Source: Sandaracinobacteroides hominis
GTDB lineage: Bacteria > Pseudomonadota > Alphaproteobacteria > Sphingomonadales > Sphingomonadaceae
Direction: 5' to 3'
DNA length: 64,000 nucleotides
Assembly: GCF_016464365.1 (NCBI RefSeq)
Contig: NZ_JADCUC010000003.1
Coordinates: forward strand, 62,001 to 126,000
The position numbers and the translations under genes are program-made. This document shows, in pieces, positions 1-64,000 of this stretch. The stretch's first letter is position 1. Each line of letters begins with the position of its first letter. Below the pieces are notes generated by a model that did no database searches, had not been told where the DNA came from, and saw only the letters and a program-made list of their open reading frames with translations.

Positions 1-2541
<2,541 letters not shown>

Positions 2542-2542
<1 letters not shown>

Positions 2543-2934
2543 CAGTTCAGGGTTCCAGTTGGTTCTTCGCCATTTTCGTCTGTGCCGGTGCGGGCTTCGC
2601 AGCCCCAGCCGTCATATTCGACGCCGTGGGAGATCTCGATTTCCAGCGCCCGCTTCGTCAGCGCCGCCATGGCTTCCGGCTCGGTGGTGCCGTCCAGCGT
2701 GAAGTCCGCCGCCCAGTCGCCATCTTCATATTCGCCGAACTCGACAAACTCGAGGCCAAGCTCCTCGGCCGCCTTTGCCAAGGCCTCGATCCGGCTGGGC
2801 GAGCCCTTGAAGTGCAGGTCGATGGGGCGCGGCAGCGAGGCGATATCGCCATTCTCGGCCAGCGCCTTCAGGATTTCGGCATCGGCGGCGATTTCGGCAG
2901 CCAGTTGATCGGGATCGATTTTCCGCTCGGTCAT
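2542..2934 (-). CDS. RraB-like regulator of ribonuclease E
   Basis: A 130-residue acidic protein resembling RraB, the E. coli inhibitor of RNase E. The match lies in the C-terminal motif VEYDGWG followed by an acidic tail ([10 protein letters not shown]) and in the N-terminal half, where Lys/Ala/Leu helices alternate with acidic loops. I chose ATG 2932-2934 ([10 protein letters not shown]) because GAAGG sits at a normal distance upstream; an in-frame TTG at 2952 would add six residues and touch the preceding stop. It lies between carA and carB and its TGA overlaps the carB ATG by one base, so it should be co-transcribed and coupled with carB. The RraB fold is fairly secure; action on RNase E in this organism is inference. 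Confidence 0.75.
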
Positions 2935-2948
2935 AGGGAAGCCTTCAC

Positions 2949-3509
2949 TCAATGTTCAGCACTGGAATACTGTTTGCACCGTATTCCGTGAGGCGCGGGC
3001 GGCCCAGATTCCGCTTCTACGCATCTGGATTCTGAAACTCCATGCAACTTCTTGGAAAACAAGCGAAATTTATCGAATGCTTCGCCAAATATCTTGGTTG
3101 CCTCCTCAACTTCAAACCGCTCGGATGCGTCCATTTCAGCTAACCCGCAGGGAAGTTCTTCATATTTTTTCTTCGAGAAATAGTGATCCATCGGCAAGTC
3201 CAACGAAATCCACGGATCAACAACGAAACATGATTTATATTTTCCGTCGCGAGTCCAAGACAAATTAACAATGGAGCCGGTGTCGTACAGATTATATTTG
3301 GTCAATCCGCTATTCGATTTCCATGTGATAGATGAAATCTTACACGCTGAAGGACGACAGGCCGGATCAATCTTCCACCCTACTGAAAACGGCCCTACTT
3401 TAATGGCATCTTGCGCCGGTCCAATTTCACCCACAGCGGGTTGGCTGACGACAGGCGCTGCCGCGAACATAGGTATGGTAGCCCATAACCGCCGATGTCG
3501 GGAGCTCAC
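2949..3509 (-). CDS. AT-rich hypothetical exported protein inside the car operon
   Basis: A 186-residue protein that I do not recognise. It begins with GTG (3507-3509), whose GTGA overlaps the carA stop, and ends 14 nt before the RraB-like start, so it sits inside the carA-carB transcript. The N-terminus (RRLWATIPMFAAAPVVSQPA) looks like a weak signal peptide. The mature part has five cysteines (for example CRPSACKI and FVVDP preceded by Cys), aromatic residues and a charged Lys/Glu-rich second half. Base composition is clearly more AT-rich than both neighbours, with frequent A/T third positions (AAA, TTT, TAT), which suggests acquisition from elsewhere or relaxed selection. No domain is recognisable and no function is assigned. 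The coupled start supports it being a real gene. Confidence 0.6.
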   Translation of the reverse strand: MSSRHRRLWATIPMFAAAPVVSQPAVGEIGPAQDAIKVGPFSVGWKIDPACRPSACKISSITWKSNSGLTKYNLYDTGSIVNLSWTRDGKYKSCFVVDPWISLDLPMDHYFSKKKYEELPCGLAEMDASERFEVEEATKIFGEAFDKFRLFSKKLHGVSESRCVEAESGPPAPHGIRCKQYSSAEH

Positions 3510-4669
3510 CGCAACCCCTCCACGAACCGCTTGAAGAGATAATAGCTATCCTGCGGCCCCGGCGATGCCTCGGGGTGATGCTGAACAGAGAAAGCCATCT
3601 GGTCCACCAGCTCCAGCCCGCACAGCGTCTGGTCGAACAGACTTACATGCGTCGCCCGCACATTGCCCGGCAGCGTGTCCGCATCGACGGTGAAGCCGTG
3701 GTTCATGGAGGTGATTTCCACCTTCCCGTCCTCCAGCCGCTTCACCGGATGGTTCGCGCCGCGATGGCCCTGGTGCATCTTCACCGTCTTCGCACCCACG
3801 GCCAGCCCCAGCATCTGATGGCCCAGGCAAATGCCGAACAGCGGCTTCTTCGTCGCCAGCCATTTCTGGATGGTCGGCACCGCATAAACACCGGTCGCCG
3901 CCGGATCGCCCGGGCCGTTGGACAGGAACAGCCCGTCCGGGTTCAGCGCCATGATCTCGTCGAAGGTCGCCGTCGCCGGCACCACCGTCACCTTGGCGCC
4001 GGCATCCACCAGCTGCCGCAGGATCGCGCGCTTGATGCCATAGTCGATGGCGACGACATGCGGCGCATCGTCGGGCAGATCGCCGGGCGCATAGCCCTCG
4101 CCCAGCTTCCACGGGCCTCCATCCCAAGCCCACATCTGCGTGGAGGAAACCTCCTTCGCGAGATCGAGGCCCTCAAGGCCCAACCAGCCGGCGGCTTTCG
4201 CCTGCAGGGCCGCCAGATCGAAAACGCCGTCCCTATTGTGCGCAATCACCGCATTTGGTGCGCCAGCCTTGCGAATGCGCCGCGTGATCGCCCGCGTATC
4301 CACACCCGACAGCCCGATACGCCCCCAGTTTGCCAGCCATTCGCTAAAGCCCTGCTGGCTGCGGAAGCTGCTCGGCGCGGTGATCGGCTCTGCCATCACG
4401 CAGCCCAGCGCGTGCGGGTTCGGCCCCTCGATATCCTCCAGGTTGGCGCCGACATTGCCGATGTGCGGGAAGGTGAAATTGATGATCTGCCCGGCATAGC
4501 TCGGGTCGGTCATCACTTCCTGATAGCCGGTCATCGCCGTATTGAAGCACAGCTCGCCAACGGCCTCGCCCTCGGCGCCGACACCCTGCCCCCAGAAGAC
4601 GGTTCCATCGCCAAGAACGAGGACTCCAGTCGCGCCATGTGGTTGGCGCAAGCGGGTGTCTTCGGCCAT
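3506..4669 (-). CDS. carA: Carbamoyl-phosphate synthase small subunit (glutamine amidotransferase)
   Basis: CarA hydrolyses glutamine and passes ammonia to CarB for carbamoyl phosphate synthesis. The 387-residue length is normal. The N-terminal half is the CPSase small-chain domain (GELCFNTAMTGYQEVMTDPS; HPHALG-type loop near residue 85). The C-terminal half is a class I glutamine amidotransferase with the nucleophile in GICLGHQML (Cys281) and the His/Glu pair in HHPEASPGP (His365, Glu367). The start lies at 4669, in a roughly 110-bp divergent promoter region facing the GatB/YqeY gene. It is the first gene of an operon with an exported protein, an RraB-like gene and carB; its stop overlaps the GTG of the next gene. 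Confidence 0.97.
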   Translation of the reverse strand: MAEDTRLRQPHGATGVLVLGDGTVFWGQGVGAEGEAVGELCFNTAMTGYQEVMTDPSYAGQIINFTFPHIGNVGANLEDIEGPNPHALGCVMAEPITAPSSFRSQQGFSEWLANWGRIGLSGVDTRAITRRIRKAGAPNAVIAHNRDGVFDLAALQAKAAGWLGLEGLDLAKEVSSTQMWAWDGGPWKLGEGYAPGDLPDDAPHVVAIDYGIKRAILRQLVDAGAKVTVVPATATFDEIMALNPDGLFLSNGPGDPAATGVYAVPTIQKWLATKKPLFGICLGHQMLGLAVGAKTVKMHQGHRGANHPVKRLEDGKVEITSMNHGFTVDADTLPGNVRATHVSLFDQTLCGLELVDQMAFSVQHHPEASPGPQDSYYLFKRFVEGLR

Positions 4670-4778
4670 CGGCAGATCCTCGGGTCAGCAGGTTTTGAGC
4701 TAAGGCGCCGCGTTACGGTCAAGGCGCCGTTTGGTCAATGGCGGCAACGCGCATATGAGACCCAAACAGGAGAAAAAC

Positions 4779-5231
4779 ATGATACGCGACGACATCAAGG
4801 CTGCCCTGATCGAGGCCATGAAGGCCAAGGACAGCGCCCGGGTAAACGCCATCCGCCTGATCCAGGCCGCGCTGAAGAACCGGGATATCGAGGCCCGCAC
4901 CGGCGGTGCCCCGGCAGACGACGATGTGATGGTGATGGAAGTGCTGGGCAAGATGGCCAAGCAGCGCCGCGAATCGATCGACATGTTCGAGAAGGGCAAC
5001 CGCCCCGAACTGGCGGCAGCCGAAGGCGCGGAACTTGCCGTGATCGAGAGCTTCCTGCCAAGGCAGATGTCCGAGGCCGAAGCGCAGGCGGCCGTCGTCG
5101 CGCTGGTGAAGGAGGCCGGCGCGACGTCGGTGAAGGACATGGGCGCGGTGATGGCACTGGTGAAGGCGCGCCTGCAGGGCCAGATCGACATGTCCAAGGC
5201 ATCGGGCCTGGTGAAGGCGGCGTTGGCGTAG
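4779..5231 (+). CDS. GatB/YqeY domain protein
   Basis: A 150-residue YqeY-type protein, related to the tail domain of the GatB amidotransferase subunit, which binds tRNA. The stand-alone form is of uncertain function but is often found beside dnaG/rpoD. Typical features are MIRDDIKAALIEAMKAKD, the basic IRLIQAALKNRDIE helix, ESFLPRQMSEAE, and the C-terminal MALVKARLQGQIDMSKASG motif. I chose ATG 4779 because AGGAG lies 7-11 bases upstream; longer in-frame extensions lack this. The stop is followed after one base by the dnaG ATG, so the two are co-translated from a promoter divergent to carA. Confidence 0.9.
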   Translation: MIRDDIKAALIEAMKAKDSARVNAIRLIQAALKNRDIEARTGGAPADDDVMVMEVLGKMAKQRRESIDMFEKGNRPELAAAEGAELAVIESFLPRQMSEAEAQAAVVALVKEAGATSVKDMGAVMALVKARLQGQIDMSKASGLVKAALA

Positions 5232-5232
5232 G

Positions 5233-7011
5233 ATGAGCTTGCCGCCCGAATTCCTCGACGATCTGCGCGCCCGGATCGGGCTCGCGGCCGTTGTCGGGCG
5301 GCGGGTAAAGCTTACCCGCGCGGGCCGCGAGCTGAAGGGCTGCTGCCCCTTCCACAACGAGAAGACGCCCAGCTTTTACGTCAACGAAGACAAGGGCTTC
5401 TACCACTGCTTCGGCTGTGGCGCGCACGGGGACGCCATCCGCTTCGTGACAGAATTGGACGGCCTGTCCTTCATGGAGGCGGTGAAATCGCTCGCCGCGG
5501 AGGCAGGGCTTGCGGTCCCCGAATCCCGTCCCGACAACCCCGAAGCAAGGCGCCGGGCGGGCCTTTATGAACTGCTGGAAGCGGCAAGCGACTGGTATCG
5601 TGGCCAGATGCAATCCGTTGGCGGTGCAGACGCCCGCGCCTATCTCGAGCGCCGCGGCGTGTCGGCAGCATTGCAGGCCCAGTTCGGCCTCGGCTTCGCG
5701 CCCGATTCGCGCGATGCGATGTCAAAGGCGCTGAAGGCAAAGTTCGAAACCGTCGAACCGCCGCAGTTGCTGGACGCCGGCCTGACCGGAGAGGCAGACG
5801 ACCGCCGCTACGACCGTTTCCGTGGCCGGCTGATGTTCCCGATCCACGATGCGCGCGGCCGCCCGGTCGGCTTCGGCGGCCGCATCCTCGGCGCCGGCGA
5901 ACCCAAATATCTGAACTCGCCCGAAGGCCCGGTCTTCCACAAGGGCCGCCTGCTCTACAATCTGCACCGCGCCGCGCCTGCCGCCCGCAAGGCAGGGCGC
6001 CTGCTGGTGGTCGAAGGCTATATGGATGTCGTCGGCCTTGCGGGCGCCGGAATCCTCGAAGCCGTCGCCCCGCTCGGAACCGCGTTGACCGAAGACCAGC
6101 TGCAGCTTGCCTGGAAGATTGTCGGCGAGCCGGTGCTTGCCTTCGATGGCGACGGCGCCGGCATGCGCGCGGGCCTGCGCGCCGCCACCCACGCCCTGCC
6201 CCTGCTCGCCCCCGGTCGCAGCCTCGCACTCGTCGCCCTCCCCAAGGGCAAGGACCCGGACGATCTCGCCCGAGAGGGCGGCAAGGCTGCCGTCGATGCC
6301 CTCCTTGCGACCGCCCTCCCGCTGGAGCGCTTCCTGTTCGACAGCGAGTTTAATGCCGGCCCGCTCGACACGCCGGAACGCAGGGCCGCGTTTAAGGCGC
6401 GGCTGAAGGCGCTTGCCGGCGAAATTGCCGATCAGGATATCCGCCGCGACTATCTCCACACCTGGCTCGACCGCGCCGACGAAATGCTGCGCCCGGCACG
6501 CCCGGCCCGTTCCGACCGCCCGCAGGCAGCAGGCCCGCGTCGGCAAGGACCGTGGCACCCCCCCGTTCCAACGGCGCGCCCGGAAACCCGCGCCGCCGCC
6601 CGCCAGCGCGCCGAACCTACCCCCGGCATGTTGCTGCGCACGCTCAGCCAGCACCCGACGCTGGTTGAGGAAGTCGCCGAAGCGCTTGCGGAGTTGCCGA
6701 TTTCGTCGGCCTCGCTGCTTCTTGCCCGCGATCATCTGCTGCGCGGCAGCAGGGCAGAACCGTTGCTGTCAGGCTACGCGCCACTATTTAAAGACGTGGA
6801 TTCGGAAGATGTTTTGCGCAACCGAGTCGCGACGGCTATTGCGCACATGACCGAGTCGCACCATCTAGGCACGGAAGAGCAGCAGCCCAGTGACGTTGGC
6901 AGCCCGGATGACTTTGCGCGGGAATGGGAAAGGCAACAGTCCCGCCGCGCGACAAGAGCCGAGGCCAACCGCAGGATGACTGCACTGGCAATCGAAAACG
7001 ACAAGGCGTGA
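5233..7011 (+). CDS. dnaG: DNA primase
   Basis: DnaG synthesises RNA primers for replication. The 592-residue protein starts with the CHC2 zinc-binding domain (Cys38, His41, Cys59, Cys62 in CPFH...CFGC), followed by the catalytic core with KFETVEPPQLLDAGL and the TOPRIM acidic motifs (LLVVEGYMDVVGL near residue 257; AFDGDGAGMRAG near residue 304). The C-terminal third, the DnaB-interaction region, is Pro/Arg/Ala-rich around residues 415-460 and rather short. It is preceded by the GatB/YqeY gene with one base between them and followed by rpoD 42 bp downstream, a version of the macromolecular synthesis operon without rpsU. Confidence 0.97.
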   Translation: MSLPPEFLDDLRARIGLAAVVGRRVKLTRAGRELKGCCPFHNEKTPSFYVNEDKGFYHCFGCGAHGDAIRFVTELDGLSFMEAVKSLAAEAGLAVPESRPDNPEARRRAGLYELLEAASDWYRGQMQSVGGADARAYLERRGVSAALQAQFGLGFAPDSRDAMSKALKAKFETVEPPQLLDAGLTGEADDRRYDRFRGRLMFPIHDARGRPVGFGGRILGAGEPKYLNSPEGPVFHKGRLLYNLHRAAPAARKAGRLLVVEGYMDVVGLAGAGILEAVAPLGTALTEDQLQLAWKIVGEPVLAFDGDGAGMRAGLRAATHALPLLAPGRSLALVALPKGKDPDDLAREGGKAAVDALLATALPLERFLFDSEFNAGPLDTPERRAAFKARLKALAGEIADQDIRRDYLHTWLDRADEMLRPARPARSDRPQAAGPRRQGPWHPPVPTARPETRAAARQRAEPTPGMLLRTLSQHPTLVEEVAEALAELPISSASLLLARDHLLRGSRAEPLLSGYAPLFKDVDSEDVLRNRVATAIAHMTESHHLGTEEQQPSDVGSPDDFAREWERQQSRRATRAEANRRMTALAIENDKA

Positions 7012-7053
7012 GCGGCAAGGCAGCCACTCGCGCCTATCCGAGTTAGGACCGGC

Positions 7054-9063
<2,010 letters not shown>

Positions 9064-9084
9064 TCCGGTTCAGAAACCAGCAAG

Positions 9085-9114
9085 CGGGCGCCCAACAAAA
9101 GGGGCGCCCGTTTC
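9085..9114 (+). terminator. Rho-independent terminator after rpoD
   Basis: A perfect 9-bp stem CGGGCGCCC / GGGCGCCCG with an A-rich loop, followed by TTTCG and more T residues, lies 22 bp after the rpoD stop. It ends the dnaG-rpoD transcript just ahead of the exported-protein gene. Confidence 0.85.
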
Positions 9115-9148
9115 GCATTTGCCGCACCCCTATCGCACAAGGACACCG

Positions 9149-9829
9149 ATGCGCCCTGCCCTTTTCGCCGCCGCCCTGATGCTTTTTGCCCCGGTTGCTG
9201 CCCAGGCCGACGCCGTGCTCGACAGGATTCTTGCAGACTCAGCCCGAGCTCCGATTCCAGCCATCGAACGCACCTCCCGCGCCGAACTGCGCGCCGATCC
9301 TGAAAAGGAACCGGCCCTCGTCGTCGACCGTTTCACCCCAACCGGCGCCCGCAGCGGCAAATGGACTCTGGTGAACTTCAACGGCCACAAGCCGACACCT
9401 AAGGAAATCGATCGCCACGCCAAGGCGAATCCGCGCAATGTTGTCCCCGGCTTCCACCGGCTCAGCGTCGTGCTGCGGACGCCGCCCACCAAGCAGTCTC
9501 AGGCAAACGGCCGCACCGTCTATCATTGGGCGAGCCTGCCCGAAGGCGCGGTGGTGACGCCCGGCGGGGACATTTCGTCCAGGCTGTCGGCCGATCTCAC
9601 GGTCGAGGACGTCGACGGCAAGCCCACGCCCGTGCGCGTGCGCATCTATTCCCCGGAGCCGTTCAAGATTCGCGGCATCGCCACGATGAATCGCTTCGAA
9701 GTGATCAGCAACTATCGCCCCGGCGCCACTTACCCGTTCCTTGCCAGCCAGACCTCCGATTCCGACGTCAGCGCACCGTTCGGATTTGGCGGCAGGCGCA
9801 AGAGCGAGATCAGCTTCCGCCCACTCTGA
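9149..9829 (+). CDS. Hypothetical secreted protein
   Basis: A 226-residue protein of unknown family. ATG 9149 is preceded by AAGGA at a good distance and opens a clear Sec signal peptide (MRPALFAAALMLFAPVAAQA, cleaved near residue 20). The mature part begins with a short helix (AVLDRILADSA), then a mixed segment with DRFTPTGARSGKWTLVNFNG and HRLSVVLRT, and beta-rich C-terminal stretches (STRLSADLTVEDVDG-like; RVRIYSPEPFKIRGI). There is no cysteine-based lipobox or transmembrane helix, so a soluble periplasmic protein is likely. The 3' end overlaps the convergent TBDR gene by 20 nt. No function can be assigned. Confidence 0.75.
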   Translation: MRPALFAAALMLFAPVAAQADAVLDRILADSARAPIPAIERTSRAELRADPEKEPALVVDRFTPTGARSGKWTLVNFNGHKPTPKEIDRHAKANPRNVVPGFHRLSVVLRTPPTKQSQANGRTVYHWASLPEGAVVTPGGDISSRLSADLTVEDVDGKPTPVRVRIYSPEPFKIRGIATMNRFEVISNYRPGATYPFLASQTSDSDVSAPFGFGGRRKSEISFRPL

Positions 9830-11786
9830 TACCCAGCCACAGCGTCCGCGGCTGGCCCAGTTCCACCTGAGCGCCGGAGAAGCCGGATTCGACATCGGCG
9901 TCGAACAGGTTTTCCGCGGCCGCCTCCAGCCGCAGCCGCTTCGTCACCGGGACGGAGAGCTTCAGGTCCAGCGTTGTCGCCGGCGCCAATCGGCGGTCGT
10001 TCAGGTCATCCTCGAAGCGCGCGCCCAGAACCCTCAGCGTCGCCGATCCGTCCACCGCGCCGCCGGAACGACCCAAGGTCATGCTGCCGGAAAACTCCGG
10101 AGCCTGCGCTGGCCGCTTTCCATCCAGCCCGCCGCCACGCATTTCGGCATCCACCCAGGCAAAGCTGCCCTGCAACCGCCAGCTGCCGGCCGCCACCGAT
10201 GCATCGCCCTCCAGCCCGCGGCTGCGGATCTCCTGCAGATTCTGGCGCTGCCGATAACGTCCGCCGGCCGCAACGAAGCCGACGCCCGGAAACACCCCCG
10301 GCCCCTGCGCCAGCGTTACATTGGCAATCGGATTCTTCAGCCGGTTGGCAAACAGCGTAAGCCCTGCGTCAAAAGCAGCAACCGGCTGCCAGCCGATGCT
10401 TGCCTCCACCCCGTCCAGCCGCTCCGGCTCCAGCGACGGGTTCGCAGCCGTGGCATCGGCCCCGGCCCGGAACGGCCGGTGCAGTTCGTTCAAGGTCGGC
10501 AGCCGCCAGCCATGATAGGCGGCGGCGCGCACCCGCACCGCCGCAAACGGTCTCCACAAGGCGCCCGCCCGCCCGCTCCACTCTGTGCCGGTCCGGGCAT
10601 CCGACGACTCGTCCAGCACAGGCAGCCCGGTCGCCAGATCGATCTCTTGCAGCGTTCCCGTCCCCAGCCGCCAGCGGTCCACCCGAAAAGCCCCCGTCAA
10701 CAACAGGGCGTCCGAAAGCCGCGCGGTGCCGTTGGCTGCAAGGCCGCCCACCTGCTGGCTTCCCCCGGCCCGTCGCTGCCGCGTCGGCAATCCGGCTGCA
10801 TAGCGAAACAGCTCCAGCGTCTTCCCATCCGCGGCGCGCCATTCGGCTGCGATGTTCAGCGCCAGATTGTCGCCCAACGGCGGCTCGGCAGCCAGCCGCA
10901 GGCCCCAGCCACTTGCCGGCGTCTTCTGCTGGTCGAGCGAGGTGGTCGCCACGGACCGGCTTGCATCCAATGTGCGATTGACGGTCGAGAAATCCCTGAG
11001 CTGCAGGAACGCCAGCGCCTGGGTCCGCCAGCCGTCCTGCATCTCCAGGCGCAGGTTCGCATCGCCGCCGCTGGAGCGGATGTCCGCGCCTTCCACTCCG
11101 CGCAGCCGGCGATCGTCAAACCCTGATAGCGACGCCGACAGCCGCATGCCGCCCACCTCGCCCCCGGCCCGCGCGCCCGCAGACCATTGTCGATAGGCAG
11201 CCGGCACGTCCGCCGGCCCCGGATGGGCCACCAACATGTGCCCGTCGCCCCGCGAATAGCCGCCAAACAGGCCGAATCCGCCGCCGGGCAGGGCCAGGGA
11301 AGCCGAAGTGTCAAGGCCGGCCCGGCTTCCGCCGCGAAGGCTGGCTTCCGTATCGGGCACGGCGGAGGTCAGCTCCAGCGTTCCCGCCAGCGCCCCCGAT
11401 CCGCCCAGTCCGCCGCCACGCACCAGCTCGGCTGATGCAAGCTTGCGCCCCACCAGCTGGCCCCAGGAAACGAAGCCAAAAAACGGATCCGCCAGTGGTG
11501 CCCCATCCAGCGTCACCTGCAATCGGCTGGCCGCATTGCCGGAAAGCCCGCGAGCGGTAATCCCGTCGGCAGTCGGGTTCGACGTCCGTGTCGAACTGGC
11601 GCGAAACAACTGCACGCCGCCAATCCCGCGCAGCGCGTCCTCCACCCGTCCTGAAGCCGGCTCCAGAGCCACCTCGTCCAGGTGAATCCGCCCGAATGCC
11701 TCGGCTCCTGCCGCCGGGGTGATGGCACGGCCTTGCACCAGGATCGTTTCGGCAACGGGCGTGGCAGTCTGCGGCAAATCGAACAT
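9810..11786 (-). CDS. TonB-dependent outer-membrane receptor without a visible signal peptide
   Basis: A 658-residue TBDR for active uptake across the outer membrane. The TonB box is ETILVQGRAI near residue 13. The plug domain follows, with VEDALRGIGGVQLFRASST and LQVTLDGAPLADPF, then a beta-barrel rich in alternating aromatic strands that ends near ENLFDADVESGF and TLWLGIRVGGS. The frame opens at ATG 11784-11786, but an in-frame TAG lies 12 bases upstream and the N-terminus shows no signal sequence. That is odd for an outer-membrane protein and suggests a lost or frameshifted leader. A Fur-like palindrome sits about 50 bp upstream, so iron-linked regulation is possible. The substrate is unknown. 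Confidence 0.85.
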   Translation of the reverse strand: MFDLPQTATPVAETILVQGRAITPAAGAEAFGRIHLDEVALEPASGRVEDALRGIGGVQLFRASSTRTSNPTADGITARGLSGNAASRLQVTLDGAPLADPFFGFVSWGQLVGRKLASAELVRGGGLGGSGALAGTLELTSAVPDTEASLRGGSRAGLDTSASLALPGGGFGLFGGYSRGDGHMLVAHPGPADVPAAYRQWSAGARAGGEVGGMRLSASLSGFDDRRLRGVEGADIRSSGGDANLRLEMQDGWRTQALAFLQLRDFSTVNRTLDASRSVATTSLDQQKTPASGWGLRLAAEPPLGDNLALNIAAEWRAADGKTLELFRYAAGLPTRQRRAGGSQQVGGLAANGTARLSDALLLTGAFRVDRWRLGTGTLQEIDLATGLPVLDESSDARTGTEWSGRAGALWRPFAAVRVRAAAYHGWRLPTLNELHRPFRAGADATAANPSLEPERLDGVEASIGWQPVAAFDAGLTLFANRLKNPIANVTLAQGPGVFPGVGFVAAGGRYRQRQNLQEIRSRGLEGDASVAAGSWRLQGSFAWVDAEMRGGGLDGKRPAQAPEFSGSMTLGRSGGAVDGSATLRVLGARFEDDLNDRRLAPATTLDLKLSVPVTKRLRLEAAAENLFDADVESGFSGAQVELGQPRTLWLGIRVGGS

Positions 11787-11834
11787 CGTCCCCGACTAGC
11801 GCTCCGGGGGTCAGGGCGAAACTGACGGATTTAT

Positions 11835-11849
11835 TGCGAATCGTTCGCA
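11835..11849. promoter_or_regulatory. Fur-like palindromic operator
   Basis: TGCGAATCGTTCGCA is a 15-bp near-perfect 7-1-7 dyad (six of seven positions pair) and resembles Fur boxes of the TGAGAATnATTCTCA type. It lies between the divergent TBDR (start 11786) and nitroreductase (start 11894) genes and could control either. Assignment to Fur is inference from sequence shape and the TBDR neighbour. Confidence 0.45.
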
Positions 11850-11893
11850 CAAATAGGCTGGCATAACGGTTCGCGCCATGCCAAACGCCCGGC

Positions 11894-12466
11894 ATGCCTC
11901 AGTTCAACGACCTGTCCAGCCCACTCAGCCTGCTGCTCACCCGCCGTTCGGGCAAGGCGCGCGACCTGGTCGCGCCCGGCCCCGGCGATGCGGAGCTGGC
12001 AACCATCCTGCAGGCCGCGGCCCGCGTGCCCGATCACGGCAAGCTTGCGCCCTGGCGTTTTGTCGTCATCCGTGATCGCACCGCCTTCGCCGACCTGCTC
12101 GAGCGCCTCTATCGCGCCGAAAAGCCGTTCGCCGGACGGCTGGAGATCGAATCGCTGCAGCAGTTCGCCCGGCAATCGCCCGTCTGCGTCGCGCTCTTCT
12201 CGCTGCCGCGCGAAAGCCACATTCCGTTGTGGGAACAGCTGCTGTCGGCCGGGGCCGTTGCCCAGAATCTGCTGCTCGCCACCCATGCCCTGGGCTACGC
12301 CGGCAACTGGCTGAGCGGCGCCCCGGCGACGATGCCCGGCATCGCCGATGCGCTCGGCGTGCCGGGGGGCACCATCGCCGGCTATTTCTTCCTGGGCACC
12401 GCCGCGAAGCCTCTGGAAGAACGACCCCGCCCGAATATGCCGGACATTGTCCGCAACTGGCCGTGA
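11894..12466 (+). CDS. Nitroreductase family protein (YdjA-like)
   Basis: A 190-residue FMN-dependent nitroreductase-family oxidoreductase. The N-terminal FMN phosphate-binding motif appears as LLTRRSGKARDLVAPGPGD, followed by AARVPDHGKLAPWRFVV, which is characteristic of the small YdjA branch. The second half has AGAVAQNLLLATHALGYAGNW, the usual re-face segment, and ends near DIVRNWP. ATG 11894 gives the conserved N-terminus. The physiological substrate is unknown. It is transcribed divergently from the TBDR and its stop lies three bases from the end of the convergent gene. Confidence 0.88.
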   Translation: MPQFNDLSSPLSLLLTRRSGKARDLVAPGPGDAELATILQAAARVPDHGKLAPWRFVVIRDRTAFADLLERLYRAEKPFAGRLEIESLQQFARQSPVCVALFSLPRESHIPLWEQLLSAGAVAQNLLLATHALGYAGNWLSGAPATMPGIADALGVPGGTIAGYFFLGTAAKPLEERPRPNMPDIVRNWP

Positions 12467-12469
12467 TGC

Positions 12470-13009
12470 TCAGCGCATCCGGATCACCGCAACGGTCCGG
12501 CTGCTTCCCCTCGGCACCAACCGGAAGCTCCCCATCGAGCCGCGTTTGATCGAAACGGCGGTGCCCGCCTTGATAAGCGCCTGCCCGAAGCCATCGGCCT
12601 GGCGCCACATCTGGCCGTTATCCAGCACGAAGATCGCCTTGTTGGCGGAATCGCGCAGGATCTCGGCCACCGTCGCATCAACCTGCTCGATGCGTTCCTC
12701 AGCCGAAGCACGCTTGCCGAATGCATCCGTCTTTGCTGCCTCCGCAGCCTTGGCGTTTGCCTCTGCGGCCGCAGCAGCAGTCGCGGCAGCGGCGGCGGCT
12801 GCAGCCGCCGCTTCCTTCTCCCGCTTCTCGGACATCTTCCGGGCGTCGGCCGACAATGCGTTCAGCGCATCGTCATAGCATTTCAGCCGCTCGGCATCGG
12901 CAACCCTGGTCGAACAGGCGAGCAGCGATTGCGGCACCTGGGCCATCGCCGGCCCCGCCCATGCCAAACCGAAAAACAACCCCGCCCGAAGCATTTGCAT
13001 TTTCACCAT
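12470..13009 (-). CDS. Exported Ala-rich coiled-coil protein
   Basis: A 179-residue protein of unknown role. ATG 13007-13009 is preceded by GGAAGG and starts a Sec signal (MVKMQMLRAGLFFGLAWAGP, cut after AMAQ). The mature N-terminus has LACSTRVADAERLKCYDDAL, the Cys...RLxCYD pattern seen in several periplasmic proteins. A central stretch (about residues 62-95) is almost entirely Ala with Glu/Lys at its edges, suggesting a rigid helix or coiled coil. A C-terminal domain (FVLDNGQMWRQADGFGQALI and a Lys/Arg-rich end) resembles the ending of many sphingomonad exported proteins. It is likely periplasmic; no function is assigned. Confidence 0.7.
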   Translation of the reverse strand: MVKMQMLRAGLFFGLAWAGPAMAQVPQSLLACSTRVADAERLKCYDDALNALSADARKMSEKREKEAAAAAAAAAATAAAAAEANAKAAEAAKTDAFGKRASAEERIEQVDATVAEILRDSANKAIFVLDNGQMWRQADGFGQALIKAGTAVSIKRGSMGSFRLVPRGSSRTVAVIRMR

Positions 13010-13071
13010 CTGTCCTTCCACTCTCCTACCAAGCATAATGCAGCGGGTAACAGCCACAAGAGTCGCGACGC

Positions 13072-13893
13072 ATGCCATTCTCGCTTTCCGAAGATCTCGC
13101 CCACGCCGAACTGCTGGAAGCGCTCTCTCCCGCCATGCGCGAAGCAGGCACCCTCATAGAGCGATTGAAGGCCGGGGGCGCAACCGACCGCCGGCGCGAC
13201 AAGCAGGATAAGTCCCCCGTCACCGAAGCCGATGAAGCAGCCGAGCTGCTGCTCGAAGCCGCCATCCGCAAGATCGACCCGCATGCCGTCATCATCGGCG
13301 AAGAGGCCTCCGCCGCCGGCATCCAGCCCGCCCCCGGCAGCCGCTTCTGGCTGATCGATCCGCTGGACGGCACGCGGGATTTCATCAACGGCGGTCCCGA
13401 CTATTCGGTCAACATCGGCCTGGTCGAGGAAGGCATCCCAACCCTCGGGCTCGTCCTGCATCCGCCCACCGGAACGCTCTGGACAGGCGCCGCGCACCTG
13501 GGCGCCTGGAAGACCGACGCCGACGGCAAGCGTCAGGCGATCCATGTCCGTCCGCTGGCGTCGCCGCCGATTGTCGTCACCAGCCGCTCCCACCTCGACG
13601 AGAAAACCAAAGCGTGGGTTGCGGCGCTATCCGGTGCAGACACCCGCCCCTCCGGCTCCAGCCTGAAATTCTGCCTGCTCGCCGAAGGTCTGGCCGACGT
13701 CTATCCCCGCTATGGCCCCACCTGCGAGTGGGACACCGCCGCCGCCGACGCCATCCTGCGCGCCGCAGGCGGCATCACGTTGGGCACCAACGGCGCGCCA
13801 CTCGGCTACGGCAAGCCCACCTACCTGAACTCCAGTTTCCTGGGCCTGGGCGAGCCGGCGGCCGCCGCCCGCCTGCCGGCCTTCAGCGGCTAG
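13072..13893 (+). CDS. cysQ: 3'(2'),5'-bisphosphate nucleotidase CysQ (inositol monophosphatase family)
   Basis: CysQ removes 3'-phosphate from PAP/PAPS-type nucleotides produced in sulfate assimilation. The 273-residue protein carries the family's metal and lithium-sensitive motifs in order: DKSPVTEADEAAE (near residue 45), GEEAS (near 80), the WLIDPLDGTRDFINGG signature (near 95-110), and the C-terminal CEWDTAAADAILRAAGG (near 222). The start at 13072 gives a normal-length N-terminus. It is divergent from the Ala-rich exported protein, and its TAG overlaps the convergent acyl-CoA dehydrogenase stop by 4 nt (CTAG). Activity on other sugar or inositol phosphates cannot be excluded. Confidence 0.9.
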   Translation: MPFSLSEDLAHAELLEALSPAMREAGTLIERLKAGGATDRRRDKQDKSPVTEADEAAELLLEAAIRKIDPHAVIIGEEASAAGIQPAPGSRFWLIDPLDGTRDFINGGPDYSVNIGLVEEGIPTLGLVLHPPTGTLWTGAAHLGAWKTDADGKRQAIHVRPLASPPIVVTSRSHLDEKTKAWVAALSGADTRPSGSSLKFCLLAEGLADVYPRYGPTCEWDTAAADAILRAAGGITLGTNGAPLGYGKPTYLNSSFLGLGEPAAAARLPAFSG

Positions 13894-15674
13894 AGAAGCT
13901 CTTCCGGTATCGCATAGAGCAGCTCTGCGCCGCGCGTGATCGGCCCCAGCAGCGCCGCCGCAGCCGGCAATAGTTGCTCTGCAAAGAAGCGTGCGGTGGC
14001 GATCTTCGCCTTCAGGAAGGCCGGGTCGCCCTCGCCGGCCTCCAGCCGACGGGCTGCCTCCACTGCCTGCCGCGCCAGCAGCGTCGCCCCGATGGTCAGC
14101 CCGAACATGCGCAGATACGGCGTCGCGGCCGCGGCCGTATCGGCCAGCTTGTCGCCTTCGTTGCCCGACATCCACACCGAAGCCGTCTGCAAGGCCTCCA
14201 CGGCGTCCTCCAGCCACGGCGTCAGCTGCCCCAGCTCCCCTGTCTTCGGCAGACCGGCAATAAACTGCCGTTCGCGCTGCAGCAGCGCCCGCCAATGGCG
14301 GCCGCCCTCCATGCCCAGCTTCCGCCCCACCAGATCCAGCGCCTGGATGCCGTTGGTGCCTTCATAGATCGGCGCGATCCGGCTATCGCGATAATGCTGC
14401 GCCGCCCCGGTTTCCTCGATGAAGCCCATCCCGCCGAACACCTGCAGCGCGATCGAGCTCACCTCGACTCCGATGTCGGTCGAAAACGCCTTGGTCACCG
14501 GCGTCAGCAGATCGGCCAGCGCCTGTGCCTCGCCCTTGCGCGCTGCATCCGTCTCCGCATGCGCACGATCCACTGCCGAGGCATTCAGATAGGCAATCGC
14601 CCGCGCCGCCTCGGTATAGGCGCGGCAGGTCATCAGCATCCGCCGCACATCGGCATGTTCGATAATCCGTACCGGCGCGCGCCCGCCGCCGAACCTTGCC
14701 GACTGCACCCGCTCGCGGGCAAAGGCGACTGCATGCTGCGTCGCCCGCTCGGCAATGGCGATGCCCTGCAGCCCGACATTGATGCGGGCATGGTTCATCA
14801 TCGTGAACATCGCCCGCATTCCGGCATTCTCGGCGCCGACCAGCCAGCCGACACACGCGCCCGAATCGCCGAACGCCATCGTGCAGGTCGGGCTGGCGTG
14901 GATGCCCAGCTTGTGCTCGGTCGAAACCACCCGCACGTCGTTGCGCGCCCCCAGCGAGCCATCGGCGTTCACCAGGAATTTGGGCACGAGAAACAGCGAG
15001 ATACCCTTGGTGCCGGGGGGCGAATCCGGCGTCCGCGCCAGTACCAGATGGACGATATTCTCTGCCAGATCATGCTCACCCCAGGTGATGAAGATCTTCT
15101 GGCCCTTCACCCGCCACGTTCCGTCGGCCGCCGGCGTCGCGCTCGAGCGCAGCGCGCCCACATCCGAACCGGCCTGCGGCTCGGTCAGGTTCATCGTCCC
15201 CGTCCAGCGCCCTTCCACCAGCGGCCGCAGATAGGTTTCCTGCAACTGGGGGCTTGCGTGTGCCTGCAGCGCCTCGATGGCGCCCAGCGTCAGCATCGGG
15301 CACAGCGAAAACGCCATGTTGGCGCTGGTGATCTGCTCCTGCACCGCGCTTGCCAGCACGAACGGCAGCCCCTGCCCGCCATGCGCCGGGTCCGCCCCCA
15401 GCCCGATCCAGCCGCCCTCGGCATAGGCATCGAACGCGGCCTTGAAACCCTCCGGCATGGTCACCACGCCGTCCACGGCGCGAGCGCCCATCTTGTCGCC
15501 CACGACATTCAGCGGTGCAAACACCCCCGACGCCAGCTTCCCCGCCTCGTTCAGGATGGCGTCCACCAGATCCGGAGACACCGCATCAAAACCCGGAAGC
15601 CCGGCCAGTTCGTCGATGCGCGCAACTACATCCAGCACAAAGCGCTGCTCGGAAATCGGCGGGGTATAGGACAT
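13890..15674 (-). CDS. Acyl-CoA dehydrogenase (long, C-terminal-domain type)
   Basis: A 594-residue FAD-dependent acyl-CoA dehydrogenase of the larger class (DmdC/FadE-like), which introduces the trans-2 double bond in acyl-CoA substrates. ATG 15672-15674 (MSYTPPISEQRFVLD) matches the usual start; an upstream in-frame extension is low-complexity and was discarded. Motifs are NLTEPQAGSDVGALRSSA (FAD/substrate), KIFITWGEHD, and the C-terminal QVFGGMGFIEETGAAQHYRD followed by YEGTNGIQALDL. The last 100 residues form the extra helical domain of this class. The 5' side faces the divergent Sua5 gene 46 bp away. Chain-length specificity is unknown. Confidence 0.92.
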   Translation of the reverse strand: MSYTPPISEQRFVLDVVARIDELAGLPGFDAVSPDLVDAILNEAGKLASGVFAPLNVVGDKMGARAVDGVVTMPEGFKAAFDAYAEGGWIGLGADPAHGGQGLPFVLASAVQEQITSANMAFSLCPMLTLGAIEALQAHASPQLQETYLRPLVEGRWTGTMNLTEPQAGSDVGALRSSATPAADGTWRVKGQKIFITWGEHDLAENIVHLVLARTPDSPPGTKGISLFLVPKFLVNADGSLGARNDVRVVSTEHKLGIHASPTCTMAFGDSGACVGWLVGAENAGMRAMFTMMNHARINVGLQGIAIAERATQHAVAFARERVQSARFGGGRAPVRIIEHADVRRMLMTCRAYTEAARAIAYLNASAVDRAHAETDAARKGEAQALADLLTPVTKAFSTDIGVEVSSIALQVFGGMGFIEETGAAQHYRDSRIAPIYEGTNGIQALDLVGRKLGMEGGRHWRALLQRERQFIAGLPKTGELGQLTPWLEDAVEALQTASVWMSGNEGDKLADTAAAATPYLRMFGLTIGATLLARQAVEAARRLEAGEGDPAFLKAKIATARFFAEQLLPAAAALLGPITRGAELLYAIPEELL

Positions 15675-15720
15675 TCTGGGGCACCTGTTTTTGTGAACGG
15701 CTGCCGCTATAGCGACCGGC

Positions 15721-16671
15721 ATGACCGCTGGCGAGACAACGCGCATCCGACTTGCAGACATGGCTGCCATCGCCGAAGCGGCCGCCCTGCTCGATGCCGG
15801 GGAACTGGTCGCCATCCCGACGGAAACTGTCTATGGCCTCGCCGCCGATGCCACGAATGGCGCGGCGGTTGCGCGCATCTATGCCGCCAAGGGCCGCCCC
15901 AGCTTCAACCCGCTGATCGTGCATCTGCCAAATGGCGAGGCGGCCCGTGGCCATGCGCGGATGGAACCGCTGGCCCAGGCGCTCGCTGCCCGTTTCTGGC
16001 CCGGCCCGCTCACCCTCGTCCTGCCGCGTCTGGAAAGCTCGCCCGTTGCGGCGTTGGTTACCGCCGGCCTCCCCACCGTCGCGCTGCGCGTTCCCGCGCA
16101 CCGGGCGATGCAGGCCGTGCTTGCAGCGCTTGGCCGCCCGCTCGCTGCCCCGTCCGCCAATCGATCCGGCCGCCTTTCCCCGACGCATGCCGCCCACGTC
16201 CGGGAATCCCTGGCAGGCCGCGTCCCGCTGATTCTCGACGCAGGCCCCACGTCTGCCGGCCTTGAAAGCAGCATCGTCTCGGTAGTCGACGGCAAGGCCC
16301 GTCTTCTCCGCCAGGGCGCCATCTCCCGCGAGCAGCTCGAAGAGGTGACCGGCCCGCTCGAAATAGCCGAAGACGCAGATCCTGTCGCCGCGCCGGGCAT
16401 GCTTCTCAACCACTATGCCCCTGCCCTGCCGCTCCGCCTCAATGCCGCCAGCGCAGACGCCCGGGAATTTCTCATCGGCTTCGGCGCCGTCGCCGGCGAT
16501 GCCAATCTCTCGCCCTCTGGCGACCTCGTGGAAGCCGCTGCCAACCTGTTCGATTTCCTCCACCGCGCCCAGTCCAGCGGACGCACCGCCATCGCCGTCG
16601 CGCCAATCCCCACGCATGGCCTGGGGGCTGCAATCAACGACCGCCTGAAGCGGGCAGCAGCACCTCTCTAA
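15721..16671 (+). CDS. L-threonylcarbamoyladenylate synthase (Sua5/YciO/YrdC family)
   Basis: This enzyme makes threonylcarbamoyl-AMP, the precursor of t6A37 in tRNAs decoding ANN codons. The 316-residue length indicates the long Sua5 type: a YrdC domain (residues about 15-205; GELVAIPTETVYGLAADATN, AAKGRPSFNPLIVHL, and SAPSANRSGRLSPTHA, the nucleotide-binding SxxxN region) followed by a linker (AAPGMLLNHYAPALPLRL) and a C-terminal Sua5 domain. The start at 15721 is 46 bp from the divergent acyl-CoA dehydrogenase gene. Its TAA overlaps the convergent ispE stop by 4 nt. Confidence 0.93.
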   Translation: MTAGETTRIRLADMAAIAEAAALLDAGELVAIPTETVYGLAADATNGAAVARIYAAKGRPSFNPLIVHLPNGEAARGHARMEPLAQALAARFWPGPLTLVLPRLESSPVAALVTAGLPTVALRVPAHRAMQAVLAALGRPLAAPSANRSGRLSPTHAAHVRESLAGRVPLILDAGPTSAGLESSIVSVVDGKARLLRQGAISREQLEEVTGPLEIAEDADPVAAPGMLLNHYAPALPLRLNAASADAREFLIGFGAVAGDANLSPSGDLVEAAANLFDFLHRAQSSGRTAIAVAPIPTHGLGAAINDRLKRAAAPL

Positions 16672-17477
16672 AGCAGTTCGGTGCGCGCCATCCACCAGCC
16701 AGCCGGTGCATGGACATCGGGCGCCGCCCCGTCAAACAGCGCCAGGCAGGTCGCGCCTGAGCCCGACATCCGCGCCATTTCCACGCCCGGAAGCGCGCGA
16801 AGCCAGCCCAGCACCTCGGCGATCACCGGCTGCAGCGCCACAGCAGACGCTTCCAGATCGTTCCGCCCGCCGCGCCAGTCCCGGCCCAGCGCGCCGCGAT
16901 CGACACCATCCCAGCCCCGAAACACCGGACCGGTCGGAACAGCCACGCGCGGATTGACCAGCAAGATGCCCTTGCCGGAAAGCTGCGGTCCGTTGTCCAG
17001 CTCCTCCCCGACGCCCTGCCCCCAGGCAGTCCGGGAGCGCACGCAAGCCGGCACGTCCGCACCCAGTCCGGCGCCTATGGTTTCGAGCGCCGCATCCGCC
17101 AGCGGCGACCCGGCGAGGCGGTTCAGCAGACGCAGGGCGGCTCCGGCATCCGCGCTTCCACCGCCCAGACCGGCTGCCACGGGGATGCGCTTTTCAAGGC
17201 GCAGCGCATAGCAATCGCGGCTTCCGCTCGCGGCAGCGAACGCCCGCGCCGCCCGCAGCACCAGATTGTCCTCCAGCGGCCCGGAAGCCTCTGCCATCGG
17301 CCCTGCGACCTCCAGCCGCCAGACATCTGCCGGCCGTGCCAGCAGGCGGTCCCCAAAACGGGTGAAGGCGAAAAGCGTCTCCAGCTCGTGAAAACCGTCT
17401 GCCCGCCGATGGCGCACATGCAGCGCCAGATTTACCTTTGCCGGCGCGTCCTCCACGCCGGCCACGTCAAGACTCAT
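16668..17477 (-). CDS. ispE: 4-diphosphocytidyl-2-C-methyl-D-erythritol kinase
   Basis: IspE phosphorylates CDP-ME in the MEP pathway for isoprenoid precursors. The 269-residue protein is a GHMP kinase: AKVNLALHVRHRRADGFHEL at the N-terminus, the ATP loop PVAAGLGGGSADAGAALR near residues 90-105, and a C-terminal MSGSGATCLALFD motif. ATG 17475-17477 (MSLDVAGVED) was chosen because it lies 10 bp after the TPR gene's stop and gives a standard N-terminus. The pair TPR gene-ispE forms an operon. The stop is shared by a 4-nt overlap with the convergent Sua5 gene. Confidence 0.95.
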   Translation of the reverse strand: MSLDVAGVEDAPAKVNLALHVRHRRADGFHELETLFAFTRFGDRLLARPADVWRLEVAGPMAEASGPLEDNLVLRAARAFAAASGSRDCYALRLEKRIPVAAGLGGGSADAGAALRLLNRLAGSPLADAALETIGAGLGADVPACVRSRTAWGQGVGEELDNGPQLSGKGILLVNPRVAVPTGPVFRGWDGVDRGALGRDWRGGRNDLEASAVALQPVIAEVLGWLRALPGVEMARMSGSGATCLALFDGAAPDVHAPAGWWMARTELL

Positions 17478-17487
17478 CGGCTGCAAC

Positions 17488-19230
17488 TCACCTGCTGGCC
17501 AGCGCGATATCGAGCCCGAAATCCAGCTTCTTCGCCAGCAGTGCCTGCAACTCCGGCTCCGGCGACAGCGCCGCCGCGGAATTCCAGGCATGCCGCGCCT
17601 CGATCCTGCGGCCCGCCTTCCACAGTGCGTCTCCCAGATGATCGGCGACAGTCGGGTCGGCCGGCTCGGCGGCCCGCGCCCGCTCCAGCAACTGCACAGC
17701 CTCGGCATAGTTGCCGCGCACATATTCTGCCCAACCCATCGAGTCGATGATCGCCCCGTTGTCGGGCGCCGCCTTGTAGGCCCGCGCGATCAGATCCCGC
17801 GCCTCGTCGATCTTCATCCGCCGGTCCAGCAACGAATAGCCCAGATAATTGAGAATCACCGGGTTGTCCGGCTGCAGCTCCGCCGCCTTGCGCAGATCGG
17901 CCTCGGCATCAGCCCAATTGCCGGCCACCTCGTTTACCGAGCCGCGAAGGAACAGCAGTTGCGCATGCGCCGGTCCCGCCGGCTCCGGCAACAGCTGCAG
18001 CGCCTTCCCATACAGGGCAATGGATTGCGGATAATTCTTCGCCCGCCGCTCGACATCCGCCAGCCGCGCCCAGTCCTCGGAGCTGGCGTCAGGCCGCGCC
18101 GTCAGGCGCTGCAGGATAGCCCGCGCTTCATCGGTGCGATCCTCGCTTGCCAGGATCGAGGCGCGGCGCGCGTTTGCAATCAGTTGCGTGGGCGCATCGG
18201 TCGGCGCCTTGTCCAGCGTCTGCAGTGCCAGATCCGGCTTGTCACTGCGAACCAGCGCATCTGCAGTCACGAACCAGGCATCCTGCAGCCCCGGCTCCAC
18301 GAACGTCGCCAGACGGGCAAAGCTCAGCGCCGGCCCGGTCGCGCGTTCCCGGCCAAGGTCCGCCGCCAGCCGCAGGAACAGCAGCCCCAGCCCTTCGCTT
18401 GCGCGCTGCGGCATAGCCCCCAGCTTACGGCCCTGCATTTTCGGATCCGCCGCCAGCCGGGCGCGCGCTTCCATCAGATATGGGTCACGTGCCGGGCCGC
18501 CGCCCAGGATCAGAATGGCCTTCGACCTGTATTGCGGATTGCTCGAAGCCGCCTCAAGGGCGGCCGCTGCGGCGGCAATGCGCAGCCGCGTAACATTGGC
18601 CCCCTCGGCTGCGACAATGGCACCATAGGCATCCGCCGCCTCCGGCCAGCGCTTCGCAAGCGCCAGCAGATGCGCCCTGTGCTCGGACATGTAGGAGCCG
18701 GAAATGCCCTTGGCGTCGTCCGCCTCCACGATGGCGAGGCCGCCGGCCACGTCGCCCCGGGCGGCCAGCCCATAGGCTTCCAGAAGGGTCGCCAGCACTT
18801 TACCCGATTCACCGCCACGACCGGGGGCTGCAAATGCGATCCGCGCGGCGTCATACGCCTTCCAGTCTCGCGCTGCCGTTGCGCCCGCCAGCCGGGTCAG
18901 GGCGACCATCGAATCCTCCAGCCCTTCGCCCGGCGCCGATTCCGACTGCAGCGCGATCTGGTTGGCCAGCTTCACCGCCGCAGGCATGTCACCGCCCAGA
19001 ATGGCGACATCCAGCGCCCGCCGCCGCAGCTGATCGTCCGCACCAGCCTTCAGCACCAAATCGAAACGCTGCGCGGCGGTCCCCAGATCGTCCTCGGCAA
19101 GCGCAAGCCGGCCCTGCACATAGGCCTCCGCCGCCTCGTCGGGCGTGGGCGGCTTGGCGGCGGCAACAGGCCCCGCTGCCAGAAGGATGGCGGCAAGACC
19201 TGACAGCAGGCACGAACGAACGGACATCAT
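17488..19230 (-). CDS. Exported tetratricopeptide-repeat protein
   Basis: A 580-residue protein with a Sec signal peptide (MMSVRSCLLSGLAAILLAAG, cleaved near AAA at residues 22-25) and many TPR-like helical pairs. These are clearest at the C-terminus (ILNYLGYSLLDRRMKIDEAR, DNGAIIDSMGWAEYVRGNYA, ADPTVADHLGDALWKAGRRI). Such proteins act as scaffolds in the periplasm or at the membrane; the partner is unknown. It precedes ispE by 10 bp on the same strand, an arrangement that looks like a genuine operon. Two adjacent ATG codons (19225-19230) are possible starts and differ by one residue. Confidence 0.85.
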   Translation of the reverse strand: MMSVRSCLLSGLAAILLAAGPVAAAKPPTPDEAAEAYVQGRLALAEDDLGTAAQRFDLVLKAGADDQLRRRALDVAILGGDMPAAVKLANQIALQSESAPGEGLEDSMVALTRLAGATAARDWKAYDAARIAFAAPGRGGESGKVLATLLEAYGLAARGDVAGGLAIVEADDAKGISGSYMSEHRAHLLALAKRWPEAADAYGAIVAAEGANVTRLRIAAAAAALEAASSNPQYRSKAILILGGGPARDPYLMEARARLAADPKMQGRKLGAMPQRASEGLGLLFLRLAADLGRERATGPALSFARLATFVEPGLQDAWFVTADALVRSDKPDLALQTLDKAPTDAPTQLIANARRASILASEDRTDEARAILQRLTARPDASSEDWARLADVERRAKNYPQSIALYGKALQLLPEPAGPAHAQLLFLRGSVNEVAGNWADAEADLRKAAELQPDNPVILNYLGYSLLDRRMKIDEARDLIARAYKAAPDNGAIIDSMGWAEYVRGNYAEAVQLLERARAAEPADPTVADHLGDALWKAGRRIEARHAWNSAAALSPEPELQALLAKKLDFGLDIALASR

Positions 19231-19288
19231 CGGCAGAGCTTATAGGCGCGCATCTGAACCTTCGCCAACAGCAGGCCTGTCGCACGCA

Positions 19289-21265
19289 TCAGGCGTCGAT
19301 TGCATCCACTTCCATGCTCGCCGCATGCGCCTGGATGAAGTTGAAGCGATGCTCGGGCACGCGCCCCATCAGCCGGTCGACCAGATCGCGCACCTGATGC
19401 CGATCCTGATGCGTTTCCGGCAGGGTGACGCGGATCAGTGTCCGCCGCGACGGGTCCATCGTCGTCTCGCGCAGCTGCGTCGGCGCCATCTCGCCCAGAC
19501 CCTTGAAGCGCCCGGTCTCCACCTTGCGCCCCTTGAACTTCGTCGCCAGCAAATGCTCGCGCTCCAGATCGTCCCGCGCATAGACACTTTCGGCCCCGGC
19601 GGTCAGTCGATACAGCGGCGGCTGCGCCAGATAGAGCCGCCCGGCCTGCACCAGCCCCGGCATTTCCTGGAAGAAGAAGGTCATCAGCAGGGTCGCGATA
19701 TGGGCGCCGTCGACATCGGCGTCGGTCATGATGATCACCCGGTCATAGCGCAGGCTTTCGTCGCGATACTTGTCGCGTGTGCCGCAGCCCAGCGCCTGCG
19801 CCAGATCGGCGACTTCCTGGTTGGCCCCGATCTTTGCTGCCGCCGCGCTGGCCACGTTCAGGATCTTGCCGCGGATCGGCAGGATCGCCTGCGTCTTGCG
19901 GTCGCGCGCCTGCTTGGCGGAACCGCCCGCCGAATCGCCTTCCACGATGAACAGTTCGGTGCCGTCCCGCCCGTTGGCGGAACAGTCCGTCAGCTTGCCG
20001 GGCAGTCGCAGTTTGCGCGCGTTGGTCGCGGTCTTGCGCTTTTCCTCGCGCTCGGCTCGCCGCGCCAGCCGTTCGTCCATGCGGTCGATGGCAAAGGCAA
20101 GAAGCGCCCGCCCACGTTCCTGGTCGTCGGCCAGCCAGTGATCGAAATGGTCCTTCACCGCCGTCTCGACCAGCCGCTGCGCCTCCACCGAGGCGAGGCG
20201 ATCCTTCGTCTGCGACTGGAACTGCGGCTGCGGGATGAACAGCGACAGCATGATGCGCGTGCCCACGAGCGCGTCATCCGCCGTCAGATCAGCCGCCTTC
20301 TTCACGCCCACCAGCTGTGCGAAGGCCTTCAGCCCCTTGATTATGGCCACCCGGAAACCCGCTTCGTGCGTTCCGCCCTGCGGTGTCGGAATGGTGTTGC
20401 AATACCAGCTGTGCGATGCCTCGCCGGCGACGGTCCAGTGCATCGCCCACTCCACGCGACCGGCATTTCCAGCGAATTCGTGCGAATCGGCAAACGGCGC
20501 ATTGGTGACGGTCGCCTCGCCCACCACATCCTCGGCCAGATGGTCGGCAAGACCTCCGGGGAAGATGAAGGTCTGCGTTTCCGGAACCTTCTCTGTCACC
20601 AGTTCCGGGTCGCAGCTCCAGCGAATTTCCACGCCGCCAAACAGATAGGCCTTGGATCGCGCCAGACGATACAGCCGTTCCGCACTGAAGCGGACACCAG
20701 CCCCAAAGATCTGCGGATCCGGGCGGAAACGAACCGTCGTGCCCCGTCGATTCGCCACCGAGCCGACATTCTCGATCGGCCCCAGCGCCGCGCCGCGGGA
20801 GTAGCGCTGCCGCCACAGCACCTTGTTGCGGGCAACTTCCACCGTCAGCTCTTCGGACAGCGCGTTCACCACCGAAACCCCAACGCCGTGCAGGCCTCCG
20901 GACGTGGAATAGGCGCCGCTTGTGAACTTGCCGCCCGAATGCAGCATGGTCATGATCACTTCGAGCGCCGATTTGTCCGGAAACCTCGGATGCCGATCCA
21001 CCGGCATGCCGCGCCCGTTGTCGGAAATGGAAAGCGTGCCGTCGGCGGAAAGCTCCACTTCGATCCGGCTGGCATGGCCGGCCACCGCCTCGTCCATGGC
21101 ATTGTCCAGGATCTCGGCTGCCAGGTGGTGCAGCGCGGCAATATCGGTGCCGCCGATATACATGCCGGGCCGCCTGCGGACGGGCTCGAGCCCCTCCAGA
21201 ACCTCGATGGAATGGGCATCATAACCTTGCGGCTCGGCCGTGCCGCCAGAAAACAGATCCGTCAT
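19289..21265 (-). CDS. parE: DNA topoisomerase IV subunit B
   Basis: ParE is the ATPase subunit of topoisomerase IV, which decatenates daughter chromosomes. The 658-residue protein has the GHKL ATPase signature (EILDNAMDEAVAGHA; SDNGRGMPVD; GLHGVGVSVVNALS), a transducer domain, and the TOPRIM motifs EGDSAGGSAKQARDRKTQAI and DADVDGAHIATLLMTFF. The C-terminus contains KGLGEMAPTQLRETTMDP. The length and the motif RYSRGAALG in the ATPase region favour ParE over the longer GyrB. It is monocistronic, with a 288-bp region to the divergent porin gene. Confidence 0.95.
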   Translation of the reverse strand: MTDLFSGGTAEPQGYDAHSIEVLEGLEPVRRRPGMYIGGTDIAALHHLAAEILDNAMDEAVAGHASRIEVELSADGTLSISDNGRGMPVDRHPRFPDKSALEVIMTMLHSGGKFTSGAYSTSGGLHGVGVSVVNALSEELTVEVARNKVLWRQRYSRGAALGPIENVGSVANRRGTTVRFRPDPQIFGAGVRFSAERLYRLARSKAYLFGGVEIRWSCDPELVTEKVPETQTFIFPGGLADHLAEDVVGEATVTNAPFADSHEFAGNAGRVEWAMHWTVAGEASHSWYCNTIPTPQGGTHEAGFRVAIIKGLKAFAQLVGVKKAADLTADDALVGTRIMLSLFIPQPQFQSQTKDRLASVEAQRLVETAVKDHFDHWLADDQERGRALLAFAIDRMDERLARRAEREEKRKTATNARKLRLPGKLTDCSANGRDGTELFIVEGDSAGGSAKQARDRKTQAILPIRGKILNVASAAAAKIGANQEVADLAQALGCGTRDKYRDESLRYDRVIIMTDADVDGAHIATLLMTFFFQEMPGLVQAGRLYLAQPPLYRLTAGAESVYARDDLEREHLLATKFKGRKVETGRFKGLGEMAPTQLRETTMDPSRRTLIRVTLPETHQDRHQVRDLVDRLMGRVPEHRFNFIQAHAASMEVDAIDA

Positions 21266-21553
21266 GCCGCATCCTTAGCGGCAGCCTCGTGCTATGGGAA
21301 CAGGCTTGGGGAACAGGCAGGGAACGCCCATCTCCGGATTGTTGCAGCAAAGCCACAGCGGCCAAATCCTGCTGCAACAGGCCGGGAAATAGTGTTTTTC
21401 ATACTTGTGCGCTGCACAATCAATCTTCATTTTAAACGCGAAGAAGGCGTAAAGCCTCCCGCCATAGTGCCTCCAGCGAGCGCATCATCAATGCAGGGCC
21501 GCGTACAGTGCGGGGTCACTGAATCGCTGTGCAGGTTTCTTAAGGAGCGGAAA

Positions 21554-22324
21554 ATGAATTCATTCTTCAACATCGGTGGCCGCGGCCTGTTCTCGGGCGC
21601 GCTTCTCCTGTCGGCGCTCGCGATGCCCGTCGCTGCCAGTGCGCAGGACGAAGAGGCAAAGCCGATCAGCTTCACCGGTTCGGCCGCCTTCGTCAGCGAC
21701 TATCGGTTCCGCGGCGTCAGCTATTCGGATCTCGATCCCGCCGTTCAGGCCGGCATCACGCTGAATACCAAGCCCGGCTTCTTCGTCTCCATGTGGGGCT
21801 CGTCGATCGCCGACTATGCCGGCTCCACGACGGAGATCGACATCTATGGCGGCTGGACCGGCGCGCTCGCCGGCATCACCACCACCGTCGGCGTCTATGG
21901 CTATTTCTATCCGGGCAGCTCGGACACCACGGTTGTCGAACTCTATGCCTCGGGCTCCATGCCGCTCGGCCCGGTCACCGCGACGGCCGGCATCAACTGG
22001 GCGCCGGACCAGAAGAACCTCAGCCGCTCCAGCCGCTATTTCTACGGCGGCCTGTCGGCAGCCATCCCCAGCACGCCGATCACGCTGAAGGGCACGCTCG
22101 GCAACGAGCGCGGCGCGCTCGTCGTCGACGAATCCGGCCGCTCCACCAGCAAGTGGGACTGGCTGATCGGCGCCGACATCACCTTCTCGCCGATCACGGT
22201 CGGTATCGCCTATGTCGGCAACGACCTGTCGCGCTCGACGATCGACCATGGCGAAGGCGACAGCTTCCGCGCCAACCGTCTTGCGAAGGATGGTATTGTG
22301 CTCAGCCTGACCGCGGCGTTCTGA
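21554..22324 (+). CDS. TorF-type putative outer-membrane porin
   Basis: A 256-residue exported beta-barrel of the TorF/TIGR02001 family. ATG 21554 is preceded by AAGGAG. The signal peptide (FSGALLLSALAMPVAASAQD) is cleaved near residue 31. The family hallmark FVSDYRFRGVSYSDLDPAVQ follows near residues 48-67, and alternating aromatic strands fill the rest, ending with a terminal Phe (LSLTAAF) as is usual for barrels inserted by BAM. The substrate is unknown. The 288 bp upstream hold no gene I can support and contain AT-rich promoter-like sequence around 21395-21435. A bidirectional terminator follows. Confidence 0.85.
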   Translation: MNSFFNIGGRGLFSGALLLSALAMPVAASAQDEEAKPISFTGSAAFVSDYRFRGVSYSDLDPAVQAGITLNTKPGFFVSMWGSSIADYAGSTTEIDIYGGWTGALAGITTTVGVYGYFYPGSSDTTVVELYASGSMPLGPVTATAGINWAPDQKNLSRSSRYFYGGLSAAIPSTPITLKGTLGNERGALVVDESGRSTSKWDWLIGADITFSPITVGIAYVGNDLSRSTIDHGEGDSFRANRLAKDGIVLSLTAAF

Positions 22325-22361
22325 AGCCAAAGGCGGCCGGGATTAGCGCGCAGCGCTAACT

Positions 22362-22513
22362 CCCGGACTCGCCGCAGGCTGCGGCCCGCATGCAAAAAGG
22401 GGCGGCCCCAACAGGCCGCCCCTTTTTGTCGTGTCCGACGACTCGGCTTCGCCGAGCCTTCTTCTACTTCTCTTGAAACCAGCCCGGACTCGCTGGCTTA
22501 GCCAGCGGCCGGG
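22362..22513. repeat. Cluster of three REP-like hairpins sharing a GACTCG start
   Basis: Three short palindromes lie around the terminator between the porin and trigger factor genes. Copy A (22362-22388) opens with CCCGGACTCGC and folds on GCCGCAG/GCTGCGGC. Copy B (22439-22458) is GACTCGGC-TTC-GCCGAGCC. Copy C (22483-22513) opens with the same CCCGGACTCGC and folds on GCTGGC-TTA-GCCAGC. A and C share about 11 identical opening bases and similar ends (GCGGCC), so they look like diverged copies of one intergenic repeat. Confidence 0.5.
22393..22428. terminator. Bidirectional terminator between porin and trigger factor genes
   Basis: A perfect 15-bp inverted repeat, CAAAAAGGGGCGGCC and GGCCGCCCCTTTTTG, separated by six bases, places a T run on the 3' side of the stem on both strands. 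It can end both the porin (plus) and trigger factor (minus) transcripts. Confidence 0.9.
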
Positions 22514-22529
22514 TCGTCCCGCAAATGCC

Positions 22530-24116
22530 TTACTTGGCCGCAGCCTTTTTCTTCGGAGCAGCCTTCTTCGCAGGCGCTTCCTCAACCGCAGCTTCCGCCA
22601 CAGCCTCAGCCGCCTTCTTCTTCGCAGGCGCCTTCTTCGTCGGAGCAGCCGCAGCTTCCTCCGCGACCGGAGCCGCTTCCTCGGCCTGCACTGCCTTCTT
22701 GGCAGCAGCCTTCTTCGCCGGCTTCGCACCATGGTCGTGCCCATGGTCATCGTCGCAATCCGGGCCATGCACATGGCCGGGCGCGCCGGCGCCCAGAGGC
22801 GTCTCGTCCTCGCTCTCGATGGCGGCTTCCAGTTCGGCGCGAGTCACGGCGCGATCGGTGATCTTCGCCTTGCCCAGCAGGAAGTCGACAACCTTCTCTT
22901 CGAACAGCGGGGCGCGCAACTGGGCGGCGGCCATCGCGTTCTCGGCGAAATATTTCTGCACTTCGCGCTCCTGGCCGCGGAAGCGCGAAGCCTCCTGCGC
23001 CACCAGCCGGTTCATTTCCTGCTGGCTCACCTGCACGCCGTTCTTCTGGCCGATGTCAGACAGGAGCAGCCCCAGGCGCACGCGGCGCTCGGCGATGCGG
23101 CCATAGTCGCCACGCTCCGCTTCCATCGAAGCCTTGTCTTCGTCAGATGCTTCGGCGGCCACCTGCTGCCAGATCTGCTGGAACTCGGCATCCACCATCG
23201 AAGGCGGAACTTCAAAGCTGTGCGCGGCGGCCAGATGGTCGAGCAGCTTCCGCTTCAGATAGGTGCGGGTGAGCCCGTTCAACTCGGCTTCGACCTGATC
23301 CTTCAGGATGGTCTTCAGCTGATCCAGCGACTCCAGGCCCAGGTTGGTGGCCAGCGTGTCATCGATCACCACTGTCTTCGGTTGGCGAACGGCCGTCACC
23401 TTGACGGCGAATTCGGCAGCTTTGCCAGCGAGGTTTTCGGCGGGATAGTCGTCCGGGAAGGTCACCTTCACGGTCTTTTCGTCGCCGGTCTTCACGCCGA
23501 CGAGGCCGTCTTCAAAGCCGGGGATCAGCCGGCCCGAGCCCAGCTCGATTTCCATGCCTTCGCCGGTGCCGCCGTCGAAGGCGACCCCATCGACCGATCC
23601 GGCATAGTCCATCACCACCAGGTCGCCGGTCTTCGCCTTGTGCTTGGCGGGGGCGTCCTCAAAGCTCTTCTGCTGCTCGGCCAGCCGCTCCACTGCGGCA
23701 TCGATGTCGGCGTCCGTTGCTTCGACCGTCAGCCGCTCCAGCGAAATGCCGTCGACGTCGGAGTCCGGAACGTCGGGAAGCACTTCCAGGCTCACCGAAA
23801 CCTTCAGGTCTTCGCCTTCGTTGGCGCCGCCATCCAGATCCAGCGTCGGCTGCATCGCCGGCCGGATCGCCTTTTCAGTCATCAGCCCGTTCACGGCATC
23901 GTTCACGGCCTGCTGGATCGCTTCGCGGCGCAGCGCTTCGCCGTGCATCTTGCGAATGAGGTTGCTCGGCACCTTGCCGGGGCGGAAGCCGGGCATGCGG
24001 ACCTGCGGCGCCACTTCGGCGATCGCGCTATCCACCTTGGCGGCAATGGCCGAAGCCGTGATGGTCAGCTCATACCCGCGCTTCAGGCCTTCGTTCAGCG
24101 TCTCGGTGACAGTCAT
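22530..24116 (-). CDS. tig: Trigger factor with a His/Asp-rich and Lys/Ala-rich tail
   Basis: Trigger factor is the ribosome-bound chaperone and prolyl isomerase. The 528-residue protein starts at ATG 24114-24116 (MTVTETLNEGLKRGYELTIT) and carries the ribosome-docking motif (VRMPGFRPGKVPSNLIRK) at residues 39-56. An FKBP-type PPIase domain follows around 155-240 (GDLVVMDYAGSVDGVAF) and then the helical C-terminal domain to about 440. The last 87 residues are an extension: a His/Asp segment (HVHGPDCDDDHGHDHG) that could bind metal, then repeated AKKA/PAKKKA blocks like histone H1-type tails. It is longer than the E. coli protein (432 residues). A tRNA-Leu gene lies upstream. Confidence 0.95.
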   Translation of the reverse strand: MTVTETLNEGLKRGYELTITASAIAAKVDSAIAEVAPQVRMPGFRPGKVPSNLIRKMHGEALRREAIQQAVNDAVNGLMTEKAIRPAMQPTLDLDGGANEGEDLKVSVSLEVLPDVPDSDVDGISLERLTVEATDADIDAAVERLAEQQKSFEDAPAKHKAKTGDLVVMDYAGSVDGVAFDGGTGEGMEIELGSGRLIPGFEDGLVGVKTGDEKTVKVTFPDDYPAENLAGKAAEFAVKVTAVRQPKTVVIDDTLATNLGLESLDQLKTILKDQVEAELNGLTRTYLKRKLLDHLAAAHSFEVPPSMVDAEFQQIWQQVAAEASDEDKASMEAERGDYGRIAERRVRLGLLLSDIGQKNGVQVSQQEMNRLVAQEASRFRGQEREVQKYFAENAMAAAQLRAPLFEEKVVDFLLGKAKITDRAVTRAELEAAIESEDETPLGAGAPGHVHGPDCDDDHGHDHGAKPAKKAAAKKAVQAEEAAPVAEEAAAAPTKKAPAKKKAAEAVAEAAVEEAPAKKAAPKKKAAAK

Positions 24117-24183
24117 CAGAAACTCGATCCTCTTGAGATTTCGTCTTGCGACGGAAAACTTGGGGCCTGTCGGCCAGTCCGGA

Positions 24184-24268
24184 TGGTGCGGGTGAAGGGA
24201 CTCGAACCCCCACGTCTTTCGACACTGGTACCTAAAACCAGCGCGTCTACCAGTTCCGCCACACCCGC
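24184..24268 (-). tRNA. tRNA-Leu (anticodon UAG)
   Basis: Read on the minus strand, the 7-bp acceptor stem GCGGGTG pairs with CACCCGC at the 3' end and encoded CCA follows (24184-24186). The anticodon stem CTGGT/ACCAG encloses loop TTTAGGT, giving anticodon UAG (codon CUA and other CUN). The long variable arm (TGTCGAAAGACGT) marks a class II leucine tRNA, and the T arm carries GGTTCGAGTCC. It lies about 67 bp upstream of trigger factor on the same strand. Confidence 0.95.
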
Positions 24269-24440
24269 TCACCCCCGGTCCTGAAGACACGCCAATTGGC
24301 GGCGCTCACGGCCTGAAATGAAGCGCGGGCTTATACCAGCGCTGTCCGGCCGCGCAAGCGCCGCGCGGCAAAGGGCATCAGAATCGGTTGCAAAGGTGAA
24401 AAAAGGGCAGTATTATTGCCCTAATTTCCGGGAGAGCCGC

Positions 24441-27400
24441 ATGACCATCGTTACCGCCCCGCCGCCAGCGCGCGCCGTCTCGCTTGACGACCGCTATGCG
24501 CTGGATGCCGAGCGAATCTTCCTCTCGGGCACGCAGGCGCTCGTCCGCCTCGCGCTTGTCCAGCAGGCGCGCGATGCGGTCGCCGGGCTCAACACCGCCG
24601 GCTTCGTCTCCGGCTATCGCGGCTCGCCGCTGGGCGGCTTCGACCAGGAGCTTTGGCGGGCGAAGAAGCGCCTCGCCGAAGCCCACATCCAGTTCGTCCC
24701 CGGCGTCAACGAAGAGCTTGGCGCCACCGCCGTCTGGGGCTCGCAGATGGTCGCCCTCAACCGCCAGCCGACATATGATGGCGTGTTCGGCCTCTGGTAT
24801 GGGAAAGGCCCCGGCCTCGACCGCGCGATGGATGTCCTGAAGCACGCCAACGCCGCCGGCACGTCGAAGCATGGCGGCGTCCTTGCCATCGTTGGCGACG
24901 ACCATGGCGCCAAATCCTCGACGCTTCCGCACCAGTCCGATCACAATTTCTCCGCCGCCTTCGTGCCGTTCCTGGCGCCTGCCTCGGTGCACGAATTCGT
25001 CGAATACGGCCTGCTCGGCCTTGCCATGAGCCGCTTCGCCGGCACCTGGGTCGGCTTCAAGGCGACAGCAGACACGGTCGAGACCAGCGCCACCGTCGAC
25101 ACCGCCAGCGAGCGCCGTTCGATCATCCTCCCCCCCTTCGATTTCCCCGAAGGCGGCGTCCACATCCGCCCGAACGACATCTGGCGCGACGAGGACACCC
25201 GTCTGCAGCGCTACAAGGGCTTCGCCGCGCAAGCCTTCGCCAAGGCCAACGGCATCGACAAGCTGGTCTGGGACACGCCGCGCCCGCGCATCGGCATCCT
25301 GACCACCGGCAAGGCCTTCGCCGACACGATGGAGGCCCTCGACGAGCTCGGCATCGACGCCAAGGTCGCCGACGACATCGGTCTCCGCCTCTACAAGGTC
25401 GGCATGCCCTGGCCGCTGGAGCCGGATGGCGTCCGCGCCTTTGCCGAGGGCCTCGAGGAAGTGCTGGTCATCGAGGAAAAGCGCGAGTTCATCGAGCATC
25501 AGCTGAAGTGGCAGCTTTACAACTGGAAGCCCGGCGTCCGCCCGAAGGTCGTCGGCAAGCAGGACGAGCATGGCGAATGGCTGCTCTCGCCCGACAACGA
25601 ACTGACGCCGGGCATGATCGCCAAGGTGATCGCCCAGCGCGTCGGCCACTTCCACAAGACCGACCGCATCGCCAACGCCCTTGCCTTCTTCGAGAAGCGC
25701 GAGGCGCTGATCGCCAAGTTCACGCCCCCCACCAAGCGCACCCCCTATTTCTGCTCGGGCTGCCCGCACAACACCTCCACCAAGGTGCCCGAAGGCAGCC
25801 GCGCGCTGGCCGGCATCGGCTGCCACATCATGGCGCTGTGGATGGATCGCGCCGAAACCTTCACCCAGATGGGCGGCGAAGGCGTCACCTGGGTGGGCGA
25901 AGCACCGTTCGTGCAGGAAAACCATGTCTTCGCCAATCTCGGCGACGGCACCTATTTCCACTCCGGGATTCTGGCCGTCCGCCAGTCGATCGCCAGCGGC
26001 GCCAACATCACCTACAAGATCCTCTTCAACGACGCCGTCGCCATGACCGGCGGCCAGAAGCACGACGGCGAGCTGACAGTGCCGCAGATCGCCCGCCAGC
26101 TGCAGGCCGAAGGTGCCAAGCGCGTCTGGGTGCTGACCGAGGAACTGGAACGCTACCCCAGCGGCATCCTACCCGCCGGAGCCGAGCTGCACGACCGTTC
26201 CATGCTCGACAGCATCTCGAAAACCGCCTCCGAAACCCCCGGCTGCACCATCATCATCTACGACCAGACCTGCGCCGCCGAAAAGCGCCGTCGGCGCAAG
26301 CGCGGGCTGATGGCCGATCCGGATCGCCGCGTCGTCATCAACCCTGCCGTCTGCGAAGGCTGCGGCGATTGCTCGGTGCAGTCCAACTGCGTCTCCGTCG
26401 AGCCGCTGGAAACCGAATTCGGCCGCAAGCGCCGCATCAACCAGTCCAGCTGCAACAAGGATTTCAGCTGCGTGAAGGGCTTCTGCCCCAGCTTCGTCTC
26501 CGTCACCGGCGGCAAGCTGCACAAGCCGCAGCAAAAGGCGCTCGACCTTTCCGGCATCCCCGAACCCGTCGTTCCGGCGCTGTCTGAAACCGCCAACATC
26601 CTCGTCACCGGCATCGGCGGCACGGGCGTCCTCACCGTCTCGGCACTGCTCGGCATGGCCGGCCACCTCGCCGGTGTCGCCTCCACCACCGCGGACATGG
26701 CCGGCCTCGCACAAAAGGGCGGCGCAGTCTGGAGCCACGTCCGCCTCGCCCCCACCAACGAGGATCTGCTCGGGCCCCGCATCATGACCGGCACCGCCGA
26801 TCTGGTGATCGCCTGCGACGCTGTGGTTGCCGCAGACAAGGCCGCACAGAACCTGATGTCGCCGCAGCGCACGCATGTCGTCGCCAACGCCAACATCGCA
26901 CCCACCGCCGACTTCGTCCGCAACCGCGACTATGATTTCAAGACCGCACAGGTGAAGAAGGCGGTCGAACAGGCAAGCCGCGCGCATGACTTTGTGAGCG
27001 CCGAGCGCATCGCCACCCAGCTGATGGGCGACGCCATCGCCGCCAACATCCTGCTGATGGGCTATGCCTGGCAAAAGGGCCTGATCCCGCTCTCGCTCGC
27101 CAGCCTGGAGGGCGCTATCGAGCTGAACGGCGTCGCGGTTCCCTTCAACAAGCAGGCCTTCGCACTGGGCCGCCTGCTCGCGCACGATCCCGCGCGCGTC
27201 GAAGCCCTCGTCACGCCCGCCCCGGTCGTGGCGCAAACGCTGGACGAGCGCATCGCCAGGCGCGCCGCAGACCTCACCGCCTGGGGCAATGCCGCCTATG
27301 CCGCGCGCTACACCGCCCTCGTCGCCCGCGTTCGCGCCGCCGAAACCGCCGCCCGCCCCGGCAGCGAGGCCTTGACGGAAGCAGTCGCCCGCGCCGCCCA

Positions 27401-27893
27401 CAAGCTGATGGCCTACAAGGACGAATATGAGGTCGGCCGGCTGATGACCGATGGCCGTTTCACCACCCAGCTGGGTGAGACGTTCGACGCCATGCAGAAG
27501 CGCACCTACCACCTCTCACCGCCGATCTTCGCCAGGACCGATCCGGCAACCGGCCGCCCGAAGAAGTATGACATGCCCGGCTGGCTGGTAGAGCCGATCT
27601 TCAAGCTGCTCGCAGCCTCCAAGGGTCTGCGCGGCACCGCCTTCGATCCCTTCGGCCGCAGCGAGGAGCGGCGCGGCGAGCGGGAGGCGATTCCGGCCTA
27701 TGAAGCGGAGGTCGAAAAACTGATCGCCGGCCTCACCACCGAAAATCTTGCGCTCGCCACCGAAATCGCCCGCCTGCCGCTGGACGCACGCGGCTATGGC
27801 CCGGTGAAGGCGGCGGCGGAAAGGTCGGTCGCGCTGCGCCGCGCCACATTGTGGGCCAAATGGCCAGGAGAAGCTGCCCGCGCCGCTGCCTGA
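24441..27893 (+). CDS. Fused indolepyruvate ferredoxin oxidoreductase (IorAB type)
   Basis: A 1,150-residue thiamine-diphosphate 2-oxoacid:ferredoxin oxidoreductase of the single-chain type, which decarboxylates indolepyruvate-like aryl 2-oxoacids to acyl-CoA. ATG 24441 is preceded by GGAGA. In order: a pyrimidine-binding N-terminal domain (GYRGSPLGGFDQELW), a Cys motif (YFCSGCPHN near residue 436), a TPP region (GIGCHIMALWMDRAETFTQM), ferredoxin-like cysteines (CEGCGDCSVQSNC near 637; CNKDFSCVKGFC near 675), and a C-terminal gamma-type domain (ILVTGIGGTGVLTVSALLGM). The fusion is common in Alpha- and Betaproteobacteria. Substrate range is not certain from sequence. Confidence 0.92.
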   Translation: MTIVTAPPPARAVSLDDRYALDAERIFLSGTQALVRLALVQQARDAVAGLNTAGFVSGYRGSPLGGFDQELWRAKKRLAEAHIQFVPGVNEELGATAVWGSQMVALNRQPTYDGVFGLWYGKGPGLDRAMDVLKHANAAGTSKHGGVLAIVGDDHGAKSSTLPHQSDHNFSAAFVPFLAPASVHEFVEYGLLGLAMSRFAGTWVGFKATADTVETSATVDTASERRSIILPPFDFPEGGVHIRPNDIWRDEDTRLQRYKGFAAQAFAKANGIDKLVWDTPRPRIGILTTGKAFADTMEALDELGIDAKVADDIGLRLYKVGMPWPLEPDGVRAFAEGLEEVLVIEEKREFIEHQLKWQLYNWKPGVRPKVVGKQDEHGEWLLSPDNELTPGMIAKVIAQRVGHFHKTDRIANALAFFEKREALIAKFTPPTKRTPYFCSGCPHNTSTKVPEGSRALAGIGCHIMALWMDRAETFTQMGGEGVTWVGEAPFVQENHVFANLGDGTYFHSGILAVRQSIASGANITYKILFNDAVAMTGGQKHDGELTVPQIARQLQAEGAKRVWVLTEELERYPSGILPAGAELHDRSMLDSISKTASETPGCTIIIYDQTCAAEKRRRRKRGLMADPDRRVVINPAVCEGCGDCSVQSNCVSVEPLETEFGRKRRINQSSCNKDFSCVKGFCPSFVSVTGGKLHKPQQKALDLSGIPEPVVPALSETANILVTGIGGTGVLTVSALLGMAGHLAGVASTTADMAGLAQKGGAVWSHVRLAPTNEDLLGPRIMTGTADLVIACDAVVAADKAAQNLMSPQRTHVVANANIAPTADFVRNRDYDFKTAQVKKAVEQASRAHDFVSAERIATQLMGDAIAANILLMGYAWQKGLIPLSLASLEGAIELNGVAVPFNKQAFALGRLLAHDPARVEALVTPAPVVAQTLDERIARRAADLTAWGNAAYAARYTALVARVRAAETAARPGSEALTEAVARAAHKLMAYKDEYEVGRLMTDGRFTTQLGETFDAMQKRTYHLSPPIFARTDPATGRPKKYDMPGWLVEPIFKLLAASKGLRGTAFDPFGRSEERRGEREAIPAYEAEVEKLIAGLTTENLALATEIARLPLDARGYGPVKAAAERSVALRRATLWAKWPGEAARAAA

Positions 27894-27924
27894 CATCGTC
27901 ACAAATCAGAGCTAAGGTGGCCGG

Positions 27925-28524
27925 ATGACTCCGTTCTCCGGCTGCCAGCGCTTCCCCTCCAAGACCCTCACCCTCTACCAGAAGCGCGGCTTTCTGGATG
28001 CGGACACCTGCGACGCCCTCGTCGCCCGCATAGACAGCAACCGCCGCCCCTCCACCATCTCCGACGCCAACGGCGACCCTTTCAACCGCACCAGCGAGAC
28101 CTGCGACCTGTTCCCCGGCGATCCGCTCGTCGACAAGGTGGACGCTCTGCTGGCCGAGATGAGCGGGCAGCCGGTGAACCACGGCGAAGTCCTGCAAGGC
28201 CAGCGCTATGCGCCGGGGCAGGAGTTCAAACTGCACACCGACTATTTCGAGCAAACCGGCCCCGACTGGCACGCCAACACCGCCATCGGCGGCCAGCGCA
28301 CATGGACGCTGATGGTCTATCTGAACCGGCCGGAGGAGGGCGGCGCAACCCGTTTCAAGCGCATCGACAAGATCATCCAGCCCGAAACCGGAAAGCTGGT
28401 CGCCTGGCACAACCTCGATGCGGCAGGCCGGCCGAACTATGAAACCCTGCACGCCGGAATGAAGGTGCATCGCGGCACGAAATACATCATTACCAAATGG
28501 TATCGCGAGCGGGAGATGCGCTGA
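27925..28524 (+). CDS. 2-oxoglutarate/Fe(II) prolyl-4-hydroxylase-like oxygenase
   Basis: A 199-residue P4H-alpha-like dioxygenase. The double-stranded beta-helix carries the iron facial triad as HTD (His104, Asp106) and distal His176, with Lys186 placed to bind 2-oxoglutarate (LHAGMKVHRGTKYIITKWY). RTWTLMVYLNRPEEGGATRF is the typical core strand pair. It has no signal peptide, so it is cytoplasmic, and the target protein is unknown. It follows the oxidoreductase by 31 bp and precedes a tiny membrane protein by 3 bp, so it probably belongs to the same plus-strand transcript. Confidence 0.88.
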   Translation: MTPFSGCQRFPSKTLTLYQKRGFLDADTCDALVARIDSNRRPSTISDANGDPFNRTSETCDLFPGDPLVDKVDALLAEMSGQPVNHGEVLQGQRYAPGQEFKLHTDYFEQTGPDWHANTAIGGQRTWTLMVYLNRPEEGGATRFKRIDKIIQPETGKLVAWHNLDAAGRPNYETLHAGMKVHRGTKYIITKWYREREMR

Positions 28525-28527
28525 GCC

Positions 28528-28794
28528 ATGGTAATTGCCTTCATCCTTGTCCTGCTGCTGGTGATCTGGCTGGCCTTCAAGTTTGGCGGCGTTCGCAAGG
28601 TGGAAAAGCGCAGCGACAAGACAGAACGCCATGGTCATGCTTCGGAGACGGGCGGCTCTGGCGACCGAAGCGAAAGCCATGACAGCTTCAAGGGCGGCGG
28701 CGGTGCGTTCGGGGGCGGCGGCGCCAGCGGTAGCTGGGGCGCCAATGGTAGAGACGGCGGCAGCGACGGCGGAAGCGATGGCGGCGGAGACTGA
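28528..28794 (+). CDS. Small single-pass membrane protein with Gly-rich tail
   Basis: An 88-residue peptide that starts three bases after the hydroxylase stop. It has one N-terminal transmembrane helix (MVIAFILVLLLVIWLAFKFG), a basic juxtamembrane segment (VRKVEKRSDKTERHGH), and a Gly/Ser/Asp-rich C-terminal half with GGGGAFGGGGASG. Low-complexity tails of this kind occur in many small bacterial membrane proteins without known function. The overlap with an operon-like spacing supports it being real; function is unknown. Confidence 0.6.
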   Translation: MVIAFILVLLLVIWLAFKFGGVRKVEKRSDKTERHGHASETGGSGDRSESHDSFKGGGGAFGGGGASGSWGANGRDGGSDGGSDGGGD

Positions 28795-28803
28795 CGCAAT
28801 CGA

Positions 28804-28824
28804 CAGGCGAAATCCTATCGCCTG
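28804..28824. other. Short inverted repeat upstream of acyl-CoA dehydrogenase
   Basis: CAGGCGA-AATCCTA-TCGCCTG is a perfect 7-bp stem with a 7-base loop, located in the 63-bp gap before the acyl-CoA dehydrogenase start at 28858. No T run follows, so it is more likely an operator or RNA hairpin than a terminator. Confidence 0.4.
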
Positions 28825-28857
28825 ACAGATTAGGCCGGAAGCGGGAGGAACAGCCTC

Positions 28858-29952
28858 ATGAACTTCGACCTGTCAGACGACGCCAAGACACTGAAAGAAG
28901 CAGCCCGCAAGTTTCTGGACGCCCGCGCCGGGCCCCCGGCTGCGCGCAAAGTGATGGATGCAGCCGCCACCCACGACGCCGCCCTTTGGGCCGAAGTCGT
29001 AGAACAGGGCTGGCCAGCCGCCCGCGTGCCGGAAGAGCATGGCGGCCTCGGCCTCGGCGCCGATGAAGCCTGCGTGCTGGCCGAGGAAATCGGCCGCAGC
29101 CTCGCCCCGGTGCCGCTGATGTCCACGCTCGCCGCCATCGAGGCGATCCTGCTTGCCGGCAGCGACTCGCAAAAGGCCGAATGGCTGCCGAAACTGGCGT
29201 CGGGTGAAGCAGTCGGCTGCCTCGCCTGGGCTGAGGGCAGCAACAGCCCCACCCAGATGCCCTCCGCCAAGTTGGCCAGCGGCAAGCTCTCGGGCACCAA
29301 AAACCCGGTCATCGATGGCCTCGTCGCCACCGTCGCGATCGTCACCGTCGCCACGGCTGACGGCCCGGCCATGGCCATCGCCTCGCTGGACGGCGCCACC
29401 CGCGAAAAGCAGGACACGCTCGACCTCGTCCGCCCATCGGCGAAGGTCGGCTTCGACGGCGTCGCCGCCGAAGCGCTCGGCACCGCTGCAGACTGGGTGA
29501 AGCTTACCGAACGCCTCGCCGTGCTCTCGGCATGGGAAGCGCTCGGCACCGCCGACGCCGCGCGCGAAATGACGCTCGCCTATGCGAAGGAGCGGGTCGC
29601 CTTCGGCCAGCGCATCGGCCGCTATCAGGGCGTGAAGCACAAGCTCGCCGACATGTATATCAAGGCCGAACTCGCCCGCGCCCACGCCCTGCACGGCTGC
29701 TGGGCCTGGAGCGCGGACGCCCCCGAACTGGCGCAGGCGGCATCAGCCGCCCGCGTCGCCAGCCTCGACGCGTTGAAATACACCGCCGAGGAATCGGTGC
29801 AGCTGCACGGCGGCATCGGCTTCACCTGGGAACAGGATTGCCAGTTCTACTATCGCCGCAACCGCCTGCTCGCCGTCTCCATCGGCAGCAAGGCGCACTG
29901 GTCAGATCGCCTCGTCCGGGCGCTCGAAAACCGCAACCGCGCAGCCGCCTGA
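28858..29952 (+). CDS. Acyl-CoA dehydrogenase family protein (short member of a pair)
   Basis: A 364-residue FAD-dependent acyl-CoA dehydrogenase. Motifs include EEHGGLGLGADEACVLAEEI in the N-terminal helical domain and KERVAFGQRIGRYQGVKHKL in the C-terminal domain. The ending EESVQLHGGIGFTWEQDCQF supplies the usual FAD-contacting HGGxGF segment. The middle strand domain is poorly conserved, as in partner subunits of heteromeric acyl-CoA dehydrogenases. GGGAGGAA precedes the start. The next gene, 12 bp downstream, is a second dehydrogenase; together they likely form an alpha/beta-type enzyme acting on unusual acyl-CoAs (steroid side chain or branched). Substrate not determined. Confidence 0.88.
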   Translation: MNFDLSDDAKTLKEAARKFLDARAGPPAARKVMDAAATHDAALWAEVVEQGWPAARVPEEHGGLGLGADEACVLAEEIGRSLAPVPLMSTLAAIEAILLAGSDSQKAEWLPKLASGEAVGCLAWAEGSNSPTQMPSAKLASGKLSGTKNPVIDGLVATVAIVTVATADGPAMAIASLDGATREKQDTLDLVRPSAKVGFDGVAAEALGTAADWVKLTERLAVLSAWEALGTADAAREMTLAYAKERVAFGQRIGRYQGVKHKLADMYIKAELARAHALHGCWAWSADAPELAQAASAARVASLDALKYTAEESVQLHGGIGFTWEQDCQFYYRRNRLLAVSIGSKAHWSDRLVRALENRNRAAA

Positions 29953-29964
29953 GGGAGAGGGAAG

Positions 29965-31182
29965 ATGGATTTCAACGACGCTCCGCAGGAAGCCGAATTC
30001 CGCGCCACAGTGAAGGCGTGGCTCGCCGAAGCCGCCGCCGAATATCAACAGCCACCGGAAAAGCCCTGGGGGCTTGAGGACTTCGTGGCCCGCTCCAAGG
30101 CGTGGCAGCTGAAGAAGTTCGAAAACGGCTATGTCGGCATCACCTGGCCCAAGGCGATCGGCGGGCAGGGGCTCACCCCCATGCACCAGATCATCTTCAA
30201 CCAGGAGGAAGGCCGCACCTTCGTGCCGTCGGGGCTCTATTCGATCGGCCTCGGCATGTGCATTCCCACCGTCTTCACCCACGGTTCGCCGGAAATCGCC
30301 GCCCGCTATGTGCCCAAGGCACTGCGCGGTGAGGAAGTCTGGTGCCAGCTCTTCTCCGAGCCGGTGGCCGGCTCCGATCTCGCCTCGATCCGCACCAGGG
30401 CGGTGAAGGACGGCGACGAATGGGTCATCAACGGCCAGAAGGTCTGGACCAGCTTCGCCCACAAGAGTGACTTCGGCATCGTCGTCACCCGCACCGATTT
30501 CGACGCGCCCAAGCACAAGGGCCTCACCATGTTCATCGTGGACATGAAGGCGCCCGGCGTCGAAGTCCGTCCCATCCGCCAGATGTCGGGGAGCAGCGAC
30601 TTCAACGAAGTCTTCTTCACCGATGTCCGCGTGAAGGACACGCACCGCCTGGGCGCCGTCGGCGACGGCTGGAAGGTCAGCCTCACCACGCTGATGCACG
30701 AGCGCCTGGCCGTCGGCGGCAAGCCGCGCGGCGCGCCGGGCTATCAGGCGCTGATCAACGTGGCGAGCGGCATCGACACAGACACCGGCCCCGCCATCCA
30801 GCGCGCCGATGTCAGGAACCGCATCGCCGACACCTATATCGCCGACGAAGGCATCAAGCTCACGCAGATGCGGGCGCTTTCCGCCCTCTCGCGCGGGCAG
30901 GTTCCGGGGCCTGAGCAGTCCATCTCCAAGGTAGTCGTCGCCAAGACGCTGCAGGACGTCTCCAGCTTTGCCCTCGATCTCGCCGAAATGTCCGGCCTCG
31001 CAGTGGAGGCCGGCTCCGATCTCGAAAAACTGCAGGGCAGCTACATGTGGTCGGCGGGCCTCCGTATCGCCGGCGGCACCGACGAGATCCTGCGCAACAT
31101 CATCGCCGAGCGCGTGCTGGGCCTCCCCGGAGACCTTCGCCCCGACAAGGACACCCCTTTCAGCCAGCTGAAGCCGCTGTAA
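29965..31182 (+). CDS. Acyl-CoA dehydrogenase family protein (longer member of a pair)
   Basis: A 405-residue acyl-CoA dehydrogenase with all standard segments: AIGGQGLTPMHQIIFNQEEG, the FAD/substrate loop CQLFSEPVAGSDLASIRTRA, NGQKVWTSFAHKSDFGIVV, and the C-terminal RIAGGTDEILRNIIAERVLG. It follows the shorter partner by 12 bp with GGGAGAGGGAAG as a strong ribosome-binding site, so the two are co-translated. A likely heterodimer with it catalyses one 2,3-desaturation step. A GC-rich hairpin (31231-31250) ends the transcript. Confidence 0.92.
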   Translation: MDFNDAPQEAEFRATVKAWLAEAAAEYQQPPEKPWGLEDFVARSKAWQLKKFENGYVGITWPKAIGGQGLTPMHQIIFNQEEGRTFVPSGLYSIGLGMCIPTVFTHGSPEIAARYVPKALRGEEVWCQLFSEPVAGSDLASIRTRAVKDGDEWVINGQKVWTSFAHKSDFGIVVTRTDFDAPKHKGLTMFIVDMKAPGVEVRPIRQMSGSSDFNEVFFTDVRVKDTHRLGAVGDGWKVSLTTLMHERLAVGGKPRGAPGYQALINVASGIDTDTGPAIQRADVRNRIADTYIADEGIKLTQMRALSALSRGQVPGPEQSISKVVVAKTLQDVSSFALDLAEMSGLAVEAGSDLEKLQGSYMWSAGLRIAGGTDEILRNIIAERVLGLPGDLRPDKDTPFSQLKPL

Positions 31183-31230
31183 CGCGGCAGAGGAAAAGCC
31201 TGCGTTTCCCTAATGGTTAACGCAGGCTTC

Positions 31231-31259
31231 GCCCCGCACCGTTGCGGGGCGCCCCCTTT
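31231..31259 (+). terminator. Terminator-like hairpin after the acyl-CoA dehydrogenase pair
   Basis: GCCCCGCA-CCGT-TGCGGGGC is a perfect 8-bp stem with a 4-base loop, followed by GCCCCCTTTG and further T residues. It lies 48 bp after the dehydrogenase stop and before the convergent TBDR gene. The T run is short, so strength is uncertain. Confidence 0.65.
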
Positions 31260-31270
31260 GCATTTCCGCT

Positions 31271-33583
31271 CTAGAAGCTGAATCCGACCGTCGCGCCGAA
31301 CGTCCGCGGACGCGCTGCACCCGCCAACATCTGGGTGATATTCTGTCCGCCCAGATCGGTCGGCACCGCCGTCGGATAGGCCCCGGCGCTGATCAGGGCC
31401 AGTTCGTTCGTCAGGTTCCGGGCATAGGCCGAAACGGTGACCCCGCCGAAGCGAACGCCGGCCCGCAGGTCCACATTCATGTAGCCCGGCAAGATGATCG
31501 GCCCGCCAAAGGCAGCGCGATAGGCCGCGTTGAAGCCGCCGGGTTGCTCACTCACGATCTGCACATTGCCGCCTACCCAGGCCGCCGCATCGTCGCCGAT
31601 CGACCATTCATAGTCGGCCGCTAGGCTGGTATTCAGCTTCGGCGCATAGGGGAGCTGGTCGCCGTCATAGCCGCCGGTCAGGTTGGTCCCGCCACCGCTC
31701 GGCACGGTGTCGTCCAGCAGTTTCGCGTCGTTGTAGGCGAAGTTCAGCGTCATGGTCAGACCGGCGATGGGCCGGGCGATGGCCGTCAGTTCCACACCGA
31801 CGCTGCTCGCATCCTGCCCGTTGGTGTTCACCCCGACTGGCCCTGCCGGCGTATCCACCAGCCCCAGGATCAGGATGTCGCTCCAGTCGAGATAATAGAC
31901 CGAGGCATCCAGGCTGAAGGTCCGCTCCGGCGTTTCCGCCCGCAGGCCGACTTCATAGCTGATGAGCGTATCCGCCGAAAATTCGCTGGGATATCCGGCC
32001 GGCGGGTTCGGCGGGATGAAGTTCGGCCCACCCGGGCGATAGCCCTTGGCAACACGCGCATAGACAACAGTGCGATCGTTGATTTCAAAGCGTGGCGACA
32101 CCGACCAGGTGAAGACGCCTTCGGACGAAGAACCATCCTGCGGCGTTCCGGCACCCAGCTGTATCACCTCCTGAGTGGAACTCTGCGAGTTATGGCTGTA
32201 GCGCCCGCCCGCGGTGATATCGAAGCGATCGCCCAGATGCAGCGTCGCCGAACCGAAGGCCGCGACTTCCTCATATTTGGCGTCGATGGCTGCAGTCACG
32301 AAGTGCGGATAGGTGGTGCCTGCAAAGGTGAACTCGGTCGGCAGCAGTTGCTCGGTCGCCAGAGAGAAGGGCAGGTATTCCTGCGCCAGCCCGGTGTCCT
32401 CATGCGTGTAATAACCGCCGACAACCCATTCGAACTTGTCGTTGTTTGGTGAGGCCAGCCGCACCTCCTGCGTGAATTTCTTCACGTCGATGTTGTTCTG
32501 ATAGGCGACCCCGATCGTCCCCGGCGCCGCCGGCGCATAGAAGAAGTTGGCCGTCGGGCGGATCGAGTTGGTGCTGATGTCGCTCAGCTGCTTCTGGATC
32601 TGCGTGCTGTAGCTGGTAATCGAGGTGAGATCGGCAAAGCCCACCGCCCAATCGATCGTCCCCGAATACATCCGGTAGTCGACTGTATTGCTTTCGGCAA
32701 TCCGCTCATAGCGCGTCAGGTTGGATGTGTTGGCCCCGGTAATCGGGTCTGTTGGATGCATCGTCAGCGGATTGACGGTAAAGTTCGAAGGCGAACCGAC
32801 ATCGATATTCTGCGCCAGCGCAAACAGCCGAACCGAGAAATTATCGGACGGCGCAAACAGCAGCGAAGCGCGGCCGCCATAGATCTGCGCGTCGTTCACA
32901 TTCTTCGCGTTGCGTCCCGCGGCATCGATATAGCCCGCCGTATCGCGATAGAAACCACTTGCACGGAACGCCAGCGTCTCGCCCAGCGGCACGTTAGCCA
33001 TGGCGTTGGCATACCAGCTGGTGCCGCCGCCCTTGGTCGTTTCAACGCCGGCCTGCCCGCGCGCAATCAGCTTGTCGGTGCTGGGCTTTGCGGTGATGAA
33101 GCGCAACACGCCACCAAGCGCATTGGAACCATAGAGCGTGCCCTGCGGCCCCCGCAGAACCTCGATGCGCTCGATGTCGAAGGTATCGAAGTCTCCGGCC
33201 AGAATGCCGCCGTTGGAAAGACTGCCGCTCGCGCCGAACGGGCTGTCATCGACATAGATCGCAACCGTGGAACCGACGGAGCCGGTATTCACGCCGCGCA
33301 GGATAACCCGCGATTCACCCGGCGTATCCTGCGTCAGCCCCATGCCGGGCACCATCTTCACATAGTCGAGGAAGCTGGTTGCCTGCTGCTGTTCCAGCGT
33401 TGCCCCGCTCAGGATGGCAACGGATTGCGGCACCTCGAACAGCGTCTGCTCGCGCCGCTGAGCGGTCACGAGGATTTCTTCCATCCCGGTTTCAGTATCC
33501 ACGGCATCTGCCGCCAATGCCGGTGCGGCCGCCAGCACGATCGCTGCCATGCCGGCGCCCTGCAACCAATGACCCATCGCCAT
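31271..33583 (-). CDS. TonB-dependent receptor of the D-amino-acid-peptide locus
   Basis: A 770-residue outer-membrane TBDR. ATG 33581-33583 is preceded by GAAGGGA and opens a signal peptide (MGHWLQGAGMAAIVLAAAPA, cut near ALAA). The TonB box is EEILVTAQRRE, the plug holds VPQSVAILSGATLEQQQATS and RVILRGVNTGSVG, and the barrel ends with a terminal Phe (GATVGFSF). Its barrel type resembles receptors annotated for siderophores or complex organics; the substrate is not readable. It sits downstream of the first XRE-cupin regulator on the same strand, with two operator-like elements at 33690-33728 between them. I infer uptake of the peptide substrate of the locus. Confidence 0.9.
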   Translation of the reverse strand: MAMGHWLQGAGMAAIVLAAAPALAADAVDTETGMEEILVTAQRREQTLFEVPQSVAILSGATLEQQQATSFLDYVKMVPGMGLTQDTPGESRVILRGVNTGSVGSTVAIYVDDSPFGASGSLSNGGILAGDFDTFDIERIEVLRGPQGTLYGSNALGGVLRFITAKPSTDKLIARGQAGVETTKGGGTSWYANAMANVPLGETLAFRASGFYRDTAGYIDAAGRNAKNVNDAQIYGGRASLLFAPSDNFSVRLFALAQNIDVGSPSNFTVNPLTMHPTDPITGANTSNLTRYERIAESNTVDYRMYSGTIDWAVGFADLTSITSYSTQIQKQLSDISTNSIRPTANFFYAPAAPGTIGVAYQNNIDVKKFTQEVRLASPNNDKFEWVVGGYYTHEDTGLAQEYLPFSLATEQLLPTEFTFAGTTYPHFVTAAIDAKYEEVAAFGSATLHLGDRFDITAGGRYSHNSQSSTQEVIQLGAGTPQDGSSSEGVFTWSVSPRFEINDRTVVYARVAKGYRPGGPNFIPPNPPAGYPSEFSADTLISYEVGLRAETPERTFSLDASVYYLDWSDILILGLVDTPAGPVGVNTNGQDASSVGVELTAIARPIAGLTMTLNFAYNDAKLLDDTVPSGGGTNLTGGYDGDQLPYAPKLNTSLAADYEWSIGDDAAAWVGGNVQIVSEQPGGFNAAYRAAFGGPIILPGYMNVDLRAGVRFGGVTVSAYARNLTNELALISAGAYPTAVPTDLGGQNITQMLAGAARPRTFGATVGFSF

Positions 33584-33689
33584 TCTGAAATTCCCTTCTC
33601 TCGCAGGGCCGCCTTGTGGCGTGTTCCCGCAGACTGTCCCTGAGACGGCCCCAACCGTCATGAAAATGCATAAGATCATTCCAATCCGA

Positions 33690-33728
33690 GAATTTCAATC
33701 CCGAACAGGACAGTTTTTCAGTTCAGCG
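33690..33728. promoter_or_regulatory. Tandem operator-like elements upstream of the TonB-dependent receptor
   Basis: Two elements about 20 bp apart: GAATTTCAATCCCGAACAG (33690-33708) and GACAGTTTTTCAGTTCAGCG (33709-33728). The second matches GACAATTTTCCGTTCAGGAA at 47093 with few differences, and the first matches the neighbour of that site at 47074. They lie between the TBDR start and the end of the XRE-cupin gene. Proposed operators; inference. Confidence 0.5.
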
Positions 33729-33770
33729 TCTCCGGAAAGCCACGATGTGGCCGCGCGCAGGGCCCGGCGT

Positions 33771-34400
33771 TCAGGCCGCCACTTCTCCATGCAGGCTCAT
33801 CAGCGAATCCATCAGCCCGTCTTCGGCGCTCGAACAGACGCCCAGCACCAGCGCCTCCTCAAAGCCTTCGGCCACCAGATAGGCATGGCCCATCGTCGAA
33901 TCGATATAGATCGCCTCGCCGGGGTTCAGGGTCACCGGATCATAGTGCGTCGTATGCACCACGATCCGCCCCTCCAGCACATAGACCAGCTCTTCGCCGG
34001 GATGCGTGACCAGATCGCCGAACTCCTCGGTGCTGCGGGCGCGGATGCGGGTCAGGATCGGGATCATCCGCTTCCGGCGCAGGTCCGTGCAGAGATAATG
34101 ATAGTCGTAGTTGTCCGTTTCGACGCGCAGCGCCCGCTCCATCGTTCCGATGCTGCGGCGTGCCGTCACCTGCGGCACTTCGACATCCGGGCCTTCTGCG
34201 AACAGCTCGGACATCCGCATCCCCAGCCGCCGCGACAGCTGTTGCAGCTTGTCATAGGACAGCGTCAGCCGATCGTGCTCGATCTTGGACAGCGTAGAGA
34301 CCGGGATGCCGGTCTTCGCGCTCATTTCCTTCAGCGTCCACCCCTGGCGGCTGCGAAGGCCCCTCAGCACCGTCCCGAGTGTCGAATGCGTATCGTTCAT
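33771..34400 (-). CDS. XRE-family regulator with C-terminal cupin domain (copy 1)
   Basis: A 209-residue transcription factor. ATG 34398-34400 (MNDTHSTLGTVLRGLRSRQG) was chosen because it gives the same N-terminus as the paralogue at 43700. Residues about 10-65 form a HTH of the XRE type with recognition helix GIPVSTLSKIE. Residues about 110-200 form a cupin (THPGEELVYVLEGRIVVHTT; LNPGEAIYIDSTMGHAYLV), which usually senses a small ligand. It is transcribed divergently from the large hydrolase operon and upstream of the TBDR. The shared recognition helix with copy 2 suggests both read one operator family. The ligand is unknown; a D-amino acid or its N-acetyl form would fit the context. Confidence 0.88.
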   Translation of the reverse strand: MNDTHSTLGTVLRGLRSRQGWTLKEMSAKTGIPVSTLSKIEHDRLTLSYDKLQQLSRRLGMRMSELFAEGPDVEVPQVTARRSIGTMERALRVETDNYDYHYLCTDLRRKRMIPILTRIRARSTEEFGDLVTHPGEELVYVLEGRIVVHTTHYDPVTLNPGEAIYIDSTMGHAYLVAEGFEEALVLGVCSSAEDGLMDSLMSLHGEVAA

Positions 34401-34429
34401 CGAGTTCCAGAGCCCCACAAACCTGTTTG

Positions 34430-34449
34430 ACAATTTTCCAATTAGAACC
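34430..34449. promoter_or_regulatory. Operator-like element between regulator 1 and the hydrolase operon
   Basis: ACAATTTTCCAATTAGAACC carries the CAATTTTC-N-GAA core also found at 47074, 47093 and, more loosely, 33690 and 43603. It lies 30 bp upstream of the regulator start and about 130 bp upstream of the first operon gene, so it could serve both divergent promoters. Inference from motif recurrence. Confidence 0.5.
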
Positions 34450-34579
34450 ATGATGCTCCGATTGGGACGAAGCTTGCCTTAACGATAAGCGCTCCATCCA
34501 GCTCGTGCAAGCAGCGCAAGGAAGCCTGCAGCCATGGCGCGGAAGGACGCTCACGGGCAGGAGCATAAAGGGAATCTGC

Positions 34580-36574
34580 ATGCGGCGAATCATACGAGAT
34601 CTGGCAGTCGGGCTGCTCGCCCTTACCGGCACGTTCTCTGGCGCAATGGCGCAGGGCCCGGCCCCCGCCCCGGTCGCCGCGACGCCCGCGAAAACCGCCG
34701 CAATCCTACCGGCAGCTCCCGTCGGCTCAGTCCCGCTGACCAAGGCCGACGCGGACGCCTGGCTCGATGGGCTGATGCCCTATGCCCTCGCCCGCGCAGA
34801 TATCGCTGGCGCCGTCGTCGTCATCGTGAAGGACGGCCAGATTCTCACGCAACGCGGTTTCGGCTTCTCCGATGTCGCCAAGCGCACGCCAGTCTCACCG
34901 CAAACCACCCTTTTCCGGCCTGGCTCCGTCTCGAAGCTTTTCACCTGGACGGCGGTCATGCAGCTGGTCGAACAGGGCAAGGTTGATCTGGATGCCGACG
35001 TCAACAAATACATCGACTTCAAGATTCCGGACTATCAGGGCAAGCCCGTCACCCTGCGACAGATCATGACGCACACGTCGGGCTTCGATGAAAGCGCGCG
35101 CTATCTGATCAGCCCGAACCCGAACGATCACCTGCCGCTGGGCGAAGTGCTGAAACGCAGCCTGCCGGTCCGCGTCTATGCGCCGGGATCGACACCTTCC
35201 TACTCCAACTATGCCACCGCGCTCGCCGGCTATGTCGTGGAGCGTGTCTCGGGCCAGCCGTTCGACGATTATCTCGACGCCCATATCTTCAAGCCGCTGG
35301 ACATGCAGCACGCGACCTTCCGCCAGCCGCTGCCGCCGGCTCTCGCGCCGCTGATGTCCAAGGGCTACAAGACCGCCGGCACCGATGCCAAACCGTTCGA
35401 ATTCGTCCTCCCGGCCCCGGCCGGCAGCCTGTCGGCCAGCGGCGAAGACATGGGCAAGTTCATGCTCGCCCACCTCGCCAATGGTGCCGGCCTGCTGAAG
35501 CCCGAAACTGCGGCCATGATGCACGACTACCGCGCCCCCGGCGTCGGTCCGCTCAACACCATGGCGCTGGGCTTCTACGAGCAGCACGCCAATGGTCACC
35601 GCGCCATCGGACATGGCGGCGACACCCAGTGGTTCCACTCGCTGCTGATGCTCTTTCCCGACAGCAACACCGGCTTCTTCCTGTCGATCAACAGCCTCGG
35701 CGACCCCGGCGCCGCCGGATCGCTGCGCAACGCGTTGTTCCACCAGTTCGCCAACCGCTATCTCGCCCCGGTTCCGCTGGAACCGGCGCAGAAGCTCGAC
35801 GAAAAGACCAGGCGCGAACATGGTGCGCTGCTGGCCGGCAACTACGCCAACAGCCGCGGCGGCGTCGCCAGCTTCATGGCTGCCACCGGTCTGCTGGGCC
35901 AGACCAAGATCAGCGTCGACGACAAGGGTCAGGTTACCTCCGCCTCGTTCAACGGCTTCGGCCGCGAGCCGGTGAAGTGGGTCGAAGTCGCCCCGTTCGT
36001 CTGGCGCGATCCGCTCACCGGCGAACGCCTGGCTGCCAAGGTGGAAAATGGCCGTGTCGTCCGCGCCAGCATCGATCAGATCTCGCCGTTCATGGTGCTC
36101 AATCCGGTGCACTGGACGGTCGATGCCAAATGGCTGGTGCCCGCCATCAGCGCCGCACTCGGCCTTGTCGCGCTCACCGCGCTCGCCTGGCCGGCAGGCG
36201 CCATCGCCCGTCGCCGCCACGGCGTCGCCTTCCCGCTTACCGGAAGAGATCGCCGGGTATTCCGCATCACCCATGCGCTCGCATGGCTGGCGCTCGCCAT
36301 CTTCGCCGGCTGGGCAACGCTCATCACCCTGATGTTCGCCGACCTCGCCAATCTCGGCGGCAAGCTGGATTGGCTGCTCTACACGCTGCAGATCCTCACG
36401 CCGGTGGTTCTCGTCGCCTTCCTCGGCTTCGCGATCTGGAACCTGCTGCTGATCTGGCGCCGCAACTCGGGCTGGGGCTCAAGGCTGTGGGGCGTGCTGG
36501 TGGTGCTGTCCGCCATAATCTTCCTGTGGTTTGCCTGGTTCGGCAAGCTGATCGGCTTTGGAACGGTATATTGA
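34580..36574 (+). CDS. Secreted serine hydrolase (beta-lactamase/D-aminopeptidase fold) with membrane tail
   Basis: A 664-residue class C beta-lactamase-fold protein. ATG 34580 (MRRIIRDLAVGLLALTGTFS) starts a signal peptide and is preceded by AAAGGGA. The active-site serine is in SVSK (Ser116, Lys119) and the tyrosine in YSN (Tyr208-Asn210); HGG follows near residue 350. After a beta-rich linker, the last roughly 150 residues contain about four transmembrane helices (for example WLVPAISAALGLVALTALAW), so the catalytic domain is anchored on the periplasmic face. Family members are D-aminopeptidases, DD-peptidases or esterases. First gene of the operon; its TGA shares a base with the next ATG. 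Confidence 0.88.
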   Translation: MRRIIRDLAVGLLALTGTFSGAMAQGPAPAPVAATPAKTAAILPAAPVGSVPLTKADADAWLDGLMPYALARADIAGAVVVIVKDGQILTQRGFGFSDVAKRTPVSPQTTLFRPGSVSKLFTWTAVMQLVEQGKVDLDADVNKYIDFKIPDYQGKPVTLRQIMTHTSGFDESARYLISPNPNDHLPLGEVLKRSLPVRVYAPGSTPSYSNYATALAGYVVERVSGQPFDDYLDAHIFKPLDMQHATFRQPLPPALAPLMSKGYKTAGTDAKPFEFVLPAPAGSLSASGEDMGKFMLAHLANGAGLLKPETAAMMHDYRAPGVGPLNTMALGFYEQHANGHRAIGHGGDTQWFHSLLMLFPDSNTGFFLSINSLGDPGAAGSLRNALFHQFANRYLAPVPLEPAQKLDEKTRREHGALLAGNYANSRGGVASFMAATGLLGQTKISVDDKGQVTSASFNGFGREPVKWVEVAPFVWRDPLTGERLAAKVENGRVVRASIDQISPFMVLNPVHWTVDAKWLVPAISAALGLVALTALAWPAGAIARRRHGVAFPLTGRDRRVFRITHALAWLALAIFAGWATLITLMFADLANLGGKLDWLLYTLQILTPVVLVAFLGFAIWNLLLIWRRNSGWGSRLWGVLVVLSAIIFLWFAWFGKLIGFGTVY

Positions 36575-37569
36575 TGACCCACCTCACCCTATCCGCGCGT
36601 ATCGAGCTGTTTCCCTACAAGAAGCCGTTCCGCATCTCCGGCCACGTCTTTACCGAGACAGCGGTCGTGCTTGTCGAACTCTCCGACGGACAATCGACCG
36701 GACGCGGAGAGTCGGCGGGCGTCTATTATCTGAACGACGATGCTGCCGCGATCATGGCGGCGATCGAAAGCGTCCGCCCCGCCATAGAGGCAGGCGCCAC
36801 CCGTCAGGACCTGCAGGCGCTGCTGCCCCCCGGCGGCGCCCGCAACGCCCTCGATTGCGCCTATTGGGATCTGGAGGCCGCCCAATCCGGTCGCCCGGCC
36901 TGGCAGCTGGCTGGCCTCCAAAGCCCGCGCCAGCTTCCCACCACCATCACGCTGGGCGCTGACGCGCCAGAGGTGATGGCAGCAGCAGCGGCCACGCTGG
37001 ACACCCACCATATCAAGCTGAAACTCACCGGAGAGGCCGAGCTCGACGCTGCCCGCGTAGCCGCAGTCCGCGCCGTCCGCCCGGATGCCTGGATCGGGGT
37101 CGACGCGAATCAGGGCTACAAGGCAGACGCCCTTCCCGCGCTGTTCGACATGCTGCTTACCCACAGCATCGCCCTCCTCGAGCAGCCCCTCGCCCGCGGT
37201 GCCGAAGCCGACATGGACGAGGTTGATCGCCCGATCCCGGTCGCCGCAGACGAAAGCGTTCTGTCGCTCGCCGAAATGGATCGCCTGCCCGGCCGCTTCG
37301 ACGTGCTCAACATCAAGCTGGACAAGTGCGGCGGCCTTACCGAAGCGCTCGCCATGGCCGGGCGCGCCCGCGAAATGGGCCTCGACGTGATGGTCGGCAA
37401 CATGATGGGCTCCAGCCTCGCCATGGCGCCCTCCTTCCTCCTCGGCCAGCTCTGCGACGTGGTCGATCTCGACGGTCCCACCTTCCTCGCAACCGATCGC
37501 ACGCCAGCCGTCACCTACACCGACGGCAAGATCGATTGCCCGGCAGAGCTTTGGGGTGGAGCAGCCTGA
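36574..37569 (+). CDS. dgcA: Enolase-superfamily epimerase, DgcA-like (N-acetyl-D-Glu racemase or dipeptide epimerase)
   Basis: A 331-residue cytoplasmic enzyme of the muconate-lactonizing subgroup. Acid-base lysines are in IKLKL (Lys148, Lys150) and NIKLDKCGG (Lys248); Mg ligands are in GVDANQ (Asp177), LLEQPL (Glu203) and AADES (Asp226, Glu227). Two known activities fit: L-Ala-D/L-Glu dipeptide epimerase and N-acetyl-D-glutamate racemase (DgcA of the DgcN-DgcA D-glutamate pathway). The DUF1611 protein two genes downstream is the known partner type of DgcA, which favours the second. It overlaps the preceding stop (TGATG). Epimerase class is sure; the exact substrate is inference. Confidence 0.82.
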   Translation: MTHLTLSARIELFPYKKPFRISGHVFTETAVVLVELSDGQSTGRGESAGVYYLNDDAAAIMAAIESVRPAIEAGATRQDLQALLPPGGARNALDCAYWDLEAAQSGRPAWQLAGLQSPRQLPTTITLGADAPEVMAAAAATLDTHHIKLKLTGEAELDAARVAAVRAVRPDAWIGVDANQGYKADALPALFDMLLTHSIALLEQPLARGAEADMDEVDRPIPVAADESVLSLAEMDRLPGRFDVLNIKLDKCGGLTEALAMAGRAREMGLDVMVGNMMGSSLAMAPSFLLGQLCDVVDLDGPTFLATDRTPAVTYTDGKIDCPAELWGGAA

Positions 37570-37603
37570 CTCCCCTGACCTGAACACGAAAAAGGGCCAC
37601 ACC

Positions 37604-38752
37604 ATGACTCTCTCGCGCCGGAACATGCTGGGAAGCGGCGCCTCGCTGCTTGCCTTCCCGATGATCGCCAAAAGCCGGATCGCCCTGGCGGCAGGCGGCC
37701 CCGCCTTCTCGAAGCGCGCGATCGACGTGGTGAAGGAATCGCTCGTCATCGACATGCTGGCGCCGCTCAAGATCAGCCTCACCGCAGACGCCTACACCCG
37801 CCGCCTGACCGACGCCGAAAAGGCCGAGTTTCGCGGCAGCGGTATCACCGGATTCCACAGCGCCTGGGGCCTGGGCGGCCCCGACGCCTTCACCGATGCG
37901 CTGGAAAATCTGGCCGCCTGGCAGGGCTTCGTCGGCCGCAACAGCGACGTCTTTACGCTCGTCGGCGAAGTCGAGGACCTCGATCGCGCCAAGGCCCGCG
38001 GCCTCTGCGCCGTCATCATGGGCATCCAGAACGCCGAGCATTTCCGCACGGTCGAGGATGTCGCCCGCTTCCATCGCCTCGGCCTGCGCTGTTCGCAGCT
38101 CACCTACAACAGCCAGAACATGATCGGTTCCGGAAGCACGGACCGTGTCGACGGCGGCGTCAGCGACTTCGGGGTCTCCATCATCGCCGAAATGGAAAAG
38201 GTCGGCATGCTGGTCGACATCTCCCACTGCGGCGACCAGACCAAGCTGGACGGGATCCAGCTCGCCAAGGGCCCGATCGCGATCACGCACAGCAATTGCC
38301 GGGCGCTGGTCGATCACCCCCGCACCACCACCGACGAAGCGATCAAGGCGCTCGCCGCAAAGGGTGGGGTGATGGGTATCACCGGCGTCCGCATGTTCAT
38401 CAAGAAGACCGATCCCACCACCATCGTCGATCTCGTCGATCACATCGATCATGTCCGCAAGCTCACCAGCATCGAGCATGTCGGCATCGGCTCGGACGCC
38501 GATCTCAACGGCTATGACGACATGAAGCCCGAAGAATATGCGATCCTGAAATCCTCCTACAAGGCGAGCTACGGCTTCCGCGAGAAGATCGATACAGACG
38601 GCTTCGATCATCCGAAAAAGACCTTCACGCTGGCCGAGGAACTGATCCGCCGCGGCTATTCCAACGCCGACATCAAGGCCGTGCTCGGTGGCAATTTCCG
38701 CCGCCTGCTCGCCCAGACATGGACGCCCCGCCCGGAAGCAAAAAGCTCGTGA
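37604..38752 (+). CDS. Tat-exported M19-family dipeptidase with altered metal site
   Basis: A 382-residue renal-dipeptidase-family protein. ATG 37604 opens a Tat-type signal (SRRNMLGSGASLLAFPM) cleaved near residue 30. The M19 core is present, with VDISHCG (His208), ITHSNCRAL (His229) and GIGSDADL (Asp298) conserved. The first metal motif HxD is replaced by IDMLAP (residues 49-54), and the bridging Glu is Gln142 (MGIQNAEHF). A divergent M19 subgroup with these features exists, so this need not be an inactive copy, but dinuclear zinc chemistry is doubtful. M19 enzymes cut dipeptides, often with D-residues. It follows the epimerase after 34 bp and overlaps the next gene. Confidence 0.85.
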   Translation: MTLSRRNMLGSGASLLAFPMIAKSRIALAAGGPAFSKRAIDVVKESLVIDMLAPLKISLTADAYTRRLTDAEKAEFRGSGITGFHSAWGLGGPDAFTDALENLAAWQGFVGRNSDVFTLVGEVEDLDRAKARGLCAVIMGIQNAEHFRTVEDVARFHRLGLRCSQLTYNSQNMIGSGSTDRVDGGVSDFGVSIIAEMEKVGMLVDISHCGDQTKLDGIQLAKGPIAITHSNCRALVDHPRTTTDEAIKALAAKGGVMGITGVRMFIKKTDPTTIVDLVDHIDHVRKLTSIEHVGIGSDADLNGYDDMKPEEYAILKSSYKASYGFREKIDTDGFDHPKKTFTLAEELIRRGYSNADIKAVLGGNFRRLLAQTWTPRPEAKSS

Positions 38753-39762
38753 CGCGCAGCATCCCCCGCCCCTACCTCCTCTTCCTGGGGGACACGCAAA
38801 ACCCCAGCTACGCCAAGACGGCCTTTGGCCTCCGCGACTGGGCAGCCGACGACTGCCTTGGCGAAATCGCGCTGCCAACGGCGAGCGTCACCACCGGCCT
38901 GCCGCGTCTCTCCCCTGCAGACGCCCGCAAAGCCGGCGCCCGTTCCCTCGTCATCGGCGTCGCCAACGAAGGCGGCGTCATCCCGCCCGCCTGGGTGCCG
39001 CTCCTCGTCGAAGCGCTCGACGCCGGCCTTGATCTCGTCAGCGGCATGCACGTCCGCCTGGGCTCCATCCCCGAGCTCGCCGACGCCGCAGCGCGCAACG
39101 GCCGCCAGCTGATCGACGTGCGCGTACCCCCCGCCGGGCTTCCCACCGGCAACGGCCGCAAGCGCACCGGCAATCGCCTCCTGACCGTTGGCACCGACTG
39201 TGCACTGGGCAAGAAATACACCGCCCTGGCCATCGCCCGCGCCTTCAAGGCACGCGGCGTGGACGCCGACTTCCGCGCCACCGGGCAGACCGGAATCCTG
39301 ATCGCCGGCGGCGGCATGCCGATGGACGCCGTCGTCGCCGATTTCGAAGCCGGCGCCGCCGAGCAGCTCAGCCCCGATGCGGCGCCCGATCATTGGGACA
39401 TCATCGAGGGTCAGGGCTCGCTCTTCCACCCGGCCTATGCCGCCGTTTCGCTGGGCCTGCTGCACGGGAGCCAACCTGACCTGTTCATCGTCTGCCACGA
39501 TCCGGACCGCAGCGAGGTGATGGGCATCGCCGGCCTGCCGCTTCCCACCATAGAGGAGGTGATCGAACTGACGGTGCTGCTCGGCAAGCGCACCAACCCC
39601 GCCATCCGCTGTGCCGGGGTCAGCCTCAACACCTCGGCGCTTTCCGAAGCAGCCGCCGAAGCCGTCCTTGCCGCCACCTCCGCGCGTCTCGGATTGCCGG
39701 CGGCGGACCCGGTCCGCGGCGGCCCCGCCTTCGACGCCCTCGTCGACGCCTGCCTCGCATGA
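38749..39762 (+). CDS. dgcN: DUF1611 P-loop protein, DgcN-like D-glutamate N-acetyltransferase (copy 1)
   Basis: A 337-residue cytoplasmic protein of the DUF1611 family. I chose GTG 38749 over an in-frame ATG at 38719 because it gives VTRSIPRPYLLFLGDT, matching copy 2, and overlaps the M19 stop as GTGA. The P-loop-like motif is GTDCALGKKYT (residues 148-158), followed by FRATGQTGILIAGGG and EGQGSLFHPAYAAV. In the known D-glutamate pathway, DgcN acetylates D-Glu and DgcA racemises the product to N-acetyl-L-Glu, an arginine precursor. Both components lie in this operon. Identity as DUF1611 is firm; substrate is inferred from the partner. Confidence 0.83.
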   Translation: MTRSIPRPYLLFLGDTQNPSYAKTAFGLRDWAADDCLGEIALPTASVTTGLPRLSPADARKAGARSLVIGVANEGGVIPPAWVPLLVEALDAGLDLVSGMHVRLGSIPELADAAARNGRQLIDVRVPPAGLPTGNGRKRTGNRLLTVGTDCALGKKYTALAIARAFKARGVDADFRATGQTGILIAGGGMPMDAVVADFEAGAAEQLSPDAAPDHWDIIEGQGSLFHPAYAAVSLGLLHGSQPDLFIVCHDPDRSEVMGIAGLPLPTIEEVIELTVLLGKRTNPAIRCAGVSLNTSALSEAAAEAVLAATSARLGLPAADPVRGGPAFDALVDACLA

Positions 39763-40865
39763 GCGCCGCCACTTCCAGCTGGTTCCAGCGCTTCCTGCTG
39801 CCCGGCTTCGCGCTGAAGGCGGTCATCATCGGCGGCGGCTACGCGACGGGCCGCGAACTCGCCGAATTCTTCCTGCCGCACGGCCCCTGGGGCGGCCTTG
39901 CCGGCATGCTCCTCGCCATGCTCATCTGGAGCGGGATCGCCGCCATCACCTTCGCCTTCGCCCGCCATGTCGGCGCCTACGACTATCGCCATTTCTTCCA
40001 GAAGCTGCTCGGCCCCGCCGCCTTCCTGTTCGAAATCGCCTACATCATCTTCGTCGTCCTCATCCTCTCCGTCTTCGGCGCCGCAGCGGGCGCCATCGGC
40101 GAGGCGATGTTCGGCTGGCCGATCTGGGTCGGCGGGCTGCTTCTGGGGGCAGGCATCGTCGCCACGGTCGCGTTTGGCACCCACAGCGTCGAGGAAGTCT
40201 TCAAATATGTCTCGTGGCTGCTTTACCTCACCTACGCGATCTTCCTTGTCCTCGCCCTCACCAGCTTCGGCCACCGCATCAGCGAAGCCTTCGCCATCGC
40301 CCCGCCACCTTCCGGCGACTGGGCGCTCGGCGGCCTTACCTATGCCAGCTACAATATCATTGGCGCGGTGGTGATCCTGCCCGTGCTGCGCCACATGACC
40401 AGCCAGCGCGACGCCGTCGTCGCCGGCCTTGTGGCCGGGCCGCTCGCCATGCTCCCCGCCATCCTCTTCTTCCTCGGAATGGCCGCCTTCTATCCGGCCA
40501 TCGGCAAGGAAGCGCTCCCGTCGGACTTCCTGCTGCGTCAGATAAACGTGCCGCTGTTCCACTGGATGTTCCAGGCGATGATCTTCGCCGCCCTTCTCGA
40601 AAGCGGCGCCGGCGCCGTCCATGCCATCAACGAGCGCATCGGCAATGCCGTGAAGCGTCCGTTCGGCCCGATCCCGCGCGCCGTATCCGCCGCGCTGCTG
40701 ATGGCGCTGTGCCTGTTCGTCGCCGACCGCATCGGCCTCATCGCCCTCATCGCCAGCGGCTACCGCCTGCTCGCCTGGATGTTCCTGGCCGTCTTCGTCG
40801 CCCCGCTCCTGACCATCGGCCTCTACACCCTGTGGCGCCGCCCCGCGCCGGAGACAAACGCATGA
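39759..40865 (+). CDS. YkvI-like inner-membrane transporter
   Basis: A 368-residue integral membrane protein with about ten hydrophobic helices (GPWGGLAGMLLAMLIWSGIA; FLFEIAYIIFVVLILSVFGA; AVVAGLVAGPLAMLPAILFF). It starts with FALKAVIIGGGYATGRELAE, a glycine-rich unwound first helix typical of the LeuT/APC fold and of the uncharacterised YkvI family. ATGA overlaps on both sides (with DgcN and the next hydrolase) tie it to the operon. A natural role is import of the amino acids or dipeptides released in the periplasm, but no YkvI substrate is established to my knowledge. Family moderately sure, function inferred. Confidence 0.78.
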   Translation: MSAATSSWFQRFLLPGFALKAVIIGGGYATGRELAEFFLPHGPWGGLAGMLLAMLIWSGIAAITFAFARHVGAYDYRHFFQKLLGPAAFLFEIAYIIFVVLILSVFGAAAGAIGEAMFGWPIWVGGLLLGAGIVATVAFGTHSVEEVFKYVSWLLYLTYAIFLVLALTSFGHRISEAFAIAPPPSGDWALGGLTYASYNIIGAVVILPVLRHMTSQRDAVVAGLVAGPLAMLPAILFFLGMAAFYPAIGKEALPSDFLLRQINVPLFHWMFQAMIFAALLESGAGAVHAINERIGNAVKRPFGPIPRAVSAALLMALCLFVADRIGLIALIASGYRLLAWMFLAVFVAPLLTIGLYTLWRRPAPETNA

Positions 40866-42427
40866 AACATTTCGCCGCCCTCCTGCTGTTCGCAGCCGCC
40901 CCCGCGCTGGCGGCACCCCCTGCCGGCTTTGCAGACCGCGTCGAAAAGCTCCGCACAGAGGCCGGCATCCCCGGCATGTCCGTCGCCATCGTCGAGCAGG
41001 GGAAGCCGGTGATGGCGCAGGGCTTCGGCGTCCGCAAACTGGGCACGACAGACAAGGTCGATGCACATACGATCTTCCAGACCGGCTCCACGGGGAAGGC
41101 GCTCACCGCCGCCGCGCTCGCCCAGCTGGTGGATCAGGGCAAGATCGGCTGGGACGATCCCGTCATCCAGCATCTCCCCTGGTTCCGCATGTACGACCCC
41201 TACGTCACCCGCGAAATCACCGTGCGCGATCTCCTCGTCCACCGCAGCGGCCTCGGCCTCGGCGCCGGCGACCTGATGTTCGTGCCGCGCACCTATCTTT
41301 CCCGAAAGGAAAGCGTGAAGCGCATCGCCAACATCAAGCCAGCCACCAGCTTCCGCTCCGGTTACGCCTACGACAACATCCTCTACATGGTCGCCGGCCA
41401 GCTGATCGAGGAAGTCACCGGTCAGACCTGGGAAGACTATGTGCAGAAAAACCTGCTGGCCGCAGGCGGCATGAAAGACGGCACCACCAGCAAGGAAGGC
41501 CGCCTCGCCAACCCCAACCGTGCCCAGCCGCACGCCCGCATGGGGGCGATCCGCGGCGTCGGCCCGCAGGAACCGCTGCCCGAAGGCGACGAGCTCGGCC
41601 GCAACGGTGCGCCCGCCGGCGGCATCGCCATGAGCGCCGACGACTGGACCCGCTGGCTAACCGCGCAACTGGCGAAGGGCGCGCTCCCCGAAGGCGGCCG
41701 CCTGTTCAGCGAAGCCCAGTCAAAGGAAATGTGGACCCCGGTCGTCCTCCAGCCGATATCCGCCTTCCCCGGCGACCTCGCCGCGCTCACCCCCAATTTC
41801 AAGACCTACGCGCTTGGCTGGGATGTCAGCGACTATCGCGGCGTGAAGATCATCTCCCATGGCGGCGCCGTCCTCGGCTCGCAGACGATCACCGCTCTCA
41901 TTCCGGGCAAGGACGTCGGCTTCGCCCTGCAGATCAACAGCGAAGACGGCTGGGTGCTGCGCGGACTGATGTTCGAGCTGATCGACCATTATCTCGATCA
42001 GCCGGCGGCCGGCTGGCCGGAGAAGTTCCAGACCTTCGTGAAGGCCCGGCAGGCAAATGCCGTGAAGCAGCTCGCCGCGCCGAAGACCAAGCCCGCCAAG
42101 GTCGGTCCATCCCTGCCGCTCGGCACCTACGCCGGCACCTACCGCGATGCCTGGTATGGCGATGTCGTGATCGGCCAGACCGCCAAGGGCCTCACCATCG
42201 ATTTCCGCTCCACGCCCGACATGAAGGGCACGCTGGAGCATTACCAATACGATACGTTCGTCACCCGTTTCACCGACAAGGGCATCGAACCCGCCCTTGT
42301 CACCTTCGCGCTGGATGCCGACGGCAAGGTCGATCGCGTTTCGATGCAGGTGGAAAATCCCATCGCCGACTTCAGCTGGGATTATAAGGATCTCGATCTC
42401 CGTCCGGTGAAAGACATGGCCAAGTGA
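40862..42427 (+). CDS. Secreted serine hydrolase (beta-lactamase fold, D-aminopeptidase type)
   Basis: A 521-residue exported protein. The start overlaps the transporter stop (ATGA); the signal peptide is MKHFAALLLFAAAPALAAPP. The SxxK motif is STGK (Ser76, Lys79), the second motif YDN (Tyr170-Asn172), and a HGG motif follows near residue 340 (ISHGGAVLGS). A C-terminal beta-rich domain (about 420-510; LGTYAGTYRDAWYGDVVIGQ) resembles the DUF3471 type that often follows this fold. Likely a DD-peptidase, D-aminopeptidase or esterase acting in the periplasm; a true beta-lactamase is less likely. Its stop overlaps the GTG of the next dipeptidase gene. Confidence 0.87.
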   Translation: MKHFAALLLFAAAPALAAPPAGFADRVEKLRTEAGIPGMSVAIVEQGKPVMAQGFGVRKLGTTDKVDAHTIFQTGSTGKALTAAALAQLVDQGKIGWDDPVIQHLPWFRMYDPYVTREITVRDLLVHRSGLGLGAGDLMFVPRTYLSRKESVKRIANIKPATSFRSGYAYDNILYMVAGQLIEEVTGQTWEDYVQKNLLAAGGMKDGTTSKEGRLANPNRAQPHARMGAIRGVGPQEPLPEGDELGRNGAPAGGIAMSADDWTRWLTAQLAKGALPEGGRLFSEAQSKEMWTPVVLQPISAFPGDLAALTPNFKTYALGWDVSDYRGVKIISHGGAVLGSQTITALIPGKDVGFALQINSEDGWVLRGLMFELIDHYLDQPAAGWPEKFQTFVKARQANAVKQLAAPKTKPAKVGPSLPLGTYAGTYRDAWYGDVVIGQTAKGLTIDFRSTPDMKGTLEHYQYDTFVTRFTDKGIEPALVTFALDADGKVDRVSMQVENPIADFSWDYKDLDLRPVKDMAK

Positions 42428-43575
42428 AGCACGCAGCCCTGATCGCCCTCCTGCTGGCAACCACAGCGCAGGCGGAAACCCTGCACCAGAAGCTGTTCAC
42501 GCTGGACACCCACCTCGACACCCCCAGCTTCTTCGACGCCCCCGGCTGGGATTTCGCCGCCAGGCATGATCCGGCAATCGATCTCAGCCAGGTCGATCTG
42601 CAGCGCATGCAGGCCGGCAACCTCGATGGCGGTTTCTTCGTCATCTACACCGGGCAAGGCCCGCTCACTCCCGAAGGCTATGCAGCAGCCCTCGCCCACG
42701 CCCGCAACCGCAGCGACAGCATCGACCGGGTCATGGCGGCGAACAGCAGGGCGATCGGCCTCGCCACCACGGCAGATGAAGCCTTGGCACTGCACAAGGC
42801 CGGCAAGCTCGTCGCCTTCAAAAGCATGGAAAACAGCTACCCGCTGGGCGAAGACCTGTCGTTGCTGGCCGAGTTCAAACGCCGCGGCGTTCGCCTCGCG
42901 GGCCCTGTGCACGGCGCCAATAATCAGCTTGCCGACAGCTCCGGAGACAAGCCGAAGTGGAACGGCCTCAGCCCGCTCGGCCGCAAATGGGTCGCCGAGA
43001 TGAACCGGCTCGGTCTGGTGATCGACCCCAGCCACTCCTCCGACGACACGTTCGACCAGCTGCTCGAACTGTCAAAGACACCGCTGCTCCTCTCGCACTC
43101 CGGCTCGCGCGATTTCACCGACCTGCCTCGTAACCTCAGCGACGATCGCATTCGCAAGCTGGCGGCAAAGGGCGGCGCCATCTGCGTCACCAGCGTGTTC
43201 CTGGCGCCGATGAACATGACTGCCGAGCGCGCAGCCCTGTTCGAAAAGTTCGAGAACATCGAAACCCTCTCGCAGGCCGACCGCGAGGAAATGGCCCGCC
43301 AATGGCGCGCGCTCGACCAGCGGGACCCGATCTGGAAAGCCGATTTCGAGCGCTTCGTACAGGCGACGCTGCACGTGCTGAAGGTCGCCGGGCCTGACCA
43401 TGTCTGCTTCGGCGCCGACTGGGACGGCGGCGGCGGGATCGCAGGGCTGGCCGACATAACGGCCCTCCCCCACGTCACGGAACGGCTGAAGGCGGCGGGC
43501 TACAGCGAGGCCGATCTCGAAAAGATGTGGAGCGGCAACATCCTGCGCATCCTGCGCGCAGCAGAGGTAAAATAG
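42424..43575 (+). CDS. Secreted M19-family dipeptidase (canonical metal site)
   Basis: A 383-residue exported dipeptidase. It begins with GTG overlapping the previous TGA (GTGA) and a signal peptide MKHAALIALLLATTAQAETL. The dinuclear metal ligands are all present: DTHLD (His30, Asp32), SMENS (Glu136), DPSHSSD (His204), LSHSGSRD (His225) and GADWDGGGG (Asp332). M19 enzymes hydrolyse dipeptides, several of them L-D or D-containing, so it fits release of D-amino acids in the periplasm. It is the last gene of the operon; a 124-bp gap with operator-like elements follows. It contrasts with the metal-poor paralogue at 37604. Confidence 0.9.
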   Translation: MKHAALIALLLATTAQAETLHQKLFTLDTHLDTPSFFDAPGWDFAARHDPAIDLSQVDLQRMQAGNLDGGFFVIYTGQGPLTPEGYAAALAHARNRSDSIDRVMAANSRAIGLATTADEALALHKAGKLVAFKSMENSYPLGEDLSLLAEFKRRGVRLAGPVHGANNQLADSSGDKPKWNGLSPLGRKWVAEMNRLGLVIDPSHSSDDTFDQLLELSKTPLLLSHSGSRDFTDLPRNLSDDRIRKLAAKGGAICVTSVFLAPMNMTAERAALFEKFENIETLSQADREEMARQWRALDQRDPIWKADFERFVQATLHVLKVAGPDHVCFGADWDGGGGIAGLADITALPHVTERLKAAGYSEADLEKMWSGNILRILRAAEVK

Positions 43576-43602
43576 CCGCCGGATACAGTTAATGGGTTGA
43601 AA

Positions 43603-43640
43603 ACCATTTTCCGTTTTCACCCCGATTTTCAGGTTCGCGT
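43603..43640. promoter_or_regulatory. Operator-like elements upstream of regulator 2
   Basis: ACCATTTTCCGTTTTCACCC (43603-43622) and CGATTTTCAGGTTCGCG (43624-43640) lie in the gap between the M19 gene and the second XRE-cupin gene. The first shares ATTTTCCGTT with the site at 47097. An overlapping dyad GAAAAC/GTTTTC is also visible here. Weaker than the pair at 47074; proposed as autoregulatory sites. Confidence 0.42.
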
Positions 43641-43699
43641 AATTTCCCGGATCGTCTAGATTGTCCGCAAGTCAATCGGCTCCGGTCGGGAAACAACGC

Positions 43700-44356
43700 A
43701 TGAAATCTGCCGCAAAGCAAAAGAAGGCATTTCCCCGCGAAACCCCGGGCGACGCGGTCAATCCCGGCGCCGTCCTCCGCCAGATCCGGCAGGAGAAGGA
43801 CTGGACGCTGGCGCAGGTCAGCGAACGCGTCGGTCTCCCCGTCTCGACCCTCTCCAAGGTCGAAACCGGCAAGATGTCGCTTACCTACGAGAAGTTGCTG
43901 AAGCTGAGCAGCGGCCTGGATATCGATATCGCCCGCCTGTTCATGAAGGGTGCGCCCGAACCTGCCTCGCGCTTCACCGGCCGCCGCAGCATTTCCCGCG
44001 CCGGCGAAGGACCGCGCATCCGCACCTCTACCTACGAGTATGTCTATCCAGCCGCCGAACTGCTGAACAAATCTCTGAACCCGATGATCATCGACGTGCA
44101 GGTGCGTTCGATCGAGGAATTCGGCGACCTGATGCGCCACCCGGGCGAGGAATATGTCCTGGTCCTCGAAGGCTCGCTCGACTTCCACTGCGACCTGTAC
44201 GCGCCGGTTCGCCTAGAGGCCGGCGATTCCATCTATTACGATGGCGCGATGGGCCATGGCTATGTCGCCGTCTCGGAAGGCCCCTGCCGCATCCTCTCCG
44301 TCTGCTCCGCCCGCGACGAGGAACTGAAGCCGCACCTCAACCCGATCGCGGATTGA
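43700..44356 (+). CDS. XRE-family regulator with C-terminal cupin domain (copy 2)
   Basis: A 218-residue paralogue of the regulator at 33771. ATG 43700 (MKSAAKQKKAFPRETP) was preferred over an in-frame TTG at 43661. The HTH has GLPVSTLSKVE, nearly identical to GIPVSTLSKIE of copy 1, and the cupin half matches as well (EEFGDLMRHPGEEYVLVLEG; LEAGDSIYYDGAMGHGYVAV). Both regulators end with a short signalling segment (LSVCSARDEE). The gene is convergent with the DgcN copy 2 gene and overlaps it by 20 nt. I infer that the two regulators share operator sites with partly different ligands or timing. Confidence 0.88.
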   Translation: MKSAAKQKKAFPRETPGDAVNPGAVLRQIRQEKDWTLAQVSERVGLPVSTLSKVETGKMSLTYEKLLKLSSGLDIDIARLFMKGAPEPASRFTGRRSISRAGEGPRIRTSTYEYVYPAAELLNKSLNPMIIDVQVRSIEEFGDLMRHPGEEYVLVLEGSLDFHCDLYAPVRLEAGDSIYYDGAMGHGYVAVSEGPCRILSVCSARDEELKPHLNPIAD

Positions 44357-45365
44357 ACCCCAGGCAAAAGTCCACCAGCCGCTCCAGCGCCGGCCCGCCC
44401 CGCAACGGATCGGCCGTCGGCAGCCCGAAACGGTCCTCCGTCCGCGCAATCTCCGCCTCGGCCTCTGCCGCGCCCATGCTGCCGGTGTTCAGGCTGATCC
44501 CGCCGCACCGGATCGCCGGATTGGTCAGTCGCCCCGCCTGCAGATAGGTATCGATGGCCGCATCCAGCGCCGGCACCGGAAAGTCCGGCCGGCCCAGGAT
44601 CGCCGTCCGCCCCGGCTGATGGCACAGCACGATGACATCCGGCTGGCTGCCGTGCAGCAGCCCCAGCGTCACCGCCGCATAGCTCGGATGGAACAGCGAA
44701 CCCTGCCCCTCCACGATATCCCAATGGTTGGCCGCCGCATCCGGGCTCAGCATTTCCGCCGCCCCCGCCACGAAATCCGAAACCACGGCGTCGATGGGGA
44801 TGCCACCGCCCGCAATCAGGATGCCGGTCTGTCCGGTCGCGCGGAAATCCGCCGCCACGCCCTTCGCCCGCATCACTCGCGCAATCGATAGCGCGGTATA
44901 TTTTTTCCCCAGCGCGCAATCCGTGCCCACGGTCAGCAACCGCTTGCCCGTGCGCTTCACGCCCGTTCCCACCGGAATGCCGGCCGGCGGCACCCGCACA
45001 TCGTGCAGCGTCCGCCCAAAGCGCCTCGCGGTCTCCGCCAGCACCACATTGTCAGACAGCCGCCCATGCATCCCGCTGATGATGTCCAGACCCGCTTCCA
45101 GAGCCCCGACCAGGGGCGCAATCCAGCTATCCCCCAACTGGCCGCCCGGATGCGCCACGCCGATCACCACCGCGCGTGCGCCCTTGCCCGCCGCCTCGGC
45201 TGCGTTCATGCGCGGGAGGCCGGTCGTCAGCAGCGAGCCGGCAAAATCGAGCTCGCCCAGGCAATTCTCGGGCACCCACTGGTGCAGCCCATAGGCGGTC
45301 TTGGCAAAGCCCGGCTCGGCGATATCGCCCATGAACAGCAGATAGGGTGTAGGAAGCGTCGTCAT
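44337..45365 (-). CDS. DUF1611 P-loop protein, DgcN-like (copy 2)
   Basis: A 342-residue paralogue of the DgcN-like protein at 38749. ATG 45363-45365 (MTTLPTPYLLFMGD) follows GAGGGGGG; an in-frame GTG at 45377 would overlap the upstream stop and add four residues. It keeps GTDCALGKKYTALSIARVMR, FRATGQTGILIAGGGIPID and EGQGSLFHPSYAAV. It lacks a neighbouring epimerase; instead it is co-transcribed with the amidohydrolase upstream, from the promoter region at 47.0 kb. A second acetyltransferase for another D-amino acid, or a backup for D-Glu, would fit. The exact substrate is unknown. Confidence 0.83.
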   Translation of the reverse strand: MTTLPTPYLLFMGDIAEPGFAKTAYGLHQWVPENCLGELDFAGSLLTTGLPRMNAAEAAGKGARAVVIGVAHPGGQLGDSWIAPLVGALEAGLDIISGMHGRLSDNVVLAETARRFGRTLHDVRVPPAGIPVGTGVKRTGKRLLTVGTDCALGKKYTALSIARVMRAKGVAADFRATGQTGILIAGGGIPIDAVVSDFVAGAAEMLSPDAAANHWDIVEGQGSLFHPSYAAVTLGLLHGSQPDVIVLCHQPGRTAILGRPDFPVPALDAAIDTYLQAGRLTNPAIRCGGISLNTGSMGAAEAEAEIARTEDRFGLPTADPLRGGPALERLVDFCLGFNPRSG

Positions 45366-45373
45366 GTCCCCCC

Positions 45374-47023
45374 TCACGACTTGGTCACTGGCGCGCAGGC
45401 GCCCTTCAGCACCATGCCCGGACGGGCACCGGTGATCTTGCCGCCGTCCACCACCAGCTGGCCGTTCACCAGCACATAGTCGATGCCCACCGGCGAAATG
45501 GTCGGCTCCGCGAACGACGCACGGTCGTCCAGCTTGTCATAGTCGAAGATGGTGATGTCGGCACGAAGCCCCTCGCGCAGCACGCCGCGATCATCCAGCC
45601 CCATGCGCGCCGCCGGCCACGAGGTCATCTTGCGCACGGCATCCTCCAGCGTCAGCACCGGCCGCCGCTTCACATATTCGGCAATCGCCCTGGCCGCGTT
45701 GCCATAGGCACGCGGGTGCGGCAGCCCCAGCCCGTCGATCTTGCCATAGACCGGAGCGGCGCCGGCATCGCTGCCGATCGAAACCCACGGCCGCTTCAGC
45801 GCCGTCTCGATGTCGCGTTCGTCCATCATGAAATAGAGCGCCACGGCGCGTTTCGGCAGCGCCTCCAGCATGATGTCCCACGCCACATCCGCCGGGTCCC
45901 TGTTCAGCTGCTTTGCAATCGCCGCGATCGACTGGAAGCGATACGGTTCCCACTTCGGATTGTGCGGATTGGCCAGCACCACCCTGTCCCAGCCGCCCGC
46001 CGAATAGACCATGTTGGTCCAGCCCGGCTGCGGTCCGGCGGCCAGGTCCTTCTTCATCCGCTCGCGCTGCACCGGGTCCTTCAGCAGGGCCACCGCCGCA
46101 TCGAAGCCATTCTCATACACCCAGGTGGGCGCGGTGATTTCCAGCCCGGTCCCGGCAAAGGGATACATGTACATGTCGGCCGCCACATCGACGCCACGCG
46201 CCCGCGCCGCGTCGATCAGCTTTACGGCATCCGGCATCATCTTGCCGAAGTTCGGCGCATAGGCGGCCTTCAGGTGGAAGATTTCCACCTTCACCCCGGC
46301 CCGCTCGCCGATCTCGATCGCCTCCCGGATGCCGTCCAGCAATCCGGCACTTTCGTCCCGCATGTGCGTTGCATAGATCGCCCGGCAGGGGGCGGCCGCC
46401 TTCACGATCTCCACCAGCTCGTCGGTCGTCTGGAAGCTCCCGGGCGGGTAGATCAGCGCCGTTGCCAGCCCCAGCGTGCCGGCGTTCATCGCCGTGCGCA
46501 CTTTCTCGCGGATCTTCTCCAGCTCCGCGGGCGTCGGCGGAGTCGCCTTGTCTCCGATCACTTCCTCGCGCGCCTGCGTTGCCGAATAATAGGTGCCGAA
46601 GTTGATGCTGATGCCCTTCTTCTCCAGCTCCCTGAAATATGCCGCCACTTCGTCAGCCGGCACCGGGGTCCCGCCCTCTCCGGCGATCACCGTGGTAACA
46701 CCCTGATACAGCTTGTTTTCCGCCAGGCCATTTTCGCGCAGCACCCGGCCCGACTGGTCCATCATGTCGATCCAGCCCGGCGTCACATAACGCCCGGCCG
46801 CATCGATCTCGCGCTTGCCCTTGCCCTCTACCTTGCCGATCCTGGCGATCCGTCCATCGACAATGGCAAGATCGCCCGTCACCCACGGGTTCCCGGCGCC
46901 GTCCAGCAATCGACCGTTTCGGATCACCACATCATAGGCAGGGCTTTTCGCCGCCAGAGGTGTCGCCAAAGATGTATGCGCAAGAAAGGCAGCAACAAGC
47001 GCCGCGCGCAGGTAAGTCCGCAT
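45374..47023 (-). CDS. Secreted amidohydrolase, N-acyl-D-amino-acid deacylase-like
   Basis: A 549-residue exported amidohydrolase. ATG 47021-47023 is preceded by GGAAGGGG and opens a signal peptide (MRTYLRAALVAAFLAHTSLA). The fold matches D-aminoacylase: FDVVIRNG-type start, YATHMRDES (His220), EIFHLKA (His250) and IGSDAG (Asp419). The usual HxH metal motif (PGFIDxHxH) is replaced by PGWIDMMDQSG (residues 82-92). A recognised amidohydrolase subgroup with MDQSG in this place appears to exist, so it is probably functional but not the textbook binuclear type. It heads an operon with DgcN copy 2, divergent from the second TBDR. Confidence 0.82.
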   Translation of the reverse strand: MRTYLRAALVAAFLAHTSLATPLAAKSPAYDVVIRNGRLLDGAGNPWVTGDLAIVDGRIARIGKVEGKGKREIDAAGRYVTPGWIDMMDQSGRVLRENGLAENKLYQGVTTVIAGEGGTPVPADEVAAYFRELEKKGISINFGTYYSATQAREEVIGDKATPPTPAELEKIREKVRTAMNAGTLGLATALIYPPGSFQTTDELVEIVKAAAPCRAIYATHMRDESAGLLDGIREAIEIGERAGVKVEIFHLKAAYAPNFGKMMPDAVKLIDAARARGVDVAADMYMYPFAGTGLEITAPTWVYENGFDAAVALLKDPVQRERMKKDLAAGPQPGWTNMVYSAGGWDRVVLANPHNPKWEPYRFQSIAAIAKQLNRDPADVAWDIMLEALPKRAVALYFMMDERDIETALKRPWVSIGSDAGAAPVYGKIDGLGLPHPRAYGNAARAIAEYVKRRPVLTLEDAVRKMTSWPAARMGLDDRGVLREGLRADITIFDYDKLDDRASFAEPTISPVGIDYVLVNGQLVVDGGKITGARPGMVLKGACAPVTKS

Positions 47024-47073
47024 AAGGCCCCTTCCGGTTTCCCCAGACGAATGATTCGACGCTAGCCTAGCGG

Positions 47074-47113
47074 GCAATTTTCGCATCCGAAAGACAATTT
47101 TCCGTTCAGGAAA
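47074..47113. promoter_or_regulatory. Strongest tandem operator pair in the locus
   Basis: GCAATTTTCGCATCCGAAAG (47074-47093) and ACAATTTTCCGTTCAGGAAA (47094-47113) sit next to each other about 20 bp apart. Each is an imperfect dyad with left arm TTTTC and right arm GAAA. They lie 50-90 bp upstream of the amidohydrolase start. Best representatives of the recurring element; binding by the XRE-cupin regulators is inferred. Confidence 0.55.
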
Positions 47114-47175
47114 TATGATCGGAAGCCGATGCAACCTGCGCCCATTGGCCGCTAACGCGGCAAACAATCTGCGCC

Positions 47176-47312
47176 AGAAATTTCAATATCCTGTTGATAA
47201 GTATCATTTAAACCAAATCTCCCTCAACCCCGACGGGCCCGTAAAACCGGCCAGGAAGCTGCGTGCAATCGGCAATTATCACTTTCGGAAACAGAAAATT
47301 TCTCAGAATCTC
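47176..47312. promoter_or_regulatory. Weaker operator-like elements upstream of the second TonB-dependent receptor
   Basis: AGAAATTTCAATATCCTG (47176-47193), GCAATTATCACTTTCGGAAA (47272-47291) and AGAAAATTTCTCAGAATCTC (47293-47312) resemble the core element of the locus with more differences. They precede the receptor gene at 47409. Assignment is tentative. Confidence 0.35.
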
Positions 47313-47408
47313 TTGACCCATTTCTCCAAACCGAGAATGTTGCAAGGAATCGCGACAAAGTTCGCGAACGCCGACGGGAGGCTCCGCAGATAACGAAGGG
47401 GATATGCG

Positions 47409-50258
47409 ATGCACACGGCATTTCAGTTTCAGCCGCGACGCAGCCGGGTTTCGGCACTTCTGGCCACCACGCTTCTGACCACCTTTGCCGCCCCCGCGCT
47501 GGCACAGGTGACGGCGACAGCTGCCGAGCAGACCGGATATGACGACATCATCGTCACCGGCTCGCAAATCGCCCGCTCCGGCTTCGATACGCCCACCCCG
47601 GTCACCGTCATTGGCGTGGCCGATTTCGAACGCGTCGCCGCGCCCAACATCGCCGACGCGCTGAACCAGCTCCCGGCGCTGAAGGCCAGCGCAACGCCCT
47701 CTTCCAGTACCAACCTGTCGAAGATCGCCGGCGCCAACTATATGGACTTGCGCGGTCTCACCTACCTGCGCACCCTCACCCTCGTCGATGGCAAGCGCTA
47801 TATCCCGGCCTCCCCCGAAGGCGTCATCAACGTCAACACCATCCCGCAGGCGGCGATCAGCTCGGTCGAAGTCGTCACCGGCGGCGCCTCGGCCGTCTAT
47901 GGCTCCGATGCCGTCGCCGGCGTCGTCAACTTCAAGCTCGACGACAAGCTGCAGGGCCTGCGCGGGAATGCCCAGTTCGGCATCAGCGACTATGGAGACC
48001 GCGAGAATTACCTCGCCTCCGTCGCCGCAGGCACCAAATTCGGCGGCGGCCGCGGCCATGTCCTCGTCGGCGCGGAATATGCCAAGTCCAAGGGCGTTCC
48101 CCGCGTCGGCAGCCGGCCCTGGGGCGACTAGACCGTCATCAACAACCCCGCCTACACCAGCACCAACAACGAGCCCATGTATATCCTGGTGCCGGATGCC
48201 CGCGTTTCCAACGCCGCCTATGGTGGCGTCATCAACAGCGCAGTCGGCCCCAACGGCACGGCGCTTTTGCGCGGCATCCAGTTCCTGGGCAACGGCCAGA
48301 CAGGTCCGTTCGACTATGGAACCCTCACCACGGCCACGTCGCAACAGGGCGGCAGCGGCGTCAACAACACCAACGATCTCGTGCTGGAACAGCCCTATGA
48401 ACGCTGGGCCGTGCTGGCCAAGGCCGAATACGAGCTCTCCGACTCCTTCACCCTCTATGGTCGCGGCAGCTACGCCGGCTCGAAGATGATCGGCGACAGC
48501 ATCATCGGCAACGACCAGATCACCATCCGCAGCGAAAATGTCTTCATCCCCACCCCCGTCCGCGCGATCCTCAACGCCAACCCGGGTATCACCAGTTTCG
48601 TCATGGGCCGCTCGCTCAACGATTACGCCCGCGGCTATTTCGATCAGGATGTCTGGTCGTGGCAGGCGGTCGGCGGTGTGAAGGGCAATATCATCGGCTC
48701 GTGGAACTATGATTTCGCCCTCACCTACGGGAAGAGCCGCAACAAGACGGTCTTCATGGACAGCCGCAACACCCAGGCCTGGCTCCGCGCCGTCGATGCC
48801 GTCGACAACCCGGCCACTCCCGGCGTCGTCGATCCGATCTGCCGCTCGACCATCACCAACCCCGGCAATGGCTGCATCCCGCTCAACCTGTTCGGGGTCA
48901 TCCAGCCGGGCGAGCAGGCGGCCGCGATCGCCAGCATCCTGGGGCCGTCCGTCCGCGACTGGCATCAGACGCAAACCACCCTCGATTTCCTCGTTCGCGG
49001 GGATGTGATCAACCTGCCCGCAGGCGCCGTGGCTTTCGCGGGCGGCATCCATTGGCGCAAGTTCATCAGCGAAACGACGTCCGATCCGATCTCCGCCTCG
49101 CGGCCGAACGGCTCCACCGTCTATCGCGTGGGCAACACCATTCCGTTCCGCGGCACGCAGGATGTGGTGGAGGCCTTCGGCGAAGTTCTGATCCCGGTCC
49201 TCGCCGACCTGCCCTTCGCCAAGCAGCTCGACCTCAGCCTCGCCGGCCGCATCACCGACTACAAGACATCCGGGCAGGTCGAGACCTGGAAGGTCGGCGT
49301 CAACTACGCCGTCACCGATGCCCTGCGCCTGCGCGCCACCCGCTCGCGTGACATCCGCGCGCCAAACATTCAAGAGATGTTCGCCGCCGGGCAGACGCTG
49401 ATCTATGGTATCAACGACGCTGCCCGCAACGAAAGCTACACCGTCTCCGCCACCCAGGGCGGCAACCCCTATCTGAAGCCGGAAAAGGCCGACACCTTCA
49501 CGGCAGGCATGGTGCTTTCGCCGATCTCGCAGCTGCGCTTCTCGGTCGACTATTACAACATCGAGATCGAAGGCGCGATCGCCGCCCTCACCGCCCAGCA
49601 GATCGCCACGCTCTGCTTCAACGGCGATCAGGCCATCTGCCAGCTGATCACCCGCGAACCCGTCACCGACGGCATCAGCCCGGGCAGGATCACCGGCATG
49701 CGCCTTGCACCGGCCAACTTCCAGAGCATCAAGACGAAGGGCGTCGACTTCGAGGCCGCCTACAACTTCCCGCTCTGGAACGGCACCTTCGATATCCGTG
49801 TGCTCGCCACCTATGTGAAGCAGCTGGATCTCATCGGCATAGCCGGCTCCACCACCAAGCTCGCCGGCAACATGGCGCAGCCGCTGATCGACGGCGTAAA
49901 CGGCACACCGCACTGGCGTGGCCAGGCCGTGCTCGGCTACTCCACCGACGCCTTCCGCGCCAACGTAACCGGCCGCTACGTCGGCGGCGGCGTCGTCACG
50001 CGCGACTTCATCGCCAGCAAGCCCGACGTGCCGATCACCGATCCGATCAACGCCAAGAACCGGCTCTACATCGATCTCTCGGGCGAAGTCGGCCTGTTCA
50101 GCGTCGGCGCAGAGGGCAAGGTCTCGCTCTACGGCGCGATCCAGAACCTCTTCAACACCGATCCGCCGGTCACCGGCTACGACGGCTATGGCGCACCCCG
50201 CCAACTGTTCGACCTGATCGGCCGCCAGTACAACATCGGCGTCCGCGTCACGCTCTAG
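47409..50258 (+). pseudogene. TonB-dependent receptor split by an in-frame amber codon
   Basis: A 950-codon TBDR frame, intact except for TAG at 48129-48131. The first part has a signal peptide (SALLATTLLTTFAAPALAQV), the TonB box region YDDIIVTGSQIARSGF and the plug (ALNQLPALKA; VEVVTGGASAVYGSDAVAG). Immediately after the stop the same frame continues (TVINNPAYTSTNNEPMYILV) into a full barrel that ends GVRVTL. Nothing else is damaged, so this is a very recent nonsense mutation, a sequencing error, or a suppressed amber codon. The annotated substrate class is unknown; its co-location with peptidase genes suggests oligopeptide uptake. It heads an operon with the class A-like gene. Confidence 0.8.
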
Positions 50259-50290
50259 GCATCGAAGCCACGGCCAGAAGAGGAGTTGCA

Positions 50291-51316
50291 ATGTTCCGAA
50301 TGAAGACGCTGGCCGTGGCTGGCCTGCTCGCAACCGCGGCGATCATCGCCCCGCCGCTGACGGTCGCCGCCCATGCCCAGGCCGGCACCCCCGCCGGACA
50401 GGCCGCGCTTGCCGCCCAGTTCGCCAGGCTCGCGCAGCAGACAGACGGCAGCGTCGGCGTCGCCGTGCAAAAGGTCGGCTCGAAGGAGATGATCACCCTC
50501 AACAAGGGTGTCACCTACCCTATGGCCAGCACCTTCAAGATCGCGGTGGCCGGCCGCATCTTCGAACGCATCGACAAGGGCGAGCTCAAACTCGACCAGA
50601 TGATATACGTCGATCCGAAGCTGGTGGTAAATTCCGACGGCATCGCCCGCTTCGCGCCGCATGCGGGTGTGTCGCTGTCGCTGCACAACCTGCTCGAACT
50701 GATGTTGACCCGGAGCGACAACACGGCAACCGACGTGCTTACGGCACTCGCCGGGGGCCCGGCGGTGGTGACGGACTGGGTCAAGCGGCAAGGCGTCTCC
50801 GGACAGCGCATCGACGCAGACACCGCCCACCTCATTTACCGCGCGCTCGACATCACGCCGGGCCCCGGCACCTTCGCCGAGAACATCCAGGCCGCCTTCA
50901 AGGCCGACCCGAGCAAACAGGAACGCGACCAGAAGCGCCTGCCCAACAAGCCCTTCAACGACGACCCGCGAGACGCTTCCACACCCGAAGCCATGGTCCA
51001 GCTCCTCCTTGCCATCGAAAGCGGCAAGGCGCTCAGCCCGGCCAGCACCAGGGAACTGCTGGCGATCATGGAGCGCTGCATCACCGGCGAGAAGCGCCTG
51101 AAAGGACTTCTGCCCGCCAACACCGTCGTCGCCCACAAGACCGGCACATTGATGAGCATCGCCAACGATGTCGGCCTGATGACCATGCCAGATGGCAGCA
51201 AGGTCGCCATCGCCGTCTTCGTGAAGGGCGACACCAAGGGCGTCGAGACGCAGGAGCGCGTCATCGCCGAAATGGCCCGCACCGCCTATAATTACTACGT
51301 CCTCGGCGGCCGCTGA
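50291..51316 (+). CDS. Class A beta-lactamase-fold protein lacking the deacylation glutamate
   Basis: A 341-residue exported serine enzyme. The signal peptide (MKTLAVAGLLATAAIIAPPL) ends near AHAQ. Motifs are STFK (Ser80, Lys83), SDN (142-144) and KTG (283-285). The position of the class A ExxLN motif (after RLD) reads RIDADTAHLIY (from Arg173), so the deacylating Glu and Asn are not there; instead an insertion follows before PRDASTPEAM. It should acylate on substrates but not turn over as a beta-lactamase; a DD-peptidase or peptide-amide role is more likely. ATG 50291 follows AGGAG, 32 bp after the TBDR. TGATG overlap joins the next gene. Confidence 0.85.
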   Translation: MFRMKTLAVAGLLATAAIIAPPLTVAAHAQAGTPAGQAALAAQFARLAQQTDGSVGVAVQKVGSKEMITLNKGVTYPMASTFKIAVAGRIFERIDKGELKLDQMIYVDPKLVVNSDGIARFAPHAGVSLSLHNLLELMLTRSDNTATDVLTALAGGPAVVTDWVKRQGVSGQRIDADTAHLIYRALDITPGPGTFAENIQAAFKADPSKQERDQKRLPNKPFNDDPRDASTPEAMVQLLLAIESGKALSPASTRELLAIMERCITGEKRLKGLLPANTVVAHKTGTLMSIANDVGLMTMPDGSKVAIAVFVKGDTKGVETQERVIAEMARTAYNYYVLGGR

Positions 51317-53643
51317 TGCGCGCGATCTGGGCGGCGCTGCTGCTGGCGGGCGCGGCTCCGCAGGCTCTTGCCCAACCCGCTACGACGCCAACCATCGCCC
51401 CTGTCGCGCTGGCGCAGGCCACGGCCGCTATCGAGGCGGCCGCCCAGGCTGAACTGGCCGACAAGCAGATCCCGTCCATCGCCATCGCCCTCATCGACAG
51501 GAACGGCACCATCTGTAGCAAGGCCTGGGGCAAGGCCGACACGGCCGGCAAGCTCGCCGCCACCCCGCAAACACTCTACCGCGCCGGCTCCATCAGCAAG
51601 CTCTTCACCGACATCGCGGTCATGCGCCTGGTCGAGCAGGGCAGGGTCGACCTCGACGCTCCCGTCACCACCTATCTCCCCGAATTTCGCCCCATCAACC
51701 CGTTCGGCGTTCCGATCACCCTGCGCCAGTTGATGACTCATCGCAGCGGCCTCGTCCGCGAACCGCCGCGCGGCCACTATTTCGATTATGCAGCGATGGG
51801 CCAGCCTGACGCCGTCGCCAGTCTCAACGAAACCACCCTTGTCGCGAAACCCGGCAGCGTCACCAAATACTCCAACGCCGGCATCGCCGTGGTCGGCGAA
51901 GTCGTCGCCCGAGTCACCGGCCTGCCCTACGAACAGGCCGTCTCCAGACTTGTCCTGGAACCGCTGGCGATGGGTGCCAGCGGCTTCAGCCTCGCCGCCC
52001 TCAAATCCCCGGTCGCCAGCTCGCAGATGGCCTCCTTCGACGGCGGCCGCTGGGAGGCCCCGCCGCTGGAGCTCGGCACGCCCGCCGCCGGCAGCCTCTA
52101 CACCAGCGCCACCGACCTCGCCCGCTTTGCCCAGGCCATGCTGAACGGCGGCAAGCCCCTGCTCACCCCCGCCAGCGTCAGCGAAATGTGGCGCGAGCAA
52201 TATACGCCCGCAGGCGGCCGCCGCTTCGGCCTTGGCTTCGCGCTTGGCGAACTGGACGGCAAGCGCACGGTCGGCCACGGCGGCGCCGTCTATGGCCACG
52301 TCGCCGACCTCCGCCTCCTGCCCGAAGCAGGCCTCGCGACGGTGGTGCTCGCAACCGTCGATTCCAGTCCGGTAGCCGGCCGCCTCGGCAGCTTCGCACT
52401 CCGCACCCTGCAGGCCGCCCGACAGGGAAAACCGCTCCCGATCTGGCAACGCACCACCGCCATAACCGGCGACGAGGCCGTGCGCCTCTCCGGTCGCTAT
52501 GTCGACGGTGCGGACAGCGTCAACCTCCGCATCTTCGACGGCGGCCTCGTCCTGGACGCCCCCGAACGCGCAGCGGAAGTGCGCAAGCTCGGCGCCAATT
52601 TTGTCCTCGATGACGTCCAGCTTTTCGACGACAAACTGGCCTTTGCCGCCAACACGGTCACGCTCGGCAACCGCACCTACCGGCGCGCCGAATGGCCCCG
52701 GCCGAAACCGCCCGAACCGGAACTTGCCGCACTGATCGGTGAATATGGCTGGGATTACAACGTGCTGCGCATCTACGAGCGCGACGGCAAGCCGTATGTC
52801 CGCATCGAATGGACCGATTGGCTACCGCTAACGCGCCTCGCCGCAGACCAGTATGCCTTCCCCGCGGATCGCGGCCTTTATCCGCTGGAATCCCTGAAGT
52901 TCGAGCGCGACTCCAACGGCAAGGTGACGGCGGCCATGCTAGGCGCCATCCGCTTCCGGCGTCGTGATTTCGGCGCCGACGCGGAGGCGATGATCCGCGC
53001 GGCGATGAACACCGGCATCGACAGCCTGCGCGCCAACGCGCAGAAGGCCACGCCGCCCGTCGAACCGCCAAAGCCCACAAACCTCACCCCGCTCGCCAGC
53101 ATCGATCCGACCCTCCGTTTCGATATCCGTTATGCCACGACCAACAATTTCATGGGCAAGCAGATCTACGAACAGCCCGGCGCCTTCCTGCAGCTATCCG
53201 CAGCCCAGGCCGTGGGCCGCATCCACCGGAAGCTGCAGCAGCAGGGCTTTGGCCTGCTTATCCACGACGCCTATCGCCCCTGGTATGTCACGAAGATGTT
53301 CTGGGACGCGACGCCCGAAGCAAACCGCATGTTCGTCGCCGACCCGTCGAAAGGCTCCCGCCACAACCGCGGTGCGGCCGTCGACCTGACCTTGTTCGAT
53401 CTCGCAACGGGCAAACCCATCGTCACCACCGGCCGCTACGACGAATTTTCCAGCCGTTCCTACTCCAACTATGTCGGCGGCTCCGACGAACAACGCTGGC
53501 TGCGCGAGGTGTTGCGCAACGCGATGGAAGGCGATGGCTTTACCGTCTATCCGCAGGAATGGTGGCACTTCGACCAGATCGGCTGGGAACGCTACCCGAT
53601 CGGCAATGCCCGCTTCAGCGAGATCACCCCAAAAGCGCCCTGA
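51316..53643 (+). CDS. Secreted serine hydrolase fused to a VanX-like D-Ala-D-Ala dipeptidase
   Basis: A 775-residue two-enzyme fusion. A signal peptide (MRAIWAALLLAGAAPQALAQ) is followed by a class C beta-lactamase-fold domain (residues about 35-390) with SISK (Ser92, Lys95), YSN (Tyr185) and HGG near 320. A beta-rich linker follows (about 425-570). Residues about 575-775 form an M15D dipeptidase: DAYRPW, SRHNRGAAVD (His683, Asp690) and EWWH (Glu748, His751), with the same spacing as VanX zinc ligands. Both halves act on D-Ala-containing peptides, so the protein could trim D-Ala then split D-Ala-D-Ala. ATG shares one base with the preceding stop; the end overlaps the adenosine kinase gene by 20 nt. 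Confidence 0.88.
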   Translation: MRAIWAALLLAGAAPQALAQPATTPTIAPVALAQATAAIEAAAQAELADKQIPSIAIALIDRNGTICSKAWGKADTAGKLAATPQTLYRAGSISKLFTDIAVMRLVEQGRVDLDAPVTTYLPEFRPINPFGVPITLRQLMTHRSGLVREPPRGHYFDYAAMGQPDAVASLNETTLVAKPGSVTKYSNAGIAVVGEVVARVTGLPYEQAVSRLVLEPLAMGASGFSLAALKSPVASSQMASFDGGRWEAPPLELGTPAAGSLYTSATDLARFAQAMLNGGKPLLTPASVSEMWREQYTPAGGRRFGLGFALGELDGKRTVGHGGAVYGHVADLRLLPEAGLATVVLATVDSSPVAGRLGSFALRTLQAARQGKPLPIWQRTTAITGDEAVRLSGRYVDGADSVNLRIFDGGLVLDAPERAAEVRKLGANFVLDDVQLFDDKLAFAANTVTLGNRTYRRAEWPRPKPPEPELAALIGEYGWDYNVLRIYERDGKPYVRIEWTDWLPLTRLAADQYAFPADRGLYPLESLKFERDSNGKVTAAMLGAIRFRRRDFGADAEAMIRAAMNTGIDSLRANAQKATPPVEPPKPTNLTPLASIDPTLRFDIRYATTNNFMGKQIYEQPGAFLQLSAAQAVGRIHRKLQQQGFGLLIHDAYRPWYVTKMFWDATPEANRMFVADPSKGSRHNRGAAVDLTLFDLATGKPIVTTGRYDEFSSRSYSNYVGGSDEQRWLREVLRNAMEGDGFTVYPQEWWHFDQIGWERYPIGNARFSEITPKAP

Positions 53644-54616
53644 CCCGCGCCTTCAGGTCCGCCTCTGGCCGTGCACCATAATGCTCGATCACTTCGGCGG
53701 CCGCGATGGTTCCCATCACTGCGCAGGATTTCAGGTCACGCCCCTGGGTGAAGCCCGAAAGGAACCCGGCCGCAAACAGATCGCCAGCCCCGGTCGTATC
53801 CAGCACGCGCACGGCGGGCGTGATCGGCACTTCCGAGCGGCCCGAGCCGTTCACCACCACGGCACCCTTTTCGCTCCGTGTCACCACGGCCAACGGCACG
53901 ATCGCCGCAAGTCCGGCCACCGCGGTCTCGAAATCGTCGGTCTGGAACAGGCTTTTCGCTTCGTTCTCATTGGCGAAGGCGATGTCCACCAGCCCCGCCT
54001 GCATCATCTCGATGAACTCGGCGCGATGCCCTTCCACGCAAAACACATCCGACAGCGTCAGCGCCACCTTGCGGCCGTGCGCGTGGGCAATTGCCTTCGC
54101 CTTGCGGATGGCGCGGATCGGCGCCGGCGGATCCCACAGATAGCCCTCGAAATAGGTCACCTGCGCGGCCTTCACCATTGCCTCGTCGACGTCGCCCTCG
54201 TCCACTTCCTGGCAAGAGCCGAGATAGGTGCTCATCGTCCGCTGTGCGTCGGGCGAAACCACGATCAGGCACTGCCCGGTAGGCGGGCCGTCGGTTGCCG
54301 CCGGGGTGCGATAATCCACGCCCGACGCGCGGATGTCATGCGCAAAAACCTTGCCCAGCTGGTCGTCGGAAACCCGCCCGATGAACGCAGCACGCCCGCC
54401 CAGCGCCGCGATTCCCGCCGTCGTATTCGCGGCAGACCCGCCCGAAATCTCCCGCCCCGGCCCCATCTTCGCATACAGCGCGGCCGCCTCATCGGCGGAG
54501 ATCAGCCGCATGGAGCCCTTTGGAATCCGGTTGGCTTCCAGAAACTGGTCGGGGTGCGAAACGATGACGTCAACAATGGCATTGCCGATGGCGAGAACGT
54601 CGAAACTGTCAGCCAA
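53624..54616 (-). CDS. Adenosine kinase / PfkB-family sugar kinase
   Basis: A 330-residue ribokinase-family kinase. The N-terminal GNAIVDVIV and GGSAANTTAGIAALGG motifs and the C-terminal DTTGAGDLFAAGFLSGF anion-hole motif are complete, with catalytic Asp in GAGD. The closest known group in alphaproteobacteria is annotated as adenosine kinase; another nucleoside or sugar substrate remains possible. It is convergent with the fusion hydrolase, overlapping by 20 nt, and unrelated to the D-amino acid locus in function. The right end faces a lipoprotein gene 85 bp away. Confidence 0.85.
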   Translation of the reverse strand: MADSFDVLAIGNAIVDVIVSHPDQFLEANRIPKGSMRLISADEAAALYAKMGPGREISGGSAANTTAGIAALGGRAAFIGRVSDDQLGKVFAHDIRASGVDYRTPAATDGPPTGQCLIVVSPDAQRTMSTYLGSCQEVDEGDVDEAMVKAAQVTYFEGYLWDPPAPIRAIRKAKAIAHAHGRKVALTLSDVFCVEGHRAEFIEMMQAGLVDIAFANENEAKSLFQTDDFETAVAGLAAIVPLAVVTRSEKGAVVVNGSGRSEVPITPAVRVLDTTGAGDLFAAGFLSGFTQGRDLKSCAVMGTIAAAEVIEHYGARPEADLKARVRALLG

Positions 54617-54701
54617 GTGGGGCTCCTAGTGCGCTAAGGCGTGCGGGAAGGCGTTTTGGCGCCGCTAGCATCGGCAGCGCCCACTGGCTAGAGCGGCACA
54701 T

Positions 54702-55109
54702 ATGTCGCGCCTTCCCCTCCCCCTTCTCGCACTCGCCCTCCTCGCCGGATGCGCCACCACGCCGGCTGCAGTGGTGCAGGCGCCGCCTCCGCCACCGCCA
54801 GGCATGGAGCAGCTTCTCGGCCAGCCGGCGGAAACGGCAACCAAGCTGCTCGGCACGCCCCGCCTCGACCGCCGCGAAGGCCCCGCCCGCCAGCTGCAGT
54901 TCACCGGCGGCTGTGTCCTCGATGTCTATTATTATCCCGGCGTCGGCACCGTGCCGGTCGCCACCCATGCCGACAGCCGGCTGGCAGACGGCCGCGATTT
55001 CGCGCCGGGCGAATGCCTGCAGATGCTGATCAACGCCCGCAAGGTGGCCGTCACCCCCGTCCCTCCGGCACCGGCGCCCCCGAGGAAACCGGTCCGCAAG
55101 CGCAGCTAA
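54702..55109 (+). CDS. Small proline-rich lipoprotein
   Basis: A 135-residue protein with a lipoprotein signal peptide (MSRLPLPLLALALLAGCATT; lipobox LAGC, Cys17) and a Pro-rich stretch (APPPPPPG) just after. A compact middle region (LLGTPRLDRREGPARQLQFT then GGCVLDVYYYPG) looks like the small SmpA/OmlA-type or a DUF-type beta fold. The C-terminus is Pro/Lys/Arg-rich. Likely anchored in the outer membrane or inner membrane outer leaflet; function unknown. Its TAA overlaps the hisD stop by 4 nt. Confidence 0.75.
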   Translation: MSRLPLPLLALALLAGCATTPAAVVQAPPPPPPGMEQLLGQPAETATKLLGTPRLDRREGPARQLQFTGGCVLDVYYYPGVGTVPVATHADSRLADGRDFAPGECLQMLINARKVAVTPVPPAPAPPRKPVRKRS

Positions 55110-56395
55110 CGCTCCCGGCGTATCCGCACCGCCAGCGCGTGCGCCGCCAGCCCCTCGGCATCGGCCAGCGTTGCGGTCGCTTCGCCCAGCGCCGCCAATC
55201 CTTGCGCTCCGGCATCCAGCCAGGTCGTCCGCTTCATGAAATTATGCACCCCCAGCCCGCCGGAAAACCGCGCGCGGCGACCGGTCGGCAGCACATGGTT
55301 CGGCCCGCCGATATAGTCGCCCACCGGTTCCGGTGTATGCGCGCCCAGAAAGATCGAGCCGGCATGGCGGATGGCGGCAAACATCGGCGCCGGGTCTGCC
55401 AGCATCAGCTCGACATGTTCCGCCGCCAGCGCATCGGCGAGCGCTGCCGCTTCGGCCAGCTCATCCACCACGATCACGGCGCCATAGGCATCCCAGCTCT
55501 CCCGGGCGACCGCTTCGGTCGCCAGCGTCGGAAGCAACCGCTCCACCCACTCCACCACGGCATCCGCCAGGGTCGCGCTGTCGGTAATCAGGATCGATTG
55601 CGCCACCGGGTCATGCTCCGCCTGCGACAACAGGTCGGCGGCAATCCAGTCCGCCCGCGCCGAGGCATCTGCAATCACCAGAATTTCGCTGGGTCCCGCC
55701 ACCATATCGATGCCGACGGTGCCGTAAAGCTGCCGCTTCGCCTCGGCGACCCAGGCATTTCCCGGACCCACGATCATGTCGCACTTCGGCAAGGGCGTGG
55801 TGCCGAACGCCAGGGCCGCAATCGCCTGCGCCCCGCCGATCCGATAGATGCGCGAAACCCCGGCCAGCTCGGCCGCCAGCATTGCCAACGGGTTCAGCCG
55901 ACCGTCCGGCGTCGGCGTCACCATCACCAGCTCGTCCACGCCCGCCACCTGCGCCGGAATCGCATTCATCAGCACCGAAGACGGATAGGCAGCCCGCCCG
56001 CCCGGCACATAGAGCCCCGCCCGCTCGACCGGAGTCCAGCGCCAGCCGGCCTTCACGCCGGTCGCATCCGTGTAGCTGCCATCGGCGGGCTTCTGCGCCG
56101 CATGGAAGGCACGAATGCGTGCAGCCGCCAGCTCCAGGGCCTCGCGGTCGGCCGCCGGCACCCGCGCCACTGCCGCCCGCCGCTCGCTGTCGCGCACCTC
56201 GACGCTGTCCCGCGTGATATCCACGCGATCGAACCGCCGCGTCAGATCGGCAACCGCCGAAAATCCCTCGCCGCGGATCCGCTCCAATATGGCCGCCACC
56301 TGTCCGCCTACGCCCCGGTCAGGCTCCCGCGTATCGGCCACCAGCGCTGCAAAGCGCGCCGCGAAATCCGTGGTCCCGCCATGCAGCCGCTGCAT
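55106..56395 (-). CDS. hisD: Histidinol dehydrogenase
   Basis: HisD carries out the last two oxidations of histidine synthesis (histidinol to histidine). The 429-residue protein holds AGLYVPGGRAAYPSSVLMNA, the NAD region RIYRIGGAQAIAALAFGT, GPGNAWVAEAKRQLYG, the zinc and catalytic segment (LSQAEHDP) and the signature GPNHVLPTGRRARFSGGL. ATG 56393-56395 shares one base with the hisG stop (TGATG), so the hisG-hisD pair is coupled. The 3' end overlaps the convergent lipoprotein gene. Confidence 0.97.
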   Translation of the reverse strand: MQRLHGGTTDFAARFAALVADTREPDRGVGGQVAAILERIRGEGFSAVADLTRRFDRVDITRDSVEVRDSERRAAVARVPAADREALELAAARIRAFHAAQKPADGSYTDATGVKAGWRWTPVERAGLYVPGGRAAYPSSVLMNAIPAQVAGVDELVMVTPTPDGRLNPLAMLAAELAGVSRIYRIGGAQAIAALAFGTTPLPKCDMIVGPGNAWVAEAKRQLYGTVGIDMVAGPSEILVIADASARADWIAADLLSQAEHDPVAQSILITDSATLADAVVEWVERLLPTLATEAVARESWDAYGAVIVVDELAEAAALADALAAEHVELMLADPAPMFAAIRHAGSIFLGAHTPEPVGDYIGGPNHVLPTGRRARFSGGLGVHNFMKRTTWLDAGAQGLAALGEATATLADAEGLAAHALAVRIRRER

Positions 56396-57033
56396 CAGGC
56401 CGCCACCCGCGAACGAAAGGCGTCGACCAATTCGGTCACCGCCCCCATCGTCTTGAAGGCCGCCCGATTCACTACCAGCCGCGACGTCACCTCCAGGATG
56501 ATCTCGCGTTCCACCAGCCCGTTCTCCTTCAGCGTCTTGCCGGTGGAGACCAGATCGACAATGCGCGGCGCCAGCCCCAGAAGCGGCGCCAGCTCCATCG
56601 CCCCGTTCAGCTTCACGCACTCCGCCTGGATGCCCTGCGCGGCATAATGCGCCGCCGTCAGATGCGGATATTTCGTCGCCACCCGCACATGGCTCTCGGA
56701 CACAATGGGCGGCGTCCCAGCCGGCTCCGCCACTGACAAGCGGCAACGCCCGATCCCCAGATCCACAGGCGAATAGAGCTCGGAATAGGCAAATTCCGCC
56801 AGCACATCATTGCCGACGATGCCGATCTGCGCCGCACCAAAGGCCACGAAGGTCGCCACGTCGAAACTGCGCACGCGGATCACCGAAACGTCGGGCCGAT
56901 TGGTGGCAAACTTCAGCGCCCGGCTGTCCTCGTCGAACAGCGCCGGTTCCGGATGCACCCCCACCTCCGCCAGCAGCGGCAGGGCTTCCTTCAGGATTCG
57001 GCCTTTCGGCAGGGCGATCACAAGTGGTGTCAT
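56395..57033 (-). CDS. hisG: ATP phosphoribosyltransferase, short form
   Basis: HisG starts histidine synthesis by joining ATP and PRPP. The 212-residue length marks the short form without the C-terminal regulatory domain, which needs HisZ as a partner; HisZ is not in the window. ATG 57031-57033 ([20 protein letters not shown]) gives the conserved PKGRI start, followed by [11 protein letters not shown] and the PRPP-loop segment [16 protein letters not shown]. hisD follows with a TGATG overlap. Confidence 0.95.
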
Positions 57034-57189
57034 AGCGCCGCGGCCTATGCCGGGCTTCAAGGCTTGCGGCAACCGCGCTGGACGGTTATATGCCCAATCA
57101 ATTCCTGACAGCTAAGCCTCACAGGAACCTCCAGCCAACCGGCTGCGGGGCCAACCGGGGCATTGCCGAGTCGGGCCTGTGGAGCAAAA

Positions 57190-57771
57190 ATGGCCGATAT
57201 CAAGCGCATTACCCAACTGATCGAACCCGTCGTGACCGACGCCGGCTTCGACCTGGTGCGCGTGGCGCTGATCGAAGGCCCCAGCCTTACGCTGCAGATC
57301 ATGCTGGAGGACCCCGCCACCGGCCAGATGAAGGTTGATGACTGCGCCCGCGTCTCGCGCAGGATTTCCCTGCTGCTGGACGAAGCCGACCCGATCGAGA
57401 GCGAATATATGCTCGAGGTATCGTCACCCGGCATCGATCGCCCGCTGACCCGCCTGAAGGATTATGATCGCTGGGCCGGCCACGACGCCAAGATCGAGCT
57501 GGCCGACGGGCTGCAGATCAACGGCGCAGACCGCAAGCGCTTTCAGGGGCCGCTGCTGGGCACCTCCGGCGAAGACATCCGCATCAATGTCGAAGGCCTC
57601 GGCGAAGTCGCCCTGCCCTTCGCTGCGATCCGCACCGCCAAGCTGATGCTGACGGATCGCCTGATTGCCGAAACCGTGCCACACCTCACCGAGGAAGGCG
57701 CAGATGAAATCGAAGAAGAAGACGAGGCCGACCTGAACACCGGCGAGCCTGCAAACGACCTGAAGAACTGA
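57190..57771 (+). CDS. rimP: Ribosome maturation factor RimP
   Basis: RimP assists assembly of the 30S subunit. The 193-residue protein has the usual N-terminal domain (IKRITQLIEPVVTDAGFDLV; CARVSRRISLLLDEADPI) and SM-like C-terminal domain (YMLEVSSPGIDRPLTRLKDY), plus an acidic tail (EIEEEDEADLN). ATG 57190 was chosen since GGAGC precedes it. An approximately 155-nt leader region upstream separates it from hisG. It opens the rimP-nusA-ylxR-infB-rbfA operon; nusA follows after 12 bp. Confidence 0.94.
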   Translation: MADIKRITQLIEPVVTDAGFDLVRVALIEGPSLTLQIMLEDPATGQMKVDDCARVSRRISLLLDEADPIESEYMLEVSSPGIDRPLTRLKDYDRWAGHDAKIELADGLQINGADRKRFQGPLLGTSGEDIRINVEGLGEVALPFAAIRTAKLMLTDRLIAETVPHLTEEGADEIEEEDEADLNTGEPANDLKN

Positions 57772-57783
57772 GGACCGAAACAG

Positions 57784-59334
57784 ATGAATCCGATTGCCGC
57801 CAACAAGGCCGAACTCATCGCCATCGCCGACGCAGTTGCGCGGGAAAAGTCCATCGATCGCATGATCGTGATCGAAGCGATGGAAGAAGCGATCCAGCGC
57901 GCCGCTCGTGCCCGCTATGGCGCCGAAAACGACATCCGCGCGAAGATCGATCCGCGCGGCGGCGATCTGCGCCTGTGGCGCGTCCTCGAAGTCGTTGAAG
58001 AGCCGGAAGATTATTTCAAGCAGATCAGCCTCGTCGATGCCCGCGAAAAGGAAAAGGACGCCGCTCTCGGCGACTTCATCGTCGATCCGCTGCCCCCCAT
58101 CGAATTCGGCCGCATCGCCGCGCAGGCTGCCAAGCAGGTCATCGTCACCAAGGTCCGCGACGCCGAGCGCGAGCGCCAGTACGAAGAGTATAAGGACCGC
58201 CAGGGCGAGATCATCACCGGTCTCGTGAAGCGGGTGGAATTCGGCCACATCGTCGTCGATCTCGGCCGTGCCGAAGGCGTCATCCGCCGCGACCAGCAGA
58301 TCCCGCGCGAAGTGCTTCGCGTCGGCGACCGCGTGCGCAGCCTCATCACCATCGTCCGCCGCGAGAACCGCGGGCCGCAGATCTTCTGCTCGCGCGCCCA
58401 TCCGGACTTCATGAAGAAGCTGTTCGCGCAGGAAGTGCCGGAAATCTATGACGGCGTCATCGAGATCAAGGCCTGCTCCCGCGATCCGGGCAGCCGCGCC
58501 AAGATCGGCGTGCTCAGCCACGACAGCTCGATCGACCCGGTCGGCGCCTGTGTCGGCATGCGCGGCAGCCGCGTCCAGGCCGTCGTGCAGGAACTCGCCG
58601 GCGAAAAGATCGACATCATCCCCTGGTCGCCCGATACCGCGACCTTCGTCGTCAACGCCCTGCAGCCGGCCCAGGTCTCCAAGGTGGTCATCGACGAGGA
58701 AGACAGCCGCATCGAAGTCGTCGTTCCTGACGACCAGCTCAGCCTGGCAATCGGCCGCCGCGGCCAGAACGTGCGCCTGGCCGGCCAGCTGACCGGTCAC
58801 CAGATCGACATCATGACCGAGGCCGCCGAAAGCGAGAAGCGCCAGAAGGAATTCGTCGAGCGCTCCGAGCTGTTCGAAAAGGAGCTCGAGCTCGACGAAA
58901 CGCTGGCCCAGCTGCTGGTCGCCGAAGGCTTCACCAGCCTCGAGGAAGTGGCCTATGTCGAAACCGAGGAACTTGCCTCCATCGAGGGCCTCGACGAAGA
59001 TGTCGCAGCCGAGCTGCAGAGCCGCGCCACCGAAGCGCTGGAGCGCCGCGAATCCGGCTATCGCGAAGCCCGCCGTGCGCTCGGTGTCGAGGATGCGCTG
59101 GCGGAAATCCCCGGCCTCACCGAGGAAATGCTGGTCCGCCTCGGCCAGAAGGGCATCCGCACGCTCGACGATCTCGCCGACCTCGCCACCGACGAGTTGA
59201 TCGGCAAGGGCGACAAGCGCCGCGAGATCGCCCCGGGCTTCCTCGCCAGCTTCAACATCTCGCTCGACGACGGCAACGCCATCATCATGGCCGCCCGCAA
59301 GCATTGGTTCGACGAAGAGGAAAGCGCCGTATAA
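57784..59334 (+). CDS. nusA: Transcription termination/antitermination factor NusA
   Basis: NusA binds RNA polymerase and nascent RNA to modulate pausing and termination. The 516-residue protein has an N-terminal polymerase-binding domain, an S1 domain ([20 protein letters not shown]), two KH domains ([40 protein letters not shown]) and C-terminal helical repeats ([40 protein letters not shown]). The acidic C-terminus ends DEEESAV. The gene is 12 bp from rimP and 78 bp from the next gene. Confidence 0.97.
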
Positions 59335-59412
59335 TGCAGCCCACCCTCTTCCTCGCAGTCGCGGAGGGCGCGTCAGCGGACGACCCCATAAACAGGGAGG
59401 ACGCTAACGCGT

Positions 59413-60159
59413 ATGTCCTCCAATGACACCCCAGATGCGACTGTAGAGCCTGCATCCCCCGCTCGGGCAACGCCCGACGGTGGGAAAGGCGCATCCGCGC
59501 CGGAGCGGAAGTGCATCCTTACGGGTGCGCATGGCGAACGTGCGCAGTTGATCCGTCTTGCCCTCGGGCCAGACGGTGCTGTCTGGCCCGATCTCGGCGC
59601 CCGCCTGCCCGGACGCGGCGCCTGGATCTCGCCGGATCGCGCGGCGCTTGAAACGGCAATCGCAAAGGGCAGGCTGAAGGGCGCGCTCGCTCGCGCCTTC
59701 AAGGAAGCGGCAACCGTCCCCGACGATCTCGCCCAGCGCATCGCCGACGGGCTGGAAAGGCGTGCGCTCGACCGGCTGGGACTCGAACATCGCGCCGGGC
59801 ACCTTATATTCGGCTCGGAGAAACTTATCGAATGGGCCCGCGCCGGCCGTCTTTACCTCGTCCTGCACGCAACCGATGCGGCCGACGACGGGGTGGGCAA
59901 GCTGGAACAGGCGCTCCGGAGCGGCGCAAGAAATACCGAAAGCGAACCAGCTGAGGCCATTCGCCTCCCCGCGGGTCGCGATGCCTTGTCTCGGGCCCTC
60001 GGGCGTGAGAATATCGTGCATTCGGGCGTAACTGATGGCAAGGCGGCGGCGCGGATCGCAACAGAGGTTGCGCGCTGGGCTGCCTTCATTGGCAAGACAG
60101 AACATGCAAGCGACGACCGGGACATGCCCGGGCGGCGAAACGACGAAGGACGGGAATGA
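59413..60159 (+). CDS. YlxR-like RNA-binding protein (DUF448 plus L7Ae-like)
   Basis: A 248-residue protein between nusA and infB, a typical position for YlxR. Residues about 30-90 form the DUF448 domain (RKCILTGAHGERAQLIRLAL; GARLPGRGAWISPDR), and the middle part (LIFGSEKLIEWARAGRLYLV) looks like an L7Ae-type RNA-binding fold. The N- and C-terminal tails are variable. Presumably it binds RNA or ribosomal components. ATG 59413 follows GGGAGG. The TGA overlaps the infB ATG (ATGA), tying it to infB. Confidence 0.85.
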   Translation: MSSNDTPDATVEPASPARATPDGGKGASAPERKCILTGAHGERAQLIRLALGPDGAVWPDLGARLPGRGAWISPDRAALETAIAKGRLKGALARAFKEAATVPDDLAQRIADGLERRALDRLGLEHRAGHLIFGSEKLIEWARAGRLYLVLHATDAADDGVGKLEQALRSGARNTESEPAEAIRLPAGRDALSRALGRENIVHSGVTDGKAAARIATEVARWAAFIGKTEHASDDRDMPGRRNDEGRE

Positions 60160-62975
60160 GCGAAGACGAAAAGCCGAAGCTGGGCCTCAAGCCGCAACTC
60201 GGCGTCAAGCGCACCACGGAAGTGAGCCAGGTGAAGCAGAGCTTCAGCCACGGCCGCACGCACAAGGTGGTGGTGGAAACCAAGAAGGCTCGCGTATTCC
60301 GCAAGCCCGGAGACCCGGCCCCGACCGAGTCCGAAGTCGACGTGCTCGAAGCCGAGGACGAGGCCAGCGCCCTCGCGCCTGCACCTGCGGCTGCACCTGC
60401 ACCCGTTGCTGCCCCCGCCGCCCCGGCCCAGCCCGCCATGCCCGTCGCACCGCCGCCGCCGTTCGTGGTGGTGAAGGACGAGCCCGTCGCCAGGGAACAG
60501 CCCCGACCCGCGCCCAAGGCCGAGCCCGAAGCCAGGCCGGTTGCAGAAGCCGCTGCGCCCGAGCCCGCGGCAGAAGCCGCCGCGGCGCCGGCACCGGAAC
60601 CCGTTGCCGAAGCGCCTGCGCAGCCGGCACCTGCACCTGAGCCGGTTGCAGCAAAGCCCGTTGAAGCTCCGAAGCCGGCGCCAAAGCCGGCCCCTGCGCC
60701 GATCCCGCAGAAGCCGGAACTGACGGCTGTGCAGAAGGCCCTGCAGAATCCGAAGCTTACGCCGCGCGAACGCACGCAACTGATGATGCGTCTCGCCGAG
60801 GAAGAGCGTCTCCAGCGCGCCGAGGAAGTCCGCATCCGCGAAGACCGCGCGCGCGCGGAAGCCGCCGAAGCCGAAGTCCTCCGCTTGGAGGAAAAGGCCC
60901 GCGTCGAGGCCGAGGAGGCCGCCCGCGCAGCCGAGGAAGCCAGGCGCGCCGCCGAAGCCCCCCCCGCCCCGGCACCTGTCGAGGACGAGGAAGAGCGTCC
61001 GCGCGGTGCCGTCGCCGGCCGTCCGTCGCTCCGCCGCCCGCCGGAGCCTGCAAAGCCTTCGCGCAACCCGCGCGAAGAGCAGCGCCGCCAGGGCAAGCTC
61101 ACCGTCACCCGCGCGCTGGGCGACGACGACGGCCGCACCCGTTCGCTCGCCTCCATGCGCCGCGCCCAGGAAAAGCAGAAGCGCTCCGCCCATGGCGGCG
61201 GCGCGGCTGCGACCGCACGCACGCCGCGTGAAGTGCAGGTGCCTGAATCGATCACCGTGCAGGAACTTGCGAACCGCATGGCGGAACGCGGCGCCGATCT
61301 GGTGAAGGCACTGTTCAAGATGGGCATGCCGACCACGATGAACGAGTTCGTCGATCAGGATACGGCCGAGCTGCTGGTCACCGAGTTCGGCCACATCATC
61401 AAGCGCGTGTCGGATTCAGACGTCGAAATCGGCATCGAGGGCGACGCCGACCGCGTCGAAGACCTGCAGCCGCGCCCGCCGGTCGTCACCATCATGGGCC
61501 ATGTCGATCACGGCAAGACCTCGCTGCTGGATGCCCTGCGCGGCACCGACGTGGTGAAGGGCGAAGCCGGCGGCATCACCCAGCACATGGGCGCCTATCA
61601 GGTGACGTTGAAATCGGGCGAGAAGATCAGCTTCCTCGACACCCCCGGCCACGAAGCCTTCACCGAAATGCGCGCCCGCGGCGCGCAGGCGACCGACATC
61701 GTCGTGCTGGTCGTCGCCGCCGACGACGGCATCAAGCCGCAGACGATCGAGGCCATCAACCACGTCAAGGCGGCCGGCGTTCCGATGATCGTCGCCATCA
61801 ACAAGATGGATAAGCCCGGCGCAGACGCCAACCGCGTCCGCACCGAGCTGCTGCAGCACGACATCCAGGTCGAGGAAATGGGCGGCGAAGTGCAGGACGT
61901 CGAAGTCTCTGCGCTGAAAAAGACCGGCCTTGACGAACTGGCCGAGAAGATCCTGCTGCAGGCCGAGATCATGGAGCTGACCGCCAATCCCGACCGGATG
62001 GCCGAAGGCATCGTCGTCGAAGCGAAGCTCGACAAGGGCCGCGGCCCGCTCGCCACCGTGCTGGTGAAGCGCGGCACGCTGCGCACCGGCGACATCTTCG
62101 TCGTCGGCGTCGAGTGGGGCAAGGTCCGCGCCCTCGTCAACGACAAGGGGCAGACGATCAAGGAGGCAGGCCCGTCCATGCCGGTCGAGGTGCTCGGGCT
62201 TTCCGGCGTGCCGCAATCGGGCGACATCCTTTCGGTCGTCGAAACCGAAGCCCGCGCCCGCGAAGTCGCCGACTATCGCCAGCAGGTCGCGCTAACCAAG
62301 CGCACCACCTCGGCACCTGCCAGCCTCGAAACCATGTTCGCCGGCCTCGCCGACAAGAAGGCGGTGGAATTCCCCGTCGTCGTCAAGGCCGACGTGCACG
62401 GCTCCACCGAAGCCATCGTCTCGGCGCTCAACAAGCTGTCGACCGACGAGATCAAGGTCCGCGTGCTGCACTCCGGCGTCGGTGCCATCACCGAATCCGA
62501 CGTGACGCTGGCCAGGGCCTCGGGCGCCGTCATCATCGGCTTCAACGTCCGCGCCAACGCCAAGGCCCGCGAAGCCGCCCATGCGGGCAGCGTGCCGCTG
62601 AAATACTATGACATCATCTACGACCTCATCGACGAGGTGAAGGCCGGGATGGCCGGCAAGCTTGGGCCGGAGTATTTCGAGAACGTCGTCGGCCGCGCGG
62701 AAGTCCGCGAAGTCTTCCAGGCCGGGAAGTTCGGCAAGGCAGCCGGCTGCCTCGTGGTCGAAGGCTTCATCCGCCGCAACCTCAAGGCGCGCGTGCTGCG
62801 CGAAGATGTCATCGTCTACACCGGCTCCATCGCCTCGCTGCGTCGCTTCAAGGACGACGTCACGCAGGTCGAAAAGGGCTATGAATGCGGCATCGGCCTG
62901 GAGAACTTCCAGGACATCCAGCAGGGCGACGTCATCGAGACGTTCGAGGTCGAGGAAAGGCTCCGCACGCTGTGA
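60156..62975 (+). CDS. infB: Translation initiation factor IF-2
   Basis: IF-2 brings initiator tRNA to the 30S subunit. The 939-residue protein has a long N-terminal region rich in Ala, Pro and Glu (about 65-300) and an IF2 N-domain ([20 protein letters not shown]). The G domain follows: G1 GHVDHGKTS near residue 447, [19 protein letters not shown]. Domains II-IV end at [11 protein letters not shown]. The alternating Ala/Pro-rich segments create many overlapping open frames that are not genes. The start overlaps the YlxR-like stop (ATGA). rbfA follows after 21 bp. Confidence 0.97.
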
Positions 62976-62996
62976 CGCGGAGCGGACCATCCAGCC

Positions 62997-63425
62997 ATGA
63001 AGCGTAGTGGAGACAAGAAGGCCGGCTCCTCGGTCCGTACGCTGAAAGTCGGCGAGGCCATGCGCCACATCCTCGCCGATCTTCTCGCGCGTGGAGACAT
63101 CCAGGACGATGTGCTGGCAAAGCACATCGTCTCTGTCTCCGAAGTCCGCGTCTCGCCGGATCTCCGGCACGCAACCGCCTTCATCATGCCGGTCGGCGCC
63201 AGCGAAGACGAGCAGACGACAGTGCTGAAGGCGCTGAACAGCCACGCCAAGCGCCTGAAGGGCGAAGTCGCCCGACGCGTGAACACCAAATATGCCGCCG
63301 AAATCCACTTCAAGGTGGACGACAGCTACGCCGAGGCCGCGCGCATCGACGCCTTGCTGCGTATGCCGCGCGTTTCCCGCGACCTCGAAGGCCGAGCTCC
63401 GCCGAGTATCGCCGAAGAAGACTAG
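62997..63425 (+). CDS. rbfA: Ribosome-binding factor A
   Basis: RbfA helps mature the 5' region of 16S rRNA. The 142-residue protein has the KH-like fold: VRTLKVGEAMRHILADLLAR at the start, VSEVRVSPDLRHATAFIMPV in the middle, and RVNTKYAAEIHFKVDDSYAE with ARIDALL at the end. It completes the nusA operon and its stop overlaps the convergent lipoprotein gene by 4 nt. Confidence 0.95.
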   Translation: MKRSGDKKAGSSVRTLKVGEAMRHILADLLARGDIQDDVLAKHIVSVSEVRVSPDLRHATAFIMPVGASEDEQTTVLKALNSHAKRLKGEVARRVNTKYAAEIHFKVDDSYAEAARIDALLRMPRVSRDLEGRAPPSIAEED

Positions 63426-63814
63426 CCCGCTGCGGGCGCTTCCGGCTGCGGCGCGGGCTTCATCGGCTGGAACCGCCCCAGGTTGCACGTAGGCCCGTTC
63501 GGTCCCGGGCCGGGCGTCACCACCGTGATCGAATTCAGGCTGCACAGCTGCCCGGCGCGCGAATTGTGCCGGATGGCATTTCCAAAGGTCAGCCCACTGC
63601 AGCGCTGCGGCAACTCGTTGCGCCAGATCCGGCGGCTGTTCTGCTGAAAATCGATGGTGCGGTCATCGATCACCCGCATGGAGCGGATATTGTGGGTGCT
63701 GATGCAGTTCACGCTCGGTCCGTCAGGCACCCAGACGGTGCGATTGGAGGCATCGCCCCCGCCCGCACAAGCCGCCAGAAATACCGCAGTCGATAAAATA
63801 CCCAGACGTTTCAT
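63422..63814 (-). CDS. Small hypothetical lipoprotein
   Basis: A 130-residue protein with a lipoprotein signal (MKRLGILSTAVFLAACAGGG; Cys16 in AAC). ATG 63812-63814 is preferred to an ATG six bases upstream because GGAGG lies at a better distance. The mature part is compact with four more Cys residues (VNCISTHNI; QRCSGLTF; QLCSLNSI; PTCNLGRF) and likely disulfides, resembling the DUF6491-type exported proteins common in sphingomonads. Function is unknown. It is convergent with rbfA. Confidence 0.75.
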   Translation of the reverse strand: MKRLGILSTAVFLAACAGGGDASNRTVWVPDGPSVNCISTHNIRSMRVIDDRTIDFQQNSRRIWRNELPQRCSGLTFGNAIRHNSRAGQLCSLNSITVVTPGPGPNGPTCNLGRFQPMKPAPQPEAPAAG

Positions 63815-63875
63815 ATGCATCCTCCCCCCTCGGGTGAACTATACTAACACCCCTAGCGGCAGGAGAAAGCCGAAA

Positions 63876-64000
63876 TCAGCGTGTCGGCACAGGCGCTTCG
63901 CCTGAATAATCATAGAAACCGCGCCCGGATTTCCGCCCGAACCAGCCGGCTTCCACATATTTGCTCAACAGCGGCGCCGGCCGATATTTCGGGTCACCGG
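63876..64000 (-). CDS. 3-hydroxyacyl-CoA dehydrogenase, C-terminal fragment at window edge
   Basis: The last 40 codons of a gene entering from the right. The visible residues [20 protein letters not shown] and [13 protein letters not shown] are the typical C-terminal end of 3-hydroxyacyl (3-hydroxybutyryl) CoA dehydrogenases, which oxidise 3-hydroxyacyl-CoA with NAD. The stop is TGA 63876-63878. Which chain-length type it is cannot be decided from this part. Confidence 0.8.

Follow-up and report, generated by a model that had tools for sequence, protein, structure and literature searches.

About 22 kb of DNA (~16 genes; positions 31271-53643) within the 64-kb stretch analyzed here (the window, at G000:C15:62001-126000) is, in our judgment and with some reserve, a TonB-linked utilization locus for D-amino-acid peptides, with a re-specified DgcN/racemase pair, control through an XRE-cupin operator, and a D-residue that is probably not D-Glu. 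ORF calling combined with Pfam and NCBIfam searches identified two TonB receptors, two XRE-cupin regulators, two DgcN proteins, one DgcA-like racemase, one APC-fold transporter, and seven exported proteins from hydrolase families of the D-peptide type. Every gene class that the initial annotation had named was present where it had been placed; two of the seven exported proteins lack the usual metal ligands. The 22 kb contain both DUF1611/DgcN genes of the 3.53-Mb host genome (2/2; random-placement p ~4e-5), 3 of its 15 S12 genes (p ~1e-4), and 2 of its 5 M19 genes (p ~4e-4), each p value being computed for that gene class alone. The main operon comprises the genes from S12a through M19b; they overlap slightly at S12a/racemase (36574), DgcN1/transporter (39759-39762), transporter/S12b (40862-40865), and S12b/M19b (42424-42427), with four-base overlaps recurring along the operon. 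DgcN2 and an amidohydrolase gene overlap likewise on the opposite strand, and a third unit consists of receptor 2, a beta-lactamase-like gene, and an S12-VanX fusion.

The cytoplasmic enzymes belong to a separate type. The racemase (36574..37569, + strand), an MR_MLE member of the enolase superfamily, conserves the catalytic residues KxK, D, E, D, and K, while scoring 364-366 bits against the DgcA model NF042940 (cut-off 400) and 247 bits against the Ala-Glu epimerase model (cut-off 343). DgcN1 (38719..39762, + strand; PF07755/PF17396; best PDB match 7xrj) and DgcN2 (44337..45377, - strand; PF07755; 61% identical to DgcN1) have the DUF1611 N and C domains at full length and reach 451 and 446 bits, respectively, against NF041892 (cut-off 480). 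The DgcN and racemase proteins, called DgcA/DgcN-like in the initial annotation, score just under the curated cut-offs. Classical (type I) adjacent pairs, which come from the window's own family as well as from other Alphaproteobacteria, carry GTDCSVGKM and the Arg of HMRGLP in DgcN; their racemase has a basic residue after ISRG, together with PYPRYGE and VGCM. The cluster type (type II), to which the DgcN and racemase of the window belong, has GTDCALGKK without the HMRGLP Arg in DgcN, and FRISGHVF, GVYYLND, KCGG, and VGNM in the racemase. All 12 classical sequences, from 11 genomic pairs plus PDB 7xrj, have the HMRGLP Arg, which is mostly Leu in the cluster type. The position aligned with Arg24 of the E. 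coli Ala-Glu epimerase, a residue that we take to contact the Glu side chain, is Phe in 67/70 type II racemases and corresponds to Phe28 in the window racemase. In 91 pairs the two types were matched without exception, with basic residues in both enzymes of all 21 classical pairs and in neither enzyme of all 70 cluster pairs.

We take the loss of basic residues from both enzymes to mark a substrate shift away from acidic side chains, so that the D-residue handled in the cytoplasm is probably not D-Glu and is likely non-acidic; an altered mode of D-Glu binding, rather than lost acidic specificity, is conceivable. Type II racemases form one clade on a long branch with full support (0.69, SH-aLRT 100), the exception being L123, which groups with the others. 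The match of types would therefore largely reflect one ancient switch, and the 21/21 and 70/70 counts may represent a single evolutionary event rather than many independent changes. In the 11 type I loci whose flank extends to ~9 kb, the search found no such XRE-cupin, transporter, S12b, or M19 homolog; the flanks of the remaining type I loci are too short to judge their neighbors. The DgcN-racemase pairs of L123 and L125 carry a third motif set (PIPHHGE and GVDYAGE), possibly reflecting further specificities.

A DgcN-based scan of GTDB genomes yielded 79 loci from Sphingomonadales, Xanthomonadales, Steroidobacter, Duganella, and a few others; since they were chosen through DgcN, their counts describe DgcN neighborhoods and not all genomes. 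The commonest order is an XRE-cupin gene on the - strand diverging from S12a, racemase, (M19a), TonB receptor, DgcN, transporter, S12b, and M19b on the + strand. S12a is present in 71 of the 79 loci, a TonB receptor in 67, XRE-cupin in 65, racemase in 63, the transporter in 62, and S12b in 59; the most frequent adjacent pairs are DgcN-transporter (52), S12a-racemase (45), receptor-DgcN (44), transporter-S12b (42), and the divergent XRE-cupin/S12a pair (42). Many bacteria of soil and water thus share a similar gene order, and the loose, unrelated order in relatives that would have spoken against the initial annotation was not observed. In a second order, found in Sphingopyxis and others, XRE-cupin 2 is followed by S12a, DgcN, transporter, amidohydrolase, and racemase, and in one locus of this arrangement (L008) the beta-lactamase-like gene and S12-VanX are present as well. 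Given these two arrangements in relatives, the window holds two related modules side by side, with receptor 1 moved and inverted. DgcN-model matches were found in 49 of 200 genomes of the window's own family. S12-VanX or VanX matches (E<1e-60) occur in 8/200, all 8 of them among the 49 DgcN carriers (hypergeometric p 8e-6); the full-length S12-VanX is rare (5/200). One family member (G303) has seven DgcN-model genes, which suggests an expanded D-amino acid catabolism.

The two regulators, XRE-cupin 1 (33771..34400, - strand) and XRE-cupin 2 (43700..44356, + strand), both contain HTH_3 and Cupin_2 domains and are 42% identical. Divergent spacers beside XRE-cupin genes share the motifs AATCAGGA (36/58) and GGATCATTAT (29/58). 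A 42-bp operator matrix (PWM) built from 23 sites in relatives, with the consensus TATCCTAATAGGGACATAATGATCCTGATTAGAAAATTGTCA, has its best site in the window between XRE-cupin 1 and the S12a operon (34428..34469, - strand; 42.8 bits). The next two are candidate operators upstream of the amidohydrolase-DgcN2 unit (47072..47113, - strand; 4.6 bits) and, as the weakest of the three, upstream of receptor 1 (33671..33712, - strand; 1.9 bits). These three top scores over all positions of the window each precede a cluster unit, and five whole-window shuffles peaked at -0.9 to -11.9. The core TCCTGATTRGAAAATTGTCA, with up to 3 mismatches, has two matches genome-wide (34428 and 47092), and the reversed control has none. 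In relatives, further operator copies lie ahead of the receptor, M19a, or DgcN within their own locus, while the PWM revealed no clear site of this kind at the receptor 2 operon in the window. With a predicted operator shared by several cluster units, the term regulon used in the initial annotation appears apt and becomes testable. An apparent 20-bp palindrome, considered as an operator of XRE-cupin 2's own, proved to be two joined k-mers and is absent from the sequences.

The exported hydrolases differ in the state of their active sites. S12a (34580..36574, + strand; PF00144) conserves SxxK/YSN/HxG, has four C-terminal transmembrane segments according to a TM scan, and matches ClbP and the alkaline D-peptidase; S12b (40862..42427, + strand; PF00144, PF11954) carries a DUF3471 domain. 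Both share the S12 motifs of known D-stereospecific peptidases (ClbP, BogQ, Pab87, alkaline D-peptidase), which they also resemble in the periplasmic domain with membrane tail of S12a and the DUF3471 domain of S12b; they differ in that the S12 genes of the window lie in a catabolic locus rather than in a cluster for biosynthesis or resistance. The metal site of the M19b dipeptidase (42424..43575, + strand; PF01244) is complete, with HxD, Glu, His, His, and Asp 100% conserved in 23 relatives. M19a (37604..38752, + strand; PF01244; Tat-like signal) lacks the full binuclear set (HxD, Glu, His, His), as DML replaces the HxD region and Gln the bridging Glu in 26/26 relatives; its nearest PDB entry, 2i5g, likewise has Gln at that position, and the subfamily is possibly a one-metal or non-dipeptidase M19 group. 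The earlier statement that M19 enzymes cut D-dipeptides is consequently safe for M19b only. The amidohydrolase (45374..47023, - strand), of the D-aminoacylase/N-acyl-D-Glu deacylase family (PDB 3gip, 1m7j), lacks HxH, which its 15 relatives replace by DMMDQ (minor variants), and its counterpart of the D-aminoacylase Cys metal ligand is an invariant Glu. Both it and M19a retain the two later His and the Asp, and they may be one-metal enzymes, given the usual ligand roles in these hydrolase families.

The remaining two hydrolases belong to the third unit. The class A beta-lactamase-like protein (50291..51316, + strand; PF13354) passes model NF033103 (212 bits; cut-off 200) and has SxxK, SDN, and KTG. 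Despite this score it lacks a class A hallmark, the ExxLN omega-loop motif (Glu166), which is also absent in six relatives, and its annotation as a resistance gene could be mistaken. The S12-VanX (M15) fusion (51316..53643, + strand; PF00144, PF01427) matches the M15 profile and contains the zinc-site motifs SRHNRGAAVD and EWWHF. It shares this domain and the SxHxxGxAxD and ExWH-type motifs with the D-Ala-D-Ala dipeptidases VanX and DdpX, but, unlike in those, the domain is fused behind an exported S12 domain.

TonB-dependent receptor 1 (31271..33583, - strand; PF00593, PF07715) lies in an ORF that opens at 33679, the likely start at 33583 being chosen from the signal peptide. Receptor 2 (47409..50258, + strand) is interrupted by an in-frame TAG (48129-48131) that separates the plug from the barrel. 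The frame is uninterrupted in the congeners G191 and G192 (72-75% identity), where the neighbors are the same as in the window (amidohydrolase, DgcN, beta-lactamase-like, and S12-VanX genes); either a sequencing error or a recent loss may explain the TAG. An antisense ORF of 1041 amino acids overlying receptor 2 (47208-50333, - strand) has no Pfam match and was rejected as a spurious high-GC artifact. The transporter (39759..40865, + strand; 368 residues) has no Pfam match, but its AlphaFold model (pLDDT 93) resembles LeuT-fold amino-acid carriers of the APC superfamily. PDB fold matches include BasC, LAT, and Nramp, the best TM-scores (0.72-0.71) being those with BasC, a bacterial Ala/Ser/Cys exchanger. 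The predicted fold supports import of free amino acids and is neutral as to chirality.

From these parts a route can be proposed. The TonB receptors would take peptides through the outer membrane, and the S12 hydrolases, M19b, and S12-VanX, judging from their families and intact active-site motifs, would cut beside D-residues in the periplasm. The transporter would then carry free amino acids or small peptides inward. In the cytoplasm, by analogy with the classical DgcN-DgcA pair, the D-amino acid would be N-acylated by type II DgcN and then converted from its N-acyl-D to its N-acyl-L form by the type II racemase; no deacetylase for this N-acyl-L-amino acid was seen in the cluster. The cupin domain of the XRE-cupin regulator presumably senses a product, and through the conserved operator the regulator would control the main operon together with the DgcN2-amidohydrolase unit and, probably, receptor 1. 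The conserved synteny and the shared operator support the earlier proposal of one D-peptide scavenging system ordered by compartment. We suggest, tentatively, that the type II pair is a second N-acylation/racemization route, from non-acidic D- to L-amino acids, at the cytoplasmic end of a widespread XRE-cupin-controlled TonB D-peptide locus.

The initial annotation had taken muropeptides as the probable source and D-Glu as the D-residue, which DgcN and the racemase would turn into N-acetyl-L-Glu. DgcN and DgcA are indeed the nearest curated families, dgcN has been assigned to acidic D-amino acids and their amides (PMC12363236), the VanX and carboxypeptidase-like folds suit stem peptides, and no Mpl homolog in the genome exceeds its cut-off. 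We nevertheless regard this reading as unlikely. Besides the sub-cut-off scores and the missing basic residues of both window enzymes, the genome encodes elsewhere an AmpG-family muropeptide permease and a separate racemase (L106:7060-8037; G000:C1:429068-430036) that exceeds the DgcA cut-off (415 versus 400 bits) and has Lys at the Arg24 position. This racemase, which adjoins an enolase gene and has no neighboring DgcN, may be the enzyme that actually handles acidic residues in this genome. As the cytoplasmic pair seems retuned away from D-glutamate, the cell wall is not the obvious food; the VanX domain of the second module allows D-Ala-D-Ala-type substrates, so that peptidoglycan is a weakened but conceivable source.

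Slightly less probable still is a role in defense against, and feeding on, the non-ribosomal peptide antibiotics of neighbors, with the S12 peptidases destroying them and the other proteins salvaging D-residues. BogQ and other D-stereospecific S12 peptidases cleave antibiotics of this kind (PMC9541196), S12a joins its S12 domain to a membrane tail and matches ClbP and the alkaline D-peptidase, and the distribution in the family is patchy (49/200), but a dedicated catabolic pair and TonB receptors suit nutrition better than resistance, and the cluster contains no efflux ABC pair. Differences in gene content between loci and the displaced receptor 1 might also be taken to mean that D-peptidase genes have merely collected here without a common function; against the order kept across orders, the conserved operator, and the co-occurrence, this seems highly improbable. 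Microcystin (mlr) degradation was set aside after a search of the genome gave no MlrC-family match, a weak result given that the control gave no match anywhere. We thus retain the TonB-linked D-peptide utilization locus as the preferred reading.

Compared with the known D-glutamate pathway DgcN-DgcA (NF041892, NF042940; EC 2.3.1.312, 5.1.1.25), the window has the same two families as genomic partners, with presumably similar chemistry. DgcN-DgcA is a bare pair, whereas the window pair is type II at the diagnostic positions, lies under both cut-offs, and is embedded among D-peptidases, a TonB receptor, and XRE-cupin. The racemase shares its fold, KxK/K, metal ligands, and DxD motif with L-Ala-D/L-Glu epimerases (YcjG, PDB 1jpd; 4gfi), from which it differs by Arg24 to Phe and PRYGE to YYLND. 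In its receptor, exported hydrolases, transporter, catabolic enzymes, and local regulator, the locus would resemble TonB-linked polysaccharide utilization loci, but it has peptide/D-amino acid enzymes, and neither SusD nor glycosidases. The DgcN-DgcA pathway is mentioned in PMC10845958, PMC11747546, and PMC12363236, peptidoglycan recycling in Caulobacter in PMC13046382, and a dipeptide epimerase or dipeptidase, without this locus, in PMC6090828 and PMC9123166. Nothing on the locus, on DUF1611 with TonB receptors, or on the operator was found in the open-access literature, although such absence does not prove novelty. All parts are known; within that literature we found the assembled locus, the operator, and the type II pair undescribed.

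D-amino acids count as refractory organic matter. To our knowledge, the uptake of D-peptides as food across the Gram-negative outer membrane is poorly charted, and the locus offers a concrete candidate for it in culturable genera (Sphingopyxis, Sphingomonas, Lysobacter, and Pseudoxanthomonas). The predicted operator would provide a handle on the inducer and the predicted enzyme pair a measurable substrate. Similarity-based annotation of DgcN/DgcA may overstate D-glutamate catabolism, and the class A beta-lactamase-like gene may wrongly be taken for a resistance gene.
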